Source of the DNA: Kaistia sp. 32K
GTDB taxonomy: Bacteria > Pseudomonadota > Alphaproteobacteria > Rhizobiales > Kaistiaceae
Direction of reading: 5' to 3'
Assembly (NCBI RefSeq): GCF_016629525.1
Contig: NZ_AP024269.1
Coordinates: 5,198,501-5,262,500 of the forward strand
Length of the DNA stretch: 64,000 bases
This document shows, in pieces, positions 1 to 64,000 of the stretch. Positions within the stretch are counted from its first letter, which is position 1. Every line of letters begins with the position of its first letter. The translations under genes and the position numbers were made by a program. Under the pieces are notes generated by a model, which was given only the letters and a program-made list of their open reading frames with translations, was not told the origin of the DNA and did not search any database.

Positions 1-501
1 GACCGAGCCGCCGAGCGTCGCGCCGACGATCTGGTAGTGATAGCGCAGCATCACGCCGACGACGGCGAGCGACAGCACGGCGGCGAATTCGAGCGGGATC
101 AGGCCAAGGCCGGTCAGCAGCGCGATCAGCGCCTGCGGCGCCGACATGACGACGGACGCCCAGTTGCGCACGACGATATAGGACGCGTAGGTCCGCGTGA
201 TGCCGAGGTTTTTGGCGAAGGCGGCCAGGAGCAGCGGCATCATTACCCAGTCGAGACCGAGATCGAGCAGCCGCGACAGCACGAACAGCCCGTCGGACGG
301 CCCCGTCACCATGACGTCGGGCGCCCGCAGGCGATGCTCGACGGCGATGTTGATGGCGAAGAAGGGCAGAACGTAGAGAATGGCGCTGAAGGAGCGCCAG
401 AAGCCGTCCAGGCTGAAATCAAAGCGCCGCAGTCCCTCGCGCCGGCCGAGGAAGAATTCCAGCGCGCCCAGAAGCGCGCCGGATGTCTGGGAGTTGATCA
501 T
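1..501 (-). CDS. Integral membrane protein, 3' end cut by window edge
   Basis: This reading frame is open from an ATG at 501 to the left edge, giving 167 residues beginning MINSQTSGALLG. It has several hydrophobic stretches (about residues 40-53, 85-100 and 125-150), so it is an inner-membrane protein with multiple spans. It starts 12 bp after the dapE stop codon and is probably co-transcribed with it. I do not recognise the family; no catalytic motif is visible. The C-terminus lies outside the window. Confidence 0.6.
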   Translation of the reverse strand, partial: MINSQTSGALLGALEFFLGRREGLRRFDFSLDGFWRSFSAILYVLPFFAINIAVEHRLRAPDVMVTGPSDGLFVLSRLLDLGLDWVMMPLLLAAFAKNLGITRTYASYIVVRNWASVVMSAPQALIALLTGLGLIPLEFAAVLSLAVVGVMLRYHYQIVGATLGGSV

Positions 502-513
502 CCCGCCGCCACC

Positions 514-1668
514 TTACGCGAAATACTGATCGAGGAAGCCGCGATAGATATCCTTCAGGATGGCGAGATCGGCAATGGCGACGCGCTCGTCGATCTGGTG
601 CATGGTCTGGCCGACGAGGCCGAACTCGATCACCGGGCAATAGTCCTTGATGTAGCGCGCGTCGGAGGTGCCGCCGCTCGTCGAAAGCGCCGGCTGGCGT
701 CCCGTTGACCGCTCGATGGCGCCGGAGAGCGTGCCGATCAGCGTCTCCGAGTGCGTCAGGAAGCTGTCGCTGCCGCCGGGCACGAGATCGAGCTCGAACT
801 CGATCGTGCCGCGCGCGGCCTCTTCCAGCCGGCTGGTCAGCCAGGCTTCCAGCGTGTCGCGCGTCCACTGGTCGTTGAAGCGGATGTTGAAGCGGGCCTG
901 GGCCTCGGCCGGAATGACGTTCCAGGCCGTGTTGTCGACCTCGAGGCCGATGAATTCGAGGTTCGAGGCGTCAAAGCGCTCGCTGCCGGTATCGAGCGCC
1001 TCGGCCGTCAGGCGGCGGATCAGCGTCGTCAGCTGCGGGATCGGATTGATCGCGAGGTGCGGATAGGCGACGTGGCCCTGCCGGCCCTGGACTGTGATCG
1101 TGCCGGAAAGGCTGCCGCGCCGGCCGACCTTGATCGCATCGCCAAGCGCCTGCGGATTGGTCGGCTCGCCGACGATCGCCGCGTCGAAGCGGTGGCCGCG
1201 CTCGGTCGCCCAGGCGAGCAGCTTGGGCGTGCCGTTGATTGACGGACCCTCTTCGTCGCCGGTGATGAGCAGCGAGATCGTGCCCTGCTTCAGGCCGTCG
1301 TCCCCGAGGAAATCGAGCGCGGCGGCGACGAAGGCGGCGATGCCGCCCTTCATGTCGACGGCGCCGCGTCCGTAGAGCATGCCGTCGACGATGTCGCCGC
1401 CGAACGGGTCATGGCTCCAGTGCGCCGTGTCGCCCGGCGGCACGACGTCGGTGTGGCCGGCGAAGACGAAATGGGGCGGGCCGGAGCCGATGGTCGCGAA
1501 CAGGTTCTCGACGTCCGGCGTGCCGGCCTCGGAGAAGACCGGACGATCGACGGTGAAGCCCGCCGCCGTGAGGACGCTCTCCAGATAGGCGAGCGCCCCG
1601 CCTTCCGCCGGCGTCACCGACTGGCAGCGGATCAAGTCTTGCAGGAGGCGAACCGGATCGTTGACCAT
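514..1668 (-). CDS. dapE: Succinyl-diaminopimelate desuccinylase DapE
   Basis: This is an M20-family metallohydrolase that removes succinate from N-succinyl-L,L-diaminopimelate in lysine and peptidoglycan precursor synthesis. The 384-residue length is normal. Visible landmarks are the metal motif GHTDVV (71-76), the bridging Asp in VDMKGG (D105), the catalytic Glu pair GDEEG (139-140) and VGEPT (E168). Near the C-terminus is STSGGTSDARY, typical of DapE and not of ArgE. It lies downstream of dapD on the same strand, separated by a palindromic repeat, so the two succinylase-branch genes are neighbours. The start MVNDPV is the first ATG of the conserved region. Confidence 0.95.
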   Translation of the reverse strand: MVNDPVRLLQDLIRCQSVTPAEGGALAYLESVLTAAGFTVDRPVFSEAGTPDVENLFATIGSGPPHFVFAGHTDVVPPGDTAHWSHDPFGGDIVDGMLYGRGAVDMKGGIAAFVAAALDFLGDDGLKQGTISLLITGDEEGPSINGTPKLLAWATERGHRFDAAIVGEPTNPQALGDAIKVGRRGSLSGTITVQGRQGHVAYPHLAINPIPQLTTLIRRLTAEALDTGSERFDASNLEFIGLEVDNTAWNVIPAEAQARFNIRFNDQWTRDTLEAWLTSRLEEAARGTIEFELDLVPGGSDSFLTHSETLIGTLSGAIERSTGRQPALSTSGGTSDARYIKDYCPVIEFGLVGQTMHQIDERVAIADLAILKDIYRGFLDQYFA

Positions 1669-1684
1669 GGCGATGGATCCTGCC

Positions 1685-1790
1685 GGAGCGTTTTCAAGCG
1701 AAATGGGTGCCGGTTCGCGTGAAGAAAACGCGAACCGGAAAGGAGCTAATGCATATCGCCGTTGGTGAAACGGCGAAATGCATTAGTCGC
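1685..1790. repeat. Intergenic palindromic repeat between dapD and dapE
   Basis: Two nested inverted repeats fill the gap. The first is GGTTCGCG...CGCGAACC. The second is a long stem of CTAATGCAT (1746-1754) and TCGCCGTT (1756-1763) against AACGGCGA (1769-1776) and ATGCATTAG (1778-1786), broken only by one A-A mismatch. The text GCGTTTTCAAGCGAAATGG next to GGTTCGCGTGAAGAAAACGC matches, from memory, a dispersed palindromic family of Hyphomicrobiales genomes. It overlaps the dapD stop codon and could act as a terminator or mRNA-stabilising hairpin. Confidence 0.7.
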
Positions 1791-2637
1791 GCAGCAGTTC
1801 GTTCACGCTGGTCTTCGAGCGGGTCTTGGCGTCGACCTTCTTGACGATGACGGCGCAATAGAGCGACGGGCCGGGCTGGCCGTTCGGCAGGTTCTTGCCG
1901 GGCAGCGAGCCGGAGACGACGACGGAATAGGGCGGCACGCGGCCGATATGGATCTCGCCGGTTTCGCGGTCGACGATTTTGGTCGAGGCGCTGATGAAGA
2001 CGCCCATCGAGATGACGGAGCCTTCGCCGACGATGACGCCCTCGACGATCTCGGAGCGGGCGCCGATGAAGCAATTATCCTCGATGATGGTCGGGTTTGC
2101 CTGCAGCGGCTCCAGCACGCCGCCGATGCCGGCGCCGCCGGAAAGGTGGACGTTCTTGCCGATCTGGGCGCAGGAGCCGACGCTGGCCCAGGTGTCGACC
2201 ATGGTGCCCGTGTCGACATAGGCGCCGAGATTGACGAAGGATGGCATCAGCACGACGCTCGGCGCGATATAGGCGGAGCGGCGGACGATGGCGCCCGGCA
2301 CGGCGCGGAAGCCGGCCTTGTTGAACTCGTCGGCGCCCCAGCCCTCGAACTTGGTCGGCACCTTGTCCCACCAGGTCGAGCCGTTCGGCGCGCCGGGGAT
2401 CGGCGCCATGTCATTCAGGCGGAACGAGAGCAGGACGGCCTTCTTCAGCCAGTCGTTGATGACCCACTCGCCGTCAATCTTCTCGGCGACGCGCGCCTCG
2501 CCGCGATCGAGCAGTCCGAGCGTCGTCTCGACCGTCGAGCGCAGGGCGCCCTGCGTTGCCGGGCTGACATTCGCGCGATCCTCGAAGGCGGCTTCGACGG
2601 TGGTCCGGAGGGCGGCGAGGTCGTGCGTGGTCATCAT
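1783..2637 (-). CDS. dapD: Tetrahydrodipicolinate N-succinyltransferase DapD
   Basis: The enzyme transfers succinyl from succinyl-CoA to tetrahydrodipicolinate, the step two reactions before DapE. The 284-residue protein has the N-terminal helical domain ([18 protein letters not shown]) followed by left-handed beta-helix hexapeptide repeats (for example [17 protein letters not shown] and [16 protein letters not shown]), as in the family. An in-frame upstream extension to 2682 exists, but the ATGATG at 2637-2632 has an AGGGAT just upstream and matches the expected N-terminus MMTTHDL, so I start there. The hairpin repeat overlaps its stop codon. Confidence 0.95.
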
Positions 2638-2890
2638 CAATCCCTGGAATTTAGACGGCGTCCGGCGGAGGCTAGCCGGCATGGTTCGGCCGGGACGATA
2701 TCGGGCAATGCCGGGAAGTCAACGCGCAAGGCAGGGAAGGGCCGGTTTTGCAACCGCGGCGATTTCCAATTGCGGGAAACGGTCGTCCCCGGCGGTCGAG
2801 AGGAGGATCGGGGGGCGGAAGAATTATGTCCCTGCCGGCAGGGGTGGCCGGCAGGGACGGGCGGCAGGAAAGGGCGGCAGAGAAAGGCGA

Positions 2891-5083
2891 TCAGAACTGC
2901 AGCGTGACGCCGCCGACGATGGTGCGGCCGCGACCGGTCATCGCGGTCGAATCGCCGGAGACGGCCGGGCTGTAGGCGACGTCGGTCAGGTTCTCGACGT
3001 TGACGAAGGCGGTCGCATGCTCGTTCGCCTTGTAGGAGGCGTAGAGGTCGTAGAGCGTGTAGCCGTCCTTCTCGCCGGTATCGCCGAAGCCGGTCGCAAA
3101 CTTGCTGCCGCCGACCCGGTTCATCTTGCCGCCGATCGTCAGCGCCCTGTCGAACAGGCGGAAGCCGACATCGACGGTCGAATAGTCCTCCGGCAGGAAA
3201 GTGGTGTCGCCATTGCCGATGCCGGCGCCCCAGCCGACCGGCTGGTTGTTGTCGGCGAAGGTCAGGCCGACATTCACATAGGCGAAGCCGGCGTCGTAGC
3301 CGCCCTCGATCTCGACGCCGCGCGAATGCGTCGTGCCGGGCACATTGACCCAGATCGCCCGCTCATAGGGATCGTTCGGCAACGACATCAGGTTGTTGAC
3401 GATGAAATTCTCGATCGCCATGTCGAAATAATTGACCTTCAGGCGAAGCGCGTCCTTGGCGAGCAGCATGTCGTTCTTCAGCACGTTGGCGCCGATTTCC
3501 CAGCCCTTGCTGGTCTCCGGCTCGAGATAGAAGTTGGAGTACTGGCCGCCGCCGATGCCGGCGCCGATCGGCACCAGGGCCCAGAGCGCCTCGCGCGCCG
3601 ATGGCGGCCTGTAGGTGTGGGCGTAAGTGACATAGGGCTGCAGCCAGTCGAACGGCTTGGCCGAGAGCGTGATCTTCGGATTGAGCGAGGAGCCGTCGCG
3701 CGAGACGTCGACATTGCCGCCCGTGGGCGGGCAGAAGCCGACATTCGGCGTGCAGGGGCTCAGATGGCCCGCCAGCGTCCAGTGGTCGTAGTTGAGGCCG
3801 CCCGTCAGGTCGAACATGCCCCAGTTCACCGTGACGTCGGAGAAGGCGCGCGCCTTCTCCATCTTCCCCGGCGGATTGGCGCCGCGATAGTTGTTGGTAA
3901 CGTAGTCGTCCGAGGTGTAGGCGGCGCCATAGGTCCAGTTGAGGCCGATGGCGTCGGTGAGGTCGAAGCGGCTGGTGTTGGCGACGTCGAAACCGTATCC
4001 GACCGCCTCGCTCTCGCGATAGCGATAGGAGCCGCCGAAGGTCGGGTCGTAGACCATGTCGGTCTTGTTGTAGAAGGCGTTGACCTTGAGGTCGATCCAC
4101 TTGCTGTCCGGCTGGTAGGCGTAGTTGGCCGTGTAGGTCGCGTTCTTTACGCCCCAGTCATAGCCCGAGACGATGAAGGCGTTGTCGTACCAGCGGCCGC
4201 CGAGCTTCAGATCGTGCTCGCCGTTCGGCTGATAGTGGAGCTTGACCAGCCCGGAGGTCGGCGAATTGCTGGCGTCGGGCGTGTTCATGACGCCGTTATC
4301 GCCGCGCCGGTAGTTCTCGTGCTCGCTGTAAGCCAGCGCCCCCATCAGGCTCGCCGTGCCGAATTCCGGCAGCGAGGCGCGGGCGCCGCCGGCGATCATG
4401 CTGGAGAAGCCGTAGCCGTTGCTGCCGGTCTTGAGCCGGGTCATGACGCCATAGTCCTTGCCGTCGAGGACGACGTCCTCGAAGTCGAGGGTGCGGAAAT
4501 TGACGGCGCCGGCCAGCGCGCCCATGCCGTTGGCGCCACTGACGGCGCCGCGCTCGACGCCGATGCCGGCCAGGAGGATGGTGTCCATGTAGAGCAGTTC
4601 GCCGCCGGACGACGCGTGGCCGGCCGTATTGCGGAAGGTCTGCGGCACGCCGTCGATCATCGTCTTGACGCGGCCATCGGATTCGAAGCCGCGGATGTTG
4701 ACGGCGATGCCGGGCTGGCTGGACGAGATGCGGGTGAAAGTGCCGGGGATCGAGCGGACGATCGCGTTGGCGTCGCCGCCGAACTTCTCCTGCACGACGC
4801 TGCCGTCGACGACGCTGACGCCGCCCGGCGTCATGTAGGGCGCGTCCATCACGGCACCGGCCGTGACGGTGATCGGCTCGAGAATGCCGGAGTTCTCCGC
4901 CTCGCGCTTCTTCTTGCGGGCCGCCTCGTCGGTTTCCTCCGTCTGGGCGTCAGCGTTGGCCGTGGGAGCGCTCTGCGCCCGGGCGGTGGCGGTGCCCAGC
5001 AAAATCATGGACGACGAAACGATTGCGGTTGAAAGCAGCAGGTGAGCCACGCTCACGGCGCGAGGGTGCAAGATAGCCTCCAT
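2891..5083 (-). CDS. TonB-dependent outer-membrane receptor, heme/hemoglobin-type
   Basis: Outer-membrane beta-barrel receptor of about 730 residues. A hydrophobic signal sequence ends near TARAQS. A TonB-box-like ITVTAG precedes the plug domain (DANAIVRSIPGTF, NIRGFESDGRVKTMIDGVPQ). The barrel ends in Phe (TLQF), as outer-membrane proteins do. The segments YAHTYRPPSAREAL and NFYLEPETSKGWEIG resemble the FRAP and NPNL regions of heme receptors, which points to heme or hemoglobin uptake, but siderophore specificity cannot be excluded. I start at the ATG at 5083 (MEAILHPRA) rather than a TTG at 5122. The gene stands alone, with no TonB/ExbBD or ABC transporter beside it. Confidence 0.85.
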   Translation of the reverse strand: MEAILHPRAVSVAHLLLSTAIVSSSMILLGTATARAQSAPTANADAQTEETDEAARKKKREAENSGILEPITVTAGAVMDAPYMTPGGVSVVDGSVVQEKFGGDANAIVRSIPGTFTRISSSQPGIAVNIRGFESDGRVKTMIDGVPQTFRNTAGHASSGGELLYMDTILLAGIGVERGAVSGANGMGALAGAVNFRTLDFEDVVLDGKDYGVMTRLKTGSNGYGFSSMIAGGARASLPEFGTASLMGALAYSEHENYRRGDNGVMNTPDASNSPTSGLVKLHYQPNGEHDLKLGGRWYDNAFIVSGYDWGVKNATYTANYAYQPDSKWIDLKVNAFYNKTDMVYDPTFGGSYRYRESEAVGYGFDVANTSRFDLTDAIGLNWTYGAAYTSDDYVTNNYRGANPPGKMEKARAFSDVTVNWGMFDLTGGLNYDHWTLAGHLSPCTPNVGFCPPTGGNVDVSRDGSSLNPKITLSAKPFDWLQPYVTYAHTYRPPSAREALWALVPIGAGIGGGQYSNFYLEPETSKGWEIGANVLKNDMLLAKDALRLKVNYFDMAIENFIVNNLMSLPNDPYERAIWVNVPGTTHSRGVEIEGGYDAGFAYVNVGLTFADNNQPVGWGAGIGNGDTTFLPEDYSTVDVGFRLFDRALTIGGKMNRVGGSKFATGFGDTGEKDGYTLYDLYASYKANEHATAFVNVENLTDVAYSPAVSGDSTAMTGRGRTIVGGVTLQF

Positions 5084-5449
5084 CGGTGGAAAGGGGAGAC
5101 CAGTTGCTGGCTTCTTGCGCAAAAACTCGCTGGCTGCTGGAAGTTCGGCGCCTGCTTAGGGTTGTGGTTGGATTGTTGTCAACGAAGTGTAGAAAATCGG
5201 ATCTATTACAATTCAAGAATGCTGATCTATATTGTAAGTCTTATTATTACAGATCTTGATTGCGATGCCGCAAGGTCTTGCTGAGAGCTGACGCAGCGTC
5301 CGACTGACATTGGTTTGGCGCTGTCGGCTCCAATAGAGCGGCATGGATCGGGCGCGGAGCGCCTCGCGGCGTCCCGCCGCTGAACCGGGTTGGGGTGTGC
5401 ACAACTGCTCGTCGTGGCAATTCGGCCACGACCGAATGCGGCCGGCGCG
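5084..5449. other. Intergenic region upstream of the TonB receptor
   Basis: No gene is seen. The part from about 5190 to 5270 is much more A+T-rich than its surroundings and holds a spaced inverted repeat TTACAA...TTGTAA. Reading the minus strand, TTGCGG followed 18 bp later by TAATAA could be a promoter for the receptor. An iron regulator site (Fur, Irr or RirA) would be expected here, but I cannot identify one with certainty. Confidence 0.4.
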
Positions 5450-6175
5450 CTAGCGCGAGGGCGTGAGTCGGGCGAGGAATCCGCCGAGATCATCGGTCAG
5501 ATGGTCGATGTGGGGCGCCTTGGCGGTGGTTTCCCATGCCTCGACCGGCACCTGGTCGGTTCCCGCCGGCACGACGAGAACGGTCGCCATGCCGAGCGAT
5601 TTCGGCACTTCGAGGTTGCGCGGCAGATCCTCGAACATCACCGCCGTCGCCGGATCGATGCCGTTCTGGTCGAGGAAGCGGCGATAGGTGTCCGGATGCG
5701 GCTTGGGCACGAAATCGGCGCGGATGATGTCGAAGATGTCGTCGAACGGATTGTCGAAGCCGATGCGGGCCAGAATGCGCTCGGCATGGCGGCGCGAGCC
5801 GTTGGTCAGGATGAAGCGGCGTCCGGGCAGCCGCCCGATCGCCGCCACGAGCGCCGGATCGGGCCCGAGCCGTGACGTATCGATGTCGTGGACGAAGTCG
5901 AGAAAGGCGTCGGGATCCATGCCGTGCTCGACGATGAGCCCGCGCAGCGTCGTGCCGTGGCGCTGGTAGAAGTTGGCACGCACGACCGTCGCCTCTTCCG
6001 CCGAAATCGACAGGAAGCGCTGCAGATAGAGCAGGATGCGCTCGCTGACCTGGTCGAACACCCCCGTATGCTTGGGGTAGAGCGTGTCGTCGAGGTCGAA
6101 CACCCACGAACGGATGTCGGCGAACCGGTCGGCGACCGGGTCCGCCGAAAGCGCGCCCTGGGGCCGGCCTTCCAT
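5450..6175 (-). CDS. HAD-family pyrimidine 5'-nucleotidase
   Basis: This is a 241-residue haloacid dehalogenase-type phosphatase. Motif I is VFDLDDTLY (nucleophile Asp and acid/base Asp), motif II is ILTNGS, the motif III lysine is in VPKPHPDTY, and motif IV is MFEDLPRNL. The DDTLY form and the argB neighbourhood fit the alphaproteobacterial subgroup usually annotated as pyrimidine 5'-nucleotidase. Its ATG overlaps the argB stop codon (ATGA), so the two are translationally coupled. Substrate is not determined by sequence. Confidence 0.88.
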   Translation of the reverse strand: MEGRPQGALSADPVADRFADIRSWVFDLDDTLYPKHTGVFDQVSERILLYLQRFLSISAEEATVVRANFYQRHGTTLRGLIVEHGMDPDAFLDFVHDIDTSRLGPDPALVAAIGRLPGRRFILTNGSRRHAERILARIGFDNPFDDIFDIIRADFVPKPHPDTYRRFLDQNGIDPATAVMFEDLPRNLEVPKSLGMATVLVVPAGTDQVPVEAWETTAKAPHIDHLTDDLGGFLARLTPSR

Positions 6176-7077
6176 CAGCGCTTGATCAGCGTGCCGGCGC
6201 CCCGCTCGGTGAAGAGCTCGAGCAGGACGGCATGCGGCGTCTTGCCGTCGAGGATGACGACGCCCTCGACGCCGCGGTCGAGCGCCTCGATGCAGGTCTC
6301 GACCTTCGGGATCATGCCGCCGGAGATCGTGCCGTCTGCGATCATGGCGCGCGCCTCGGAGACGGTCAGCTCCTTGATCAACTGCTTGTTGCGGTCGAGC
6401 ACGCCGGGAACGTCGGTCAGGAACAGCAGGCGGCTGGCGTCGAGCGCGCCGGCGATTGCGCCCGCGAAGGTGTCGGCATTGACGTTGTAGGTCTCGCCGT
6501 CCTCGCCGGCGCAGACCGGCGCCAGGACGGGGATGATCTCGGATTTCGCCAGCACTTCCAGCACTTCGGTGCGGACCCGCGTCGGCTCGCCGACGAAGCC
6601 GAGGTCGATCACCTTCTCGATGTTCGAATCGGGGTCGATGACGGTGCGCGTCAGCCGCCGCACCGTGACCATGTTGCCGTCCTTGCCGGTTAGGCCGATG
6701 GCGCGGCCGCCCGCCTCGGTGATGGTCTGGACGATTTCCTTGTTGATCGAGCCGGCGAGAACCATCTCGACGACCTCGACGGTCGCCTTGTCGGTGATTC
6801 GCATGCCGGCCGCCCATTCGGACTTGATGCCGAGGCGGTTCAGCATGGCGTTGATCTGCGGGCCGCCGCCATGCACGACGACGGGATTGATGCCGGCGAG
6901 CTTCAGGAGCGTGATGTCCTCGGCGAAGGCCTTGCCGAGCTCTTCCGAGCCCATGGCATTGCCGCCGAATTTCACCACCACCGTTTTCTCGTCATAGCGC
7001 AGCATGTAGGGCAGCGCGGTGGCGATCAATCGTGCGGTCAGCACGGGGTCGGTGCTGTCCTCGGGCCGCATATCCAT
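6175..7077 (-). CDS. argB: Acetylglutamate kinase ArgB
   Basis: ArgB phosphorylates N-acetyl-L-glutamate, the second step of arginine synthesis. The roughly 300-residue protein shows the amino-acid-kinase glycine loops [10 protein letters not shown] and [11 protein letters not shown], the acetylglutamate-binding region around GMRITD, and the late ATP-site segment GGMIPKV. The ATG at 7077 (MDMRPED) has GGAG eight bases upstream, which I prefer to the TTG at 7083. It belongs to a string of minus-strand genes from rpmH onward. Confidence 0.95.
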
Positions 7078-7190
7078 CCTCAAATCTCCGCTCCGCTCAA
7101 AGGCAGCGCTCTATAGCGATTCCGCGATGGCGGAACAATGACGGCGATAGGGTCGCCGGGCGTGACCGCCCGGGAAATCAGGCGCGATCG

Positions 7191-7832
7191 TCAGCCGGCC
7201 AGCTGGGCGATCTCGGCGCGCAACAGATCCATGCCTTCGCCGGTTTCCGACGAGGTGGCGATCACGGTCGGATAGGCGGCCGGACGCCGGGCGATGGCCG
7301 CTTCCGTCGCCGCCTTGACGCGGGCCAGCTCGCCGGTCTTCAGCTTGTCGACCTTGGTCAGAACGATCTGGTAGGAGACGGCCGTCTGGTCGAGCAGGTC
7401 GAGCGTCAGCTTGTCGTTCGCCTTCAGGCCATGGCGCGAATCGATCAGCACGTAGACGCGCCGCAGGCTGACTCGGCCGCGCAGATAGTCCTTGATCAGC
7501 CGGTTCCACGCATCGACCAGCTTCTTCGGCGCCTCGGCATAGCCGTAGCCCGGCATGTCGACGATCGACAGGCCGTCGCCGGAGGTGAAGAAATTCAGCT
7601 CCTGCGTCCGGCCCGGCGTGTTCGAGGTGCGCGCCAGGCCGATGCGGTTGGTGAGCCCGTTGATCAGCGACGACTTGCCGACATTGGAGCGACCGGAGAA
7701 CGCGATCTCGGCCGGACCGATCGGCGGCAGGATCTCGATCGACGGGACGCTCATCACGAAGTCCCAGGACTTGGCGAAGAAGAGGCGACCCCGTTCGAGG
7801 CGGTCGATCTCTTCCTGATCAATTTCGGGCAT
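7191..7832 (-). CDS. engB: Ribosome-biogenesis GTPase EngB (YsxC/YihA)
   Basis: TRAFAC-class GTPase needed for late 50S subunit assembly. G1 is GRSNVGKSS (47-55), the G2 region is NTPGRTQ, G3 is DMPGYGYA (92-99), G4 is TKVD (159-162), and the G5-like region is TSSETGEG. The length of 213 residues is normal. It follows yidC by about 20 bp, the usual order in alphaproteobacteria. Confidence 0.95.
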
Positions 7833-7853
7833 GGCTGCGCCTTTTTACGAGCC

Positions 7854-9692
7854 TCAGCTCTTTGCCTTGGTGGGTTCGGACGGCTTGGCGGCGTCCTTCG
7901 GCTTCTTCTTGAAGCTGGACATGATGTTGCCGAGCAGGTTCACATCGACGCCCTGGCGCCGCATGATCACCCACTGCTGGGCGATCGACAGCGTGTTGTT
8001 CCAGGCCCAGTAGATCACCAGGCCGGCCGGGAACGTGCCGAGCATGAAGGTGAAGATGACGGGCATCCAGTTGAAGATCACCTGCTGCGCCGGATCGGCC
8101 GGGGCCGGGTTCAGGCGCATCTGCACCCACATCGTGACGCCCATGATCAGCGGCCAGATGCCGATCATCAGCATGTGCGGCGGCGTCCAGGGGATCAGGC
8201 CGAACAGGTTGAAGAGCGACGTCGGATCGGGCGCCGAGAGGTCCTGGATCCAGCCGAAGAAGGGCGCGTGGCGCATCTCGATGGTGACGAAGATGACCTT
8301 GTAGAGCGAGAAGAAGACGGGGATCTGGATCAGCACGGGCCAGCAGCCGGCGAGCGGATTGATCTTTTCCTTCTTGTAGAGCGCCATCAGCTCCTGCTGC
8401 TGCTTCACCTTGTCGTCGGCGAAGCGCTCGCGCAGGGCGGCCATTTCGGGCTGCACCTTCTTCATCGCGCTCATCGACTTGTACGACTTGTTGGCGAGCG
8501 GGAAGAACACGGCCTTGACGATGACCGTCACGAGCAGGATCGCCACGCCGAAATTGCCGAACAGCTTGAAGAAGAAGTCGAGCAGGTAGAACAGCGGCTT
8601 GGTGAAGAAGTAGAACATGCCCCAGTCGATCAGCAGGTCGAACCGGTCGATCTTGAGGTTGTTCTGGTAGTTCTGGATGACGTTGACCTGCTTGGCGCCG
8701 GCGAACATCAGCGCTTCCGCGGTGGCGGTGCCGCCGGCGGGGACGGTGATGGCCGTGCTCTTGAAGTCGGTCTGGTAGAGCGGCGTGGCGCCGTCGACGA
8801 AGGTGAACGAGGCGTCGAAGGTCTTGCCGGTGCGCGGCACGACGGCGGCGGCCCAGTACTTGTCGGTGATGCCGAGCCAGCCGGTGGTGATGCCCTCGAA
8901 GTGCTGCGTGCCGTCCTTGCGCAGCCCCTTATAGGTGAATTCCTGCAGGCCCTTGTCGCCGAGAACGCCGAGCGGTCCTTCATGCAGGATGTAGTAGCCG
9001 GCGACATGCGGTTCGCCGAGGCGCGTGACGCGGCCATAGGGCGACAGCGTCACGGCGGCGCCGGTCGCGTTGGCGACGTCGTCCTTGACCGTGAACATGA
9101 ACTCGCGATCGACCGAGATGGTGCGCGTGAAGGTCAGGCCGGCGCCATTGTCCCAGGTCAGCACGACCGGCGTCTCGACCGTCAGCTTGGCGCCGGCGGG
9201 AGCCGTCCACAGCGTGTCCGGGCCGGGCACGGCGGTACCGGCGGGGGCGACCCAGCCGAATTCGCCGAAATAGCCGTCCGGCGCATTGGAGGGCGACAGC
9301 AGGATGATGGTCGGGCTGTTCGGATTGACCGTCTCGCGGAAGCCGTCGAGATGCAGGTCGTCGAGCCGGCCGCCCTTCAGGTTGATCGAGCCCGTGACCG
9401 AGGGCGTGTCGATGGCGACGCGCGGCGAGGTGAGCAGGGCTTCGGCGCGGGTCAGCAGCGTACCGGGCGCGGCCACGGCCGGCGTACCGGGCGCGCCTGG
9501 CGTGGCGGTCGCGCCGGGGGCTGCGGCATTGGCGGCGGCCGAGGCGTCATGACCGGCCTGCTGCTGCTGCTGTTGTGTCAGCGCGGCCTGGTGGGTCTGT
9601 TCCAGCTTCGGCCCAGCGACGAAATACTGCCATCCGAAGACCACCGCCACGGACAGGACGACGGCTAGGATCAGATTGCGGTTGTCGGTCAT
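7854..9692 (-). CDS. yidC: Membrane protein insertase YidC
   Basis: The 612-residue protein has the Gram-negative YidC plan. There is an N-terminal anchor (LILAVVLSVAVVFGWQYF), then a low-complexity Ala/Gln linker, then a large periplasmic domain. The C-terminal 60KD_IMP domain has the conserved start KPLFYLLDFFFKLFGNFGVA, the coiled cytoplasmic loop (SMSAMKKVQPEMAALRERF), and final membrane segments with GLVIYWAWNNTLSIAQQ. It inserts inner-membrane proteins alone or with SecYEG. It overlaps rnpA by 4 bp. Confidence 0.97.
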   Translation of the reverse strand: MTDNRNLILAVVLSVAVVFGWQYFVAGPKLEQTHQAALTQQQQQQAGHDASAAANAAAPGATATPGAPGTPAVAAPGTLLTRAEALLTSPRVAIDTPSVTGSINLKGGRLDDLHLDGFRETVNPNSPTIILLSPSNAPDGYFGEFGWVAPAGTAVPGPDTLWTAPAGAKLTVETPVVLTWDNGAGLTFTRTISVDREFMFTVKDDVANATGAAVTLSPYGRVTRLGEPHVAGYYILHEGPLGVLGDKGLQEFTYKGLRKDGTQHFEGITTGWLGITDKYWAAAVVPRTGKTFDASFTFVDGATPLYQTDFKSTAITVPAGGTATAEALMFAGAKQVNVIQNYQNNLKIDRFDLLIDWGMFYFFTKPLFYLLDFFFKLFGNFGVAILLVTVIVKAVFFPLANKSYKSMSAMKKVQPEMAALRERFADDKVKQQQELMALYKKEKINPLAGCWPVLIQIPVFFSLYKVIFVTIEMRHAPFFGWIQDLSAPDPTSLFNLFGLIPWTPPHMLMIGIWPLIMGVTMWVQMRLNPAPADPAQQVIFNWMPVIFTFMLGTFPAGLVIYWAWNNTLSIAQQWVIMRRQGVDVNLLGNIMSSFKKKPKDAAKPSEPTKAKS

Positions 9693-10123
9693 CGTTCACG
9701 TCTTTCGGGTGAGGTCGCTTGGCCCGGCGGCCGGGCTTGTTCCTTGCCGCGCTCGTGCGGTCGCGGCGCGGACTTCGGGCGCTTCAGCGCGTCGAAGCCC
9801 GAGATAAGGTCTGACACGAGAAGATCGAAGGGCTGCGACAGAGCAGCGCGGCGGCCGATCAGGACATAGTCCGTGCCGGCGACAGCATGCTGGCCCGCGG
9901 CGCGGATCGCTTCGCGCAGACGGCGCCGGATCCGGTTGCGCTCGGGCGAGTTGCCCATCTTCTTCGTGACGGTATAGCCGATGCGCGCCACGCAGTCCGG
10001 CGCATCGGCGGCCGGATCGCGTTTCTGCAAGACAAAACCGCGCCGGGAGGCGCGAGCCCCTCCGGCGACGGCGAGAAATTCGGCGCGTTTCTTGAGACGA
10101 TCCATGGTCTTCATCCGATCCAT
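9689..10123 (-). CDS. rnpA: Ribonuclease P protein component RnpA
   Basis: Basic 144-residue protein that supports RNase P RNA in 5' maturation of tRNAs. The family signature RNRIRRRLREAIR is present, preceded by RIGYTVTKKMGNSPE. The C-terminus carries an extra basic tail (ERGKEQARPPGQ), common in alphaproteobacteria. AAAGG seven bases upstream supports the start at 10123. It lies just downstream of rpmH and overlaps yidC; no yidD is present between them. Confidence 0.93.
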   Translation of the reverse strand: MDRMKTMDRLKKRAEFLAVAGGARASRRGFVLQKRDPAADAPDCVARIGYTVTKKMGNSPERNRIRRRLREAIRAAGQHAVAGTDYVLIGRRAALSQPFDLLVSDLISGFDALKRPKSAPRPHERGKEQARPPGQATSPERRER

Positions 10124-10164
10124 GGGAAGCCTTTCCGGGCGCCGGCCGGCTATCCCTCCGCCAA

Positions 10165-10299
10165 TCAGGCAGTGAGCTTCTTGCGGCCCTGGGCGCGACG
10201 GGCTGCGATGACCTTGCGGCCGCCGACAGTCGCCATACGGGAACGGAAGCCGTGGCGGCGGGCGCGAACGAGCTTGCTAGGTTGATAGGTGCGCTTCAT
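10165..10299 (-). CDS. rpmH: 50S ribosomal protein L34
   Basis: A 44-residue basic protein starting [18 protein letters not shown] and ending [10 protein letters not shown]. It contains the invariant L34 core GFRSRMAT. It heads the rpmH-rnpA-yidC string, its usual place. The 260 bp upstream carries no gene and should hold its promoter. Confidence 0.97.
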
Positions 10300-10562
10300 G
10301 CGTCGTCACCGCGCGGGGCGGCCCCTCGAATTCAATGTTTATCGTTCGGATGAGCGAGCCGTCCCGGCGATAAAATCCTCATGTCCATGGCCGGAACCAA
10401 GGCATGACGGGAAGCGTGCTCTCGTGAGCCCGGCTTATACGGACTAGGTCCACCCAAGTCAACGCGAGTCCGCCACGTCGCGCGAACGCCATTGCGCGCC
10501 CCGGCCGGCCGTGGTTTGACGCAGCGGGGCGGGTCGGCGCATCATGGCCCCTGTCATCGGCC

Positions 10563-12098
10563 GTGAGGGAGCGCCGATTGAACGACAGCAATGTGACGAG
10601 CCTCAGTGCAAAGCGTGGTCGATCCGGCGTCATCGAGCAAGCCGCCGTGCCGGATGTCGCGCCCGCGCGCCCGGGTCGTCACGCCTTCGGACTTTCGCTC
10701 AAGCTCATCCTTCTGACCGCGATCTTCGTCATGGTGAGCGAAGTGGCGGTGTTTGTCCCGTCAATTTCCGGCTACCGCGTCAGCTTCCTGGAGGAGCGCC
10801 TCGCCACCGCCGAGGCGGCGAGCGTGCTGCTCGGCTCCTCGGCGTGGAGCGACGTGCCGCGCGGCGTCCAGGACGACCTCCTGGCTTCCGTGGGTGCGAC
10901 CGCGATCGTGCTTCGGACCGGCGACGTCACCCGGCTGCTCGCGGCGGTCGAGATGCCGCCGACCGTCGACGAGGTCGCCGATCTGCGCCGCACCGACATG
11001 TTCGGATCCGCCGCCGCCGCGCTCTCGACGCTGGTCGCCGGCGAGCCAAGGACCTTGCGCGTCATCGGGCCGGTGAAGAACGGCCGAAGCCTCGAGCTGG
11101 TCATCAGCGACCGGCCGCTCCGCGCGGCGATGGTGCACTTCGCGACGAACACGATGATCATCTCCGCCTTGATCTCGATCCTGACGGCCTTCTTCATCTA
11201 CATCAGCCTGCAATACATGCTGATCCGGCCGATGCGGCGCCTGGCCCAGGCCATGGTGCGCTATTCCGAGGATCCGGAGGACAAGGCGCGGATCATCGAG
11301 CCGAGCGGCCGCTCGGACGAGATCGGCATCGCCGAGGACAAGCTCGCGGCCATGCAGATGCATCTGACCGAGACGCTGGCGCAGAAGCGCCATCTGGCGG
11401 ATCTCGGGCTCGCCGTGTCGAAGGTCAACCACGACCTGCGCAACTTGCTCGCCTCCGTCCAGCTCTTTTCCGATCGCATCGCGGCCTTGCCGGATCCGGC
11501 GGTGCAGCGCTTCGCGCCGAAGCTGATCGCCACCATCGGTCGCGCCATCGACTATTGCCAGACGACGCTGGCCTATGGGCGCGCCCGCGAGCGCGATCCG
11601 CAGCGGCGCCTCATCGCGCTGACGCGCATTGCGCATGATGTCGCAGAGGTGCTTGGCCTCGACCAGCACCCGACCATCCGATTCGAGAGCCGGATCGAGC
11701 CGGGCTTCGAGGTCGACGCCGATCCGGACCAGCTGTTCCGGGTGATTCTCAATCTCTGCCGCAACGCCGTGCAGGCGATGGACGGGGAGACCGAGGCCGC
11801 CGTCGTGCGCCGGCTGTGGATCGAGGCGATCCGGCAGGGATCGGTGGTCACGATCCGGATCTGCGACACCGGGCCCGGCGTCTCGCCCAAGGCGCGCGAG
11901 CACCTTTTCCAGGCGTTTCAGGGCGGCGTTCGCTCGGGCGGAACGGGGCTCGGCCTCGCGATTGCCTCCGAGATTATCCGCGCCCATGGCGGCACCATCC
12001 TGTTGGTCGACCATGACGGTCCGGGCGCCGCGTTCGAGATCGCGGTTCCCGACCGGCCGATCGCCTTCGATCTCGCGGCGCGCGCCAGGGTCGGCTAG
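10563..12098 (+). CDS. Sensor histidine kinase
   Basis: This is a 511-residue membrane kinase. It has a transmembrane segment at about residues 46-62 and a periplasmic sensor region. A second membrane segment (TMIISALISILTAFFIYISL) is followed by a HAMP-like region (MRRLAQAMVRYSEDPED). The H box is SKVNHDLRNLLASVQ, the N box is LNLCRNAVQAMDG, and the ATP-lid glycine motifs are DTGPGV and GGTGLGLAI. The start is a GTG. No response regulator is adjacent, so the partner is unknown. Together with the tRNA it is the last chromosomal feature before the phage. Confidence 0.9.
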   Translation: MRERRLNDSNVTSLSAKRGRSGVIEQAAVPDVAPARPGRHAFGLSLKLILLTAIFVMVSEVAVFVPSISGYRVSFLEERLATAEAASVLLGSSAWSDVPRGVQDDLLASVGATAIVLRTGDVTRLLAAVEMPPTVDEVADLRRTDMFGSAAAALSTLVAGEPRTLRVIGPVKNGRSLELVISDRPLRAAMVHFATNTMIISALISILTAFFIYISLQYMLIRPMRRLAQAMVRYSEDPEDKARIIEPSGRSDEIGIAEDKLAAMQMHLTETLAQKRHLADLGLAVSKVNHDLRNLLASVQLFSDRIAALPDPAVQRFAPKLIATIGRAIDYCQTTLAYGRARERDPQRRLIALTRIAHDVAEVLGLDQHPTIRFESRIEPGFEVDADPDQLFRVILNLCRNAVQAMDGETEAAVVRRLWIEAIRQGSVVTIRICDTGPGVSPKAREHLFQAFQGGVRSGGTGLGLAIASEIIRAHGGTILLVDHDGPGAAFEIAVPDRPIAFDLAARARVG

Positions 12099-12239
12099 GC
12101 GAAAGAAACGATGTCCACAGGGACCTCGAAATCGACGCTTGCAATCGGAAGAACGAGGCTGTAGCAATCCCCTCGTCGACGGCCTCAGCGGCCGGCGCGG
12201 CTCCCCGGGGTGTTGCTCCGAGGCAGTCGAAATCGGCAG

Positions 12240-12316
12240 GCGCCCGTAGCTCAGCTGGATAGAGCACCAGACTACGAATCTGGGGGTCAGGAGTTCGAAT
12301 CTCTTCGGGCGCGCCA
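12240..12316 (+). tRNA. tRNA-Arg (anticodon ACG)
   Basis: A 77-base cloverleaf. The acceptor GCGCCCG (12240-12246) pairs with CGGGCGC (12306-12312). The D arm is GCTC...GAGC. The anticodon stem CAGA...TCTG has loop CTACGAA (anticodon ACG), the T arm has TTCGAAT, and G plus CCA follow (12313-12316). Phage-type genes begin immediately after, so the 3' end is the likely attachment site, with the tRNA kept intact by the incoming sequence. Confidence 0.95.
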
Positions 12317-12379
12317 TTTCTTCCTTGCAAAATCCCTTACAGAACAAGGCTTTGCACGACGCAGTGCGGTCTGTCAATC

Positions 12380-12397
12380 GGGCGCAGCTTGGGCGCT
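12380..12397 (+). repeat. Box-B-like repeat, copy 0a (degenerate)
   Basis: GGGCGCA at 12380 and GGGCGCT at 12391, with an 11-bp period. It has the same layout as the eight intergenic boxes farther right, but GCTT replaces the NATA spacer. No box A lies 63 bp upstream. Confidence 0.6.
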
Positions 12398-12408
12398 CCC
12401 GCAACTTC

Positions 12409-12426
12409 GGGCGCACATAGGGCGCA
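12409..12426 (+). repeat. Box B repeat, copy 0b
   Basis: GGGCGCA-CATA-GGGCGCA, identical to the box B at 34674. It sits about 95 bp from the tRNA end and points rightwards, although no plus-strand gene follows. Box A is missing at the expected position 12346. Confidence 0.8.
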
Positions 12427-12472
12427 AGGAATTGCGGGATGCCCGGTGAAACCGAGGGATTGAGCGGGTGCC

Positions 12473-13591
12473 CTACACAATCACCGTGATGCGGTCAGCG
12501 GCGCGTGTGACGGCCGTGTACAGCCACTTCCTGGCGTCCTCGCGGAACACGGACGACTCGTCGAACACCAGCGGATAGTCGTACTGGCTGCCCTGGCTCT
12601 TGTGGCAGGTGATCGCCCAGCCGAATGTGAACTCGTCATTCTTCCGCCGCTCGCGCCAGTCCAGGCCCTGCTCGGTGCCGAAGAAAAACTCCTCTGGCAC
12701 CACCACGTCGACCGGCACGCTGCCAGGCTCGTCCAGAGATGCCAGAAGCATCTCGAGGCGTCCGTGGCGCTCATGCGAACTGCTGACTTCCCACATGCCG
12801 CCGTTGAACAGGCCCTTGGTCTTGTTGTTCCGCAAGCAGATCAACCGCTCGCCGGCCACCGGGTGCCTGGTGTCGAGTCGGCCGGCCAGCCCTTTCAGCT
12901 CACGGATGCGCTCGTTGAACGCCTGGCGGGTCTTGTTCATGCCGCAGATCAGCTGGTCGGACTCCAGCACCATTTCGCGCAATGCCTCTTTGCTGATCGC
13001 GCTGCGCGCCAGCACCTGGCTCTGGCCGTAGGTGCCGAGCTGCAGGCCGCGCCCTTCGCGGATGTCCATGCTCATGCGGATGATCGGATTGTCGGCCGCC
13101 TGCCGGTGCACCTCGGTCAACATGACGTCTGCCTTGGCGTTAATGAAGTAGCCCTCGCCCTTCACCGGCGGCAGCTGCTCAGGATCGCCCAGCACGAGGA
13201 TGCGCGTGCCGAAGCTGAGCAGGTCGACCGCCAGGTCTTCTCCGACCATCGACACCTCGTCCACGATCAGCAGGCCGGCCATCGACAGCGCGCTGTCGGG
13301 GTTCAGCTTGAACTCGGTGTGGCCGGTGAGCTCGTCCTCAATCGGCTTGTAGATCAGGCTGTGGATGGTGCTCGCATCATCGCAGCCCTTCTTGCGGAGC
13401 ACGAGAGCGGCCTTGCCGGTAAACGTGGCGTACAGGACGTGCCCGGTGACGCAGGCGGCCAGCTCCCTCGCCAGAGTGGTCTTGCCGGTGCCGGCGAACC
13501 CGAAGAGGCGAAACACCTGCGGGCCGCTCCGGTCTGCCAGCCACTGACGCACGGCTTTCAGCGCAGCGTCTTGCTGGGGGCTCCAGCTCAT
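12473..13591 (-). CDS. RecD/Dda-like ATP-dependent DNA helicase
   Basis: Superfamily 1B helicase of 372 residues. Walker A is GFAGTGKTT (31-39), Walker B is LLIVDEVSMV (107-116), motif III is LGDPEQLPPV, and the C-terminal UvrD_C_2-type segment has TFGWAITCHKSQGSQYDYPL and TAVTRAADRITVIV. It is short like phage T4 Dda rather than full RecD. It should unwind DNA 5' to 3' in phage replication or recombination. It is the last gene of the minus-strand early operon, and AGGGAA precedes the ATG. Confidence 0.9.
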   Translation of the reverse strand: MSWSPQQDAALKAVRQWLADRSGPQVFRLFGFAGTGKTTLARELAACVTGHVLYATFTGKAALVLRKKGCDDASTIHSLIYKPIEDELTGHTEFKLNPDSALSMAGLLIVDEVSMVGEDLAVDLLSFGTRILVLGDPEQLPPVKGEGYFINAKADVMLTEVHRQAADNPIIRMSMDIREGRGLQLGTYGQSQVLARSAISKEALREMVLESDQLICGMNKTRQAFNERIRELKGLAGRLDTRHPVAGERLICLRNNKTKGLFNGGMWEVSSSHERHGRLEMLLASLDEPGSVPVDVVVPEEFFFGTEQGLDWRERRKNDEFTFGWAITCHKSQGSQYDYPLVFDESSVFREDARKWLYTAVTRAADRITVIV

Positions 13592-13652
13592 AGGATTCCC
13601 TAGCGGCGCAGCGCGCCGCTGTTGTCGGTGGGTGGGTTAGGCCTGGGTGGCG

Positions 13653-14540
13653 TCACAACGCTGGGCGCGTGGCGATCAGCTTCCAGCCGCTGGGGCGCTT
13701 GGGCTGGAGGGTTTTAGATAACGCCAGCGTCACCCACTCGTAGCGCACGCCGTGCTTGAAGGCTTCCGCCCAGAAGTAATCGCCTCCAGTGCTGCTCATC
13801 AGCACATTCGCCCACTCCGGCGCCTGCTCCCAGGTCAGGCCGTCCGGCAGGTCGCCACCTGCCAGCGCATCGGAAATCTCTGCAGGGGCGACCGCCGTAA
13901 GCACCTCGCCCAGGGTGGGCGCAGGCTGGTAGTGTTCTCCGGTCGGGCCGTTCTGGCCGATCACGTCGATGCGGGCTTCGTCAAAGGCGCCACCCATCCG
14001 AATGGTGCCGAGACCGCTGCAGCGCATCGTCGGGTCATCTGGGTGCGTCGTGCTCTCTGCTCCCGGCGCATACAGGACATTCATACCAAGCGCCTTGGCA
14101 ATCGTGATCTCCAGTTGTGCGCCCTTGGACTGCGGCCAGCCTGGCAGCAGATAGATCGCCTCGCACTGCGCCAATTGAGCGATGTCAGCGCGCAGATAGT
14201 CGCCCCACTCGGCGCCATCCACGATGCCGTGGTCAGCAGGATTGACCGCATCCCATCCATCTGCTTGCAACGCCTCGGCTGCCGCGTTGAACGCCGGGAA
14301 GTTGAGGTCTGGATAGCCCGTCATCGGGCCGGCCACATAGATGCGGTTGGCGCGGGACAACGCGAGAGTGACGCCGCCGGCCTTGATAGCATGCGCGACC
14401 AGAGGCCCTGACTCGATCAGCACAGCCGCGATCTTGTGCATGGCCGTCGATGCGTCGCTGTCATCGCTGACCAGCCAATCGCTCGTGATGCGGCAAATGC
14501 GCTCGATAGGGTGCGCAGGCACCACTGTGATTTTTTCCAC
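13653..14540 (-). CDS. DUF4406 / nucleoside 2-deoxyribosyltransferase-like protein
   Basis: A 295-residue protein with a central DUF4406 core: IYVAGPMTGY (67-76), LNFPAFNAAAEAL, an acidic DIAQL and LPGWPQSKGAQLEITIAKALG. This fold is related to nucleoside deoxyribosyltransferases, so a role in phage nucleotide metabolism is possible but unproven. The C-terminal third (ADLPDGLTWEQAPEWANV) is a separate phage-type segment. The start is GTG with GGGGAAGGAAG in front. Confidence 0.75.
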   Translation of the reverse strand: MEKITVVPAHPIERICRITSDWLVSDDSDASTAMHKIAAVLIESGPLVAHAIKAGGVTLALSRANRIYVAGPMTGYPDLNFPAFNAAAEALQADGWDAVNPADHGIVDGAEWGDYLRADIAQLAQCEAIYLLPGWPQSKGAQLEITIAKALGMNVLYAPGAESTTHPDDPTMRCSGLGTIRMGGAFDEARIDVIGQNGPTGEHYQPAPTLGEVLTAVAPAEISDALAGGDLPDGLTWEQAPEWANVLMSSTGGDYFWAEAFKHGVRYEWVTLALSKTLQPKRPSGWKLIATRPAL

Positions 14541-14576
14541 CTTCCTTCCCCTTCCTGGCTGCGCCAGGTCATAGAA

Positions 14577-14603
14577 AAGGCGAGGCCAAACGGCCCCGCC
14601 TTT
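14577..14603 (-). terminator. Rho-independent terminator after HU gene
   Basis: The stem AAGGCGAGGCC / GGCCCCGCCTT has an AAAC loop and, on the minus strand, ends in a CCTTTTC run. It lies just past the HU stop codon, so the upstream operon can end here; the two genes to the left may depend on read-through. Confidence 0.65.
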
Positions 14604-14624
14604 GATTGTGCCGGCCTGAGCCGA

Positions 14625-14897
14625 TCAGTTCAGGCTGTCTTTCAGCGCTTTCGAGACGACGAACTTCACCGCGGTGCGAGCCGGGATCTGGACGGGATCG
14701 CCGGTGAGCGGATTGCGGCCCTGGCGCGCGGCCTTTTCCACCGGCTTCAGCTTGCCGATACCGAACAGGGTCACTTCGTTGGCGTCGCGCAGGGTGCTGG
14801 CCACCAGTTCGGCCTGGGCCTCGATGACGTGGGTGACGTGGGTCTTGGGCAGGCCAGTTTGCTCGGCAATGGCACTGATCAGTTGAGCTTTGTTCAT
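14625..14897 (-). CDS. HU-family DNA-binding protein
   Basis: A 90-residue HU-like protein (MNKAQLISAIAEQTGLPK...). It has the beta-arm segment GRNPLTGDPVQIPARTAVKF and the GIGKLK turn. It bends DNA and probably assists phage replication or recombination complexes. AGGAGAACG precedes the ATG. It is clearly not part of the host gene string and sits inside the phage early region. Confidence 0.95.
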   Translation of the reverse strand: MNKAQLISAIAEQTGLPKTHVTHVIEAQAELVASTLRDANEVTLFGIGKLKPVEKAARQGRNPLTGDPVQIPARTAVKFVVSKALKDSLN

Positions 14898-14960
14898 GCG
14901 TTCTCCTATGCGGCACCGCCGCGATATTGGCTTGTGGATGTTACGGTGTTGCGCTTTGGG

Positions 14961-15668
14961 TCACGGCATATCGGGCCAGTGACGATTTCCTTTTGAAGCG
15001 TTGGCCGATCTAGTCAGCAACTGTAAGTTCCCTTCCCAGTGCAGCCCGCACACCAGTCTTGAAGTGAGAGGAACTACATGATCTACCTCAAATTCAATTC
15101 CAGTCAACTGGCTAAGAGCTTTTGCTTGACCATATAATTCGCGTATCACTACTTGATTTGCCCACTCGGGCGTCGCGTTTATCAGGCTGGAGCGCCGATT
15201 CGCTTTGTAGAGGCGGAATAGGTCAAGGTTCTCGAGTTGGAATTTCTTCGCCATCGCCCTGATTTTATCAGGATTCTTCAGCCGATATTCGCGTGATCTC
15301 GCATTGTAGCGAGAGGGATCGCTGGCGTAACGAGCGCGCCTTCTCGCCTTTGTGTGTTCACTGGTTGCTCTAAATCGTTCCTTTTCGCGATTTAGAGCAC
15401 GATACTTCCGGCCCCTTTCCCTTTCAGACTCAAGGTGATTGGCATATCTCGCTCTGCTTCTGGCTCGCACTAATTCTAAATTTTTAGCAACGTACTCTGC
15501 CTGTTGTGCATCAATTTTTTCTTTATTCTCAAGGTATCTTAGGCGCGCCATGGCCGACAAGCATGGCTTGCACTTCGACGTAACGCCATACAAGCCCGCC
15601 TTCTGTTTGTGGTAATCAGAGGTAGGCTTTGTGATGTTGCATAATGTGCAAGTCTTCGTGTCGGCCAT
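14961..15668 (-). CDS. HNH endonuclease, probable homing nuclease
   Basis: The 235-residue protein starts with a zinc module ([14 protein letters not shown]...CKPC), followed by a long Arg/Tyr/Lys-rich helical middle. It ends in an HNH core: EVDHVVPL, then [12 protein letters not shown] and NASKGNRHW. Its DNA is visibly more A+T-rich than the flanking genes, as expected for a free-standing mobile nuclease inserted between the HTH gene and HU. Its architecture matches the broken gene at 56628-57379. Confidence 0.85.
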
Positions 15669-15673
15669 AGTCT

Positions 15674-15886
15674 TTATCGTCTGTACTGGCTGGTTCCTTC
15701 AACCGTCCTGTTGTTTTCCCACTCGATAACGTCGGTGATCCTGTAAAGCACGCCGCCACCAACCTTGAGGTATCGTGGCCCCGACTGGCTGCTTCTCCAG
15801 TTTGCTAGGGTGCGAACGGTGATCCGTCCGTCCCATCGCGCCGACAATTCGGTCGGGGTCAGGAATTTCTTGTCTTGCATGGCCAT
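15674..15886 (-). CDS. Small HTH DNA-binding protein (excisionase/MerR-like)
   Basis: A 70-residue protein with a winged-helix pattern: [23 protein letters not shown], then [21 protein letters not shown]. It resembles helix_turn_helix_17 or AlpA/Xis-type proteins that bind near promoters or attachment sites. AAGGATGGCC precedes the ATG. It could serve as excisionase, but no integrase is in view to pair it with. Confidence 0.75.
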
Positions 15887-15906
15887 CCTTGGCGCTGGTG
15901 TTTCCC

Positions 15907-16971
15907 TTAGAAGACGTCGCCGGCTTCAGCCTGCTCTTCAGGCTGGGCACCACCTTCAGGCGCGGCGGCATTCTGCTCTTCCACGGGGCTGCTGTTTTTT
16001 TCAGGCTCCTTGCTCTCAGGCGCCTTTTCCTGCTCGGCCGGTTTCTCCGGCTCGGCGCGCTGGCGGCTCTGGCGCGGCTGGCGCTGAGCGGCAGCCGCGG
16101 CCCCGGCCTTCGCCTCGCTGGCCAGGTCTTCAGCGGCGGACTTGCCGGTGCTCTGCGGCTCCTCGGCGCCGAAGAACTCGCTGGCAGGGGTGCCGTCCTT
16201 GAGGGCGTTGAATACGCCGGTCAGGTCGGCCAGCTCGTCCAGCAGGATCTCGTCGAGCTTGTGGCCCAGGTAGCGCTCCAGATGCTCGGTGGTGACACCG
16301 TAGGTGGCGAAGGCCTGGGTCATCTTGCGGGCGCGAACCGACAGCGGCTCCTGATTGTTGCCGGCCAGGGTCTTCTTGCACTCTTCGATCGCCGCCTCGA
16401 CCATCCACTTCGGCATCATCGCCAGAATGCGGCCGCGAGACTGCTTGCTGGCGACGTTGGCGATTTTGTTGTCGATGTCCTTCTGGTCGCGCAGCTTGCG
16501 CGGGCCTTCCTTCGTGTCCAGCACGTGCAGCACCGTGATCTGCCGGATGCTGCGGTTGTTGGTCTGCTTGTCCCAGGCATAGACCTCGATTTCAGAGCGA
16601 CCGAACTCGCGCGGCCCGGGGCCTGCTTCAATGCGCGACAGCTCGCGGTGGCCGAACTCGAAATTGCCGTAGACACGGGCGATCTCTTCGGCCAGGCGAA
16701 TGCTGGGGCCGGTGACCTTCTGGCCGCCCTGCGGCACAGAGTAGAACGCAACGCCGGCCAGCGCGGGCAGCTTGCAGGCTTCCATCAGCTCGGCGTATGC
16801 GCCGTTCAGGTCACGCGGGAACATCTTGGCCAGTTGCATCTGGCCCTTGGCTTCTGCGACGGCGCGCTCCACCTCGATTGCTACGGCGCCAGCATTGACG
16901 CCGGCAGGCAGCCCGGCGCGCTGCGCGAATGCCGGCAGGTTCTGACCTGCCTGGATCAGTTCTTGACTCAT
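15907..16971 (-). CDS. Phage recombination protein, RecT-like (tentative)
   Basis: A 354-residue protein. The conserved core is GPSIRLAEEIARVYGNFEFG, EVYAWDKQTN and RDQKDIDNKIANVASKQSRGR, then a Glu/Pro/Ala-rich tail. From memory this core belongs to a common phage family found beside exonucleases and treated as a single-strand annealing or ssDNA-binding protein. Its place between an SbcC-like ATPase and a RecE-like exonuclease supports this. I prefer the ATG at 16971 (MSQELIQ) because AGGAGACAGT precedes it; an ATG at 17010 would add 13 residues. Confidence 0.65.
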   Translation of the reverse strand: MSQELIQAGQNLPAFAQRAGLPAGVNAGAVAIEVERAVAEAKGQMQLAKMFPRDLNGAYAELMEACKLPALAGVAFYSVPQGGQKVTGPSIRLAEEIARVYGNFEFGHRELSRIEAGPGPREFGRSEIEVYAWDKQTNNRSIRQITVLHVLDTKEGPRKLRDQKDIDNKIANVASKQSRGRILAMMPKWMVEAAIEECKKTLAGNNQEPLSVRARKMTQAFATYGVTTEHLERYLGHKLDEILLDELADLTGVFNALKDGTPASEFFGAEEPQSTGKSAAEDLASEAKAGAAAAAQRQPRQSRQRAEPEKPAEQEKAPESKEPEKNSSPVEEQNAAAPEGGAQPEEQAEAGDVF

Positions 16972-17013
16972 TACTGTCTCCTGAATGGATTGTTCGGCAA
17001 TTATACTCAAATT

Positions 17014-18357
17014 TTACAGTTGAGTATCGGTTTTTACTTGAAATTCTTGATCCGACACGCGGCTGACGAAGAGCTGCAGGTCGTGGCCGATGCAGCGCTC
17101 GCGGAAGGCCTCGAAGGCGTCTTTGTCCAGCAGCTCCAGGCCGTCCACGCAGACCACGCCGAGCTCGCCGGCGCGCAGGCGGGCGATTTCCACCGCAATG
17201 TCAACCTGCTGCGCAGTGTTTAAACGGTCAAACTGCACGCCATCGCGGTAGATTTCGCCATCGCGCACCTCGAGCCCCGGGATCGGCAGAGCGTCCAGCA
17301 GCTCCGACTTGTACTTGTCGATGTCGGCCAGGGCCTTGGTCTGCTTGCCGGCGTCATCCTCCAGCACCTCAAGCTCCTTCTCCATCGTGTTGATGGTCTC
17401 CAGCGTCTGGCTGCGCTTCGCGTGCAGTTCGCGGTTGCTGCGGATCGACTCCAGCGCCTGGTTGAGCGGGGTCACGGTGTCGGTGTGGGTCTGAATGGCC
17501 TTTTCGCGCTGCTGGCCGGCCAGGCCCTCGATGCGGCGCTCCTCGGCCTGGATGGCCTCAACGTCCTTCAGCGCCTTGGTCTTGATCTCGTCGATCTGGC
17601 GCTGCGTCTCCTCGCGGATCGCGTCGATCTGGCTCTGGTTCTTGGTCTTGATGCCGTCCAGCTTCGTGCGGATGCGCTCCAGCTCGGCGTCCTTCGTCGC
17701 CGTAGCAGCGACCACCTGCTGAGCCAGCTCGTCCTCGCTGCCATCCACGCCGCCTGGCGCGTCCGGCATGGCCAGCTCCAGCTGGTTGATGGTCGCTTCC
17801 TTCTCCTTGATCGCGCGGTTCGTGCCCGTGCGATCGTCGAAGACCTGCTTGCGAACGGCCTCGATGACTGCCAGGCCGTTGGTGTCGCCGTCAGCGTGCA
17901 CAGGGATGTTTGCGATCTGTGCCAGCTTCTCGACGTCGACGGCGATAGGCATGGTGTCCAGCAGCACCTGAACGCGGCTCTTCTTCGGCGCGCGCAGGAA
18001 GTCGACCGGGTTCACCGACAGCAGGTCGGTCAGCTCCTTGATGATGTTGCCGGGCTGCTTCTGCTTCTGGCCGCCCTGGATGACTTCCACCGGGCTGGAC
18101 TTCGCCGTGACGCGTTTGCGGATGGTGGTGCCGTCGTCGAGCACCAGCACGATCTCGCCGGCGTCGGCGCCGCGGCGCAGCAGGGTCGCGTCGTGGCCAC
18201 CCTCCAGAACCGACTTGATCGCTTCCAGCACGCTGGTCTTGCCCTGGCCGTTCTTGCCGCTGATCTCGGTGAAGCGCCCGGGCTCGATCTCGGCTTCGCG
18301 GATGCCGAGGATGTTGCTGATCTTGAGGTGGGAGATTTTCATGGGTGTGGGTCTCAT
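17014..18357 (-). CDS. SbcC/RecN-like AAA ATPase
   Basis: A 447-residue SMC-type ATPase. An N-terminal Walker A, GKNGQGKTS (34-42), is followed by a long coiled coil (about residues 180-350, rich in Glu, Lys and Gln). Near the C-terminus is a Walker B-like VVCVDGLELLDKDAF. It is short for SbcC or RecN and has no hook, like phage ATPases in recombination cassettes. It lies between the RecE-like and RecT-like genes, suggesting one DNA-end-processing module. Confidence 0.82.
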   Translation of the reverse strand: MRPTPMKISHLKISNILGIREAEIEPGRFTEISGKNGQGKTSVLEAIKSVLEGGHDATLLRRGADAGEIVLVLDDGTTIRKRVTAKSSPVEVIQGGQKQKQPGNIIKELTDLLSVNPVDFLRAPKKSRVQVLLDTMPIAVDVEKLAQIANIPVHADGDTNGLAVIEAVRKQVFDDRTGTNRAIKEKEATINQLELAMPDAPGGVDGSEDELAQQVVAATATKDAELERIRTKLDGIKTKNQSQIDAIREETQRQIDEIKTKALKDVEAIQAEERRIEGLAGQQREKAIQTHTDTVTPLNQALESIRSNRELHAKRSQTLETINTMEKELEVLEDDAGKQTKALADIDKYKSELLDALPIPGLEVRDGEIYRDGVQFDRLNTAQQVDIAVEIARLRAGELGVVCVDGLELLDKDAFEAFRERCIGHDLQLFVSRVSDQEFQVKTDTQL

Positions 18358-18389
18358 TTCCTTTCGTGGTTGGGCCTGGCAGAAGTTCG

Positions 18390-19409
18390 TCAGGCGTATT
18401 CAAAGTCTCGGGTGGCCCAATACGGCAGCTTCACCTGCAGCAGGTCGCCGCCATCGGCGCCGGGCCAGTAGCCCTCCTCGCGGCAGCGAACGATGCGCAG
18501 CAGGTCGCGCTGGTACAGCCGCCGGCCGCGCGCCAGTGCCGGGTGGTCAGCTTCCATGTAGTGGACGGCCACGTCGTAGGGCCTGGTCTTCTGCGCTGCG
18601 ATGAAGGCGAAGCCGCGCGGCGCGGCCGAGCCGTACAGGTCACGCAGGATGTCCAGATACCAGGCCGCCTGAATGTCGTAGCGCCGCCGGGCGATCGTGG
18701 CGCCGAAGCCGTCCTCGCTCACGTTGTCCGTAGTCTTCAGGTCGACGATCCAGCCGCCGCTCGCAGTGATCGCATCGGTGCGGCACTTGCGCAGCACGCG
18801 GATGGGCGTCACCACGCCGGTGTCGTGGTCGATGATGTTCTGGTCGGTCTCGATGAAGAACGACTGCTCTACCTCGGCCCCTGACAGCAGGCCGGCTGCG
18901 AATGGGTGGCGATCGACAGCCCGCAGCATGCTGAGCATGTCCTTGTAGTCCTTAGCCGGGATAATGATTTTCTCGCCCAGCGTCGCGTTGTAGTCCTGCT
19001 CGAGGTACATGAGGATCTGGTCTCGCGGGTAGCCTTCCTCTTCGACCAGGCGCCGAGCGAGCTCAGGCTTGCTGCCGCTGGTCATCGCCATGCGCTTGGC
19101 CAGCTCCTGCTTCATGTCGTCCACGGTGTTGAGCGCATCCGGGTAGGCGCTCTTGTCGAAGCCGACGGCGTAGGTCTGCTCGAACGTGCCAGGCTCCAGC
19201 ACCAGCTTGTGCGTGCCGTCGCCGACCGCGAAGCAGTGCTTGAACTCTTCCGGCTCACGGTCGGGATTGATGCGCTTGTCCCAGTAGTTCAGCGGGCTAC
19301 CGCCAGTCTCCAGGGCTATGTCGTCGAGGTGGCTTTTGCTGATGCCCGGGCCGGAGTGGTACTGCTCGTTCGTCAGCTCAACCAGCCCGTGTAGCTGTTG
19401 TTCGCTCAC
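18390..19409 (-). CDS. RecE-like (exodeoxyribonuclease VIII-type) PD-(D/E)XK exonuclease
   Basis: A 339-residue protein with the RecE C-terminal-type opening ELTNEQYHSGPGISKSHLDDIA...SPLNYWDKRINPD and a following LVLEP. Later GWIVDLKTTDNV carries the D-x-K of the nuclease core, and RRYDIQAAWYLDIL is the typical closing helix. It should resect double-strand ends 5' to 3' for the annealing protein downstream. I use the GTG at 19409 (VSEQQLHG), which has GAGGAA seven bases upstream. It is the first gene after the divergent promoter. Confidence 0.85.
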   Translation of the reverse strand: MSEQQLHGLVELTNEQYHSGPGISKSHLDDIALETGGSPLNYWDKRINPDREPEEFKHCFAVGDGTHKLVLEPGTFEQTYAVGFDKSAYPDALNTVDDMKQELAKRMAMTSGSKPELARRLVEEEGYPRDQILMYLEQDYNATLGEKIIIPAKDYKDMLSMLRAVDRHPFAAGLLSGAEVEQSFFIETDQNIIDHDTGVVTPIRVLRKCRTDAITASGGWIVDLKTTDNVSEDGFGATIARRRYDIQAAWYLDILRDLYGSAAPRGFAFIAAQKTRPYDVAVHYMEADHPALARGRRLYQRDLLRIVRCREEGYWPGADGGDLLQVKLPYWATRDFEYA

Positions 19410-19457
19410 AAGAATTTCCTCGGTTGTGTATTGGATGGGCACAGTCTACGCGCAAAA

Positions 19458-19563
19458 AAGATTATCGTGCAACTAAAACACCCGCAAAGTCATGGCATTT
19501 ACTTGAAGTGCATCCGTATGCATGCAGCAAATATGGAAATGACTGCGCAAATACGATAATCTT
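19458..19563. promoter_or_regulatory. Divergent promoter pair with duplicated operator
   Basis: The 11-mer AAGATTATCGT (19458-19468) is repeated as its exact complement ACGATAATCTT (19553-19563). On the minus strand TTGCGG (19487-19482), a 17-bp gap and TAATCT (19464-19459) form a good promoter for the exonuclease operon. On the plus strand the second copy supplies the same TAATCT (19557-19562) with a weak TGGAAA at 19534 for the Cro-like gene. One regulator bound to these sites would cover both -10 elements. Confidence 0.75.
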
Positions 19564-19591
19564 GCCGGACTATTCCTCAACCGGAGCTTAT

Positions 19592-19816
19592 ATGACTACC
19601 AAATCCGCCACATTCACTGGCGAATTCCACAGCCGCCTCGACTCGATCATCGAGCGTGGCAAGGCCGCCGGCCTGAACCTGAGCGACATCTGCAAGAAGG
19701 CTGGCGTGGCGCGCGCGACGCCGGATCGCTGGAAGGCCAAGGCGCCGAAGACGATTCAAGTCGTCGATCAGCTCGAAGCGGCCGTGGCGAAGGCAGAACG
19801 CGAAGCCTCCAAGTAA
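19592..19816 (+). CDS. Cro-like HTH regulator
   Basis: A 74-residue protein with a helix-turn-helix (LNLSDICKKAGVARATPDRW) and a helical C-terminus. It is the first plus-strand gene after the divergent promoter, which makes it the obvious candidate to bind the duplicated ACGATAATCTT operator. CCGGAGCTTAT supplies the ribosome site for the ATG at 19592; a longer in-frame ORF starting at 19424 runs through the promoter and is not credible. Confidence 0.75.
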   Translation: MTTKSATFTGEFHSRLDSIIERGKAAGLNLSDICKKAGVARATPDRWKAKAPKTIQVVDQLEAAVAKAEREASK

Positions 19817-19865
19817 CCGACAACCACAGTGGGGCGGCGACCTATAGAGAAAGCGCCGCTTTGAT

Positions 19866-21578
19866 ATGGCATTTACACTGCGTGACTACCAAGAGTCCGC
19901 CGTCGAAGACGTGCGCCTTGCATTCAGGGCAGGCAGCCGGGCGGTGTTGCTGGTGCTCTCCACCGGTGCCGGGAAGACCGTGATTTTCAGCTATATCGCG
20001 CGCAGCGCCGCAGAGCTCGGCAACCGGGTTCTGATCCTGGCCCACCGCGACCAGCTGATCAAACAAGCCAGCAACAAGCTGCGCGACTACGACGTGAATC
20101 ACGGGATCATCATGGCCGGGTTCACGCCGAACCGCGTCGCCAAGGTGCAGGTCGCATCCGTGCAGACCCTGGTGCGCCGGCTCGAGAAGCTGGTCGCCCG
20201 GATGAAGGAACGCTACGACCGCGCGCTGGAAGAAGCGATGGCGGCAGGCGTCCCCGAGGCCAAGGCCATTCTGCAGGCCAAGACCGCTGCCCGGAAAGAA
20301 GGCTACGACCTGATCGTCATCGACGAGGCCCACCTGTCGGCCGCGAAGTCCTACGTCCAGATCGTGCAGGCCTTGATGTTCTACGGCGCCATCGTGCTCG
20401 GCGTGACCGGCTCACCGTGCCGGCTGGACGGCAAGCCGCTGGGCCGCGACACCGGCGGCCTGTTCGATTTCATGGTGCAGGGCGTATCCATCGGCAACCT
20501 GATCGAACGCGGGTTCCTCGTGCAGCCCCGCGTCTTCGCGCCGGCCGAGCGCCTTGACCTCAGCGGCATCAGAAAGAGCAAAGGCGACTTCGACACCCAG
20601 GAACTGGCCGCCGTCGTCGACAAGCCGAAGATCACCGGCAGCGCCGTGGCTCACTACAAGCGCATCTGCCCCAATGCGCCGGCCGTGGCCTGGTGCGTCA
20701 CTGTCGAGCACGCCCAGCACGTCGCGGACGAGTTCAATGCCGCCGGCATCGCCGCGGTGATGCTCTGCGGCGAGCACGACACGGCGACGCGCGATCGCGC
20801 GATGAAGGGCCTGGAGACCGGCGAGATCAAGGTCGTCACCTTCGTCGGCATTCTCGTCGAGGGCGTCGACTGCCCGGCGATCAGCGCGATCATCCTGCTG
20901 CGGCCAACCATGTCCCTGTCCAGCTACCTGCAGGTGATTGGTCGCGGCCTGCGGCCGTGGACGAATCCTGCCACCGGCGTGAAGAAAGACTGCTGCTACG
21001 TGCTCGACCACGCGGGCCTGACCTTCCGCCACGGCCTGGCCGACGAAGAGCGCGAATGGTCGCTTGAAGGCGAGGTCAAGGTTCCCGGCAAGAAGAAAAA
21101 GGATGCCGACCGCGAAGACCTGATTCAGTGCAAGGGGTGTTTCGGCGTGTTCGCGCCGCAGCCGACCTGCCCGCACTGCGGCAAGGTCGTCGAGGCCAAG
21201 ACCCGAAAGCTGGAGCACGCCGACGGCGAGCTGCAGGAAATCACCCCGGAAATGGCCGAGGCCATGCGCGCCTCCAAGCGCAAAGAAGTCAAGGGCGCCA
21301 AGACCCTGGAAGAGCTCAAGCGCATCGGTGCGCAGCGGGGCTACAGCGAGGGCTGGGCGCTGGCGACGTTCAATGCCAGGCAGCGCACGCGGGAGAAGTG
21401 GCGCCCGACAAGCCGGCCTCCTGAGCCGACTAAGGATCAACTCAAGGTCATGTCGCTCGAAGAGCTCGAGCGGGTGGCCGCGCAGCAAGGCTGGCCGAAG
21501 GAATTCGCCAGCGACTTCTTCCACACCCAGGGCCTGGGTGCGGATCTGTTCAACAACTCAGCCCCTGGAGGGCAATAA
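19866..21578 (+). CDS. SF2 DEAD/DEAH-box helicase
   Basis: A 570-residue helicase of the type III restriction-subunit-like group. Walker A is STGAGKTV (32-39), motif II is DEAH (153-156), motif III is GVTGSP, and the C-terminal motifs are [14 protein letters not shown] and [10 protein letters not shown]. After the helicase core comes a four-Cys zinc ribbon (CKGC...CPHC) and two short repeated helical segments ([18 protein letters not shown] and [18 protein letters not shown]). It probably remodels replication or recombination intermediates. It is 3 bp from ssb. Confidence 0.92.
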
Positions 21579-21580
21579 GC

Positions 21581-22039
21581 ATGTCGTCTCTCAATCAAGT
21601 CAACCTGATCGGCCGCCTCGGCCAAGACCCGGAAGTGAAGTATCTGCCCAACGGCGACGCCGTCTGCAACGTGTCGCTCGCTACTTCGGAGCGCTGGAAG
21701 GACAAGCAGTCCGGCGAGCAGAAGGAAAAGACCGAATGGCACCGCGTCGTGCTGTTCGGAAAAGTGGCGGAGATCGCCGGCCAGTACCTGCGCAAGGGCA
21801 CCCTGGTCTACTTCCAGGGCAAGCTGGAGACGCGCAAGTGGCAGGATCAGAGCGGTGTTGATCGCTACACCACGGAGATCCGCGCGAGCGAGATGAAGAT
21901 GCTCGGCAGCAAGGACGACGCCGGCGGTCGTGACGGCAACAATGCCGGCCAGCAACAGCGGCCGCAGCAGCAACAGCAGCGCCAGGCGCCCCAGCAACAG
22001 CAGGCGCAGGACAGCTACGATCAAGATATTCCGTTCTAA
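21581..22039 (+). CDS. ssb: Single-stranded DNA-binding protein
   Basis: A 152-residue SSB. The OB fold starts [18 protein letters not shown] and includes [15 protein letters not shown] and [13 protein letters not shown] Gln-rich linker is followed by the acidic tip DQDIPF, matching the host-SSB tail that recruits repair proteins. It is encoded within the phage replication operon. Confidence 0.97.
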
Positions 22040-22068
22040 TTCCCAGCCATTCACCACGAGATCGACAT

Positions 22069-22347
22069 ATGAGCGAGCATACCGGTGGCAGCGTGGACTA
22101 CTACCAAGTAGACATCACCAGCACCACCACGCCAGGGCGCCAGCCGTACACGGCGGAATGCAACGACATCATCGAAGCGTTGGGCATGAACTTCGCGGAA
22201 GGGAATGCCTTCAAGGCGATTTGGCGCCGAGCGGCATCCCGCAGCCTGGGCAAGCACAAGACTGGCAACGACGCCCTGTATGACGCAGAAAAAGTCGAGT
22301 TCTTCGGGCATCGCCTGGTTGCGCAGGAGAAAGCCCGTGTCCAGTGA
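22069..22347 (+). CDS. Conserved phage protein of unknown function
   Basis: A 92-residue protein (YYQVDITSTTTPGRQPYTAE, then DIIEALGMNFAEGNAFKAIW). From memory this pattern is common in phage replication regions but has no assigned role. Its last codons overlap the GTG start of the nuclease gene, so the two are coupled. Confidence 0.75.
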   Translation: MSEHTGGSVDYYQVDITSTTTPGRQPYTAECNDIIEALGMNFAEGNAFKAIWRRAASRSLGKHKTGNDALYDAEKVEFFGHRLVAQEKARVQ

Positions 22348-22777
22348 AAACACCGTCCAGCGCCGCATCTGGCTCGCCGTGGGCGCCATCGGCACCACGC
22401 TCTTCCGCTTCAACAGCGGCCGGGCGTGGATCTCCAACCTCGGCCCGAAGGGCGTCCAGCGCTTGCAGGACGGCTCGGTGCTGATCAAGGCCGCGCGCTC
22501 TATCGCCCTGGGCATGGCGTACCCGAACGGCGAGTCCGTTACCGGCCAGCTCGACCTGGGCGGCTGGACGACGATCGAAGTCACCCCGGAGATGGTCGGC
22601 CGCAAGATCGCCGTAGCCACGTTTATGGACGCCAAGCGCAGCAAGGGCGGCAAGACCAGCGATGAGCAGGCGAACATGGTCGCGCAAGTCGACCTGGCCG
22701 GCGGCATCGCCGGCATTGCGAACAGTCCAGAGGCGGCGGTGGCCATCGTCGAAGACTGGAAGGCGCGCAACGTCTAA
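22337..22777 (+). CDS. VRR-NUC domain nuclease
   Basis: A 146-residue protein (RRIWLAVGAIGTTLFRFNSG...). It has the VRR-NUC layout: GQLDLGGW, the catalytic strand TFMDAKRSKGGKTSDEQ, and a C-terminal DLAGGIAGIANSPEAAV. VRR-NUC enzymes cleave branched DNA, so it may act as a phage Holliday-junction nuclease. The usual E-x-K is D-x-K here. The start is the GTG at 22337 with AGGAGA seven bases upstream, inside the end of the preceding gene. Confidence 0.82.
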   Translation: MSSENTVQRRIWLAVGAIGTTLFRFNSGRAWISNLGPKGVQRLQDGSVLIKAARSIALGMAYPNGESVTGQLDLGGWTTIEVTPEMVGRKIAVATFMDAKRSKGGKTSDEQANMVAQVDLAGGIAGIANSPEAAVAIVEDWKARNV

Positions 22778-22795
22778 AATTTGATGTATGATACC

Positions 22796-22946
22796 GGCGG
22801 GCGTCTTCATGAGCCCGCTTCTTCACCAAAATTCCCGCCTTCCAGGCTGCGAATCCCGCGCCTGGTGGCGATCATGTTTCGGGCTCAGGCACCGGTTAGC
22901 TCCCGGTGCTGAAAGGCGTGTACTGCGCACGCCCGCCCGTTTTTTT
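22796..22946 (+). ncRNA. Candidate structured RNA or attenuator upstream of the primase gene
   Basis: A perfect 9-bp long-range stem (GGCGGGCGT 22796-22804 with ACGCCCGCC 22929-22937) closes the segment and is followed by CG and seven T (22940-22946). Inside are a bulged 10-bp hairpin (22836-22870) and a 7-bp hairpin GCACCGG/CCGGTGC (22889-22909). The two ends of the closing stem can instead form local hairpins (22797-22818 and 22915-22933), so two folds exclude each other. TATGAT lies at 22787. It may be an sRNA, a riboswitch-like attenuator or a simple leader. Confidence 0.5.
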
Positions 22947-22976
22947 CAATGCAGTCCCCCGGCAGAAGGGTAGGGT

Positions 22977-25853
22977 ATGGATGACTGGAAGATTCCAGAT
23001 TCGGTAGTCGACAGTGCGAAAGCCGATATTCTCGCAACAGTTGAAAAATACGTTGATCTGAAAAAGCACGGCGCCGACGAACACAAGGGCTTGTGCCCGT
23101 TCCATTCAGAGGGCACGCCGTCGTTCACTGTCAATGCGGAAAAGCAGTTCTATTACTGCTTCGGCTGCGGCGCCAGCGGCAATGCCATCGACTTCGTGAT
23201 GCAGTACGAGAACACTGGCTTCCGCCAGGCCGTGCGCAGCATCGTCGGCGACCTGGCACCCAAGGCTGGCGTGGCACCGACCCCCAAGGCTGAGAAGGCC
23301 CAGGCCAAGGCCGAGTGGAAGCCCATCGTGCCGGTGCCCGCTGACGTCAAGCAGCGCCCCATGGACACGTTCAACAGGCCCAAGGGCGGCAGCTGGGAAA
23401 AGCTGGTCGCCAGCCGTCGCTGGGAGTACCGCGACGGCTCAGGCGCGCTGATCGGCTATATCTGCCGCTTCGAGCTGCCCGGCGGCGGCAAGGACGTGAT
23501 CCCGCAGACCTACTGCGTCAACGTCGAGACTGGCGAGACTCGCTGGCGCTGGCTGTCGTTCGACAAGCCGCGCCCGCTCTATGGGCTCGACAAGCTGGCC
23601 GCGCACCCGGCCGCCCAGGTGGTGCTGGCCGAAGGCGAGAAGGCCGCTGATGCGGCGCAGGAGCGCTACGAGGCAGCCGGCATCCCGCGCAACAAGCTGG
23701 TGGTGATCAGTTGGCCAGGCGGCGGCAAGGCCGTGCCGCACGTCGACTGGTCGCCGCTGAGCGGTCGCAACGTCGGCATGTGGCCGGATGCTGACTTGAA
23801 GCGCTACGTCGACACGCATCCGAAGGCCGGCGAGCTGATGCCGCTCCTCGAGCAGCCCGGCGTCGTGTGCATGCTCGACATCGCTGACCGCATCGCTGGC
23901 ACCGCATCTTCGATCAAGATCATCACCCCGCCTGCCGGCGTGCCGGACGGCTGGGATCTGGCCGACGACCTACCGGACGGTTTCAATCTGCTGGCCCACA
24001 CCCGGGCCAATGCCCTGGCGGTGGCTGATTTCCGCGAGCTGCACGCTGTCGTCGAAGTTGAAGCGCCGCCGGTGGCCGAGGCCGAGCCGCTGCCTTGGGA
24101 GGATGTTGGGGATGCCGAGGACGCAGCGCTGGCCGCCGGCATCGTGCCTGCTGCTGCGCCACCTGCTCGCCAGGCGCCGCCGGCAGATGGTGATGACGAC
24201 GAAGACCTGATCCGCAACGGCTACTTCACGATCCTCGGCTATGACCGCGGCGACTACTTCTTCTTCCAGCACGAAAAGCGCCAGGTGCTGAGCTACCGCA
24301 AGGGCGACTTCAGCGATGCCGGCCTGATGGAGCTGGCGCCGATCAACTGGTGGGAAGAGCAGTTTCCCAACAAGGAAGGCGTCAACAAGAAAGCCGCGAT
24401 CAACTGGGTCTTCCGCACCGCGAACAGCCGGGGCATCTACGATCCGAACCGCGTGCGCGGGCGCGGCGCCTGGACGGACAAGGGGCGCGCTGTGTTTCAC
24501 CACGGCGGCTACCTGACCGTCGACGGCGTGCAGACCGACATCACGCGCATCCAGTCGGCGTTCGTCTACCAGGTGGAGCGCAGCATGCCGACGCCAGCGG
24601 CGCAGCCCATGACAGACGAGGAAGGTACCTGGCTGGTCAGCGTGGCCGAGCGCATCCGCTGGAGCATGCCCGGCAGTGCCGCGCTGTTCTCTGGCTTCGT
24701 CATGCTGGCGCCGGTCTGCGGCGCGCTGCCATGGCGCCCGCACGTCTGGATCACAGGCGGCGCCGGTACCGGCAAGTCGACCATCCAGAACAAGTACATG
24801 GGCTCCCTGCTGCGCGGCATCAGCGTCTACGCCACGGGTGACAGCACCGAGCCTGGCATTCGCCAGTACCTGCAGGCAGATGCCCTGCCGGTGCTGATCG
24901 ACGAGGCCGAGAGCAACACCGAGCGCGACAAGCAGCGCATGGAAAACGTCATCGGCATGATCCGCAAGACCTCGACCGACAGCCAGGCCATGACCCTCAA
25001 GGGCACGGTATCCGGCGACGGCCAGAGCTTCCACATTCGATCGATGTTCTGCCTGGCGTCGATCAACGTGAATATGTCCGGCGGCAAGGCCGACGTCGAT
25101 CGCCTCACCAAGCTGGTCATGCGGCCGCCGGTGGATGGCAATACCGACCATTGGGACGAACTGTCGCTCGACCTGAACAAAATCGACGAGGACGACGAGA
25201 TCGCCAGCCGGCTGCTAGCCCGGGCGCTCGGCATGATGCCGGTCATCCTCAAGAGCGTCGAAGTGTTCCGGCGCGCCGCCGCACGGCACTTCGGCACCCA
25301 GCGCCAGGGCGACCAGTTCGGCACCCTGCTGGCCGGGTCGTGGTGCCTGCAGAAGAGCTATGTGCCCAGCGATGCCGAGGCCATGGTGCTGATCCGCGGC
25401 TATCGCTGGGACGAGCACGTTGAGGACAACGATCAGGACGACGCAAGCCGGGCAATCGAGGCCCTGCTGGGCGCCAAGCTGCGCGTCAAGTCCAGCAGCG
25501 GCGCCGACGAGCACACTGTCTACGAGCTGATCCGCGAGTGCTCGCCGATGCACCGGCACAACCTGATCGAGCCCAAGACGGCTGACGACACCCTGCGCCG
25601 CCACGGCATCCGGGTTGAGCTGGCTACCAACGAGCTCTGGTTCGGTACCGGCGTCAGCAACCTGGTCAAGCTGGTGAAGGACATGCCGTTCGTCACCGAC
25701 CTGCGCGGCCAGCTGCTGCGGGTCAAGGGCGCCAAGCGGGTGAACGGCAGCAAGAAGTTCAACGGCGCCGACAGCAAGGTCGTGAGCATCCCTGTCGAGC
25801 CGATCCTGGGCGAAGAGAAGGAGCAGGGAGAGACGGATGAGCTGCCGATCTAG
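22977..25853 (+). CDS. CHC2 primase / DUF927-type helicase
   Basis: This is a 958-residue replication protein. The N-terminal CHC2 zinc ribbon has ligands C40, H43, C61 and C64 (LCPFHSEGTPSF...YYCFGCGASGNA). A Toprim-like middle (VVLAEGEKAADAAQ) follows, then a Pro/Ala-rich linker. The C-terminal DUF927-type P-loop domain has ITGGAGTGKST near residue 600 and ALPVLIDEAES as Walker B. It combines primer synthesis with helicase activity, as in several phages and satellites. It is the last gene before a strong terminator. Confidence 0.9.
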   Translation: MDDWKIPDSVVDSAKADILATVEKYVDLKKHGADEHKGLCPFHSEGTPSFTVNAEKQFYYCFGCGASGNAIDFVMQYENTGFRQAVRSIVGDLAPKAGVAPTPKAEKAQAKAEWKPIVPVPADVKQRPMDTFNRPKGGSWEKLVASRRWEYRDGSGALIGYICRFELPGGGKDVIPQTYCVNVETGETRWRWLSFDKPRPLYGLDKLAAHPAAQVVLAEGEKAADAAQERYEAAGIPRNKLVVISWPGGGKAVPHVDWSPLSGRNVGMWPDADLKRYVDTHPKAGELMPLLEQPGVVCMLDIADRIAGTASSIKIITPPAGVPDGWDLADDLPDGFNLLAHTRANALAVADFRELHAVVEVEAPPVAEAEPLPWEDVGDAEDAALAAGIVPAAAPPARQAPPADGDDDEDLIRNGYFTILGYDRGDYFFFQHEKRQVLSYRKGDFSDAGLMELAPINWWEEQFPNKEGVNKKAAINWVFRTANSRGIYDPNRVRGRGAWTDKGRAVFHHGGYLTVDGVQTDITRIQSAFVYQVERSMPTPAAQPMTDEEGTWLVSVAERIRWSMPGSAALFSGFVMLAPVCGALPWRPHVWITGGAGTGKSTIQNKYMGSLLRGISVYATGDSTEPGIRQYLQADALPVLIDEAESNTERDKQRMENVIGMIRKTSTDSQAMTLKGTVSGDGQSFHIRSMFCLASINVNMSGGKADVDRLTKLVMRPPVDGNTDHWDELSLDLNKIDEDDEIASRLLARALGMMPVILKSVEVFRRAAARHFGTQRQGDQFGTLLAGSWCLQKSYVPSDAEAMVLIRGYRWDEHVEDNDQDDASRAIEALLGAKLRVKSSSGADEHTVYELIRECSPMHRHNLIEPKTADDTLRRHGIRVELATNELWFGTGVSNLVKLVKDMPFVTDLRGQLLRVKGAKRVNGSKKFNGADSKVVSIPVEPILGEEKEQGETDELPI

Positions 25854-25868
25854 CGGCAGCCAGGCAGC

Positions 25869-25895
25869 AAAAAGCCCGCATCAGCGGGCTTTTTT
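25869..25895. terminator. Bidirectional terminator between convergent operons
   Basis: AAAAAGCCCGC, an ATCA loop, then GCGGGCTTTTTT. It works from both sides: after the primase gene on the plus strand and after the zinc-finger gene cluster on the minus strand. Confidence 0.92.
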
Positions 25896-25901
25896 GTGGG
25901 T

Positions 25902-26090
25902 TCAATCCTTGTGGCGCTTGCGCCTCGACATGCAGACCACGCAATGGCTCCTCATGCCAGAGGCCTTGCTTGCGTCGTCGTGGAACTGCTCGATCTTCTT
26001 GGTCACCCAGCATCCAGAGCATCGCTTGGCGAGCACGCCGCCGATGTTGACCATGCGCCCTGCTCGAAGGGCCTTCATCTCCTCGGTCAT
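25902..26090 (-). CDS. Small putative zinc-binding protein
   Basis: A 62-residue protein with two Cys pairs (KRCSGCWVTK and HCVVCMSRRK) that could form one zinc finger. It is the last gene of the minus-strand accessory operon; its start overlaps the stop codon of the preceding gene. Function unknown. Confidence 0.65.
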   Translation of the reverse strand: MTEEMKALRAGRMVNIGGVLAKRCSGCWVTKKIEQFHDDASKASGMRSHCVVCMSRRKRHKD

Positions 26091-26263
26091 GCCTGCTGCT
26101 CACTGGTCAGCCCGCGATCCGCGCGGTTGCTGGCCACCAGCGGCTTCTGCCCGGCATCCAGATGCCAGGCCCACTCGTGCTTGCAGTCGGAGCACAGCTT
26201 CAGGTTCATCGAGCGCAGCAGGACGACGGCGTCGCTGCTGCATTGCGGGCATGCTTTCTTCAT
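26087..26263 (-). CDS. Small zinc-ribbon protein
   Basis: A 58-residue protein with CPQC and CSDC knuckles around LLRSMNLKL, a simple zinc ribbon. AGGGATACCA precedes the ATG at 26263. It overlaps both neighbours by ATGA-type junctions. Role unknown. Confidence 0.65.
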   Translation of the reverse strand: MKKACPQCSSDAVVLLRSMNLKLCSDCKHEWAWHLDAGQKPLVASNRADRGLTSEQQA

Positions 26264-26481
26264 TGGTATCCCTCGGCGCACAGGTCGACGCGCTTCGTCG
26301 AGAGGCACTGAACCTGGCGGGTGGTGACTGTGTGGGGTGGTGGGCACGATACCACGTGACGAACATGTGGCGCCGGGCAGTTGTGCAGTGGTGGCGGACG
26401 CAGAGAATCCAGCGCGCCAACGACAATGGGCTCGAGAAGAGCCCATGCCAGGATGCAGGTGATGGCGGTCGGCCGGGTCAC
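26260..26481 (-). CDS. Small protein with one N-terminal membrane segment
   Basis: A 73-residue protein starting with GTG. A hydrophobic stretch (ITCILAWALLEPIVVGAL) could be a signal anchor, followed by a Cys/His/Pro-rich tail. It overlaps the genes on both sides by 4 bp, which supports it as a real gene. Function unknown. Confidence 0.5.
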   Translation of the reverse strand: MTRPTAITCILAWALLEPIVVGALDSLRPPPLHNCPAPHVRHVVSCPPPHTVTTRQVQCLSTKRVDLCAEGYQ

Positions 26482-26744
26482 GGCTTCATGCCGAGCTTGC
26501 GTTCGATCTTGCCGATCGTCAGCTCGATGCGGTGCTTGAGATCCTGCTTCCGCTCCTCTGGCGTCATCGCCTGGTAGGCTGCGCGCTTGGCTTGCTGCTG
26601 CTCGCCATCGAGCGCCCGGGCCTGCGTCTCCAGCTTGGCCGCCCGCTGCAGGTCGGCGGCGCGATCCTGCTCGCGGTCGGCATATTGCGCGCTCTCGCGC
26701 AGGTCTCGCGCCTGCTGGCGCAGCTGTTCAGCGGTTTGATCCAT
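26478..26744 (-). CDS. Charged coiled-coil protein
   Basis: An 88-residue, Gln/Arg/Glu-rich, fully helical protein (AEQLRQQARDLRESAQYADR). It probably forms a coiled coil. The end of the gene upstream in the operon (26728-26946) overlaps its start. No known family recognised. Confidence 0.6.
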   Translation of the reverse strand: MDQTAEQLRQQARDLRESAQYADREQDRAADLQRAAKLETQARALDGEQQQAKRAAYQAMTPEERKQDLKHRIELTIGKIERKLGMKP

Positions 26745-26946
26745 GCTCCTTTCCTCCGTACTCGGTGAGTATGAGCAGGCCGGTGTCGGTCAGTTCGCCG
26801 GCCCTGGTGATTGTACCCTGCTGGACGCAGCTGCCGAGAATGGCGTGGAAGCCGCGCGCGGGCGCCCCTGCGGCGAGGGGAAGGCCGAAGTAGGCATTCG
26901 CCAGGACGCGCAGGGCGTTGGTGGTGGGGAATGGGTTACGAGCCAT
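26728..26946 (-). CDS. Hypothetical phage protein
   Basis: A 72-residue protein starting MARNPFPTTNALRVLANAYF. The C-terminal half (SCVQQGTITRAGELTDTGLL) looks like a small winged-helix fragment. It overlaps its neighbours. Function unknown. Confidence 0.55.
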   Translation of the reverse strand: MARNPFPTTNALRVLANAYFGLPLAAGAPARGFHAILGSCVQQGTITRAGELTDTGLLILTEYGGKEHGSNR

Positions 26947-27460
26947 TGGGGTTGGCCTGGCGGTGGGCGGCGAGGGCAACAAACCCGCGCAACTCCTTCA
27001 CGAAGTCGTGTTCGTCCTCTGGCTCAAATGACTTGAATCCTTCATCCATACCCATGCGAACACGCCGTTCCAGGCAGAACTCGACCATCCCCACCAGTGT
27101 TGAATAGGCTTCTTGACCAAGCGCGCGCACAGGATGCGCATCCCGCTCGGCCAGCTTGGCGCGCAGGCTGGCATGAGCATTCACCAGCTCCCAGTGCTTG
27201 GCGTTCATGCCGTCGATGGTGGATTTCAGCCGCTCGACCTCTGCCGCCAGGGCGTCGTAGTTGCAAACCACAGCCTCCCGCTCAACCAGCTCAATGAGTC
27301 GATCAATACGGCCTACGCGCCGATCTCTAACACGACATAAAGCATCGCCCTCGTCATTGTCGGGAAACTGCTGACAGATAAGCTCATGCCGCCGCTCATG
27401 AGCCACGTCAATCAGGCCGGTAAGAACGCTAGTTGGAACACGCTTCACTTGCTCAGCCAT
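26936..27460 (-). CDS. Hypothetical phage protein with coiled coil
   Basis: A 174-residue protein (MAEQVKRVPTSVLTGL...). The region around residues 70-125 (ALAAEVERLKSTIDGMNAKH) is a predicted coiled coil typical of phage accessory proteins. AGGAG seven bases before the ATG fixes the start; it overlaps the upstream gene by 8 bp. Confidence 0.65.
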   Translation of the reverse strand: MAEQVKRVPTSVLTGLIDVAHERRHELICQQFPDNDEGDALCRVRDRRVGRIDRLIELVEREAVVCNYDALAAEVERLKSTIDGMNAKHWELVNAHASLRAKLAERDAHPVRALGQEAYSTLVGMVEFCLERRVRMGMDEGFKSFEPEDEHDFVKELRGFVALAAHRQANPNGS

Positions 27461-27851
27461 TGCTGCTCTCCTGCTGCTTGGCGGCGGCGTGCTTGCGCAG
27501 CCAGTTCTCGCGCCGCGCCTCGCACTCAACCGAGCAGCAGACCTGCTCGTCAGTTGTCCAGACCCGATCCGGTTCATCGTTGTAGACGCGGCGCTCGCAG
27601 TAACCGCATTCCTGGCACCAGCCGTGCTCCTCGACCAGCACGCGCCATGGCACGCCGCCTGCTGATGCGTAGCGATCAAGAGCTGGAACGCGGAGGCAGG
27701 ATTCCACATCCTCGAACTCGATGTTCAGCTCGTTGGCTCCGTCACGCCGAGCCACCACAGCATGCCTGGCGAACGTGATAGTTCCGTACTCACTGCCCTG
27801 GACGCTGTAGGCCTTCAGGGGAGGAAGCGGCTTTATCTCTGATGAAGTCAC
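27453..27851 (-). CDS. Hypothetical phage protein with Cys-rich C-terminus
   Basis: A 132-residue protein. The second half has many Cys residues (CQECGYCERR, VCCSVECEARR), suggesting zinc binding. It overlaps both neighbours by 4-8 bp in the same operon. Family not recognised. Confidence 0.6.
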   Translation of the reverse strand: MTSSEIKPLPPLKAYSVQGSEYGTITFARHAVVARRDGANELNIEFEDVESCLRVPALDRYASAGGVPWRVLVEEHGWCQECGYCERRVYNDEPDRVWTTDEQVCCSVECEARRENWLRKHAAAKQQESSNG

Positions 27852-29197
27852 ACGTCACCCCCTTGCTCTGCTGGAGCGGCTGCGCGATCCATGCGCTCAA
27901 TCTCGGCCAGGATCAGGGCGGCGGCCTTGATCAGGTCGCGCCGTGGTGTGCCGGGCTTCCACCATGCGGGCTTGGTTGCCTCCGGCCCCTCGCCACGGCC
28001 AGCAACGGCGTCATGCCACGGCCAGCAGTTGGGCGCTTCGTCGCCGCCATCGCCCTGGCTATACGGGTTAAGGTGGTCGGCGGCATGCAGCGCATATGCT
28101 GCGCCTGCCGCCGCAAGTTCGCCACCGTCGTGCTCGTCGTCGTGCTCCGGCGACCACCCTTCTGCGGCGACCTGTCGCTGGCGCTCGATCAGAACGTCAC
28201 GGGCAGCAGATGCGTGCTGATGGCCTGCGACTGCTGGAGCGGCGAGCAGGGCGTGTATCCTGTCCCGCGTCGCGCGGACATGGCCGCGTCCGCAGATGTG
28301 GCCGCCTTCGCATTCGCAGTCGTGCAGGTCTAGCCAGTCGGTGAGGTGTTTTTCGGCGTCGTCCAGCAACTCCCTCGGCACCAGCGCCCCGGCAGCCATC
28401 AATGCGCGCAGTCGGTCAACTTCCATGCCGTTCTGCACTGCCGTGCCTGACCATTCCTCGATAGCAGCATCGCGCGCTGCAACGATGCGCTGGCACTGGG
28501 CTACGGTCATGAGATCGTCGGTGTGCTGAATTTCGGCATTCGGGTATTCGGCGCGGAGCAGGTGTATCGGCGGGGTAATGGCAGTGAGCAAGTTGAGGGC
28601 GCTGCCGCCTGGTCGATCAGTCCATTGAACGCGGTATCCAACCACCTCCACATCTTCCACGCCGGCAGGCGGCAGGGATGGCTCGTCGAACAGCTCATCC
28701 ACGGACGTGGCGGCCATGTTTATTCCTGAGCCAGTCCCTAGCGCTTCGGCAGTCAGTCGCTCGGCGTTTCGGTCGTACGCCTGATCATCACGCTCAAACA
28801 CGCGATTCAATACGGCGGACAACGCAGCGTAGGCGTCAGCGCAGCGTTCAAACCGGACGGCGGCCTCGGTTTCCTCGCCACTTGCTGCCATCCAGATATC
28901 GCCATCAAGGCTGTCCGCATCGCCACGAAAGAACCCCGCCGCGATCAGATCGGCAAGCGGCCCGCTGGCCTCGCGGTAGTCGTCGGTGCTCGCCGTGAAT
29001 GCGGCGCCGTTGTCGCCGTGCATGGCTTCCAGCAGGCGAACCCAGACGAACTCAGGGGTCGGAGCAGGCTCGGCATCAGCCACACTCGCCCGCCCCATCA
29101 GCAGCGACAGCTCTGCGTCGTCCCAGCCGATCAGCTCGGCAACGTAGGCGCCAGCCCCATCCCGCAGCACAGTGCCATCCAGCTTGTACCCGGCCAT
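27848..29197 (-). CDS. Large phage accessory protein of Ead/Ea22-like composition
   Basis: A 449-residue mosaic. The C-terminal 110 residues carry a segment I know from many phage accessory proteins (ERQRQVAAEGWSPEHDDEH, WPWHDAV, RRDLIKAAALILAEIERMDR). A Cys/His cluster (HDCECEGGHICGRGH) lies before it. The rest is low in recognisable motifs. Function unknown. Confidence 0.65.
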   Translation of the reverse strand: MAGYKLDGTVLRDGAGAYVAELIGWDDAELSLLMGRASVADAEPAPTPEFVWVRLLEAMHGDNGAAFTASTDDYREASGPLADLIAAGFFRGDADSLDGDIWMAASGEETEAAVRFERCADAYAALSAVLNRVFERDDQAYDRNAERLTAEALGTGSGINMAATSVDELFDEPSLPPAGVEDVEVVGYRVQWTDRPGGSALNLLTAITPPIHLLRAEYPNAEIQHTDDLMTVAQCQRIVAARDAAIEEWSGTAVQNGMEVDRLRALMAAGALVPRELLDDAEKHLTDWLDLHDCECEGGHICGRGHVRATRDRIHALLAAPAVAGHQHASAARDVLIERQRQVAAEGWSPEHDDEHDGGELAAAGAAYALHAADHLNPYSQGDGGDEAPNCWPWHDAVAGRGEGPEATKPAWWKPGTPRRDLIKAAALILAEIERMDRAAAPAEQGGDV

Positions 29198-29198
29198 G

Positions 29199-29291
29199 TC
29201 ACACCACCCCGCTGTGCATGTCGATGATGGTGACCAGCAGTGCCAGCACCCCGATCCAGCCGGTGACGGCCAGGAATTTCCACTTGTCCAC
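29199..29291 (-). CDS. Single-span membrane micropeptide
   Basis: A 30-residue ORF starting GTG with GGGGAG four bases upstream: one hydrophobic helix (LAVTGWIGVLALLVTIID) and a short tail. It is packed just upstream of the 449-residue gene. Small, so moderate confidence. Confidence 0.45.
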   Translation of the reverse strand: MDKWKFLAVTGWIGVLALLVTIIDMHSGVV

Positions 29292-29398
29292 GTTACTCCC
29301 CTAGCCCGGGCAAGCCGGGCGTGTTGTTGATGTGGGTATTATGCTTTTTTGAGATGCGCAGGTGCGCGCCGCTCGTCGGATTTACCGGCGACAGGCGG

Positions 29399-29599
29399 TC
29401 AGTCGAGCTCACACGCCAGGGTGACGAAGCGGCTGTTGCGCAGCGGCGCAGATCCGCGCTTGCCGTCCAGCCAGGCCTCGCGCTCGAGCTCGCAGGTGAT
29501 CGCCGCGTCGGCGCCGTGGAAGTGGTCGACGACCTGGGCCTCGCAGTCGTCCTGCGCGGCGGTGGAGCAGACATAGGCTAGGAGGTAGATGGTTAGCAT
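29399..29599 (-). CDS. Small probably exported protein
   Basis: A 66-residue protein with a short hydrophobic start (MLTIYLLAYVCSTAAQ) and a Cys-containing mature part. It may be a periplasmic protein. The ATG at 29599 is used; an upstream ATG would add seven residues. Function unknown. Confidence 0.45.
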   Translation of the reverse strand: MLTIYLLAYVCSTAAQDDCEAQVVDHFHGADAAITCELEREAWLDGKRGSAPLRNSRFVTLACELD

Positions 29600-29646
29600 G
29601 GGCTTTTCCCCAGCGGCCATGGCCGCATCAGTTGTGATGGTGTGAT

Positions 29647-30384
29647 TTACAGCAGCTCTTGCTGAGCCAGGTTGATCGCCCCAGCCGGCCGCACGGTGTT
29701 GAAGCCGGCGTCGACCGCCGACAGTGCGTCGACCCAGTGGGCCTCGCGAAGAGTGATGTGGCCGGCCCGGTCAGTGCAGCCCTCGGGATAGGCGATCACC
29801 TCGAGCACCGAGAATTCCCAGTCGGTAATGTCGGTGCTTTTCAGCGCAGTGTGGAACTTGCACGCGGTGGGGTTGCTCAGGTGCTGCCACCAGCGCAGCG
29901 TGAACGGCTGGGTGGTCTGGCCGACGTAGACGCGGCCCGTTGACTTCTGACGCACCTGGTAGATCACCGGCGGCGACAGCCCTTCGTTGGCCAGGCGGAA
30001 CTCCGACAGCTCGCGGCCACGTGCCGCCTGCTTGCAGGCCTCGGTGCAGTAGTCGTGGCTGTTGGTCTCGGTGTTCGGGTCGTTGTATTTGTCGATCAGC
30101 TTGAAGACCACCCCGCACTCCTTGCAGGCCGTGTCCTCGAAACGCTTGAGGATGTAGGTGTCGCGCTCGGTGATCGGCTGGATGTGCAGCAGGTAGGCGT
30201 GCTGCTCGATGTCCTTCTTCAGCACCCGCATGGGGAACTGGCGGCCATACAGCTCCTCGACCTGGGCCTTGGCGGTCTTGCGGTCTTCGGCCTCGACCAT
30301 GCCGCTGAACACCGGCGGCCAGGCCCAGCCATAGTCATCGTCGCTGTACTGCTGGCGGCCCTTGATCTGGTAGTAGAACTTCAC
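29647..30384 (-). CDS. GIY-YIG nuclease with N-terminal zinc module
   Basis: A 245-residue protein. Residues 87-117 hold a four-Cys cluster (C87, C90, C113, C117). Residues 140 onward form a GIY-YIG domain: VIYQV (140-144), VYVGQT (152-157) and the catalytic Arg in RWWQH (R164), with REAHWVD later carrying the conserved Glu. It may be a homing-type or DNA-repair nuclease of the phage. The N-terminal part resembles no family I recognise. Confidence 0.82.
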   Translation of the reverse strand: MKFYYQIKGRQQYSDDDYGWAWPPVFSGMVEAEDRKTAKAQVEELYGRQFPMRVLKKDIEQHAYLLHIQPITERDTYILKRFEDTACKECGVVFKLIDKYNDPNTETNSHDYCTEACKQAARGRELSEFRLANEGLSPPVIYQVRQKSTGRVYVGQTTQPFTLRWWQHLSNPTACKFHTALKSTDITDWEFSVLEVIAYPEGCTDRAGHITLREAHWVDALSAVDAGFNTVRPAGAINLAQQELL

Positions 30385-30426
30385 GTCCTGTCCCTAGCGC
30401 CCCGGCAGGGGCGCAGTGGCTTAATG

Positions 30427-31035
30427 TCAGTCGGCCTTGATCGACTCGTTGTGCTTCTTGATTTCCTCGACCAGGGCGCGCTCGGTGATCTCCTCGAAGC
30501 CGTCTGGGATCACCACCGGTGCCGCCTCCTTCGAGTCGTCATCGCGGAACGGCAGGCTGCAGGCGACCATGGTTTTGTCGTGCAGCAGGAACACGGTTCC
30601 AAACTGAATGCTGCGCTCGTCGAATACGCCATCCGGCAGGCCCAGGCGCAGGCAGAACACGGTGCTGATGGAGGGGCGGTAGAAGTTGCCTTTGGTCAGC
30701 TCCTCTGGGGCAGTAGGCGCTCCGGCCACAAAGGCGTCATAGAAGGCCTTCCCGCGACCGCTGACGCTGTATTTGAAGTGGTACTTGCCGCCATCGTAGA
30801 CGCGATCGCCGCCTTTGAACCCAGCGATCTTCGGCCCTTTCCTCGGCGCAGTCGCCCCATCGGCGCACTGCTTGAAGAAGAAAACGGGCACGCCGAGCTC
30901 GTGCATGCCGATCTCGTCAAAGCCGAGCTCGACGGCGCGGGCCTTGAAGAATGCGTAGCGTTCGCCGGCCAGCGCCGTCAGCTCCTTGAGCATTTCGACA
31001 TAGCGCGGGTCGGTGGTCTTGATGTAGTAGCGCAT
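30427..31035 (-). CDS. Hypothetical phage protein
   Basis: A 202-residue soluble protein (MRYYIKTTDPRYVEMLKEL...). No membrane segment or catalytic motif is obvious. It lies between a small membrane protein and the GIY-YIG gene on the same strand. Function unknown. Confidence 0.65.
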   Translation of the reverse strand: MRYYIKTTDPRYVEMLKELTALAGERYAFFKARAVELGFDEIGMHELGVPVFFFKQCADGATAPRKGPKIAGFKGGDRVYDGGKYHFKYSVSGRGKAFYDAFVAGAPTAPEELTKGNFYRPSISTVFCLRLGLPDGVFDERSIQFGTVFLLHDKTMVACSLPFRDDDSKEAAPVVIPDGFEEITERALVEEIKKHNESIKAD

Positions 31036-31067
31036 TTCCTTTCCTTGGCGCCAGGTGGCGCGGCAAC

Positions 31068-31178
31068 TCAGATAATGGTGAACCCAACGGCGCCGGTGTG
31101 CACCGCGTAGGCAAAGCAGGCCACGGCCAGAAGGGCGGCGGTGGCCAGGGTCAGCTCAACCAGCGTCGGGCGCTTCAT
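31068..31178 (-). CDS. Single-span membrane micropeptide
   Basis: A 36-residue ORF, MKRPTLVELTLATAALLAV followed by more hydrophobic residues. Its ATG overlaps the stop codon of the next gene upstream (ATGA), which argues that it is translated. Confidence 0.5.
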   Translation of the reverse strand: MKRPTLVELTLATAALLAVACFAYAVHTGAVGFTII

Positions 31179-31396
31179 GCCGCGACCTGCGCGTAGTGCT
31201 TGCCGTTGCGGGTCATGCCAACCTGGCGGCCGGCGATGGTGGTGTAGAAGGTGGTGGCCTGGGCGGTGCTGTACTCAGCCACCAGGGTGCCAGTCTTGAT
31301 CAGCGGCAGAATGGCCTTGTCCAGGCGCTCCTGGGTGACTTGCGCCATCCGCGTGGCGCGCTGGCCCGGGATGCGTGGTTGCTTGAAGGTGTTCAT
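31175..31396 (-). CDS. Small basic phage protein
   Basis: A 73-residue basic protein (MNTFKQPRIPGQRATRMAQV...). CCGGAGAACC precedes the ATG. A clear promoter lies 35 bp upstream (31431-31460). Function unknown. Confidence 0.65.
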   Translation of the reverse strand: MNTFKQPRIPGQRATRMAQVTQERLDKAILPLIKTGTLVAEYSTAQATTFYTTIAGRQVGMTRNGKHYAQVAA

Positions 31397-31430
31397 GGCT
31401 CGGTTCTCCGGGCTCGTTGGTGTTGCTTGC

Positions 31431-31460
31431 AGTGTACTGCACTTACTCAAATATGAGCAA
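31431..31460 (-). promoter_or_regulatory. Minus-strand promoter with palindromic operator
   Basis: On the minus strand TTGCTC, an 18-bp gap, then TACACT. The -35 and spacer form the 18-bp near-palindrome seen as TTACTCAAATATGAGCAA on the plus strand (31443-31460). Near-identical sites occur at 32395 and 57896. Confidence 0.75.
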
Positions 31461-31463
31461 GTA

Positions 31464-31784
31464 TTAGAACGGCCCTTGATCGTTAACAGCGTAGACCTGG
31501 CCACGACTATCCAGGCCGGTGCCGTTGCAAGACCGGCAGCTCGGCAATGAGCAGCGGCGCTTGCTTGGCCGGACAACCGGCAGCGTCTGCATCACCCATA
31601 CGCCGATGGTGATCTTGTTGCCGTCGATGGTGATCTGGCTGCTGTCGCCGAAGCGATACTGCGACCAGAACAGCGCATAGTTGGCGTTGCGCTTCTCTTC
31701 CATGCCAACGCACTGCTGGCGGGCAGCGCGCCGGATCTGGTCGGTGGTGTGGGCCGTGGCGAGGATGGTGGTGGCGGTGGGCAT
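31464..31784 (-). CDS. Hypothetical protein with CxxCxGTG zinc-type motif
   Basis: A 106-residue protein. Near the C-terminus, CRSCNGTG matches a DnaJ-type zinc knuckle; only one is present. The gene ends just before the promoter at 31431-31460. Function unknown. Confidence 0.6.
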   Translation of the reverse strand: MPTATTILATAHTTDQIRRAARQQCVGMEEKRNANYALFWSQYRFGDSSQITIDGNKITIGVWVMQTLPVVRPSKRRCSLPSCRSCNGTGLDSRGQVYAVNDQGPF

Positions 31785-31788
31785 GGCG

Positions 31789-31935
31789 TTACTCCTGCGC
31801 CTCGAACCAGGCGATGGCCTGGTGCAGCAGGCGGCGGTTCACGGGCACGATGGCGACGTGCATGAAGGCGTTACCGCTCTTGCGGTAGAGCGAATGCCCG
31901 ATCAGGCGGTAGTTGGCGGAGAGCTGCGCGTGCAT
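31789..31935 (-). CDS. Small hypothetical protein
   Basis: A 48-residue ORF (MHAQLSANYRLIGHSLYRKS...) filling the gap between two minus-strand genes. Its composition and placement suggest a real small gene, but no motif is visible. Confidence 0.45.
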   Translation of the reverse strand: MHAQLSANYRLIGHSLYRKSGNAFMHVAIVPVNRRLLHQAIAWFEAQE

Positions 31936-32015
31936 GGGGTCGGCCTCGAGTGGCGGATGGTGGTACCGGCAAAGCCCCAGTTAAGGGGCTTGGTGGTCAG
32001 GCGACTTGCTCGCCA

Positions 32016-32330
32016 TTATGCGGCCTTGCGAGGCTTGGGCGCCTTGGGTGCGGCGGCCTTGCGAGCCGCGCGTCTGGCTTCTTTGGCCTCTTCGACCAGC
32101 GACTTGTGGTATGCCGCGACGGCCTGTTCCTTCGCGCCAGCAAGGCTGGTGGCGAAGCCGGCCCCCGCGAAGTGGCCGCGGATGTCGAAGTAGTTGATGG
32201 TGATGATGAATTCGTCGTACCCGCAGACTTGTATGTATACGCGAGACTTCTTGCCGTCAGCATGCAACTCGATGGTTGGGTCGTAGAGCTTGCCGCCGGG
32301 TACGAACTTGTAGGTGAATTTGGTAGCCAT
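32016..32330 (-). CDS. Hypothetical phage protein with basic tail
   Basis: A 104-residue protein (MATKFTYKFVPGGKLYDPTI...) ending in a Lys/Ala/Pro-rich, strongly basic tail that may bind nucleic acid. AGGGATGCGC precedes the ATG. Its promoter is at 32383-32412. Confidence 0.65.
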   Translation of the reverse strand: MATKFTYKFVPGGKLYDPTIELHADGKKSRVYIQVCGYDEFIITINYFDIRGHFAGAGFATSLAGAKEQAVAAYHKSLVEEAKEARRAARKAAAPKAPKPRKAA

Positions 32331-32382
32331 TTGCGCATCCCTCTCGGTCGGTTGCTGTCGAGCTTGCTGCTCTGTTGGGTGA

Positions 32383-32412
32383 ATTATGCATTCGTTACTC
32401 AAATTTGAGCAA
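32383..32412 (-). promoter_or_regulatory. Minus-strand promoter with palindromic operator
   Basis: On the minus strand TTGCTC, 18 bp, CATAAT. The plus-strand reading TTACTCAAATTTGAGCAA (32395-32412) contains the perfect 12-bp palindrome CTCAAATTTGAG, the same operator-like sequence as at 31443 and 57896. Confidence 0.75.
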
Positions 32413-32456
32413 GCATTATTTTGACCACCCGTCGGACTGCTACCGATGACCTGCAC

Positions 32457-33092
32457 CTATTCTATGACCCTAAGCAGCTCGTCTACCCGCACCAGGTAGG
32501 CCTTGCTCGCATGGCCAGCAAAGCGCTTGGCGCCGATGCGGCTGGTGCCCGGCAGCGCCTTCAGTGCAGTGAACAGCTCGCGCGGCTGGATTCCAGAGGC
32601 TCGCATCGCCTGGCGCACCACCGGGGTGGACGTGCCGATCATGAGCATGTCGCCGACCCGGCGCAGGCCCAGGTCGCTGGCGTCGGCGTCGCCCGGCACG
32701 TGCAGCAGCTTCAGGAAGCGCGCCTTGCCGTCGAAGAAGCGCCTGATCACGTCGCGGTCGGCGCTGGTCTCGCGCTTCGGCACCGCGCGCCGCGCCCTGG
32801 CGATGTGGCCCTTGACCTCGGCGGCGTGCAGCTCCTGCCAGGCCTGCAGCATGGCGTTGGTCTGCTGGGTATCCAGCGGAACATGGATGGCCAGCTTGAT
32901 CAGGTCGGTGATGCCGAGCGGGTTCGCCGCGCTCAGGTCGACGGCGCCGGATGGCTGCTTCCGCTTGAGGGTGTCCGCAGGGATCAGCCCGGCGGGCACC
33001 ATGTCCATCAGGTGATGATTGATCTCGTCGGGCCTCATAAAGATGAGTCCGGCGAGCTGGTGGGTGGTCAGTTTGGTCTTCATGACGTTCAT
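32457..33092 (-). CDS. Putative DNA-binding phage regulator or replication protein
   Basis: A 211-residue basic protein. The N-terminus (TTHQLAGLIFMRPDEINHHL) looks like a helix-turn-helix, and the C-terminal part (IGAKRFAGHASKAYLVRVDEL) may contain another. It is the first minus-strand gene beside the repeat-rich non-coding region, a position where initiators or regulators are often found. Assignment is by context only. Confidence 0.5.
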   Translation of the reverse strand: MNVMKTKLTTHQLAGLIFMRPDEINHHLMDMVPAGLIPADTLKRKQPSGAVDLSAANPLGITDLIKLAIHVPLDTQQTNAMLQAWQELHAAEVKGHIARARRAVPKRETSADRDVIRRFFDGKARFLKLLHVPGDADASDLGLRRVGDMLMIGTSTPVVRQAMRASGIQPRELFTALKALPGTSRIGAKRFAGHASKAYLVRVDELLRVIE

Positions 33093-33707
33093 GGCTGTAA
33101 CCGAAAAGGTGGTTTTGGTTGGTTGCACGGCAACATAATTGTGCCTGCCGGATGGCGAAAAACGCAACCGCAGTAACCGAAAACAACACCAGCGACCGCA
33201 ACCGCGACCATGGCCTAAATTGCGATTATCCTTTAATTGCAATGAGTTTTGGCTGTCACGCAACGCGCCGGTTGCAGTCTGGTCGCGCGTCCGCCGGATT
33301 TCCGTTGCCTCTCGGTCGCCGCTGATTTTCGCCTTATGGTTCAAGGGGTTTAGCGAAAGGCGACCGTCGCGTCCGGAAAACACAAGCAAGTAATAATATA
33401 CAGGTAGGTGTAACCGAATTATCACCACCATGGTTACAACAGCTCGCACTATGGGGCTTATATGTACAATTCTATGGTCGCCTTTTATCTATATATATAT
33501 CTATTTCATTGAAATATAAGATAATAATAAGAGAAAGAGGGGCAACCAGAGGGGCAACTAGGCCAGAAACCAGGGGGCAACCCAGTCATAGCCCAGTCGC
33601 GGCCCCTGATTTATCACCCAAAACCTTCCCAATTCTGAGGCGCGCCAGCTAAACTATCCGCCAGCACAGGCCCCAAGGCCCCAAGGCAAAGCCAGCTGGA
33701 GACCGCT
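33093..33707. other. Non-coding region with A+T-rich tract and short repeats; candidate origin
   Basis: About 615 bp without a credible gene, between divergent operons. GTAACCGAA occurs three times (33097, 33173, 33410). A tract at about 33483-33535 is almost pure A/T. It is followed by three GGGGCAAC repeats (33539, 33551, 33574) spaced 12 and 23 bp. This is by far the most A+T-rich stretch of the phage block. The layout resembles an origin with iterons and an unwinding element, but promoters for both flanking operons must also be here. Confidence 0.5.
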
Positions 33708-34232
33708 GTGGTCGAATACTTCACATACCCTGAATTGCCAGATCGGCAGTTCTTCCGGTGCGACAGGCGCAAAGCCAGTCTGCAGGTCACCGCCTGCGCC
33801 GGCATGTGGGTCGAGGCCAACGGCAAGGCAGCACCAGAACGCCTGGATCAGTGCAGGAACTGCCCGCTCGGCGCGAAGCATGCCGGCGTCGGGGAAATCT
33901 CACTGTCGCCGCTCCGGGGAATGAGCATCTGCGCCAGGTGTGAGCAGGGAGCGACAAGGCTTGTGCGAAAGCACCTGTGCATCAGCTGCTACAACCGGGA
34001 GCGGGAGTTCTTGAAGGGGCGCAATGCCAGGGGCAGTGCACCGGTGAAGCACCCGCAGTTGCACCAGCTGGAGATCCGGTTCCAAGCCGGGCCTGAGATC
34101 GAGCGCGTGGCGATGACCGTCGCGTCTCGGCAGGAGCTGGTGGTGGCTGTGCTCAGGGATACCAGCAAACACGTTACGTTCGCATTCGAGGCTGGCAGGC
34201 CGAACCTGCTGCAAGGGGAACTGTTCGGATGA
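33708..34232 (+). CDS. Zinc-finger phage protein, possible regulator
   Basis: A 174-residue protein. A first Cys group (RNCPLGAKHAG) and a second (CARCEQGATRLVRKHLCISC) suggest two zinc sites; the second segment is, from memory, widespread in phage proteins near regulatory regions. GGAG precedes the GTG start. It is the first plus-strand gene right of the candidate origin. Confidence 0.65.
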   Translation: MVEYFTYPELPDRQFFRCDRRKASLQVTACAGMWVEANGKAAPERLDQCRNCPLGAKHAGVGEISLSPLRGMSICARCEQGATRLVRKHLCISCYNREREFLKGRNARGSAPVKHPQLHQLEIRFQAGPEIERVAMTVASRQELVVAVLRDTSKHVTFAFEAGRPNLLQGELFG

Positions 34233-34597
34233 CTGTGAAAATTTCCGAAAGCGCGCCGGGAACCAATGGCCAGGAACAGGGCTCCGCGCGCACGCGCGAC
34301 GGGTGGCGCCTGGAGCCCCATTGCTGCAGGGCGTGTTTCGCTCGCATTGTGTCGCGGCCCGATGATGCCGGCCGGCTGTACCAGTGCACGAACTGCGGCG
34401 CCCAGGCGGCCGGTCACAAGCCGGACGTGGTGTGCGCCTGCGGCACCAAGCTGCGCCGCCACCGCGGCGATGGTCGGTCAGCGGCCCAGCTGGTGGATGC
34501 CGGCATCCGCTGCCACCAGAACAAGCGCGTGTCGCCGGAGTTCCCCGCGCTGTTCGTGGCCAGCTACGGCGGCGCCCAGGCGGCCGACGACGAGTAA
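34229..34597 (+). CDS. Cys-rich putative zinc-binding protein
   Basis: A 122-residue protein overlapping the previous gene (ATGA). Cys residues occur in CCRACF, CTNCGAQ and CACGTK, suggesting two zinc ribbons. The transcription unit ends directly after it at repeat element E1. Confidence 0.6.
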   Translation: MTVKISESAPGTNGQEQGSARTRDGWRLEPHCCRACFARIVSRPDDAGRLYQCTNCGAQAAGHKPDVVCACGTKLRRHRGDGRSAAQLVDAGIRCHQNKRVSPEFPALFVASYGGAQAADDE

Positions 34598-34610
34598 ACC
34601 AGATGATCAA

Positions 34611-34691
34611 TCAGGGTGTCACAACCCTGAAACCCGCGCAGCACTAGGCCTTCACGCTGCCGGATTGTTTTTAGGGCGCACATAGGGCGCA
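34611..34691 (+). promoter_or_regulatory. Bipartite intergenic element E1
   Basis: Box A TCAGGGTGTC starts 14 bp after a stop codon and forms a hairpin TCAGGGT/ACCCTGA (34611-34630). Box B GGGCGCACATAGGGCGCA starts 63 bp later at 34674. The 14-mer GCGCAGCACTAGGC at 34636 is shared, at the same offset, with E8. The next gene starts 26 bp after box B. Confidence 0.8.
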
Positions 34692-34716
34692 AATCCACGC
34701 AATCGAGTTGAATTAC

Positions 34717-35085
34717 ATGAACGCATGCAAGTGGAAACCTGGCCAGGTGACGCTGTATACCGGCGAGCAGGTGCTGGAGACCAGCGAAGCGTGGCGGGCA
34801 GAGTGTGAAGCCCGCTACGTGCTCGCCAAGGGCCATGCCGAGCGGCACGACTTCCTGACCCTGATCGGCGCCAAGCGCGGCACCGAGGCTGTCGAGCGGA
34901 TCAGGCAGCACTGCCTCGAGGTTGAGCCGTACTTCGTGCTGGGCCTGCCGAACAAGCGGCAGCGGCAGCACTACATCGAGCAGGTCGAGTTGCGCTTCGG
35001 GCCGAACCCCAGGAAAGCCCTGGAGGGCAAGATCCTGGCGATCCATCACGCGAGAGTTGCAGCCCTCGACGCACTGCCGGCATAA
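34717..35085 (+). CDS. Hypothetical phage protein
   Basis: A 122-residue protein (MNACKWKPGQVTLYTGEQVL...). It has an Arg/Gln-rich middle (GLPNKRQRQHYIEQVELRFG) and no known motif. It is the first gene after element E1. Confidence 0.6.
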   Translation: MNACKWKPGQVTLYTGEQVLETSEAWRAECEARYVLAKGHAERHDFLTLIGAKRGTEAVERIRQHCLEVEPYFVLGLPNKRQRQHYIEQVELRFGPNPRKALEGKILAIHHARVAALDALPA

Positions 35086-35128
35086 TTGATCAAACATTGA
35101 CCCGGCCAGGTGCCGGTAGGGGAAAGGG

Positions 35129-35344
35129 GTGAAAAAACTCAAGCTGTGGGCCGGCAAGGCGTGGTGGTTCATCCGTGATGACCGTGTGGGTCTGATCCTC
35201 AGTGGATGCTTGCTGTTCTCTGCCTTCACCGCCCTGGTGCGTGGTCAGCTGGAGTGGGCGGCATGGAACTTTGCGTTCGCCACCTTCGGCATCTGGCTCG
35301 CCTGGCGCGGTCTGGCCGAGAAGGCCGAGGCGGTGCGCCAATGA
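35129..35344 (+). CDS. Small membrane protein
   Basis: A 71-residue protein from a GTG. There are two hydrophobic segments (VGLILSGCLLFSAFTAL and AAWNFAFATFGIWLAW). It overlaps the next gene by ATGA. It could be lysis-related or a host-membrane modulator; nothing specific is visible. Confidence 0.55.
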   Translation: MKKLKLWAGKAWWFIRDDRVGLILSGCLLFSAFTALVRGQLEWAAWNFAFATFGIWLAWRGLAEKAEAVRQ

Positions 35345-35553
35345 CCGCCTGGCAATTCATGAGCGACAGCCCGTGGCTGACGTTCTTCCTGGCCTGCGTG
35401 GCCAGCAGCTGCGTCGTGTCGATAGCACGTCTCCCGTTCCGCGCCATGAACATCCGCAAGCACGGCTGGCCGCCTGCGCACCTCGATGCCGACGGCGACT
35501 ACAAGGCGCACAAGCTGGCCGAGGCACCGGCCAAAGCGGAGCGTGACGCATGA
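35341..35553 (+). CDS. Small protein with membrane anchor
   Basis: A 70-residue protein with one hydrophobic segment (WLTFFLACVASSCVVSIA) and a charged C-terminus. Coupled to both neighbours by 4-bp overlaps. Function unknown. Confidence 0.55.
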   Translation: MTAWQFMSDSPWLTFFLACVASSCVVSIARLPFRAMNIRKHGWPPAHLDADGDYKAHKLAEAPAKAERDA

Positions 35554-35825
35554 GCACTCCCAACGTCGGCACCATCGGTCACGTCTCGCACGGCAAGACC
35601 AGCACGGCTCGCTCGATCCTGTTCGCCCTGGCGGCGGCTGGGGTGCTGAGCTGCGCCCAGGCAACCCCGGTGATGCCCACCCGCCGCCCTTGGCTCGAGC
35701 CCAACTTCGACCTGAACCAGCTGCTGGGCGACGCAGGCCGCCGCGGCGAGCGCCAGGCCCGCAAGGCTGACCGCAGGGCGCGCATGCAGGATCTCCAGCG
35801 CGCCGCTGCGGGAGGTGCACAGTGA
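35550..35825 (+). CDS. Small protein with an EF-Tu-like P-loop motif
   Basis: A 91-residue protein whose N-terminus, NVGTIGHVSHGKTS (residues 5-18), nearly copies the G1 loop of elongation factor Tu (NVGTIGHVDHGKTT). A hydrophobic helix and then a basic Arg-rich tail follow. There are no G3 or G4 motifs, so it is not a GTPase of the normal kind. It might be a nucleotide-binding fragment or an EF-Tu mimic; a remnant is also possible. Confidence 0.6.
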   Translation: MSTPNVGTIGHVSHGKTSTARSILFALAAAGVLSCAQATPVMPTRRPWLEPNFDLNQLLGDAGRRGERQARKADRRARMQDLQRAAAGGAQ

Positions 35826-36226
35826 CCGGCCTGTCCGCCAAGCTGTGCCGCCCCGCATACGAGCGCGCCGGCGAGTACCGCCGCCCCTCTGTCCGCATGC
35901 GCCCCCTGAGCCCGACCGAGCGCCAGGCTGCCCGGGCTGCCTGCTCTGTGCCGCCAAGCCGGTGGAATGAGGCCTACCTGCAGACCATGCGCAGCGCACC
36001 GGCGCCAGCGTTCAGCCTGGAGCAGCGCCTTGCGCAGCCTGGCCAGCTGGCGGCCCAGCCGCGCCCTGCGACCCCAGCCGCGCCGCCGGCCGTGCTTGTG
36101 CCGATCGCCGCCGAGGACAGCCAGGTGCGCGCCGTGCAGCGCGCAGCGCCCAAGATCAAAAAAGCCCCGCTCAGCGACCTGGCTGCGGCCACGCTGGAGC
36201 GCTACCGCAAGAGGTACTGCCTGTGA
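35822..36226 (+). CDS. Hypothetical phage protein
   Basis: A 134-residue, Ala/Pro/Arg-rich protein with a disordered middle (GQLAAQPRPATPAAPPAVLV). Overlaps both neighbours by 4 bp. No family recognised. Confidence 0.55.
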   Translation: MTGLSAKLCRPAYERAGEYRRPSVRMRPLSPTERQAARAACSVPPSRWNEAYLQTMRSAPAPAFSLEQRLAQPGQLAAQPRPATPAAPPAVLVPIAAEDSQVRAVQRAAPKIKKAPLSDLAAATLERYRKRYCL

Positions 36227-36399
36227 ACGAACGTGATCTGCTGGCCAAGGCTCGCGCCGAGCTGGAGAACATCCCGCTGAGCGACCCGAAGCGCATGCGC
36301 AAGGCCGTCCGCAAGACGATCCTGAAAGACCTGCAGCGGCGGGCCATCACCGGCGAGCCGTCGCCGTTCAAGCGCTTCGTGCCCGAGGCTCACCAGTGA
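36223..36399 (+). CDS. Small basic protein
   Basis: A 58-residue ORF from GTG at 36223, overlapping the previous stop codon (GTGA) and the next start. Sequence MNERDLLAKARAELENIPLS, then a Lys/Arg-rich helix. Likely nucleic-acid or protein binding; unknown role. Confidence 0.55.
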   Translation: MNERDLLAKARAELENIPLSDPKRMRKAVRKTILKDLQRRAITGEPSPFKRFVPEAHQ

Positions 36400-36626
36400 G
36401 CAAGACCGCGCAGCGCAAGCTGTCGGCGTACCAGAACGGGTACCGGGTCGGCCGTCACGGATGGCCTGCTGGCGTGAAGAGCTACACGGTCGGCGTGACC
36501 GGTTACTCCGCCTGGCGCCGCGGCCTGCGCGACGGAATCCGCGACCAGCTCGCGGCTCAGCGCCTGGAGAAGACCTGGCCGAGGCGTCTGCTGTCGTGGT
36601 TGCGCGGCCTGGTGGGGCGTCGATGA
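36396..36626 (+). CDS. Small Arg-rich phage protein
   Basis: A 76-residue protein (MSKTAQRKLSAYQNGYRVGR...) rich in Arg and Tyr. The sequence GYSAWRRGLRDGIRDQLA resembles the CrpP-like or ribosome modulation factor-type short basic proteins found in phages, but the match is weak. Overlaps neighbours. Confidence 0.5.
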   Translation: MSKTAQRKLSAYQNGYRVGRHGWPAGVKSYTVGVTGYSAWRRGLRDGIRDQLAAQRLEKTWPRRLLSWLRGLVGRR

Positions 36627-36721
36627 TCGCCCTGGCCTGGTTCACCCTGCTGTGCTGGCGCGCTGAGCGCCGGCCCCTCAAGCCATTTCCGCCGGCGCGC
36701 CCGGCCCTGGAGAGCGTGTGA
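36623..36721 (+). CDS. Micropeptide in overlapping gene string
   Basis: A 32-residue ORF (MIALAWFTLLCWRAERRPLK...). Its ATG overlaps the upstream stop codon and its own stop overlaps the next GTG, the same coupling used throughout this unit, so it is plausibly translated. Confidence 0.4.
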   Translation: MIALAWFTLLCWRAERRPLKPFPPARPALESV

Positions 36722-36990
36722 GACTGTCCCGCCTGCTGGACATCATCGTCCCGCGCTTCATGACTGAAGACAGCGCAGCTGCAATCCACTACTGCGCTTA
36801 CTGCGACGAGCCGCACTACCAGCCAGTCTGCTCGATGAGGGACGTCGAGCCCGGCGAGGTCTTCGACGGCATCATGACGATGCGGTTCTTCAACCTGTTT
36901 GGTCTGGCGCTATTCGCACGCTTCGACATGGGCAGCGTCCGTCCTTGGGTGAACCCGCACGACGGGCCGGATCGCCAATCCAGACCATGA
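36718..36990 (+). CDS. Hypothetical phage protein
   Basis: A 90-residue protein from GTG. A Cys/His cluster (HYCAYCDEPHYQPVC) may bind zinc. It is the last gene of the E1 unit; element E2 starts 2 bp after its stop codon. Confidence 0.55.
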   Translation: MRLSRLLDIIVPRFMTEDSAAAIHYCAYCDEPHYQPVCSMRDVEPGEVFDGIMTMRFFNLFGLALFARFDMGSVRPWVNPHDGPDRQSRP

Positions 36991-36991
36991 G

Positions 36992-37072
36992 TCAGGGCGT
37001 CAGGATAGCCGGCGCCTGACGCCACGCATGTTTCAGCCGGACAACCAAACCATTGGGCGCCGATAGGGCGCA
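36992..37072 (+). promoter_or_regulatory. Bipartite intergenic element E2
   Basis: Box A TCAGGGCGTC at 36992 lies in a hairpin GGCGTCAGG (36996-37004) / CCTGACGCC (37015-37023). Box B GGGCGCCGATAGGGCGCA is at 37055, again 63 bp downstream. The ribosome site AGGAGAAAGG begins one base after box B, so any transcript for the next gene must start at or before box B. Confidence 0.85.
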
Positions 37073-37084
37073 GGAGAAAGGAAA

Positions 37085-37384
37085 GTGACAACAACTCACG
37101 CACATGCAGGCCAGTCAGTACCGGAGCAGAAGGCCGGCGAGATCCACCAGCAGGCTCACATTCTGGAGAACATCGCGGCCTCGCTCGCTGAGCAGCTGGA
37201 CAATCTGCGCGATGACCTCGACCCGGTCATGTCGCCAGCTGTTCCAGTTGCTGGCCTGAAAGGCGAAGCAGCTGGCGAGCGCGCAGAAGAGTCACCGCTG
37301 GCCGAGCAACTGATCCGCATCGGCAGCAAGCTGCGTGACCTGTCGGTTGTGATGTCCGACATCAAGTCCCGCCTGCAGGTCTGA
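37085..37384 (+). CDS. Small helical phage protein
   Basis: A 99-residue acidic protein (GTG start), predicted helical or coiled (AHILENIAASLAEQLDNLRD). First gene of the E2 unit, directly upstream of the acyl carrier protein. Function unknown. Confidence 0.55.
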   Translation: MTTTHAHAGQSVPEQKAGEIHQQAHILENIAASLAEQLDNLRDDLDPVMSPAVPVAGLKGEAAGERAEESPLAEQLIRIGSKLRDLSVVMSDIKSRLQV

Positions 37385-37440
37385 CATCTGCGCCAACCAA
37401 CTACCGGCGCCACAAGGCGCCACTCCAAGGGGAAAGGAAA

Positions 37441-37692
37441 TTGAGCAAGACCACTGAGCAGCGCGTCACCGACATCATCGCCAGCTTCTTCGCCGTGGGC
37501 GATGTGCTGGCAACCGACATCACGCCGGACAAGAACCTGGTCGACGACCTGGGAGCCGACAGCCTCGACCTGATCGAGATCGTCATGGAGGTCGAGGGCG
37601 AGTTCGACATCGAGATCAGCGACGCGGCCGCCGAGCAGGTGCGCACCGTCCAGCAGGCAATCGATCTGGTCAGCCGGCTGGTTGGCCAGTAA
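37441..37692 (+). CDS. Acyl carrier protein
   Basis: An 83-residue ACP. LVDDLGADSLDLIEIVMEVE contains the DSL motif with the phosphopantetheine Ser (S41), and the four-helix pattern and acidic charge are normal. The start is TTG with GGGGAAAGGAAA upstream. No fatty-acid or polyketide gene is nearby, so the phage ACP probably uses host enzymes; it may feed or divert host acyl transfer, or bind host ACP partners. It is not the host acpP, since it is embedded in a phage operon. Confidence 0.9.
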   Translation: MSKTTEQRVTDIIASFFAVGDVLATDITPDKNLVDDLGADSLDLIEIVMEVEGEFDIEISDAAAEQVRTVQQAIDLVSRLVGQ

Positions 37693-37733
37693 CACCCCGC
37701 GCCACGTAAGGCGCCCCACACTGCGACCAGCAC

Positions 37734-37854
37734 ATGACCACCCTGACCTACTCCGATCCTGATCGGCACCGTCGCCCTGTCCGGCCTGGGCTTCGCCCTG
37801 TCGCTGGCCTGCGTCTGGCACGCCTTCTCCGAGAGCATCGACCATGAGCCTTGA
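37734..37854 (+). pseudogene. Frameshifted small membrane protein
   Basis: The ATG at 37734 gives MTTLTYS. After one extra base near 37755 the other frame continues ILIGTVALSGLGFALSLACV and ends at the TGA at 37852. Joined, it would be a 39-residue single-span membrane protein. Total length 121 bp is not a multiple of three. Either a real one-base insertion or a sequencing error. Confidence 0.5.
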
Positions 37855-37936
37855 AGACCACCGCAACCCGAACGGCCCATGCGCCGCCTCACCGTCGCTG
37901 CGCCAGCGCTGCGCGGAGCTGGAGGGCAATCAGTGA
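37844..37936 (+). CDS. Micropeptide, possible truncated duplicate
   Basis: A 30-residue ORF (MSLEDHRNPNGPCAASPSLR...). It overlaps the end of the broken gene and the GTG of the next. The HRNPNG stretch also occurs in the next protein (DKHRNPNGTYNG), hinting at a partial duplication. Confidence 0.35.
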   Translation: MSLEDHRNPNGPCAASPSLRQRCAELEGNQ

Positions 37937-38379
37937 ACAATCATCGACCGCCAGCGCGCATGCCAGCCGATCCCAGCCTGGACAAGCACCGCAACCCGAA
38001 CGGCACCTACAACGGCGTGCCGGCCCTGGCCGAGCTGACCGGGCAGAGCCTGGACGAGATCGTTGCCCTGTGGGAGTCCGTGAAGGCCAACCGGGCCAAG
38101 CTGGACGCCTGCCCCTGGCATGAGTTCGAGCAGCTGATCACCGCGCCGCCGGGCGCAGGCAAGTACCGCTGCCGGCACTGCGATGGCGAGGTCGACGCCA
38201 GCGCCTACCGCTGGCACCAGCTGGGCCGCTGGGCGATGCCGCTGGGCGAGCCCCAGCCGGTGGCCTATTCCTTCACGCCAGTGCCTGGCGCCACCTGCAG
38301 CCGCGAACTGGCCGCCGCTGGCCAAGCCTACCCGAGGACGTGCCAGGTGCACGGACTGCGCTGCGGGGTGAAGTCGTGA
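37933..38379 (+). CDS. Hypothetical phage protein, putative zinc site
   Basis: A 148-residue protein from GTG. The YRCRHCDGEV segment and a C-terminal HGLRC could bind zinc. Overlaps the following membrane protein by 4 bp. Not recognised. Confidence 0.55.
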   Translation: MNNHRPPARMPADPSLDKHRNPNGTYNGVPALAELTGQSLDEIVALWESVKANRAKLDACPWHEFEQLITAPPGAGKYRCRHCDGEVDASAYRWHQLGRWAMPLGEPQPVAYSFTPVPGATCSRELAAAGQAYPRTCQVHGLRCGVKS

Positions 38380-38720
38380 TCAGCCCTGACTTTGCGACGC
38401 TGGTATTTTTCCTGCTGGTCGGCCACTCGCTGGCGGACTACCCGCTGCAGAGTGACTTCCTTGCCCAGGCCAAGAACCGCCACACGGCACTCGGACAGGT
38501 CTTCTGGCCGCATGCCCTGTTCGCGCACTCGATGATCCACGGTGGATTTGTAGCGCTGATCACGGGCCAGCTGTGGCTCGGTGTGACCGAGGCTGTGGTG
38601 CACGGCGTGACCGACTGGCTCAAATGCGAGGGCAAGATAAGCCTGAACGTTGACCAGGCCATCCATATCGGTTGCAAGGTGCTATGGGCGGCTATCGTGG
38701 CGCTCGGCATCCAGCCATGA
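38376..38720 (+). CDS. DUF3307-type membrane protein
   Basis: A 114-residue protein with several hydrophobic segments and the DUF3307 pattern: GHSLADYPLQSDFLAQAKNR, FWPHALFAHSMIHGGF and an end Asp-rich turn. This family occurs in phages and bacteria without a known biochemical role. GTG start overlapping the upstream stop. Confidence 0.75.
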   Translation: MISPDFATLVFFLLVGHSLADYPLQSDFLAQAKNRHTALGQVFWPHALFAHSMIHGGFVALITGQLWLGVTEAVVHGVTDWLKCEGKISLNVDQAIHIGCKVLWAAIVALGIQP

Positions 38721-38854
38721 GCCCCAACCCGCTGATCGCCGCGCCCATCATCGCCGTCATTTGCCTGGCGACTGACGCGCCGGCGTTCGGGCTGCTCGTG
38801 CTGACCCTGTGGTCGGCCTGCGTGTACGAGGCGGTCGAGCGGCGCATAACCTGA
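38717..38854 (+). CDS. Small two-span membrane protein
   Basis: A 45-residue protein (MSPNPLIAAPIIAVICLATD...), two short hydrophobic helices. Its ATG overlaps the DUF3307 stop codon, so they are co-translated and may act together. Element E3 follows 8 bp later. Confidence 0.55.
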   Translation: MSPNPLIAAPIIAVICLATDAPAFGLLVLTLWSACVYEAVERRIT

Positions 38855-38861
38855 TACATAG

Positions 38862-38941
38862 TCAGGGCTTCTAACCGCCAGAAGCCAGCAGCAGCAAGGC
38901 TCGGCGCCACCTGATATGATTTAGGGCGCAGATAGGGCGCA
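38862..38941 (+). promoter_or_regulatory. Bipartite intergenic element E3
   Basis: Box A TCAGGGCTTC at 38862 sits in the hairpin GGCTTCT/AGAAGCC. Box B GGGCGCAGATAGGGCGCA is at 38924, 62 bp downstream, the only copy off by one. TATGAT lies at 38915, just before box B. Confidence 0.8.
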
Positions 38942-38988
38942 CAACACACCATCACGGCCACGGAAGGCCCACCACTCGAGGGCCACAC

Positions 38989-39498
38989 ATGCCACTACCA
39001 ACCACCGGGCCGATCAGCATGGCTGACGTCGCCGCCGAGCTCGGCATTCCATCCGCCGGCCTGAGCCTCAACGACAGCCGCGTGCGCGCCTTGGCCGGCA
39101 AACCGACCGGCGCAATCTCGTTCGCCGACCTACGCGGGAAGTCGAACAGCGTGCCGCTGGTGGCCGGCCAGGGTGTGTTCGGGCCTAACCCCGGGATCTT
39201 GCATATCGGGAGGTCGACCGTCTACGGCATCGGCAGCCTGACGATGTCCTTCCAGGGGTTCCAAGTTCGTGAGTTCCATGACGCCGGATTTAGCGCGCCA
39301 ACAATGCGGGGCCAGCTGCAACTTGCGGGAGATGCGACAGCGGCCCTGGCCGGCAAGAGCGTCTACATCAACGGCACCAGGTTCGCGATGGAAGCTCCGA
39401 CATACAACTCGGGCACCGGCACCACTCACTGGTCAATGCCAGCCAACACCAAGTTCGGCCTCGTGAACGGCACCACCTATCAGGTCGCCATCGCATAG
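38989..39498 (+). CDS. Virion-associated protein with a common fibre-type N-terminus (tentative)
   Basis: A 169-residue protein. The first 50 residues (LPTTGPISMADVAAELGIPS, ALAGKPTGAISFADLRGKS) are a repeat-like module I know from phage structural and tail-fibre-type proteins, and the rest is Gly/Thr-rich beta sequence. It is isolated from other structural genes, so it could be a decoration or adhesin protein. Confidence 0.55.
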   Translation: MPLPTTGPISMADVAAELGIPSAGLSLNDSRVRALAGKPTGAISFADLRGKSNSVPLVAGQGVFGPNPGILHIGRSTVYGIGSLTMSFQGFQVREFHDAGFSAPTMRGQLQLAGDATAALAGKSVYINGTRFAMEAPTYNSGTGTTHWSMPANTKFGLVNGTTYQVAIA

Positions 39499-39529
39499 CG
39501 CGCCCGGTCGTGACGGCACACTTCCTGCC

Positions 39530-40138
39530 ATGAGTGACGATTACACATTCGAGAAACGACTGGCCGATGCCCGCATCGTCTACGAGGGCACGCACGGCCT
39601 GAGCACGGCCGAGCTCTCGAAGATCAGCGGCTTCGCCAAGGCCGTTGTGCGGCGTCAGTCGCGTGCCGAGGACTGGACGAAGTCGATCCGCGTTGGCGAG
39701 CAGACGCCGGAGGCCGCCGCGGCCCAGGCGCGCCTTGAGGAATACCAGCAGGAGATGGCCGAGAACGCCGAGCACCTGGCTGATGACTCAGGCCTGAGCA
39801 AGGACGCCGTCGACGACACCGATGCCGGCGAATATGACGACGTGGTCACGGCCCCGCCGATGGAGATCCAGACCGCCGCCCAGACCGTGCTCGACAAGGA
39901 GCGCCTGCGCGAGACCGTGCTGGAGCGTCATCGCAAGGAGTGGTCGGCGCCGCGCGGCCTGTCAGCCGAGGCCCTGCGCCTGCGCGACCGCGAGCCGATG
40001 AAGGCGTTCGAGCGTGCCAAGCTGGCCAAGATCACCGCCGAGACGCTGAAGTTGGTGCAGGACGGCGAGCGCCAGGCCCTTGGCCTGGATCTGGTCGACC
40101 AGCCGAAGGGCATCGTCGCCGTGGTGGAGCGCACATGA
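39530..40138 (+). CDS. Putative terminase small subunit-like DNA-binding protein
   Basis: A 202-residue protein with an N-terminal helix-turn-helix (LSTAELSKISGFAKAVVRRQ) and a helical C-terminus (EPMKAFERAKLAKITAETLK, LVQDGERQALGL). This composition is seen in phage small terminase-type proteins next to ParB-methyltransferases. The large subunit is 21 kb away, which weakens the call. Its stop overlaps the next start. Confidence 0.5.
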   Translation: MSDDYTFEKRLADARIVYEGTHGLSTAELSKISGFAKAVVRRQSRAEDWTKSIRVGEQTPEAAAAQARLEEYQQEMAENAEHLADDSGLSKDAVDDTDAGEYDDVVTAPPMEIQTAAQTVLDKERLRETVLERHRKEWSAPRGLSAEALRLRDREPMKAFERAKLAKITAETLKLVQDGERQALGLDLVDQPKGIVAVVERT

Positions 40139-41655
40139 GCGACATGAACAAGCTGCTCGGCCTGGACGCCGACATTCCGCAGATCAAGCTGCGGCCGCTG
40201 CAGAACCTGGTGGCTTACGCCAGGAACTCACGCACTCACAGCCCGGCGCAGGTCGAGCAGCTGCAGCGCCTCCTGCTGGAATTCCACTGGACGAACCCCG
40301 TCCTGATCGACGACCAGGGCATCGTCGCCGGCCACGGCCGGTGCATGGCGGCCGACGCCATCTACCAGCGTGGCGAGCAGATCAAGTTCCCCAACGGCAC
40401 GCCGATCCCCATCGGCATGGTGCCGACCCTGGACTGCACCGGCTGGTCAGCAGCTCAGCGCAAGGCCTACATCATCGCCGACAACCGCAGCGCGCTGAGC
40501 GCCGGCTGGGACGAGGAGATGCTGCACCTTGAGCTGAAAGAGCTCGAGGAGATGGACTACGACCTGTCCCTGACCGCGTTCGACGAGGACGAGCTGGCGG
40601 ATCTGCTGGCCGGCGAGCTCGAGCTGCCGAACCCGGACGCCGACCCGGACGCCGCGCCGCCGGAGCCAGACCATCCAGTGAGCGAGCCGGGCGACGTGTG
40701 GCTGCTGGGCGCCCACCGGGTGTGCGTCGGCGATGCGCGGAACGCGGACGACTGGGATCGGCTGATGCGTGGCGAGCGCGCCGACGCGGTGTGGACTGAC
40801 CCGCCCTACAACGTGAACCACGGCCGCAAGAACCGCGAGCAGGACAAGTGGGACGGCGGCAGCCGCGCAGCCACCGGCGGCATCGAGAACGACAAGCTGT
40901 CGCCGGCCGAATTCGCCGAATTTCTGGAGGGCACGTTCGCCGCGCTGTTCTCGATCATGAAGCCCGGGGCGCCGATCTACGTCGCGCACTCCGACATCGA
41001 GGGCCAGACCTTCCGCAACGCCTTCGCCGCGGCCGGCCTGCACCTGCAGTCGTGCCTGGTGTGGAAGAAAGACCGGATGGTGCTGGGCCGGATGGACTGG
41101 CAGAGCATCCACGAGCCGATCCTGTACGGCTGGAAGAAGGGCAGCGCGCACCGCTGGTACGGCGGGCGCAAGAACACCAGCGTGATCGACCTGGGCGACA
41201 GCTCGCCGTTCAGCCGCATGCCGGACGGCCGGTATCAAGTCAGGATCGGCGAGAGCGTGCTGGTGGTGTCGGCCGATGCGATGGTCGAGGAGCACCAGTC
41301 GTCGATGCTGTACGAGCCGAAGCCGGCGAGCAGCGGCCTGCACCCGACGCAGAAGCCGGTGGCCCTGGTCGAGCGCATGCTGAAGCAGTCGGCGCGCGCC
41401 GGCGACATCGTGGTCGACTCGTTCGGTGGTAGCGGCAGCACGCTGATTGCTGCCGATCGTCTCGGCATGAGCGCCAGGCTGATGGAGCTCGACCCGAAGT
41501 TTGCCGATGTCATTATCCAGCGCTGGCAGGACTGGAGTGGCAGGCGCGCAGTCCATGCGGTAACAGGCCAGCAGTTCCCCGGCGAAGAGGCTGCTCAGCC
41601 ACCAGTCGCCCCTGCCCCGCCTGCGACAGAACAGCACGGCCACGACATTTTCTGA
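40135..41655 (+). CDS. ParB-domain/DNA N-methyltransferase fusion
   Basis: A 506-residue fusion. Residues 14-115 form a ParB-like nuclease/CTPase-type domain (NPVLIDDQGIVAGHGRCMAA, RKAYIIADNRSA). Residues 185-470 form a DNA N6/N4 methyltransferase: catalytic DPPYNV (222-227), then late FGGSGST and LMELDPKFADVIIQRW for AdoMet binding (beta-type order). Such fusions are common in phages and modify phage DNA against host restriction. Start by ATGA overlap. Confidence 0.92.
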   Translation: MSDMNKLLGLDADIPQIKLRPLQNLVAYARNSRTHSPAQVEQLQRLLLEFHWTNPVLIDDQGIVAGHGRCMAADAIYQRGEQIKFPNGTPIPIGMVPTLDCTGWSAAQRKAYIIADNRSALSAGWDEEMLHLELKELEEMDYDLSLTAFDEDELADLLAGELELPNPDADPDAAPPEPDHPVSEPGDVWLLGAHRVCVGDARNADDWDRLMRGERADAVWTDPPYNVNHGRKNREQDKWDGGSRAATGGIENDKLSPAEFAEFLEGTFAALFSIMKPGAPIYVAHSDIEGQTFRNAFAAAGLHLQSCLVWKKDRMVLGRMDWQSIHEPILYGWKKGSAHRWYGGRKNTSVIDLGDSSPFSRMPDGRYQVRIGESVLVVSADAMVEEHQSSMLYEPKPASSGLHPTQKPVALVERMLKQSARAGDIVVDSFGGSGSTLIAADRLGMSARLMELDPKFADVIIQRWQDWSGRRAVHAVTGQQFPGEEAAQPPVAPAPPATEQHGHDIF

Positions 41656-41662
41656 CTGAGAG

Positions 41663-41743
41663 TCTGGTCATCTGGTGCGTTGAAACCGCTATAAATGGCG
41701 GTTTTGTCGCAACTAAATTGATTCAGGGCGCTTATCGGGCGCG
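41663..41743 (+). promoter_or_regulatory. Bipartite intergenic element E4
   Basis: The most diverged copy. The box A position holds TCTGGTCATC (41663). A terminator-like stem AAACCGC/GCGGTTTTGT follows, and box B is GGGCGCTTATCGGGCGCG at 41726, 63 bp from box A. The AraC-type gene starts only 15 bp after box B, which leaves no room for a standard promoter in between. Confidence 0.7.
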
Positions 41744-41757
41744 CCGTCGCGCGTTCG

Positions 41758-42570
41758 ATGAAGGCAATCTACAACCACGGCAGCACCCAGCGACGTATAG
41801 CACACCGAGGCGTGTTCGCAATCGAAACCTCGTGCGTGATCGAGATCGCCGAGATGGTGCTGCCCGGGCCGGCGTTCTTCCTCGTGCATGACGACGTCAC
41901 CAGCACCGAGCGGCTGAATGGCGGCCCGCCGATGCGGAAGGCCTGGCGCGCCGGTGACGTGGTCTACTTGCCGGGCATGACCAAGCTGCAGGTGTGGGCC
42001 GACCGCCCCTACAGCGAGACGATCATCGGCCTCGACCTGGTGCAGCCCTGGGACGCGATGTCCCGCACGCCGTCGGGCGAGCACTACGCCAGCATCCAAG
42101 AGGCCGAGATCCGCATGCTGGTGACGGCCATGCGTGAGGCCCTGGTGTCTGGCCGCTACGGCTACAGGGAGTCGGTGCCGCTGGCCATGCAGGCCGCGCT
42201 CGGTGAGCTCATGTCCGCCCGCCAGGGTACTGCGCCAGGCGCTGGCCGGATCAACCGCTCGGTGTTCGAGTTCATCGAGAGCAACTTGGGGCGCCGCATC
42301 TGCATGACCGAGCTGGCCGGCGTGGCCAACATGAGCCGGTTCCACTTCTCGCGCGTGTTCAAGGCAGCGGTAGGGCTCACCCCGGCGCGCTACTTGCTCG
42401 AGCGCCGGGTGGCCATGGCGGCAGCCCTGCTGGTGGCCGGGCATATGTCGATCGCCGAGGTCGGGTACCGCTCCGGCTTCTCCAGCCAGCAGCACTTCAC
42501 CACGGCCTTCCGGTCGGTGATGGGGAGCACGCCAGGGCGTCACCGTGGGTTTTCACTGCAAACCAGATAG
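41758..42570 (+). CDS. AraC-family transcriptional regulator
   Basis: A 270-residue protein with a cupin-like N-terminal half and a C-terminal AraC double HTH: MTELAGVANMSRFHFSRVFK, then YRSGFSSQQHFTTAFRSVMG. It is the only gene of its unit, flanked by elements E4 and E5. AraC regulators are unusual in phages and normally host-type; it could control phage units or lysogen host genes. Box E4 directly precedes it, so it might also autoregulate. Confidence 0.88.
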   Translation: MKAIYNHGSTQRRIAHRGVFAIETSCVIEIAEMVLPGPAFFLVHDDVTSTERLNGGPPMRKAWRAGDVVYLPGMTKLQVWADRPYSETIIGLDLVQPWDAMSRTPSGEHYASIQEAEIRMLVTAMREALVSGRYGYRESVPLAMQAALGELMSARQGTAPGAGRINRSVFEFIESNLGRRICMTELAGVANMSRFHFSRVFKAAVGLTPARYLLERRVAMAAALLVAGHMSIAEVGYRSGFSSQQHFTTAFRSVMGSTPGRHRGFSLQTR

Positions 42571-42574
42571 GTAA

Positions 42575-42655
42575 TCAGGGCGTCATGAGGTTTTCGGCCA
42601 GTATTTCTGAGGAGTTGCTTGGGAAGAGCAAATATTAGGGCGCAATTAGGGCGCA
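42575..42655 (+). promoter_or_regulatory. Bipartite intergenic element E5
   Basis: Box A TCAGGGCGTC at 42575, 5 bp after the AraC gene stop codon. Box B GGGCGCAATTAGGGCGCA at 42638, 63 bp downstream. A small stem TTGCT/AGCAA lies between. Confidence 0.82.
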
Positions 42656-42660
42656 GATGC

Positions 42661-42690
42661 TTGCGCTTTATCAAATAAGAGGAATATACT
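42661..42690 (+). promoter_or_regulatory. Sigma70-like promoter after E5
   Basis: TTGCGC (42661), an 18-bp spacer, TATACT (42685). It begins 6 bp after box B and drives the small gene at 42731. The leader carries the 16-mer CAGCCCAGGAGGGCAA (42711-42726), whose GCCC/GGGC stem holds the ribosome site in its loop. Confidence 0.75.
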
Positions 42691-42730
42691 CCTATCACAC
42701 CAAGCGAATTCAGCCCAGGAGGGCAAGACG

Positions 42731-42865
42731 ATGAGCCGCAAGCAACGCGAAGCAAAGACAGCATCCAACGGCAGCAAAGAGCGCTTCATCGAGCTGATGG
42801 GCTACGACCCGGAGCTGATCGGCGTACCGGCGACCTGGCGCGAATGCGTCTCCCGCTTCAATTAA
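42731..42865 (+). CDS. Small phage protein
   Basis: A 44-residue basic-acidic protein (MSRKQREAKTASNGSKERFI...). It has a good ribosome site (AGGAGG) inside a short hairpin and a clear promoter upstream, so it is likely expressed. Function unknown. Confidence 0.6.
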   Translation: MSRKQREAKTASNGSKERFIELMGYDPELIGVPATWRECVSRFN

Positions 42866-42910
42866 CCGTCAACGCCCCGCTCGCCGGGGCATCACTCAAG
42901 AGGAAAGGAC

Positions 42911-43213
42911 ATGGCAAAGCGTGGACAACTGACCGAGAAGGTCAAAGAAACGGCACAGCGCCTGCTTGGCAAAGAGATTACGCAGCGCGAGCTGCGCCTT
43001 ATGCCATACGTGCAGAGCGTCATGATCAACGATCAGCGGATCGACCCGCGCAAGATAAACAGTGAGGAAAGGGACATTCTCAGCGACTGGCGTTCGCGCG
43101 GATGGATCGACGGTGGCGCATCAGGTTTGACAATCAGCAAAGTTTTCTGGGACGCGATTCACCCCATCCTGCTGCTGGCCTACGTCGATTACGAGAACCA
43201 GCCAGCCGAATAA
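42911..43213 (+). CDS. Hypothetical phage protein
   Basis: A 100-residue protein (MAKRGQLTEKVKETAQRLLG...). Sequence ITQRELRLMPYVQSVM, then EERDILSDWRSRGWI, is reminiscent of winged-helix phage proteins. AGAGGAAAGG precedes the ATG. Intergenic hairpins lie on both sides. Confidence 0.6.
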   Translation: MAKRGQLTEKVKETAQRLLGKEITQRELRLMPYVQSVMINDQRIDPRKINSEERDILSDWRSRGWIDGGASGLTISKVFWDAIHPILLLAYVDYENQPAE

Positions 43214-43314
43214 CCCGCCGCCCTGCCGGTAGCAGGGCATCCCGAGAGCGCATTCGCTGAGTGCGCTGTCGAGATAACCAACGACAGCAGGCGCGGCCTG
43301 CGGGGGAAAGGAAG

Positions 43315-43740
43315 GTGACACATACCATTGGCCGGCTGGAGATCCGCTACAGCGGTGAGGTCGGAATTGAAGGTGGCGGCCTGCTGGCCGTCGTTTACCC
43401 GGCTGCTGAATGCCAGGCATCTAAGGCCGAGCATGCCACCAACGCCCGGCGCATCGTGGCCTGCGTGAATGCGTGCGAGGGATTTGCTACCGAGGTTCTG
43501 GAAGGTGCCAACCTTCATGAAAGTGCCTACGCCGCCGAGGGACGAGAGTTCGAGCTCACCAAGCAGCGCGACACGCTCCTGGCGGCGCTGGAGCGCACCT
43601 TGCATCGCCCGTTGACCGGCAATCCGTCGCATGCAGCGCTGGTCGAGTATTGGCAGTATGAGCAAGAGCAAGGCAACGGCATGGCCGCTGACCAACTGTT
43701 CGCGCTGGCCGCCATCGCCGCCGCGAAGGCAGGTGCGTGA
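43315..43740 (+). CDS. Hypothetical phage protein
   Basis: A 141-residue protein with a GTG start and GGGGAAAGGAAG ribosome site. HATNARRIVACVNACEGFAT is typical of a common phage accessory family. Overlaps the next gene. No function known. Confidence 0.65.
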   Translation: MTHTIGRLEIRYSGEVGIEGGGLLAVVYPAAECQASKAEHATNARRIVACVNACEGFATEVLEGANLHESAYAAEGREFELTKQRDTLLAALERTLHRPLTGNPSHAALVEYWQYEQEQGNGMAADQLFALAAIAAAKAGA

Positions 43741-44060
43741 TGGAGATCAAATACACCGAGCGCGGCTTTGCCCGCTGTGCGTTCCTCGACCGTTACAGCG
43801 TACCCTGCAGCCTGCAGGAAAGCAGCCTGGCAGAAGAGGCTGCGATCTGGCTCGGCGTCGATGATGCCAATCCGATGATCATGGCCAGCGATGCTGCGGC
43901 GCACGGCGTGAACACCACCGAGACGACCGGCTGGGTTCCTTACCCGGTGCCGCCTGCCGTGCTCATGACCACACGCATGCACCTGACCCAGGCGCAGGTG
44001 GCCGAGCTGCTGCCGGCGCTGCAGCACTTCGTCGACACGGGCGAATTGCCGAGCCCCTGA
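43740..44060 (+). CDS. Conserved phage protein of unknown function
   Basis: A 106-residue protein (MEIKYTERGFARCAFLDRYS region, ending with TRMHLTQAQVAELLPALQHF). From memory this family is widespread in proteobacterial phages. The ATG overlaps the previous stop codon (TGATG type). Function unknown. Confidence 0.75.
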   Translation: MEIKYTERGFARCAFLDRYSVPCSLQESSLAEEAAIWLGVDDANPMIMASDAAAHGVNTTETTGWVPYPVPPAVLMTTRMHLTQAQVAELLPALQHFVDTGELPSP

Positions 44061-44071
44061 CCATCCCGGAT

Positions 44072-44141
44072 TTGCCCCGCAATCCGCAACTCAAATACAA
44101 TTCGTGAAAACACGATCAGGCCAGGACACAACCTGGCTGGA
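44072..44141 (+). promoter_or_regulatory. Promoter and hairpin leader of methyltransferase gene
   Basis: TTGCCC (44072), 18 bp, TACAAT (44096), then a leader with stem GCCAGG (44120-44125) / CCTGGC (44132-44137) directly before GGAGACTTATG. The arrangement and most bases match the leader at 50189-50254, including a compensatory swap in the stem. Confidence 0.75.
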
Positions 44142-44146
44142 GACTT

Positions 44147-45727
44147 ATGGGACTACCCTACACGCTGTACCTGGGCGACTGCCTGGAGACGCTGCGCACG
44201 CTGCCTGACAACTCGGTCGACAGCGTGGTTTGTGACCCGCCCTACGGCCTGAGCAAAGAGCCGGACATGGCCGAGGTGCTGCACCACTGGCTGGCCGGCG
44301 ACGACTACCAGCACAAGGGCGGCGGGTTCATGGGCAAGAGCTGGGACAGCTTTGTGCCCGGGCCTGCCGTGTGGCGCGAGTGCCTGCGCGTGCTCAAGCC
44401 TGGCGGTCACCTGCTGGCGTTCTTCGGTACGCGCACTCAGGACATGGGAACGCTGGCCATCCGCCTCGCAGGGTTTGAGATCCGCGACAGCATCGCCTGG
44501 ATCTACGGGTCGGGTTTCCCGAAATCCATGGACGTGAGCAAGGCGATAGACAAGGCCGGCGGCGCATCGCCGCGCGATCAGGCGCAGCTGCTCCGCGCAA
44601 AGCGGGAGGCAGCCGGCCTAACCCGCGAGCAGGTAGCTGATCACTGCTGCTGCACGCCGTCGAGCGTGCGCGACTGGGAAGAAGGCCGAGCACGCGCAGT
44701 CGGCGCGCCGGTGGAGTTCATCGTTCCGAGCGTGGGCTACAGGGCAAAGCTGGCCGACCTGCTGGGCTATAGCTCCGACGAGCGCCGACTGATCGGCTCT
44801 GCCTCCGACCGTCGTGGCGATGGTACTGGCTACGGCTTGGGGCATAGCGGTGATCTTCGGTCAGGCGGCAACACCGACGCTGCCAGCCAATGGCAAGGCT
44901 GGGGCACCGCCCTCAAGCCGGCCCTGGAGCCGATCACCGTGGCGCGCAAGCCGCTGGTGGGCACGGTGGCGGCGAACGTGCTGGAGCATGGAACTGGAGC
45001 GCTGAATATTGACGGGTGCCGTGTAGCAGCACCGGATGGCGTGCCACTGTTCCTGAACCGCAGTGGCGATTCCGTCAATGCCTATGGCGATGGCCTACAT
45101 GGTTCAGCTCGGACTGGCGATGTTGGCGCAGGCCGCTGGCCCGCTAACCTTATCCACGACGGCAGCGACGAGGTACTGGCGGCGTTCCCGCAAGCAAGCG
45201 GCGCAGTGGCGCCCGTGAAAGGCACAGAAGCCAGCGCAAAAACCGCAAACGCCTTCGGAGAGTACTCTGGCAGGGCGCCAAGCGATCAGCGCGATGGTGG
45301 TGGCCGCGCCGCCAGATTCTTCTACTGCGCCAAGGCCAGCCGCAAAGATCGCAACGAAGGCACGGCCAGCGGCAGTTCTCCAGCCGTGGGCACCAACGCC
45401 ACCATGCGCGAGCGCGAGGATGCAGACTGGCCGGCCCGCAACGGCAACCACCACCCTACCGTCAAGCCCACCGACCTGATGGCCTATCTCTGCCGGCTGG
45501 TGACGCCACCGGGCGGTACCGTGCTCGATCCCTTCATGGGCAGCGGCAGCACCGGAAAGGCCGCGATGCGCGAGGGGTTCCGCTTCATTGGCTGCGAGCT
45601 GTCGCCGGAGTACCTGGCGATAGCCGAGGCACGGATCGCGCATGAGCTTGGGAAGCGCGTGCCTGTCGAGCCTGCGCCTGTGGAGCAGGCCAAGCAGCAC
45701 GATCTGTTTGCCCAGGAGGGCGCATGA
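44147..45727 (+). CDS. DNA N-methyltransferase with inserted HTH
   Basis: A 526-residue enzyme. The catalytic DPPYGL (30-35) comes early and the AdoMet motif VLDPFMGSGSTGKAAM comes late, the beta-type order. Between them, residues 145-185 (LRAKREAAGLTREQVADHCC, CTPSSVRDWEEG) form an XRE-type helix-turn-helix lying where the target recognition domain should be. It probably modifies phage DNA. Its stop overlaps the start of the nuclease-like gene, so the two form a pair. Confidence 0.9.
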   Translation: MGLPYTLYLGDCLETLRTLPDNSVDSVVCDPPYGLSKEPDMAEVLHHWLAGDDYQHKGGGFMGKSWDSFVPGPAVWRECLRVLKPGGHLLAFFGTRTQDMGTLAIRLAGFEIRDSIAWIYGSGFPKSMDVSKAIDKAGGASPRDQAQLLRAKREAAGLTREQVADHCCCTPSSVRDWEEGRARAVGAPVEFIVPSVGYRAKLADLLGYSSDERRLIGSASDRRGDGTGYGLGHSGDLRSGGNTDAASQWQGWGTALKPALEPITVARKPLVGTVAANVLEHGTGALNIDGCRVAAPDGVPLFLNRSGDSVNAYGDGLHGSARTGDVGAGRWPANLIHDGSDEVLAAFPQASGAVAPVKGTEASAKTANAFGEYSGRAPSDQRDGGGRAARFFYCAKASRKDRNEGTASGSSPAVGTNATMREREDADWPARNGNHHPTVKPTDLMAYLCRLVTPPGGTVLDPFMGSGSTGKAAMREGFRFIGCELSPEYLAIAEARIAHELGKRVPVEPAPVEQAKQHDLFAQEGA

Positions 45728-46374
45728 GCCTCCTGATCCCGATGTCGCACGCTGACCTGTGCGCCATTGCCGTGAAGTGGCTGAAGCGGGCGAACTCGGC
45801 CGGCGGCCCTGGCTGTCACGTGGCGGTGAGCGAGTGCCGGTCTGGCTGGACTGGAGAGGTGCCGGATGCGATCGGGTTCCGCGCGGCCGGGTTCGAGGAC
45901 GGATCGACCGTTGTCGAGTGCAAGACCAGCCGGGCCGACTTCCTTGCTGATCGCAAGAAGGCGCACCGCTCCAGCGGCGGCTGCGGCAACTGGCGCTATT
46001 TCATGGCGCCGGATGGCTTGATCAGCCCTGACGAGCTGCCGCCTGGCTGGGGCCTGCTGACGGTGAACAGCCGTGGGCATGTCAAAGCTATCGCTGGGCC
46101 TGCCGCTCACTACCGCGGCCGCAATGACGTGCTGCGCGAGCAGGTCGAGCAGTTCCGCCACGTCGCCGACCGCGACCGCGAGCAGTTCATCCTGGCCAAG
46201 CTGCTGGAGCGCGTAGGCGATGCGGAAGAGATGAACCGCAGGATCAAGCATGTCTACGCCGAGCAGAGCAGGCTGATCGACCGTGTGAACAGCCAGGTCA
46301 AGGAGATGAACGAGTTGCGCGACGAGAACTACCGCCTGAAGCGAGAGCTGTCCGCCAGGCCGCCCATCCAGTAA
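45724..46374 (+). CDS. PD-(D/E)XK nuclease-like protein
   Basis: A 216-residue protein. VPDAIGF (PD at 47-48) and VVECKTSRADF (E65, K67) form the core of a PD-(D/E)XK nuclease, followed by RYFMAPDGLISPDELPPGWG and a C-terminal coiled coil. It could be a DNA-repair (MmcB-like) or restriction-type nuclease. It overlaps the methyltransferase gene by 4 bp, as in restriction-modification pairs, but no specificity is known. Confidence 0.65.
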   Translation: MSLLIPMSHADLCAIAVKWLKRANSAGGPGCHVAVSECRSGWTGEVPDAIGFRAAGFEDGSTVVECKTSRADFLADRKKAHRSSGGCGNWRYFMAPDGLISPDELPPGWGLLTVNSRGHVKAIAGPAAHYRGRNDVLREQVEQFRHVADRDREQFILAKLLERVGDAEEMNRRIKHVYAEQSRLIDRVNSQVKEMNELRDENYRLKRELSARPPIQ

Positions 46375-46389
46375 TTCCCAGACACTGAA

Positions 46390-46470
46390 TCAGGGCGTCT
46401 ACTTGCATCGAGCCAGTAACTGCGCGGCATGCGGGCCGTCTATGCTTTCCTTGGGCGCATATAGGGCGCA
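46390..46470 (+). promoter_or_regulatory. Bipartite intergenic element E6
   Basis: Box A TCAGGGCGTC at 46390, box B GGGCGCATATAGGGCGCA at 46453, spacing 63 bp. TATGCT lies 6 bp before box B. The hairpin between the boxes is weak in this copy. Confidence 0.85.
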
Positions 46471-46483
46471 GTTCATGCAGGTG

Positions 46484-46521
46484 TTGCGCAAATTTAAGTA
46501 AATGAGGTATTTTAATACCTC
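46484..46521 (+). promoter_or_regulatory. Promoter with palindromic operator after E6
   Basis: TTGCGC (46484), an 18-bp spacer and TATTTT (46508). The -10 lies inside GAGGTATT-TT-AATACCTC (46504-46521), two perfect 8-bp arms, a likely repressor site. It serves the gene at 46560. Confidence 0.65.
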
Positions 46522-46559
46522 ACACACTACCGCCGGCGCCGCCGGCCAGGAATACGGGA

Positions 46560-46823
46560 ATGTTGAAATCGTGGTGGGGAAAAGTGACCGGCCTGGAGGC
46601 CGCGAACAAGCGCATTGCTGATCTGGAAGGGCTGTACGAGCTCCAGAAGAGCATCACGGCGCGCAAGGAAGAGATCATCGATGATCTCGAGAAAGAGCTG
46701 AACGAAAGCAAGATCGCCTGCATCAAGCTGCGCGGCACCGTGCACAAGATCAGTGCTGAGCGTGCCGATCTGCGCACCCGCCTGGCCAATGCCAATGGCC
46801 GCAAGCGGAGGATGACCCAGTGA
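46560..46823 (+). CDS. Coiled-coil phage protein
   Basis: An 87-residue, nearly all-helical charged protein (ANKRIADLEGLYELQKSITA, DDLEKELNESKIACIKLRGT). The pattern fits a parallel coiled coil. First gene of the E6 unit. Function unknown. Confidence 0.65.
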   Translation: MLKSWWGKVTGLEAANKRIADLEGLYELQKSITARKEEIIDDLEKELNESKIACIKLRGTVHKISAERADLRTRLANANGRKRRMTQ

Positions 46824-47383
46824 GCGGCGCAGCGGCGATGGCCGCGGCTGTTGATTGGAGCGAGGCGCCGGAGGGGGCCACGCACTACTGCAATGGATGG
46901 CTCTGGCCTTGGCTGCGCCTGCGCGACGGGGTTCTGCAGTTTCACCATTTCACAGCCGGATGGACTATCCTCCTGCTTCTTGAAGGTGAAAGTCTTGCTG
47001 ACATCATCAGCCGAACCGTAGAGCGCCCAACCACTCCAGCCGCCTGGAACGGCGAAGGGCTGCCGCCGGTTGGGACGGCGTGCGAGTACCATATGGGTAA
47101 CAAGTGGCGTCGCGTAGTGATAGCGGCTCATGTCAAACAGCCAGCAGGTAAGGCCGCCGTATTCGAGTTTATCGACGGTAATGATTGGTCATCCAGCCCT
47201 TCGCCAACGAGATTCCGCCCCATTCGCACCCCCGAGCAGATCGCTGCGGAGGAGCGGGAAGATGCCATCCGCAAGATCACTCACCTGCTCGGCGAGAAGA
47301 CCGGCACTGCAGACAGCAACCGCTCCAGGGCAGAGGTATTGCACGACGCCGGCTACCGCCTGGTCGAAGGAGGTGCGCAATGA
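46820..47383 (+). CDS. Conserved phage accessory protein
   Basis: A 187-residue protein from GTG. WSEAPEGATHYCNGWLWPW and GLPPVGTACEYHMGNKWRRV are segments that recur in Ead/Ea-type phage accessory proteins. Overlaps both neighbours by 4 bp. Function unknown. Confidence 0.65.
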   Translation: MSGAAAMAAAVDWSEAPEGATHYCNGWLWPWLRLRDGVLQFHHFTAGWTILLLLEGESLADIISRTVERPTTPAAWNGEGLPPVGTACEYHMGNKWRRVVIAAHVKQPAGKAAVFEFIDGNDWSSSPSPTRFRPIRTPEQIAAEEREDAIRKITHLLGEKTGTADSNRSRAEVLHDAGYRLVEGGAQ

Positions 47384-47814
47384 GCGCCCTCGGCGAGCGC
47401 CGGGCGGGGTTTGAGGAAGCCTACCACCTGCAGTTCGGCCGCCTGCCGCAGAACTGGAATGAGGCGCAGGGTAAATACTTCGATGCGCACGGACAGGGTG
47501 CCTGGTGGGCCTGGTGCGCCGCTCTTGGCGTCATCGAGAACGACCCGCGCCGGACGGCATTCGAGGCTTGGGCTGATGCCCATCACCTGCCTCTCCAGCG
47601 CATGGGGCGCACGCCGCACTATGAGCACGCAGACACCCAAGGCGCATGGATCGGCTGGAACGCCGCCCTGGACAGCGTGGTGATTGAGCTGCCGGCGCCC
47701 GACAGCACCGACGCCAACCCAACGACCAGCACCGACTGCGACAGCGGCTTCGCGCGCGGCGTGAGCGCGTGCCGGGTAGCCATCAACGCCGCCGGACTGA
47801 AGGTGAAGCCATGA
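47380..47814 (+). CDS. Conserved phage accessory protein
   Basis: A 144-residue protein. RTAFEAWADAHHLPLQRMGR with YEHADTQGAWIGWNAAL is a module found, sometimes repeated, in many phage proteins. Start by ATGA overlap. Function unknown. Confidence 0.65.
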   Translation: MSALGERRAGFEEAYHLQFGRLPQNWNEAQGKYFDAHGQGAWWAWCAALGVIENDPRRTAFEAWADAHHLPLQRMGRTPHYEHADTQGAWIGWNAALDSVVIELPAPDSTDANPTTSTDCDSGFARGVSACRVAINAAGLKVKP

Positions 47815-48218
47815 TCTGTCAGCAACCACAAGCCCATCCTGCTCGCTGCGGGTGCGAGCGGGTATCAATCCTGCGCGACACGAACGTCGGCTATGCCGCT
47901 GGCACGTCACGGCTCCAGAGCGGCTTCGAAGACGATGACCTGCCCAGTATCTGCCGCCACCCCGGTCACAACCCGCCGACGGGCCTGCACGTGCCGGAAG
48001 GCAAGCGCTACCGGCACGTCTGCCCTGGCTGCGGCTTCACGGCGATCCTGCGCTCTCAAGGCCTGACCATGATGGCCGACCGCAGGCCTATCAGTCTGCC
48101 CAAGATCGACATCAGCCTGAGCGCCGGCATCAGCGACGCATTCTGCGAGGGCGTGCTGTACGCCCAGCGCATGGATCGTGAAGCGCTGGCGGCTGCCGGC
48201 TTCGAGGTGGCGCCATGA
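47811..48218 (+). CDS. Hypothetical phage protein with Cys/His cluster
   Basis: A 135-residue protein. The HVCPGCGFTAIL segment and several other Cys and His residues suggest a zinc ribbon. Overlaps both neighbours. Not recognised. Confidence 0.6.
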   Translation: MICQQPQAHPARCGCERVSILRDTNVGYAAGTSRLQSGFEDDDLPSICRHPGHNPPTGLHVPEGKRYRHVCPGCGFTAILRSQGLTMMADRRPISLPKIDISLSAGISDAFCEGVLYAQRMDREALAAAGFEVAP

Positions 48219-48445
48219 ACCGCGACCTCTGCATCATGGCCTGCATCTTCTGCCGGGATGAGGCTTTCCGCAAATGGATGACCCGCGACGGGCCGAGCAT
48301 CAACGAGGCGCGCGCCAAGGAAATTATCCTCGGCGTGTGCGGCGTCAAATCCCGCAACGACCTCGACACCAACCCCGAGGCCGCCGCGCGCTTCCACGAA
48401 CTGGTGCGGCGGCCGTTTTTGGAGTGGAAGGAGGGGCGACCGTGA
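48215..48445 (+). CDS. Small phage protein
   Basis: A 76-residue protein (MNRDLCIMACIFCRDEAFRK...) with a C-x3-C-x2-C start and a helical rest (AAARFHELVRRPFLEWKEG). From memory it resembles small phage proteins found next to nuclease and methylase genes. Function unknown. Confidence 0.55.
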   Translation: MNRDLCIMACIFCRDEAFRKWMTRDGPSINEARAKEIILGVCGVKSRNDLDTNPEAAARFHELVRRPFLEWKEGRP

Positions 48446-48654
48446 CTGCAGACAAGATAGTGGTCGTTGGCGGCGTGAACAGAGCTTTGGCATTGGCACT
48501 CATCGGCTGCCTGGAGCGCCATCTGATCAGCGGCTCAGGCGAAATTGAAATTGGCCGCCACGGGCTGTGTGATTCCGTAGAACTGGCGCAGCCTGTGGTC
48601 AAGCGCGAGCGGACGCCTGCCGGCCCGCGCGATCGCTGGGGGAAGCCGCTGTGA
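48442..48654 (+). CDS. Small hypothetical protein
   Basis: A 70-residue protein from GTG, beginning MTADKIVVVGGVNRALALAL, a possible small nucleotide-binding fold. Coupled to neighbours by overlaps. No known family. Confidence 0.5.
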   Translation: MTADKIVVVGGVNRALALALIGCLERHLISGSGEIEIGRHGLCDSVELAQPVVKRERTPAGPRDRWGKPL

Positions 48655-48965
48655 GCGTGACACCCAAGATTTCCCTGATCGCCTTCGAGGGGCGCGACCC
48701 GTCCAAGGCATTTGTCCAGGTGCCTGACGAGCGCGGCCGCTGGGTGCTGACCGATCGCTGCGTGGTCGAGGTGGCTTGCAGTCACTGCCAGGCGGTGGTG
48801 GGTGAGCCCTGCCGCCGCAGGGGCGGCTGGGGCGTCGGTACCCACTACGTGCGGCGACACGCTTGGACGGTTAAGTCCACTCGCGAGGCGCGGCGCCAGA
48901 TACCGGTCGAAGCCAAACCCAGGCTGCGCGTGCGTGCCGGTGGAGTGGTGGAGTTGCCGGTATGA
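48651..48965 (+). CDS. Small zinc-finger-like protein
   Basis: A 104-residue protein. VACSHCQAVVGEPCRRRGG followed by HYVRRH forms a C-C-C-H type finger seen in phage proteins. GTG start by overlap. Role unknown. Confidence 0.6.
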   Translation: MSVTPKISLIAFEGRDPSKAFVQVPDERGRWVLTDRCVVEVACSHCQAVVGEPCRRRGGWGVGTHYVRRHAWTVKSTREARRQIPVEAKPRLRVRAGGVVELPV

Positions 48966-49342
48966 AGCTGCTCGTCTGTGGCGGGCGCGACTTCATGGAT
49001 CGCAACATCGTCTTCGAGGTGCTTGACGGGGTGCATGCCAAGCGGCGCATCGAGGTCATCATCCATGGTTGCGCGCGAGGAGCTGATCGCCTGGCCGGCC
49101 AATGGGCAAAAGCACGCGGCGTTCTTTGTGCTGAGGTCGAGGCGCATTGGGCAGCTCATGGCAAAGGCGCCGGGCCTCGCCGCAACCGCGCAATGCTGAG
49201 CCTTGGCCCGGATGGCGTGGTAGCCTTCCCGGGCGGTGATGGCACGCTCAACATGATCCGCATCGCCGAGGAAGCCGGCATCAAGGTCTGGCTTCCTTGC
49301 GGGATGCCTGAATACAAACCAACCGCGCCCGCCGGGCGCTAG
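48962..49342 (+). CDS. YspA/DUF2493-type SLOG-domain protein
   Basis: A 126-residue Rossmann-like SLOG protein: KLLVCGGRDF at the N-terminus, IIHGCARGADRLAGQWA, PRRNRAMLS and VVAFPGGDGTLNM. SLOG proteins bind nucleotide-derived ligands, often in conflict systems. It is downstream of many small proteins and 0.9 kb before the DNA methylase/ADP-ribosyltransferase region. Confidence 0.85.
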   Translation: MKLLVCGGRDFMDRNIVFEVLDGVHAKRRIEVIIHGCARGADRLAGQWAKARGVLCAEVEAHWAAHGKGAGPRRNRAMLSLGPDGVVAFPGGDGTLNMIRIAEEAGIKVWLPCGMPEYKPTAPAGR

Positions 49343-49352
49343 GGGAAAGGAA

Positions 49353-49622
49353 GTGACTGTAGAACGACTGAGCGTCTGGCGTGCAGACGCCGAGTGGGAT
49401 GACGATGTTGAGGTGGTGAGGGCTGCCGACTATGACCTGCTGGCCGCCGAGGAAGCCCGCCTGCGCGAGCTGGTGGCCGAGGCTGAGCGTGATGCGGAGC
49501 GCTATCGCCTCCTGCGCGGCAATGGGCGCGATCCTATCGCTGTACGCAACCACCTTTCGCACCTTTACGACGAAAGCCTCGATGCTGCTGTCGATGCGCT
49601 GGCTGCGCAGGAGGGTTCGTGA
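49353..49622 (+). CDS. Hypothetical phage protein
   Basis: An 89-residue protein from GTG with AGGGGAAAGGA upstream. Mostly helical and acidic (EEARLRELVAEAERDAERYR). Its last codon overlaps the next ATG. Function unknown. Confidence 0.6.
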   Translation: MTVERLSVWRADAEWDDDVEVVRAADYDLLAAEEARLRELVAEAERDAERYRLLRGNGRDPIAVRNHLSHLYDESLDAAVDALAAQEGS

Positions 49623-49849
49623 TGGTCAAGCCAGACTACTCCGAGTTTGACGCCAAGCTACTCAACCTGATCATGCTTGGCAAAAACCGCATGATGCTTC
49701 TTGATCAAGATCGGTCTTTGATTGAGGCAGCTAGACCATTCTGCCGCCCAGGCCAGCCGGAATTCCGCGTGATCGACAGCCGCCTTCAGGCTATGCGCAA
49801 GGATGGCAAGATCAAGCACAATGGCCGAGAGTGGACGCTGACGACATGA
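49622..49849 (+). CDS. Small winged-helix-like protein
   Basis: A 75-residue protein. The end QAMRKDGKIKHNGREWTL looks like the wing of a winged helix. Its ATG shares a base with the preceding stop codon (TGATG). Last gene of the E6 unit. Confidence 0.55.
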   Translation: MVKPDYSEFDAKLLNLIMLGKNRMMLLDQDRSLIEAARPFCRPGQPEFRVIDSRLQAMRKDGKIKHNGREWTLTT

Positions 49850-49856
49850 TGCTGAG

Positions 49857-49937
49857 TCAGGCGGTCATGCCAGCAACAGCCTGATTATGAGCCGCCTGCA
49901 AGGGCGGCTTTGCTTTTTCGGGCGCATATAGGGCGCA
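49857..49937 (+). promoter_or_regulatory. Bipartite intergenic element E7 with clear terminator
   Basis: Box A TCAGGCGGTC at 49857. A strong terminator follows (GAGCCGCC-TGCAA-GGGCGGCTTT then T run, 49890-49918), and box B GGGCGCATATAGGGCGCA is at 49920, 63 bp from box A. This copy shows most plainly that the element ends one unit before the next begins. Confidence 0.88.
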
Positions 49938-49948
49938 TCGCCTGATGG

Positions 49949-49978
49949 TTGCGGGGCTGAATCCGGCAGTGGTACGAT
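49949..49978 (+). promoter_or_regulatory. Sigma70-like promoter after E7
   Basis: TTGCGG (49949), 18 bp, TACGAT (49973). Together with the terminator at 50112-50142 it defines a transcript of roughly 150 bases containing only tiny ORFs. Confidence 0.65.
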
Positions 49979-50019
49979 TGGCTCCTCAAGTAAATATGCC
50001 AAAATCGGAGGATCGCATC

Positions 50020-50101
50020 ATGAAGCGCGACGAATATGAGGGCCTGTAAGGTCATCGGTGTTGGCGAGGGCATCGCTCTCGACGACTACGAAGGCTTCTA
50101 A
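50020..50101 (+). other. Tiny overlapping ORFs within a short transcript
   Basis: GGAGG at 50006 precedes an ATG at 50020 that reads MKRDEYEGL and stops. In another frame an ATG at 50036 reads MRACKVIGVGEGIALDDYEG plus Phe and stops at 50101. The matching ends DEYEGL and DDYEGF suggest either a broken small gene or a leader peptide plus sRNA. Confidence 0.35.
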
Positions 50102-50111
50102 CCGACAACCC

Positions 50112-50142
50112 AAAAAGCCCGCCATTGAGCGGGCTTTTTCTT
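50112..50142 (+). terminator. Rho-independent terminator
   Basis: AAAAAGCCCGC, loop CATTGA, GCGGGCTTTTTC. It closes the short transcript that starts near 49985. Confidence 0.88.
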
Positions 50143-50188
50143 GCCCACGTCAGCACTATTTCATATTTATTCATTGATCTTCTGGCGA

Positions 50189-50254
50189 TTGCATTATTTG
50201 TAGTTACTCAATTATGATCTGTGAAACCAACATCAAGCCTGGAAACAACCAGGC
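50189..50254 (+). promoter_or_regulatory. Promoter and hairpin leader of the 5mC methyltransferase
   Basis: TTGCAT (50189), 18 bp, TATGAT (50213), then the leader with stem GCCTGG (50237-50242) / CCAGGC (50249-50254), followed by GGAGACTTATG. It parallels 44072-44141 base by base in most positions. Because the -10 is at 50213, the GTG at 50221 cannot be the translation start. Confidence 0.75.
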
Positions 50255-50262
50255 GGAGACTT

Positions 50263-51888
50263 ATGCTTACCTACGGAAGTGTTTGCAGCGGTATCGAAGC
50301 CGCTAGCGTGGCCTGGCATCCGCTTGGCTGGCGGCCTGAGTGGTTCGCCGAGATTGAAAAATTCCCATCAGCTGTGCTGGCGCATCAATGGCCTGACATC
50401 CCGAACATGGGCGACATGACCAAGATCGCTGCAATGGTTCGTGCTGAGGCGGTAGCCGCACCTGACGTACTGGTCGGCGGTACTCCCTGCCAAGCCTTCT
50501 CTGTCGCCGGCGCCCGCGCCGGTCTCGCTGATCCACGCGGTCAGCTCACCCTAGCCTACGTGGATCTTGCCAATGCAATCGACTCAACTCGCGCTCTTCG
50601 AGGAAAGCAACCCGCCGTCATCGTCTGGGAAAATGTCCCTGGCGTACTCAGCTCAAAAGATAATGCCTTCGGATGCTTTCTGGCTGGACTTGCCGGTGAA
50701 GACTGCGAACTGCAACCACCAGGGGGTAGATGGTCGGACGCTGGTTGTGTGTTTGGCCCCCAAAGAACAATCGCGTGGCGGGTCTGCGATGCCCAATATT
50801 TCGGCGTGGCCCAACGACGCCGTCGTGTGTTCGTTGTCGCAAGTGCTCGAGATGGGTTCGATCCCACAGCGGTACTTTTTGAGCGCGAAGGCGTGCGCCG
50901 GGATACTCCGCCGAGCCGAAGCGCGGGGCAAGACGTTACCGCCGGCACTCTTAGAAGCACTGATGGCGGTAGCGACGTCGACCACGCGAGAGCAAACCAT
51001 CTAGTCACCGGCACGCTGATGGCCAATGGAAAGGCGGCGGGAAGTGCCACACAACAAGATGCCGAACAGGGCATGCTCGTTGTCCATGGCACACAAGACC
51101 CCTGCACCAGCACTCACACCGCCTTCACTCTCGGTCGCAACAACGGCGCCGAGAACGTCCTGGCCTTCAGCTGCAAGGATTACGGCGCTGATGCTGGCCC
51201 GTTGAGTCCCACGCTACGCGCCATGGGTCACGGCGAAAGCCACGCGAATGCTGGCGGACAGGTTGCTGTTGTAATTGGTTGCGACGGTACCGTAGATGGC
51301 CCGGTTCCACCGCTGATGGCAAGGTCAAGTCGTGGTGGTGCTCAAACGCTGTCACCAGGGCATCAGACCGACGGACACATGATAGCTACTTGCGTCACTG
51401 GCGACATCACCCACACCCTTAAAGCCGAAGGATTTGACGCCAGCGAGGATGGCACAGGTCGCGGCCAGCCGATCATCGCTGCATTCGCCGAGAACAGTCG
51501 CGCTGAACTGCGGTACGAGGCTGGCGATGGCAGTATCACTGGCGCACTGAAGACTGGAGGCGGCAAGGCTGGCCAGTCCTACCCTGTCGCCCAGGTCGGC
51601 ATGGCCGTCCGCCGGCTCACACCGCGCGAGTGCGAGCGCCTGCAGGCATTCCCTGATGACTACACCCTAATACCCTACGGTCGCCCGGTGCGCATGGAAA
51701 AGCTGGAGCAGGACTGGATCAAGTACCTGCTGCGAGGCGGTGTGATGACCCTGGATCAGGCTTGCCAGGCGGCGGCCGATGGCCCGCGCTATAAGGCACT
51801 GGGAAACAGCATGTGCGTCTACAACATGCGGTGGATTGGTCGGCGCATTAGCAGCTATTTGACTGTGGGTTCTGGCACGTTGTCGTGA
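50263..51888 (+). CDS. DNA (cytosine-5-)-methyltransferase
   Basis: A 541-residue 5mC enzyme. Motif I region is GSVCSGIEAASVAW, the catalytic loop is GGTPCQAFSVAG (Cys76), motif VI is VWENVPG (ENV 123-125), the motif VIII-like segment is FGVAQRRRRVFVVAS, and the C-terminal motifs are RRLTPRECERLQAFPDDYTL and ALGNSM. A long Gly/Thr-rich segment (about 230-450) replaces a normal recognition domain. ATG at 50263 with GGAG upstream. Heads the unit with the ADP-ribosyltransferase and Nudix genes. Confidence 0.93.
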   Translation: MLTYGSVCSGIEAASVAWHPLGWRPEWFAEIEKFPSAVLAHQWPDIPNMGDMTKIAAMVRAEAVAAPDVLVGGTPCQAFSVAGARAGLADPRGQLTLAYVDLANAIDSTRALRGKQPAVIVWENVPGVLSSKDNAFGCFLAGLAGEDCELQPPGGRWSDAGCVFGPQRTIAWRVCDAQYFGVAQRRRRVFVVASARDGFDPTAVLFEREGVRRDTPPSRSAGQDVTAGTLRSTDGGSDVDHARANHLVTGTLMANGKAAGSATQQDAEQGMLVVHGTQDPCTSTHTAFTLGRNNGAENVLAFSCKDYGADAGPLSPTLRAMGHGESHANAGGQVAVVIGCDGTVDGPVPPLMARSSRGGAQTLSPGHQTDGHMIATCVTGDITHTLKAEGFDASEDGTGRGQPIIAAFAENSRAELRYEAGDGSITGALKTGGGKAGQSYPVAQVGMAVRRLTPRECERLQAFPDDYTLIPYGRPVRMEKLEQDWIKYLLRGGVMTLDQACQAAADGPRYKALGNSMCVYNMRWIGRRISSYLTVGSGTLS

Positions 51889-51903
51889 CGCCATCATGGC
51901 AGC

Positions 51904-54900
51904 ATGAACGAGAATACCGCTCCGATCGTAGCACGCCGCGTCGTCCTGCTGGTCAAGTCTCAAAAGTTCGCCGGCCAGGCGGGATATTTCCTGCAAGGTG
52001 GTCGGTGGCACGCCATCAAGCACGACAAGCCGGCGCCGAAAGGGGCGCCGAAGGCCAAGCACCCTGGCGCAGCCGGCCAGCACGCACCCGTCGTCCTGAC
52101 CGATGAGCAGGTTGAGCAGCTGAAGTATCCTGCCGAAAAGGCTGCGACCAACAAGGAGATGGCAGCGCACAACAACGTGCACCTGCCTAAGCTGCTCGAA
52201 CATGCCGCGAACGGCGACGCGACGGCGATCCTGGGCACGGGCTTCGGCACCAACTCCCACTCGAAGAAGAAGGCCCTGGCCGCCAACGTCCTGCTCGGCA
52301 TGATGGGCAGTTCGCACAAGGTCGAGTTGGGCCAGGCCGCCGGCAGCCACCCTGCTGTGCAGGTGCCGGCAGCCCACGAGCCCGCCGAGGCACCTGCCAA
52401 GCCAGCGGAGAAGCCCAAGCTCGGCCCGGTCGGCCAGGCGCTGAAGGAGGCGATCAAGGAGCCTGCTGCGCAATCTGCAACCCCAGGCCTGGCCATGCCC
52501 GCCTTCGTGGAAGGCAAGACCACCAACTCGGTTGTCTCCTACTACGAAGGCCAGGCCCAGAAGATCCTCGACATGGCCGCCGCCGGCGACGCCGTAGGCC
52601 TGGCCGCCATGAAGGAAGCTGGCCTCAAGCAGAACGCCAAGGGCAAGGTGTCGAACACCTTCGCCGGCAAGACGCAGAACAGCAAGCTGCTGCTGGCGCT
52701 GCACGGCCAGGCGCTGGAGCAGGCCAATGGTGGCAAGCCGGCGCCTGAAGCAGAGAAGCCCGCCGAGCCCAAGCCGGAACCGAAGGCCGAGAAGCCTGCG
52801 CCGGCACCTGCCTCACCGGAGCAGGCCGCCGAGCCCCAGGCTGCGACCTCGAAGCTCTCGCAAATCCCGTGGGACAGCCTGGTGCTGCCCGACAGAAACA
52901 CCAACGCCAAGTCGCACAATGGCAAGGTTGCTCAGATCAAGGCCATGGCCGAGGCTGGCGACCTTGCGGGGCTGGAGGCGTTCACCGCCGGGAAGAACAC
53001 CTACGGCACCAAACAGAAAAAGCTCGCCGCGCTGGCTGCTGCCGCGTTGAAAGAGGACGCCGCTGCTCCGGCACCGATAGAGCAGGCCAAGCCTGCCGAG
53101 CAACCAGCCCCGGAACCTGCCGCCACAGAGCCAGCCGAGCAAGGCCCGAAAGAAGGCGACACCAAGCCCGCTGCCGATGGCGGCACCCTCGTGTTCAGCA
53201 AGGGTCGCTGGCACAAGCAAGAGCAGCCGAAGGCGGCTGAACCGGCACCGCCCGCCGAGCCAGAGCCAGCAGCGGCGGTGCCTGCCGGCAAGAAACTCAA
53301 GCCGTCCGAGGCCATCGCCATCGGCAAGGGCCTGAAGACCGCCAGCGGCATGAAGGCGAAGCTGAAAGCGCTGGCCGTGGCCGGCGATGTCGCGGGCCTG
53401 CAGGAGTTCATCAGTGTCGCCAATGGGCTGCCAGCCTCCAAGAAATACGCCGAGAAACTGATCACGGCCATGACCGATGGCGAGCCTGGCGCCGCTGCAC
53501 CACCCAAGGCCGCGCCGAAGCCGGCCACGGCCGGCGGCATCGAGTCCATGGACGCCTGGACGCAGACCGGCCCGCAGGGTGGCTCTAACCCGGGCGGCAA
53601 GTTCAAGGATCAGGACGGCGTCGAGTGGTACTGCAAGTTCCCCGGCAATGAGGACGTGGCCAAGTCCGAGGTGCTGGCCGCCAAGCTGTACGGCGCCGCC
53701 GGCGTGTCGGGCCAGGACGCCAAGCTGGTGATGAAGGACGGCAAGCTCGGCATCGCCAGCCGCTGGCATGACGTCTCGAAGGTGTCGCCTGCCGCCCTGG
53801 CCAAGGCTGATGGCGTTGCCGCGGGCTTTGCCGCAGACGCCTGGCTGGGTAACTGGGACGTGGTCGGCCTCGGCTACGACAACCTGCAGCTCGATGCCAC
53901 CGGCAAGGCCATGCGGATCGATGCCGGCGGCTCGCTGGAGTACCGCGCCCAGGGCGGCAAGAAGGCCTTCGGCAACGTGGTCACCGAGATCGACAGCCTG
54001 CGCGATCCCAAGATCAACCCGCAGTCTGCTGCCGTGTTCGGCAAGATGACGAAGGCCGACATCACCGCCGGCGTTGCCAAGGTGCTGAAGGTCAGCGACG
54101 CGCAGATCCACGCTCTGGTCAACACCTACGGCCCGGGCGATGCTGCGCACAAGAAGGCGCTGGCCGAGACCCTGATCGCGCGCAAGGCCGACCTGCTGGC
54201 CAAATTCCCGAAGGCGAAGAAGGCGAAGAAGCACACCTTCAAGCCGGAGAAGATCAGCGAGCCGCCATCGTTCCTGAACTGGGGCGGCAGCGGCAAGGAT
54301 GGCCCGTCGAGCAAGCCGTTCGTCAACCAGGCGAATGAGAAGGCTGTGCAGGCCATCTACGAGGCGGCGAAGACAGGCAGCATCGACGCCGTCAAGGAGC
54401 TGACTGCCGAGACTTACGACAAGGCCACCGGCGAGGTGACCGGCAGCGCGAAGGTGCTCGAGCACCCGTCTCAGCACGTCAAGGGCTATGCGCAGCAGGC
54501 TATCAACGAGATCAACTACCAGCTGAACCCGCCGAAGCGCTTCCGCTTCGAGGGCGGCCATCCGCTGAGCTCGCTGAACTCGGCCTATCCATCGCACAAG
54601 GGGCCTCCCCACAGCGACGCGGTCGAGAAGGCTGGCAAGTTCCTCGTGCTCGGCGAGCCAGGCACGGTCAGCCTGGACGCGCTGGCCCTGCCGAAGATCA
54701 CCCATGCCAGCGGTCAGCTGACCAAGGCGACCTACTCGCCGGCAGCTCAGTCTGCCATCCAGGGGATGCCTGAGACGCAGAAGCAGGCGATCAAGGCGTA
54801 CACCGGCAGCTCCTATGTCGGCATGAACAGCTCGCTGTGGACGGGTAACCCGACTGGCGCCGCGAAGGCGGCCGGCGAGGCGCTGCACACCATGGGGCAT

Positions 54901-55284
54901 GACATTGCCCCCGGTACCGTCCTTTCCCGCAAGCTCAGCGTGCAAGGTGCAGCCCTGGATCAGATCCTCAAATCCACTGGCAAGGTTCTGCAAGAGCCGG
55001 CTATTATGTCGACATCGATCCGGCCGTCGTCGTGGTCTGGCAACGTGCAGCTGAAACTGCACGTCGGCCCTGGCGTCAAAGGGCTATGGGTGGGGCCAGG
55101 CTCTGCGGGCGGCAGCAAGGCGCTTTCGATGAACGCCGGCGAGGATGAACTGATCCTGCCTCCGAACACTCGCCTGCTGATCCTTTCGGTCAAGAAGCCG
55201 TCAGGCCCTGATGCGGACGGCTTCGGCGCTGGCGCCCAACACGTAATTGAGGCAGTCATTCTGCCAAGCATGCAGGCGAGCTGA
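51904..55284 (+). CDS. Polyvalent protein: repeats, HipA/PI-kinase-like domain and ADP-ribosyltransferase
   Basis: A 1126-residue protein. GRWHAI (33-38) and GRWHKQ (434-439) mark two copies of a short motif. Five helical repeats carry the AxxGD signature (101-105, 225-229, 349-353, 491-495, and AAKTGS at 821). Residues 545-770 look like a HipA/PI3-kinase-fold domain: WYCKFP (K578), AKSEVLAAKLYG, ADAWLGNWDVVGLGYDNLQL and RIDAGGSLEYRAQG. The C-terminus (about 940-1126) is a mono-ADP-ribosyltransferase: SRKL (R1009), STS (1036-1038) and E1080-D-E1082 before LILP. Pro/Ala/Glu linkers join the parts. It may be injected or act on host targets early in infection. Confidence 0.82.
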   Translation: MNENTAPIVARRVVLLVKSQKFAGQAGYFLQGGRWHAIKHDKPAPKGAPKAKHPGAAGQHAPVVLTDEQVEQLKYPAEKAATNKEMAAHNNVHLPKLLEHAANGDATAILGTGFGTNSHSKKKALAANVLLGMMGSSHKVELGQAAGSHPAVQVPAAHEPAEAPAKPAEKPKLGPVGQALKEAIKEPAAQSATPGLAMPAFVEGKTTNSVVSYYEGQAQKILDMAAAGDAVGLAAMKEAGLKQNAKGKVSNTFAGKTQNSKLLLALHGQALEQANGGKPAPEAEKPAEPKPEPKAEKPAPAPASPEQAAEPQAATSKLSQIPWDSLVLPDRNTNAKSHNGKVAQIKAMAEAGDLAGLEAFTAGKNTYGTKQKKLAALAAAALKEDAAAPAPIEQAKPAEQPAPEPAATEPAEQGPKEGDTKPAADGGTLVFSKGRWHKQEQPKAAEPAPPAEPEPAAAVPAGKKLKPSEAIAIGKGLKTASGMKAKLKALAVAGDVAGLQEFISVANGLPASKKYAEKLITAMTDGEPGAAAPPKAAPKPATAGGIESMDAWTQTGPQGGSNPGGKFKDQDGVEWYCKFPGNEDVAKSEVLAAKLYGAAGVSGQDAKLVMKDGKLGIASRWHDVSKVSPAALAKADGVAAGFAADAWLGNWDVVGLGYDNLQLDATGKAMRIDAGGSLEYRAQGGKKAFGNVVTEIDSLRDPKINPQSAAVFGKMTKADITAGVAKVLKVSDAQIHALVNTYGPGDAAHKKALAETLIARKADLLAKFPKAKKAKKHTFKPEKISEPPSFLNWGGSGKDGPSSKPFVNQANEKAVQAIYEAAKTGSIDAVKELTAETYDKATGEVTGSAKVLEHPSQHVKGYAQQAINEINYQLNPPKRFRFEGGHPLSSLNSAYPSHKGPPHSDAVEKAGKFLVLGEPGTVSLDALALPKITHASGQLTKATYSPAAQSAIQGMPETQKQAIKAYTGSSYVGMNSSLWTGNPTGAAKAAGEALHTMGHDIAPGTVLSRKLSVQGAALDQILKSTGKVLQEPAIMSTSIRPSSWSGNVQLKLHVGPGVKGLWVGPGSAGGSKALSMNAGEDELILPPNTRLLILSVKKPSGPDADGFGAGAQHVIEAVILPSMQAS

Positions 55285-55787
55285 TGAGCGAGCAGGAACT
55301 GAACCACCACAATGACCCATCCGGGCTCGCTGCCTCTGCCAAGGAGGCCAGCGGCCAGCGGCCATACCTGGGCGACCTCGACGACATCGAAAAGCTGCTG
55401 CGCGCCTTCACCGACGGCGTGACCAGCCGGTTCGCCCAGGTCGGCCGTGGCCAGCTGACGCCTGACGCCGCGGCCACGGCCGACCGCGAAGAGTGCCTGC
55501 GCATGGCTGGGGTCTTCGCCGGGCTCGATGATGACTATGCCGCGATCGAGCACTGGAACGGCGAAGGCCTGGCGAACTACATTCGCGCCCGCATGGTCGA
55601 GGCCGTCCAGCCTGGTGAGGATGACGAGAGCGTCATTGCCCAGGCCTTCGGGGTGTTCGTGCACCGGATCTACGGTGCCATCGCCGAGGCAGGCAGCTCG
55701 CCGGATGCCGAAGCGCTGTCGGTGACGTTGCTGGAGAACATCCGCTCGTTCACTTGGCTGCTTGTGGGGCTCGAGTCCAATGAGTAG
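55284..55787 (+). CDS. Hypothetical protein between ADP-ribosyltransferase and Nudix genes
   Basis: A 167-residue acidic helical protein (MSEQELNHHNDPSGLAASAK...; FGVFVHRIYGAIAEAGSSPD). ATG shares a base with the previous stop (TGATG), and its end overlaps the Nudix gene by 8 bp, so all three are coupled. Function unknown; a chaperone or antagonist of the large protein is conceivable. Confidence 0.65.
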   Translation: MSEQELNHHNDPSGLAASAKEASGQRPYLGDLDDIEKLLRAFTDGVTSRFAQVGRGQLTPDAAATADREECLRMAGVFAGLDDDYAAIEHWNGEGLANYIRARMVEAVQPGEDDESVIAQAFGVFVHRIYGAIAEAGSSPDAEALSVTLLENIRSFTWLLVGLESNE

Positions 55788-56586
55788 TACGTTTGAGAAG
55801 TATCAGGAGCACCTGGCCGGAGTCGACCTGCTCGGCGACCCCATTGACGACCTGGTGAAGGGACACGTGAAGGGCTACACCAAGAAGAACGGCACCTATG
55901 TCAGGCCGCATGCCAGGGTGGGCGATGCGGTGGCGCCAGACCCAATCCATCACCCTCGCGCAGGCGAGGATGGCAAGCAGGTGCTGATCAAGCAGCCGCA
56001 CCACGCATCGCAGCCGAGCACCTGGCACCACCCTGATGCGGTGGCGACGTTCGTGCCTGGCGGCGACGTGCCGCCGTCGATCAACGGCGTGCCGCTGCGC
56101 GCCTGGCGTGATCACCCGCAGACGAATGACGGCTGGGATTTCGTCGACGGCCAGATGGACGACCTCGACGAGCCGCCTTTCCATCTGCCGCCGGGGAAGA
56201 AGGCATCCAGCGGCGTGGTCATTCAAGAGCCGGACGGGAGGGTATGGGTTATACACCCAACCAATGCTTTTGGCGGGTATGAGGCCTCGCTACCTAAAGG
56301 CACTGCCGAACCTGACCTGTCGCTGCAAGCGAACAGCATCAAAGAGGTGTTTGAGGAAACAGGGTTGAAGGTCGAGATCACCGGCTTTCTCGGGGACTTT
56401 TCCCGAACGACCTCTGTCGCTCGAATGTACACTGGTCGCCGAGTTGGCGGCTCACCGCATCTCATGGGCTGGGAGGCGCAGGCGGTATCGTTGTGCCCCG
56501 CCAGCAAGCTGTACGATTTACTGAACGTCTGGTCAGACCATGCGATTGCGGAAGCTCTTGGCGCTGGAAAGCCGCCTTCTCAGTAA
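55780..56586 (+). CDS. Nudix hydrolase-like protein with phage N-terminal module
   Basis: A 268-residue protein. The N-terminal VKGHVKGYTKKNGTYVRPHA is a phage-protein motif. From about residue 144 it is a Nudix fold: SSGVVIQEPDGRVWVIHPTN, then the box starting G174 with KEVFEETGL (188-196). The box keeps EExG, but the canonical first Glu is Leu180 and Arg is Lys188. Nudix enzymes hydrolyse nucleoside diphosphates linked to X, such as ADP-ribose, which fits its place beside an ADP-ribosyltransferase. Confidence 0.8.
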   Translation: MSSTFEKYQEHLAGVDLLGDPIDDLVKGHVKGYTKKNGTYVRPHARVGDAVAPDPIHHPRAGEDGKQVLIKQPHHASQPSTWHHPDAVATFVPGGDVPPSINGVPLRAWRDHPQTNDGWDFVDGQMDDLDEPPFHLPPGKKASSGVVIQEPDGRVWVIHPTNAFGGYEASLPKGTAEPDLSLQANSIKEVFEETGLKVEITGFLGDFSRTTSVARMYTGRRVGGSPHLMGWEAQAVSLCPASKLYDLLNVWSDHAIAEALGAGKPPSQ

Positions 56587-56627
56587 TGTAGACTTTCCCA
56601 AAAAGAATGAAATTTCCAGGTTAAGTC

Positions 56628-57379
56628 TTGAAAGTTATCAGCAGATCCGAAGCCAAAAACCTCGACCTAAAGCGCTTCTACACTGGAAAACCGTGCGTGA
56701 ACGGGCATTTATCTGAGCGTCACGCGGGCAACGGTCAATGCATTGAATGTCGCTCGTCTCGGTATGACAAGGATTCCGCTAAGCGGTACAACTACAGCTA
56801 CCGAAGCGATAACAAGGAACGTCTTTCCGCATATGACAGGGAGCGGTACGCCAGAGACAGCGAGTTGAAGAAGGCGTCTTCTCGCGCGTACTACCATGCC
56901 AATCGCGAGAAATGTCGTGCGTCGTCTAAGGCCTGGCGGGAGAACAACAAAGATCGCATAGCCAAGCAGCGCCGAGAGCATTACGAATCCAACAGGGAGC
57001 GTATCCTTGACCTGAGCAGAAAGCACAGGCTTAGGAACAGCGCAGCGGTAGTGGCCAGGGTGGCGAAGTGGCGGAAGGATAACCCGGAGAAGAAGCGGGC
57101 TCTGCACGCAAAGCGCAGGGCAGGTAAATTGCGACCATTCCCTCATGGTTTGGAGCGCTAGACGAATTCGTCTGGCAGGATGCCATGCACCTTGCCCGCA
57201 TACGCCGAGAAGTGACCGGCATCGAATGGGCGGTCGATCACGCTATACCATTGGCAGCTCGCCATGCCTGCGGGCTTCACGTCGCCTCGAACTGCCAGGT
57301 GATCCCTTCCTACCTGAACAACCGCAAGCACAACAAGCTGATCATGACCGAACCGTTCGATTGGATCAGGTTCATCTAA
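56628..57379 (+). pseudogene. HNH homing endonuclease split by a frameshift
   Basis: The first frame (56628-57161) encodes the zinc-binding N-terminus (CVNGHLSERHAGNGQCIECR) and a Tyr/Arg-rich middle. Around 57134 the reading continues one base back as TIPSWFGALDEFVWQDAM and reaches the HNH core (VDHAIPL, CGLHVASNCQVIP, NNRKHNK), ending at 57379. A single missing base explains it. The intact gene at 14961-15668 shows the same plan. Its low G+C matches other mobile HNH genes. Confidence 0.75.
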
Positions 57380-57406
57380 AGTATTCATAAATAATCATAG
57401 CGCCGC

Positions 57407-57434
57407 TTGCGCGGTTGTTCAAATTTGATATACG
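57407..57434 (+). promoter_or_regulatory. Putative promoter
   Basis: TTGCGC (57407), 16 bp, TATACG (57429). The spacer contains TTCAAATTTGA, related to the CTCAAATTTGAG operator. It lies about 40 bp before the gene at 57474. Confidence 0.5.
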
Positions 57435-57473
57435 CTAGCCCCATCGTCAACAAAACGAATGGGGTTTCTGCGT

Positions 57474-57821
57474 ATGTGGCTATGTTTAAACAATGCTTTC
57501 CTTTCCATCGTCGAGCCGTCTGCTGGCAGCGATAAGCTGCGTGTTCGCGCCCGCCGCAAGGGCGACATCGAGCGCGTCTTCGCCAATGCCAAGGTCGAGC
57601 GCACTACTGGCCGTGACTACCTGTATCGCGCAGAGCTGCCGCGCGATCAGGTGGCTCGCGTAGTCTCCCAGCACGTCGCCGGCATCGACTACAACAACTT
57701 CAAGGACAGCGTTGCCGACAAGAAGCTGCACGATGCCTACGCACGCTTCTGGAGCATCATGTCCAACCTGCAGGAGATCCGCCCGTACAGCCGCGACAAC
57801 GGCCGAGGGGAGCTGCTGTGA
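57474..57821 (+). CDS. Conserved small protein
   Basis: A 115-residue protein starting MWLCLNNAFLSIVEPS, then RVRARRKGDIERVFANAKV. From memory the family is common in proteobacteria and their phages, often next to restriction or phage genes; no function. An ATG 15 bp upstream is also possible. Confidence 0.7.
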   Translation: MWLCLNNAFLSIVEPSAGSDKLRVRARRKGDIERVFANAKVERTTGRDYLYRAELPRDQVARVVSQHVAGIDYNNFKDSVADKKLHDAYARFWSIMSNLQEIRPYSRDNGRGELL

Positions 57822-57892
57822 ATGCTGTCGTTGGCCAGGTGACTGGCGAGATCGTCGAGGACGTGGTGATCCTTTCTGCCACTCGCCTGTAG
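57818..57892 (+). CDS. Micropeptide
   Basis: A 24-residue ORF (GTG) overlapping the previous stop codon: MNAVVGQVTGEIVEDVVILS, then four residues. Supported only by its overlap and position before a promoter. Confidence 0.3.
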   Translation: MNAVVGQVTGEIVEDVVILSATRL

Positions 57893-57895
57893 TGC

Positions 57896-57925
57896 TTGCT
57901 CATATCTGAGCAACACAGGTACAAT
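57896..57925 (+). promoter_or_regulatory. Promoter with palindromic operator
   Basis: TTGCTC (57896), 18 bp, TACAAT (57920). The -35 and spacer form TTGCTCATATCTGAGCAA (57896-57913), a nearly perfect 18-bp palindrome matching the minus-strand sites at 31443 and 32395. Confidence 0.8.
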
Positions 57926-57973
57926 TCAGCCAACTACAACAGAAGCCGGGCGTGGCCCGGCAAGGGAAGGAAG

Positions 57974-58531
57974 GTGTTTTTAGTAGAATTGTTGGCGCGT
58001 AAACTCACGCAGTGGGCGGATACAACTGTCTGCTATGTGCAGGATAGTGATTGCCATTGCTGGCCATTGCTCGGCGAAGGTGTGCGATACTGCGAAGACG
58101 AGTGGGATGTAACTGACAGCGATGGCATTAGTCTCATGGATCTCAGTTTCGATGCCGGGACGGTACGTCCTGGCTATCTCGCCGAAGACCACGCCACCGC
58201 CATCGTCACCCGCTCTCAGTGGCAGGCCGAGCGCGAGCGGCTTGGGCTGGCGGCCGGCAAGAGCTTCGTCGAAGCCGAGCGAGACACCTGGGAGCGCCGC
58301 GCCTGCGACGAGGCCACCCGTGTGGTCGAGTTGACGGCGCAGCGGGACGAGTTGCTGGCGGCGCTGGAACTGCTTTGGAAAGTAGCGCTGCCTGTCTCGA
58401 ACGTCGCACACAACCTCGGACAGCACGACGAGCAGTGGAGCGACAGCATCTATCCTGGCATCCAGGCGCTGGACAATGCTCGAAACCAGGCTGCTGAGGC
58501 CATCGCCCGCGCCAAAGGCGGTGCAGCATGA
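57974..58531 (+). CDS. Phage accessory protein (Ead-like)
   Basis: A 185-residue protein starting with GTG after GGAAGGAAG. The C-terminal half (VVELTAQRDELLAALELLWK, LDNARNQAAEAIARAKGG) is the helical segment typical of phage accessory proteins. Overlaps the next gene by 4 bp. Function unknown. Confidence 0.65.
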   Translation: MFLVELLARKLTQWADTTVCYVQDSDCHCWPLLGEGVRYCEDEWDVTDSDGISLMDLSFDAGTVRPGYLAEDHATAIVTRSQWQAERERLGLAAGKSFVEAERDTWERRACDEATRVVELTAQRDELLAALELLWKVALPVSNVAHNLGQHDEQWSDSIYPGIQALDNARNQAAEAIARAKGGAA

Positions 58532-58740
58532 TCATCTTCCAGATCATCGGCCTGCTTATTGTCAGCGGCGCGCTCTTCTGGGTCGCCATGTTCGGGCTCG
58601 CGTGTGCGGCCTTCCACAACATTGGCGGGAATGGTTCGTGGAAGACGGTCGCAGCAGGCCTGCTCGCCTGCGCGGCGGGCATCTACGGCATCTGCTTTAT
58701 CTGGGCGAAATATTCGCCGCTGACCGTGGGGGTGGCATGA
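58528..58740 (+). CDS. Small two-span membrane protein
   Basis: A 70-residue protein with two hydrophobic segments (IIFQIIGLLIVSGALFWVAM and ACAAGIYGICFIWA). Overlaps both neighbours by 4 bp. Function unknown. Confidence 0.6.
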   Translation: MIIFQIIGLLIVSGALFWVAMFGLACAAFHNIGGNGSWKTVAAGLLACAAGIYGICFIWAKYSPLTVGVA

Positions 58741-59009
58741 GCACTTCACGCATCGACAGCATCCGCTACAGCTCCAGCCCTGCGCGCAAGAAGCCCCAGG
58801 CCGGCGACGAGCGCTTCCTGAAGGGGCGCCAGGTCACGCAGATCAGGCAGCAGCGCATGCACACCTACGCCGGTGGCGGCATGGCCGGGCTGGTCAGCAA
58901 TGGCCGGCCGCTGTGGGAGTTGGTCGACAAGGGCAGCGAGTGCGATCGCACGTCCGAGGCGTGGAAGGCCAAGCGTGCGGCTGAGTGGGGTGTTCACGAT
59001 GCTGACTGA
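58737..59009 (+). CDS. Hypothetical basic protein
   Basis: A 90-residue basic protein (MSTSRIDSIRYSSSPARKKP...). Gly-rich middle and a charged C-terminus. ATGA overlap with the membrane protein gene. Function unknown. Confidence 0.55.
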   Translation: MSTSRIDSIRYSSSPARKKPQAGDERFLKGRQVTQIRQQRMHTYAGGGMAGLVSNGRPLWELVDKGSECDRTSEAWKAKRAAEWGVHDAD

Positions 59010-59253
59010 AGAGCAGAAGGAAGAACGCCGACGGCTCGCACGTTTGGCCGCCGAGAACGCCCAGAGGGTTCTGAAGCACGGCGACCGCCTGCGCGTCACC
59101 AAGTGCCCTGGCACGAAACGATGGATCACCTTCGAGTGCTGGAGTGGCCAGTGGATGGTATCGAAGTCAGGCATCGACGACTATCACCCGATCAACGTCG
59201 ACCGCCTGAACGGTGCGCCTGTAGACTTCACGCAAGAGCGGGGTGGCGAGTGA
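58999..59253 (+). CDS. Hypothetical phage protein
   Basis: An 84-residue protein (MLTEEQKEERRRLARLAAEN...). KCPGTKRWITFECWSGQWMV suggests a small beta domain. It overlaps the previous gene by 11 bp; a GTG at 58990 is an alternative start. Confidence 0.55.
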   Translation: MLTEEQKEERRRLARLAAENAQRVLKHGDRLRVTKCPGTKRWITFECWSGQWMVSKSGIDDYHPINVDRLNGAPVDFTQERGGE

Positions 59254-59516
59254 TGGCATGCCAGCACCACAACTTCCATGCCAGCGTGCGCGTGGCGCGC
59301 CTGGAGGACGTTGGTCGCTTCACGGCCGAGATCCGCATCACATGCAGCGACTGTGGTGTGCCGATGCAGTTTATGGGCCTTCAGCCTGGCTACAACGCCG
59401 ACGGCGCCACCGTCAGCCTGGATGGACTGGAGGCCAACATCGGCATCCATCCGCGTGGCCAGCGGCCGAATCCGCTGCAGGAGCTGATGGGTTACACCCT
59501 GCGCCAGCACAACTGA
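59253..59516 (+). CDS. Conserved phage protein with zinc knuckle
   Basis: An 87-residue protein: MACQHHNFHASVRVARLE, then ITCSDCGVPMQFMGLQPG. The CQHH and CSDC groups may bind zinc. From memory it is widespread in phages of Gammaproteobacteria. ATG shares a base with the previous stop. Confidence 0.65.
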   Translation: MACQHHNFHASVRVARLEDVGRFTAEIRITCSDCGVPMQFMGLQPGYNADGATVSLDGLEANIGIHPRGQRPNPLQELMGYTLRQHN

Positions 59517-59531
59517 CGACCTGATCCCGAA

Positions 59532-59612
59532 TCAGAGCAGCAAACCGCCAGATGCAGCGCAGCACTAGGCATGCGGCATCTGGCATTCAATCTAGGGCGC
59601 CGATAGGGCGCA
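59532..59612 (+). promoter_or_regulatory. Bipartite intergenic element E8
   Basis: Box A TCAGAGCAGC at 59532, box B GGGCGCCGATAGGGCGCA at 59595, spacing 63 bp. An 8-bp stem CCAGATGC/GCATCTGG lies between, and GCGCAGCACTAGGC (59557-59570) is shared with E1 at the same offset of 38 bp from box B. Confidence 0.85.
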
Positions 59613-59633
59613 GAACACTCGAGGCCGAAAACG

Positions 59634-59858
59634 GTGAAAACCTCTCAAGAAAGCTGGATCATCAAAATCAGCCAGAAGGCTGGCACCAGCTTGTGGGTAG
59701 GCAACGTGCAAGCTGCTGGCCGGCAGGATGCAAAGCGGGAAGCCATTCGCTTCGTTTCAGAGCACCTGCACCATGACACCAAGATATTGCAGATCGCACG
59801 GGGTCATATTCCTGATCCGCAGATCAAGGGCGAGCCGGTTGATTTTGATTCAATCTGA
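59634..59858 (+). CDS. Small hypothetical protein
   Basis: A 74-residue protein from GTG (MKTSQESWIIKISQKAGTSL...), mixed alpha/beta pattern. First gene after E8. Function unknown. Confidence 0.55.
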   Translation: MKTSQESWIIKISQKAGTSLWVGNVQAAGRQDAKREAIRFVSEHLHHDTKILQIARGHIPDPQIKGEPVDFDSI

Positions 59859-59869
59859 CCACCGCGGGC

Positions 59870-59926
59870 ATGGCCACCCGCATCACGCCCGACCAGATCG
59901 ACGAAGCGCTGGACAAGCTGGCGTAA
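59870..59926 (+). CDS. Micropeptide, uncertain
   Basis: An 18-residue ORF, MATRITPDQIDEALDKLA, without a good ribosome site. It looks like the start of a small helical protein, so it may be a remnant. Confidence 0.25.
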   Translation: MATRITPDQIDEALDKLA

Positions 59927-59959
59927 CCACCAACTCCAACAGCCCAGGAGGGCAAATAC

Positions 59960-60205
59960 GTGGCAAACTTCTCACCTGCTGGTATCATCTGGCGGGCAGG
60001 CGCAATCATCGCCTACCTGATCTTCAGCTTCATCATTCTGCGCATCGCCGCCCCGGCGCTGGTGAGCGAACCGAGCACCGAGTCCGTCATTGCCGGCTTC
60101 GTGCTGGTGATCGCGTGGGTGCTTGTTACCGCATGGGTCATCCTGACCATCCAGGCGCGCAAACTGCGCCACAACAGAAAGGCAAATAACGAGGAAAACC
60201 AATAG
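59960..60205 (+). CDS. Small two-span membrane protein upstream of the SPFH gene
   Basis: An 81-residue protein from GTG with two hydrophobic helices (AIIAYLIFSFIILRIAAPAL and IAGFVLVIAWVLVTAWVIL) and a basic C-terminus. The leader has the 16-mer CAGCCCAGGAGGGCAA also found at 42711. It ends right at the start of the SPFH lipoprotein gene, suggesting a joint membrane role. Confidence 0.65.
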   Translation: MANFSPAGIIWRAGAIIAYLIFSFIILRIAAPALVSEPSTESVIAGFVLVIAWVLVTAWVILTIQARKLRHNRKANNEENQ

Positions 60206-61030
60206 ATGAAACGCATTCTCGCAACCCTGATGCTGTCCGCAGTCGTCCTGCTGTCCGGCTGCTCCAAAGTCCCGGCCGGCTACACCGGCGTAGTCGTCAA
60301 CATGCTCGGCACCGACAAGGGCGTCTCGCTCAAGGAAGAGCCTGTCGGCTACAAGTGGGTCGGCTGGAACGAGGAGCTGTTCCTGTTCCCTACCTTCAAC
60401 CAGAACTTCAACATCAACGGCATCAAGGGCCAGGACAAGGACGGCATGGTTGTCGGCCTGCCTCTCGGCGTGACGCTGCGCGCTGCCGAAGGTTCGGCGC
60501 CGCTGCTGTTCAAGACCTACCGCAAGAAGATGGACGAGATCATCAACGTCAACGTGCCCCAGGTGGTGCGCGACGCGGTGAACGCTGAATCGTCCAAGGT
60601 GACCGCCGAGACCATGTATGGCCCGGGCAAGGAAGAGTTCGTGAAGCGCATCCAGCAGCGCGTTCAAGACCACTTCGCTACTCGCGGCATCGTGATCGAG
60701 AACCTGTACCTGAGCGGCCAGATCGACCTGCCGCCGACGGTGGTCCAGTCCCTGAACCGCAAGATCGAAGCCACGCAGAAGGCCCAGCAGCGCGAGAACG
60801 AGCTGCGCCAGACCATTGCCGAAGCTGAGAAGGCCAAGGCCGAGGCGGAAGGCATCAAGCAGGCGACCATTCTGCGCGCCGAGGGCGAGGCCCAGGCTCT
60901 GAACATCAAGGGTGCGGCCCTGCGCAACAACCCCGGCGTGGTCGAGCTGAACGCTATCGACAAGTGGGACGGCAAGCTGCCGCAGTACATGACCGGCGGG
61001 CAGGCGGTTCCGTTCATCAGCGTGAAGTAA
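60206..61030 (+). CDS. SPFH/band-7 (prohibitin-like) lipoprotein
   Basis: A 274-residue protein. A lipoprotein signal (LMLSAVVLLSGC) puts the lipidated Cys at 19 with Ser next, which favours outer-membrane sorting. A band-7/SPFH domain follows (VPAGYTGVVVNML, TFNQNFNINGIKGQDKDGM). A long coiled coil rich in Glu, Ala, Lys and Gln ends the protein before GGQAVPFISVK. SPFH proteins assemble into membrane rings or microdomains. A phage-borne, lipidated form could alter the host envelope or scaffold infection. Confidence 0.88.
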   Translation: MKRILATLMLSAVVLLSGCSKVPAGYTGVVVNMLGTDKGVSLKEEPVGYKWVGWNEELFLFPTFNQNFNINGIKGQDKDGMVVGLPLGVTLRAAEGSAPLLFKTYRKKMDEIINVNVPQVVRDAVNAESSKVTAETMYGPGKEEFVKRIQQRVQDHFATRGIVIENLYLSGQIDLPPTVVQSLNRKIEATQKAQQRENELRQTIAEAEKAKAEAEGIKQATILRAEGEAQALNIKGAALRNNPGVVELNAIDKWDGKLPQYMTGGQAVPFISVK

Positions 61031-61067
61031 TCGGGAGGGCGCCGGAAGGCGCCCTGTTGAGCCACCC

Positions 61068-61091
61068 AAACCCCGCATCTGCGGGGTTTTT
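61068..61091 (+). terminator. Rho-independent terminator
   Basis: AAACCCCGC, loop ATCT, GCGGGGTTTTTC. It separates the SPFH gene from the terminase. A second stem GGGCGCC/GGCGCCC lies 30 bp upstream. Confidence 0.88.
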
Positions 61092-61118
61092 CATGCGTCG
61101 TGACCACAAAATAAGGCC

Positions 61119-63734
61119 ATGACAGAACCGAAAATTCGCCTCCCGGCACTACACCCAGCACAACGGAAAGCCATCGCCAAAGCCAGCCGCTTCAACGCCA
61201 TCTGCATGGGCGAACAGGGCGGAAAGACCACGCTCGGCGTCGAGGCCCTGATCATGTCGCCCCGCGGCGCCCTGTCCGGCAGCGCGCCGGTGGCCTGGTT
61301 CTCGGCGACCAAGGAGCAGTTGACCGAGGTCAGGCGATCGATCAAGCGCGCGATCAACCCGCTGATCAAGCGCCAAGTGAACGCCAGGCGCATCGAGCTG
61401 GTGCACGGCAACACCATCGACTTCTACTCTCTGGACGAGATGCCGAACGCCTTCCCGCAGTACGGCCTGATCGTCGTAGACGACGTCCGGCGCGTGCCGG
61501 GCTTCCTGGCCAGCTTCGAGGACATGCTGGTCGAATGCCTGCGGCAGCACGACGGCCAGGGCTGGTTCCTCTCCGATGCCTACGGCAAGCGGAACGACTT
61601 CTACCGGCTCTACCAGCGCGGCATGAGCGACCCGGACTGGTCATGCTGGCAGTTCCCCTCCGACTGCAACCCGCACCTGTCCGAGGAGCTGCGGCGCGAG
61701 ATGCAGGAGGTGAGCGAGCAGGAGTACCAGCAGCGGTTCCAGGCCGAGTTCCTTGACGTGGCCATCGAGCTCACGGCCGCGCAGCGCGTGATCGGCAAGA
61801 ACGAGACCTTCCGCCAGTGGTGCGAGCGCCTGGCGAAGGACGGCCTGAAGGTGGACGGCAAGCCGTTCAAACTGGACGATCGCCCGGCCATGGCCTGGAT
61901 CTACGACCAGGTGCCGAGCAACGCCGACGACGCATACCGCCTGGTACTGGTGCTGATGAAGTGCGCCCAGGTGGGCTTCACGGTCATGGAGATGCTGGCC
62001 ACGGTCTACCTGGGCCTGAAATTCGGGCCGGCCACGGTCGGCATGTTCCTGCCCGACGCCAAACTGGCCGACATCAAGTCGTCCAAGCGCTTCATGCCGG
62101 TGGTGCGCACCATCCCGTCAGTGCACAAGCTGATGACGATGGAGTCGGCCGACGGCAGCGGGAAGAAGGCCGGCGAGGGCAACGTGCGGGTGCGCCAGAT
62201 CGGCGAGGCCATGTTCGTGTTCAGCTGGACGACCGGCCGGGCCACCACCGAGTCGATCCCGATGGACATCCTGTCCTACGACGAAGTGCAGGAAATGACC
62301 CTCGAGCAGATGGAGAAGACGCAGGAGCGTCTGTCCGCCTCCGACATCCGTTTCACTCTGATGGGCTCGACCGCCAACTGGCCAGACGCGGACATCCACC
62401 ACTGGTACAAGCGCGGCAGCCAGCACCGCTTCCACACCGAGTGCCCGACCTGCGGGGTCAAGAAGGCGCTCGACGAGTATTTCCCTGACTGCATCAAGTT
62501 CGACAAGGAGAGCGGCCTTTACCGGTACTGCTGCCCGGACGGCCACTGGCTGGATGACACCCAGCGCGGCGAGTGGATCGCCGACAACCCGGACGCGGAC
62601 AAGCCGGTCGACCTGTCGGTGGAGAAGCGGAACCGCCCGCTGCGCATTCGCTCGATCCACTTCCCGCAGTTCCTGTCGCCGACGATCAGCGCGGAAGAGA
62701 TCATCTTCGCGTACAACAACGCGACGGACATGAAGAACTTCTACAACCGGAAGCTGGGCAAGCCCTACCTCGACCCGTCGCAGGTTCCGGTCACCCTGGA
62801 GCACCTGGCGAACTGCGAGAAGGCCGGCCTTGCCGCTGGCGTGAAGTGGAAGTCGCGCGCCACCGGCACCTTCATGGGCATCGACCAGATGGGCAACTTC
62901 AACGTCCACGTCATCAAGGAGCGGCTGCCGGACGGACGCCAGGCCGTCATCCACGTGGAGGAGACCTACAGCGCCGACCCGTTCATGCGCTCGTCCGAGC
63001 TCATGGAGCTGTACGGCGTCGCGGTGTGCGTGGTCGAGATCAACCCCAACTACAACGACGCCAAGAAATTCGCCCACCGGCACCCGGGCAAGGTCTTCAT
63101 CTGCGACAGCTTCGGCTCGGTCAGGGAAGGCATGATCCAGTGGGGCGATGGGCCGAGGATGGACGCCTCCGATCGCCGGACAGACGAAGAGGCCCAGGAT
63201 CGCTACACCCTGCGGATGGATCAGTACAAGTGCATGCAGGTGAGCATGTCGCGGTTCACCACCGACGTTCCGTCGTGCGTGTTCCCTGATCGCCAGGGGC
63301 TGGCGCAGGAGGTTCTGGAGAAGGGCAAGCGCTTCGTCACGGCGATCCTACCGCGTGTCTTCCACCACTTCACCAAGACGGCCCTGGTGGCCGAGAAGGA
63401 CGAGGAGACCAACCAGTACACGCGGCGGGTCAAGAAGATCGGTATCGACCCGCACTTCAGCTACGCCAACATGCTCTGCGACGTGGCCTGGGCGCGCGCG
63501 CACGGCACGAGCACGTTCATTCTGCCGCAGTCAGAGCAGCCGAGGACGTCGGAGATGGGCGGCGCTGTCGTGCCGCGCCAATTGGCCGAGGTGCGGGAGC
63601 AGCTTGAGAGCGTGCAAGGCGACGTTTGCGGCCGCTGCATCAGCTACAGCGATGACACGCGCCGCTGCAGCGAGAACGAGTGCACGGTGAGAGCTGCAGA
63701 TCCAGGCTGCTGGGCCTTCATTGCGAGGGGGTGA
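61119..63734 (+). CDS. terL: Terminase large subunit with two ATPase modules
   Basis: An 871-residue protein, longer than usual. Residues 1-215 look like a Terminase_6-type ATPase: Walker A GEQGGKTT (31-38), Walker B LIVVDD (117-122), FLSDAYGKRNDFYRLYQRG and EYQQRFQAEFLD. Residues 250-871 look like a lambda GpA-type terminase: KCAQVGFT (281-288, like the atypical GpA Walker A), ILSYDEVQEM (384-393), a four-Cys group (CPTC...CCPDGH), and a nuclease-like C-terminal half with GIDQMGNFNVHV. It should package phage DNA; structural genes are expected to its right. Confidence 0.85.
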   Translation: MTEPKIRLPALHPAQRKAIAKASRFNAICMGEQGGKTTLGVEALIMSPRGALSGSAPVAWFSATKEQLTEVRRSIKRAINPLIKRQVNARRIELVHGNTIDFYSLDEMPNAFPQYGLIVVDDVRRVPGFLASFEDMLVECLRQHDGQGWFLSDAYGKRNDFYRLYQRGMSDPDWSCWQFPSDCNPHLSEELRREMQEVSEQEYQQRFQAEFLDVAIELTAAQRVIGKNETFRQWCERLAKDGLKVDGKPFKLDDRPAMAWIYDQVPSNADDAYRLVLVLMKCAQVGFTVMEMLATVYLGLKFGPATVGMFLPDAKLADIKSSKRFMPVVRTIPSVHKLMTMESADGSGKKAGEGNVRVRQIGEAMFVFSWTTGRATTESIPMDILSYDEVQEMTLEQMEKTQERLSASDIRFTLMGSTANWPDADIHHWYKRGSQHRFHTECPTCGVKKALDEYFPDCIKFDKESGLYRYCCPDGHWLDDTQRGEWIADNPDADKPVDLSVEKRNRPLRIRSIHFPQFLSPTISAEEIIFAYNNATDMKNFYNRKLGKPYLDPSQVPVTLEHLANCEKAGLAAGVKWKSRATGTFMGIDQMGNFNVHVIKERLPDGRQAVIHVEETYSADPFMRSSELMELYGVAVCVVEINPNYNDAKKFAHRHPGKVFICDSFGSVREGMIQWGDGPRMDASDRRTDEEAQDRYTLRMDQYKCMQVSMSRFTTDVPSCVFPDRQGLAQEVLEKGKRFVTAILPRVFHHFTKTALVAEKDEETNQYTRRVKKIGIDPHFSYANMLCDVAWARAHGTSTFILPQSEQPRTSEMGGAVVPRQLAEVREQLESVQGDVCGRCISYSDDTRRCSENECTVRAADPGCWAFIARG

Positions 63735-63741
63735 CGCCGCA

Positions 63742-63927
63742 CTATTCCGTGCGGCGACCCCAGATCAGCTCTGCCGCTGCAGCGGCGGCGAACAGCGCCA
63801 TGCTCAGCAGGTAGTAGCTGTTCATCGCCATCGTGCCGGTGCCGGCGATGGCTGAGTCCTGGGAGACGTTCTTGAATACGCCGAAGCAGAGGACGATGGC
63901 GGCCAGGGTGAAGATGAACTTGCTCAT
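63742..63927 (-). CDS. Small membrane protein opposite the terminase
   Basis: A 61-residue protein, MSKFIFTLAAIVLCFGVF with a second hydrophobic segment and a basic end (LIWGRRTE). It is convergent with terL and ends 8 bp from it. AGGAGCAATC precedes the ATG. It may be a moron gene. Function unknown. Confidence 0.6.
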   Translation of the reverse strand: MSKFIFTLAAIVLCFGVFKNVSQDSAIAGTGTMAMNSYYLLSMALFAAAAAAELIWGRRTE

Positions 63928-63953
63928 GATTGCTCCTTTGCTCCGGGCGTAGC

Positions 63954-64000
63954 TTATTTGCCGGTGGTTGTCGATGCTGCGGCCAGCGGCTCGGCCTTCT
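63954..64000 (-). CDS. C-terminal end of a gene running off the right edge
   Basis: An open minus-strand frame gives the last residues KAEPLAAASTTTGK followed by TAA at 63956-63954. It lies 27 bp upstream of the membrane protein gene on the same strand, so the two probably form an operon. Identity cannot be told. Confidence 0.35.
   Translation of the reverse strand, partial: KAEPLAAASTTTGK

Follow-up and report, generated by a model that had tools for sequence, protein, structure and literature searches.

Candidate extra integrase sites at the ends of accessory gene units in a prophage of Kaistia sp. 32K

A 91.6-kb prophage sits in a host tRNA-Arg gene of Kaistia sp. 32K. It carries eight copies of a three-part element, and every block of optional genes ends with one of them. 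Their anatomy, and that of their counterparts in related phages, suggests that the elements are probably additional attL-like sites for the tyrosine integrase that the prophage itself encodes, most likely serving the exchange of accessory genes.

Anatomy of the elements and prophage ends

The elements lie within the 64,000-bp stretch of DNA analysed here (the window; Table 1). Each is 92–93 bp long. It opens with the core, an imperfect palindrome of 17 bp with the form CCWGA-7 nt-TCWGG; a spacer of 57–58 bp follows, which forms a terminator-like hairpin in some copies; and the last part, box B, comprises two copies of GGGCGC at a period of 11 bp, a motif that recurs near both ends of the prophage. 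The core is shaped like the anticodon stem-loop of the prophage's tRNA-Arg: its half-sites match the anticodon stem, and the central bases (the overlap) are unconserved. An earlier note on this DNA described eight bipartite copies of a box A and a box B. All 16 of its box coordinates are exact, as is the A-to-B distance of 63 bp in seven copies and 62 bp in one. Its box A does lie close to an upstream stop codon but is only the right half of the core, whose left half overlaps or abuts that stop codon. The statement that no copy is inside a gene holds generally, except that a few bases also belong to upstream stop codons. Hairpins between the boxes, which the note called usual, are not general; a spacer folding z score below -1.5 was obtained for 3 of the 8 copies in the window and for 38 of the full set of 117 elements.

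When elements were defined by a core match of at least 11 of 12, box B and a spacing of 74–76 bp, the prophage contained 8 and each of 200 dinucleotide shuffles contained none. The prophage has 10 instances of the tandem box-B pattern; 196 shuffles have none and each of the other 4 has one. The motif CCWGAY-N5-RTCWGG is matched at 12/12 by six plus-strand sites of a 116.5-kb stretch, five of them elements and the sixth the anticodon loop of tRNA-Arg; the remaining three elements score 11/12, as do seven unrelated places in that stretch. All eight element overlaps differ from that of attB (CTACGAA), so that the elements do not duplicate the integration site. An RNA stem-loop function of the core was rejected because compensatory pairing is weak, bases 3 and 15 being only mildly paired (TA 42, AT 30, AA 22, TT 22 and other 1 among 117 elements).

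At the prophage ends, attL and attR share an identity block of 51 bp whose first base, 12269, belongs to the anticodon region of the tRNA-Arg gene, and the same anticodon loop recurs at attR, 91,570 bp from its attL copy. The integrase gene adjoins attR at the right end; its product contains Arm-DNA-bind_3 and Phage_integrase domains (Pfam), belongs to phrog_1 and had no match to PDB sequences at E 0.001. Extra box-B pairs occur in the window at 12380 and 12409, and another lies outside it on the right side, 131 bp to the left of the core of attR; none has a core at the fixed distance. The arm distance is 67 bp in the elements versus 105 and 134 bp at attL. An Rfam scan of the window at gathering scores returned nothing besides the tRNA. 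The prophage also encodes an HU-family protein and a small protein with a weak excisionase match, which we count in support of integrase sites.

The accessory units delimited by the elements contain three DNA methyltransferases, an AraC regulator and other genes. A stop codon lies at -40 to +20 of the core in 62 of 72 elements, compared with 381 of 1440 control positions. The order of the units is largely conserved, even between distant phages, and free shuffling of the integron kind is therefore not supported.

Table 1. Positions of the elements, prophage features and accessory genes in the window
Feature	Position	Strand	Evidence or remark
Host tRNA-Arg (acg), attB target, prophage left end	12240..12316	+	ARAGORN, Rfam
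attL core, anticodon stem-loop CCAGA-CTACGAA-TCTGG	12267..12283	+	12/12 against element core consensus
P' arm at attL, four GGGCGC repeats forming two tandem pairs	12380..12426	+	
Phage HU-family DNA-binding protein, candidate bending protein	14625..14897	-	Pfam PF00216, E 4e-28
Small protein, weak match to excisionase/regulator family	15674..15886	-	phrog_66, E 3.1e-5
Element 1 (core, spacer, arm pair)	34599..34691	+	overlap TGATCAA
Element 2	36980..37072	+	overlap CCATGAG
Element 3	38850..38941	+	overlap TACATAG
Unit 3: DNA methyltransferase (N6/N4)	39940..41655	+	Pfam (from 40135), PADLOC
Element 4	41651..41743	+	overlap CTGAGAG; strong hairpin in spacer
Unit 4: AraC-family regulator	41758..42570	+	Pfam
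Element 5	42563..42655	+	overlap TAGGTAA
Unit 5: DNA methyltransferase with HTH	44147..45727	+	Pfam
Element 6	46378..46470	+	overlap CACTGAA
Element 7	49845..49937	+	overlap TGCTGAG; terminator-like hairpin 49889-49910
Unit 7: C5 cytosine methyltransferase	50221..51888	+	Pfam
Unit 7: protein with ADP-ribosyltransferase-like C-terminus, 167-aa protein, NUDIX protein	51904..56586	+	Pfam, PHROGs
Element 8	59520..59612	+	overlap TCCCGAA; strong hairpin in spacer

Elements in related phages

A single-protein locus search with the integrase returned no relative, and a search with an alignment of five integrase sequences returned 77 loci. Among host genomes, integrase relatives were found in 1 of 14 of the genus (E 1e-60), 1 of 28 of the family (E 1e-70) and 1 of 385 in a sample of the class (E 1e-80), in each case only the genome from which the window comes. 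Related phages carry up to nine copies of the element. With distances of 72–78 bp allowed and ties settled towards 75, the spacing is 74–76 bp in 76 of 78 matches. A set of 117 elements includes at least one likely chance match (L074); a set of 145 draws on 63 sources, some being fragments of the same contig, and a copy was discarded as a duplicate only if it matched another throughout, from 30 bp ahead of the core up to the end of box B. The thresholds of the one-sided comparison were our own choice.

As read from these genomes, element repeats and the repeats at attP of the same phage change together, from GGGCGC to GGGCCC. Both attP arm pairs of phage Touem01 are of the GGGCCCC type, and the first repeat is GGGCCCC in all three of its elements, the second being imperfect in two. 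In G412, of which 20 kb was examined, attP is of the GGGCCC type and the candidate elements, one good and one weak, are GGGCCC as well. A scan for tandem GGGCGC found none in Touem01 or in these 20 kb and at least one in each of 18 other pieces; one GGGCGC pair in G412 breaks the rule. The attP arms were read by eye, automatic detection of 9-mer arm repeats having succeeded at only part of the loci. G429 has elements, yet the 750 bp next to its integrase-like gene contain no arm pair.

The element core appears to follow in part the tRNA used by the phage, all tRNA types at attP other than tRNA-Arg (His, Gly and Lys) having been assigned by eye. The right half-core GCTG is found in 3 of 5 elements of usual spacing from tRNA-Gly phages and in none of the remaining 112 (117 in total). 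In tRNA-Gly phages the core lies at 64–65 or 87 bp in 5 of 10 sites. Core base 3 is not clearly tied to the left flank. Tandem arms are present in 9 of 12 loci (16–21 kb each) of smaller phages with related integrases, in all nine only beside attP, and the elements may therefore be limited to large phages.

Overlap sequences and gene replacements

Overlap nucleotides 1–3 are shared by none of 189 within-phage element pairs (8.8 expected, P 0.0002); this test comprised 64 elements of ten phages and left out Jeremy, G422, G412, G415-G417, G426, G427 and short contigs. Five more distant phages gave none of 95 pairs (4.3 expected, P 0.012). It is as if the sites recombined and self-recombination were avoided. 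One element of phage Mlup (CTA) has nucleotides 1–3 of its own attB. Across phages, nucleotides 1–3 are equal in 29 of 152 pairs of right-homologous units versus 59 of 1492 other pairs, and homologous units often have different overlaps; the idea that overlaps are slot-specific turned out to be only partly true.

Several gene replacements end at cores. G418 and G422 differ by the presence or absence of one unit between cores, with a junction in the core, where the two have the short stretch ATCAGGG in common. L378 and G429 are unrelated until 3 bp before a core and 94–99% identical past it, and the near-identity of the Pseudomonas putida phages Dolphis and Jeremy stops 2 bp past a core. No core was found at the left ends of the replaced segments by a pattern scan in L378/G429 or by eye in Dolphis/Jeremy. 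In the latter pair, only 1 of 49 identity switches is 20 bp or less from a core or attP, where by our own arithmetic 0.17 would be expected, a difference that alone is not significant; the other 48 fall elsewhere.

Discussion

The anatomy suggests a model in which the core, with box A as part of it, would supply two inverted half-sites that flank a 7-bp overlap and together with it resemble a tRNA anticodon stem-loop, and box B would be a pair of arm sites for the integrase. The spacing would fit a single bend, made by HU or IHF, with one integrase holding core and arm as at attL. An accessory unit would begin at one overlap, take in the right half-core and the spacer, continue with the arm pair and its genes, and stop at the left half-core of the following element. 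The integrase would exchange, gain or lose accessory genes at cores between related phages, and overlaps kept unlike within one genome would spare the phage the deletion of its own units. Binding and strand exchange by the integrase at the elements, and their direction and timing, are what we infer in this model; the sequences themselves show how the elements are built, that they resemble att sites and co-vary with attP, that overlaps do not repeat within a phage and that junctions fall at cores. Against the model speak the largely conserved unit order, the left ends of replaced segments that lack a core, the unlike overlaps of many homologous units, the Mlup element, core base 3, the arm distance at attL, the deviating spacings in tRNA-Gly phages, the missing arm pair of G429 and the GGGCGC pair of G412.

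Like att sites of tyrosine integrases, the elements have inverted half-sites that resemble attB, about an overlap of a length usual for such sites (6–8 bp), and, judged by sequence, arm-type repeats, which recur near attL and attR and co-vary with attP in Touem01 and G412; their overlaps are not identical to a partner attB. They resemble a heterobivalent attL of the lambda type in having a core of two half-sites and a short overlap, with the arm repeats all to one side and space for one bend; lambda integrase connects C'-P'1 and B-P'2 across a bend made by IHF (PMC4880445). Unlike such an attL, they number up to nine per phage, lie away from the integration site and have an overlap each of their own, and their arms are closer to the core. 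Actinobacteriophage attB sites in tRNA anticodon loops resemble the element core in form but are host sites, whereas the elements are repeated within the phage.

In integron cassette arrays, a site stands behind each unit in the orientation of the genes and overlaps the gene end. The elements are arranged in the same way behind accessory units. They differ from integrons in their phage-type integrase with an arm domain, core-plus-arm sites, multi-gene units and conserved order, and the integrase beside attR is not an IntI. Phage integrons described in PMC9892861 concern integron integrases and attC, and a term search of that article gave no hit for tRNA, attP or arm-type.

Among the roles proposed in the earlier note, boundaries of exchangeable gene cassettes came nearest to the evidence, since integrase-type sites stand at unit ends and several gene replacements stop there. 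Its other proposals, a combined terminator and promoter or a site bound by a phage activator or a single-subunit RNA polymerase, are very improbable. Several spacers do hold terminator-like hairpins, so that termination is plausible in part of the copies, and start codons often follow shortly after box B; the hairpin is nevertheless not found in every copy, and the proposed transcription start at box B was based on start-codon distance alone. A scan of 34400-50400, which covers seven of the eight elements, found 2 sigma-70-like sites where 2.2 are expected by chance. Box B is also found near attL and attR and tracks the attP arm type, which argues against a promoter as well as an activator or polymerase target.

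It is unlikely, though a serious alternative, that the elements are integrase-binding sites for regulation or architecture that repress or insulate accessory operons, with turnover at unit ends reflecting ordinary mosaicism. Their position at operon boundaries in gene direction, with stop codons near the core, the conserved unit order and the hairpins in part of the spacers would all fit, and integrase autorepression offers a precedent: integrases such as KplE1 IntS repress their own gene promoters overlapping attL (PMC2951348). Such a role leaves unexplained, however, why overlap nucleotides 1–3 do not repeat within a phage and why a single unit is present or absent with its junction in the core (G418/G422). 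That the elements are passive seams, a common 93-bp sequence offering mere homology for general recombination at operon ends, seems improbable. Junctions at elements do occur beside many others, as in Dolphis and Jeremy, and short common stretches such as that at the G418/G422 junction exist. Yet co-variation with attP and fixed spacing across unlike spacers point to a protein-bound site, and a homology seam would favour repeated overlaps rather than their avoidance.

Exchange of accessory genes in temperate phages is usually ascribed to homologous or illegitimate recombination. No report of sites like the elements appears among the matches listed, as judged from titles and the starts of abstracts of open-licence PMC articles. 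Returning to the elements as integrase sites, we propose tentatively, and with considerable doubt, that in a family of temperate phages of about 90 kb the integrase recombines attL-like sites of co-infecting phages where overlap nucleotides 1–3 match, and that distinct codes hold a phage's own units in place. If so, these phages would possess a dedicated mechanism of gene exchange, integron-like in outcome and built from attL-type sites; they would provide naturally orthogonal sites for one tyrosine integrase, and the mosaicism of the group would become testable with a single purified enzyme.

Anatomy of the elements

The eight bipartite elements described in the earlier note lie where it placed them, and the coordinates agree base for base. 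Extending the sequence by 12 bp to the left makes box A one half of a 17-bp imperfect palindrome. This full core (CCWGAY-N5-RTCWGG) consists of two inverted half-sites around a 7-bp overlap and is followed by box B, a pair of GGGCGC repeats with an 11-bp period. A scan that permitted 72–78 bp between core start and box B gave 78 hits, counting those in sister phages, and in 76 of these the distance was 74–76 bp. Eight elements are found in the real prophage and none in 200 dinucleotide shuffles of it. The + strand of the 116.5-kb stretch contains six sites that agree with the core consensus at 12/12 positions, namely the anticodon loop of tRNA-Arg and five elements; the other three elements and seven further places score 11/12. 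Profiling of 117 elements revealed four bases without conservation at the core centre and a right flank similar to the tRNA past the stem.

The prophage and its attachment sites

The window occupies 5198501–5262500 of the 5.35-Mb contig. A 51-bp sequence starting in the anticodon region of this contig's tRNA-Arg recurs 91,570 bp rightward. The integrase beside attR, the right prophage end, is not of the integron type, despite a similar layout. Relatives of the prophage include Pseudomonas phages Dolphis, Jeremy, and Touem01 and Bordetella phage PHB04, whose integrases are 58–78% identical to the prophage enzyme, as well as IMG/VR contigs, the long ones being ~88–98 kb. Among the phage gene products are an HU protein and one with a weak match to an excisionase family.

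Features and their coordinates
Feature	Coordinates	Location	Remarks
tRNA-Arg(acg)	12240-12316	left prophage end	
Element copies 1–8	34599-59612	+ strand	
Trio of genes	window 51904-56586		1126-aa protein, 167-aa protein, NUDIX protein; counterparts in Dolphis and Jeremy
Integrase gene, 435 aa	L061:1826-3133	directly left of right-hand 51-bp copy	Arm-DNA-bind_3 and Phage_integrase domains
Additional gene in Jeremy	L186:37397-37711	immediately before core	missing from Dolphis at that place

Measured from the core centre, box-B repeats, the putative arms, begin at 105 and 134 bp to the right for attL and at 139 bp to the left for attR; in the elements the distance from core centre to arm is 66–67 bp. 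Tandem repeats adjoin integrase genes in many relatives. Several smaller phages with related integrases have 12-bp-period repeats of different sequence; repeats were detected in 9 of 12 such loci, in all nine at attP only. In the viral contig L029, the Bacteroidales record L119, and records L161 and L178, GGGCGCAAATAGGGCGCA lies ~50 bp past a tRNA-like 3′ end; use of this arm motif may extend to distant integrases. Records L126, L137, L144, and L159 (two of which are named Paraburkholderia) share a box-B pair whose flanks are near-identical, and perhaps represent one family of islands.

The elements vary with attP. Both arm pairs of the Touem01 attP are GGGCCCC, and so is the first repeat in 3/3 Touem01 elements; the second is imperfect in 2/3. 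Contig G412 has attP arms of the GGGCCC type and two element candidates of that type, a good one and a weak one. Neither Touem01 nor the 20 kb of G412 scanned contains tandem GGGCGC, which occurs 1–11 times in each of the 18 other pieces; a single GGGCGC pair lies elsewhere in the G412 contig. PHB04 has one GGGCCC hit accompanied by a core-like site, perhaps a chance match. In phages G415–G417, whose attP was assigned by eye to a tRNA-Gly-like loop, the core ends in GCTG in 3/5 elements of usual spacing, as against 0/112 other elements of the 117 set. Five more sites in these phages (L273, L276, L284, L296, and L297) have the core at 64–65 bp (four) or 87 bp (one) instead of 75, a shift of about one helical turn, and 3/5 have the GCTG end; they look as if phase alone counts. 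Cores differ again in phages of the tRNA-Lys-like and G432/G433 types, with a shift towards attP that is partial and judged by eye. The elements are very likely integrase sites.

Also by eye, an insertion several hundred bases long apparently splits the anticodon loop of a tRNA-Lys-like gene beside the integrase in contigs G428 (L331) and G427 (L333), at the position of the attP core in G426; neither Rfam nor ARAGORN gave any hit in L331/L333.

Overlap sequences and junctions

Among 189 within-phage pairs (ten phages, 64 elements), overlap bases 1–3 never coincide, against 8.8 coincidences expected by permutation (P 0.0002) and 8.2 by independent columns (P 0.0002). Bases 4–5 of the same pairs show no avoidance (13 versus 12.9 expected); bases 2–4 coincide once (4.2 expected, P 0.06) and bases 5–7 11 times (17.5 expected, P 0.035). 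Five more distant phages gave 0/95 for bases 1–3 (4.3 expected, P 0.012), a safer figure because related phages have common ancestry. One element in M. lupini has the same three overlap bases as attB. Between phages, bases 1–3 are equal in 29/152 pairs with homologous right units (the accessory genes between successive elements) versus 59/1492 other pairs.

Comparison of 10,440 element pairs, which are non-independent, revealed likeness on the right only in 16, on the left only in 10, on both sides in 10, and on neither in 10,306, the remainder falling between thresholds of our choosing. Overlaps are identical in 11 right-only, 1 left-only, 9 both-sided, and 35 neither-side pairs. Contigs G418 and G422 differ by the presence or absence of one 1,005-bp unit between two cores, with the junction inside the core; a second, separate gene deletion adjoins this difference. 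A 216-aa gene directly before a core in G418 (L303/L304) is deleted in G422 (L318), where its remaining first codons are joined directly to the core. Between L378 and G429 a segment is replaced (614 versus 1,302 bp); its right end lies 3 bp before a core, and no site was found at its left end. Dolphis and Jeremy are near-identical over kilobases up to a first mismatch at the third base past a core; none of the other 48 of their 49 identity switches lies as close as 20 bp to any core or attP.

Recombination or regulation

Unit order is mostly conserved across phages. The units encode three DNA methyltransferases, an AraC regulator, NUDIX and ADP-ribosyltransferase-like proteins, and unknowns. 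The 1126-aa protein of the trio has an ADP-ribosyltransferase-like C-terminus with a weak match to Alt-like proteins. In 62/72 elements, versus 381/1440 random places, there is a stop codon on the same strand between −40 and +20 of the core start, and at many elements the TGA of CCTGA serves as the stop. It is possible, though less likely, that the elements regulate instead of recombining; the earlier suggestion that they act as promoters found no support. At lambda attL, integrase bridges core and arm across a bend (PMC4880445). On balance, we favor the reading that the elements recombine.
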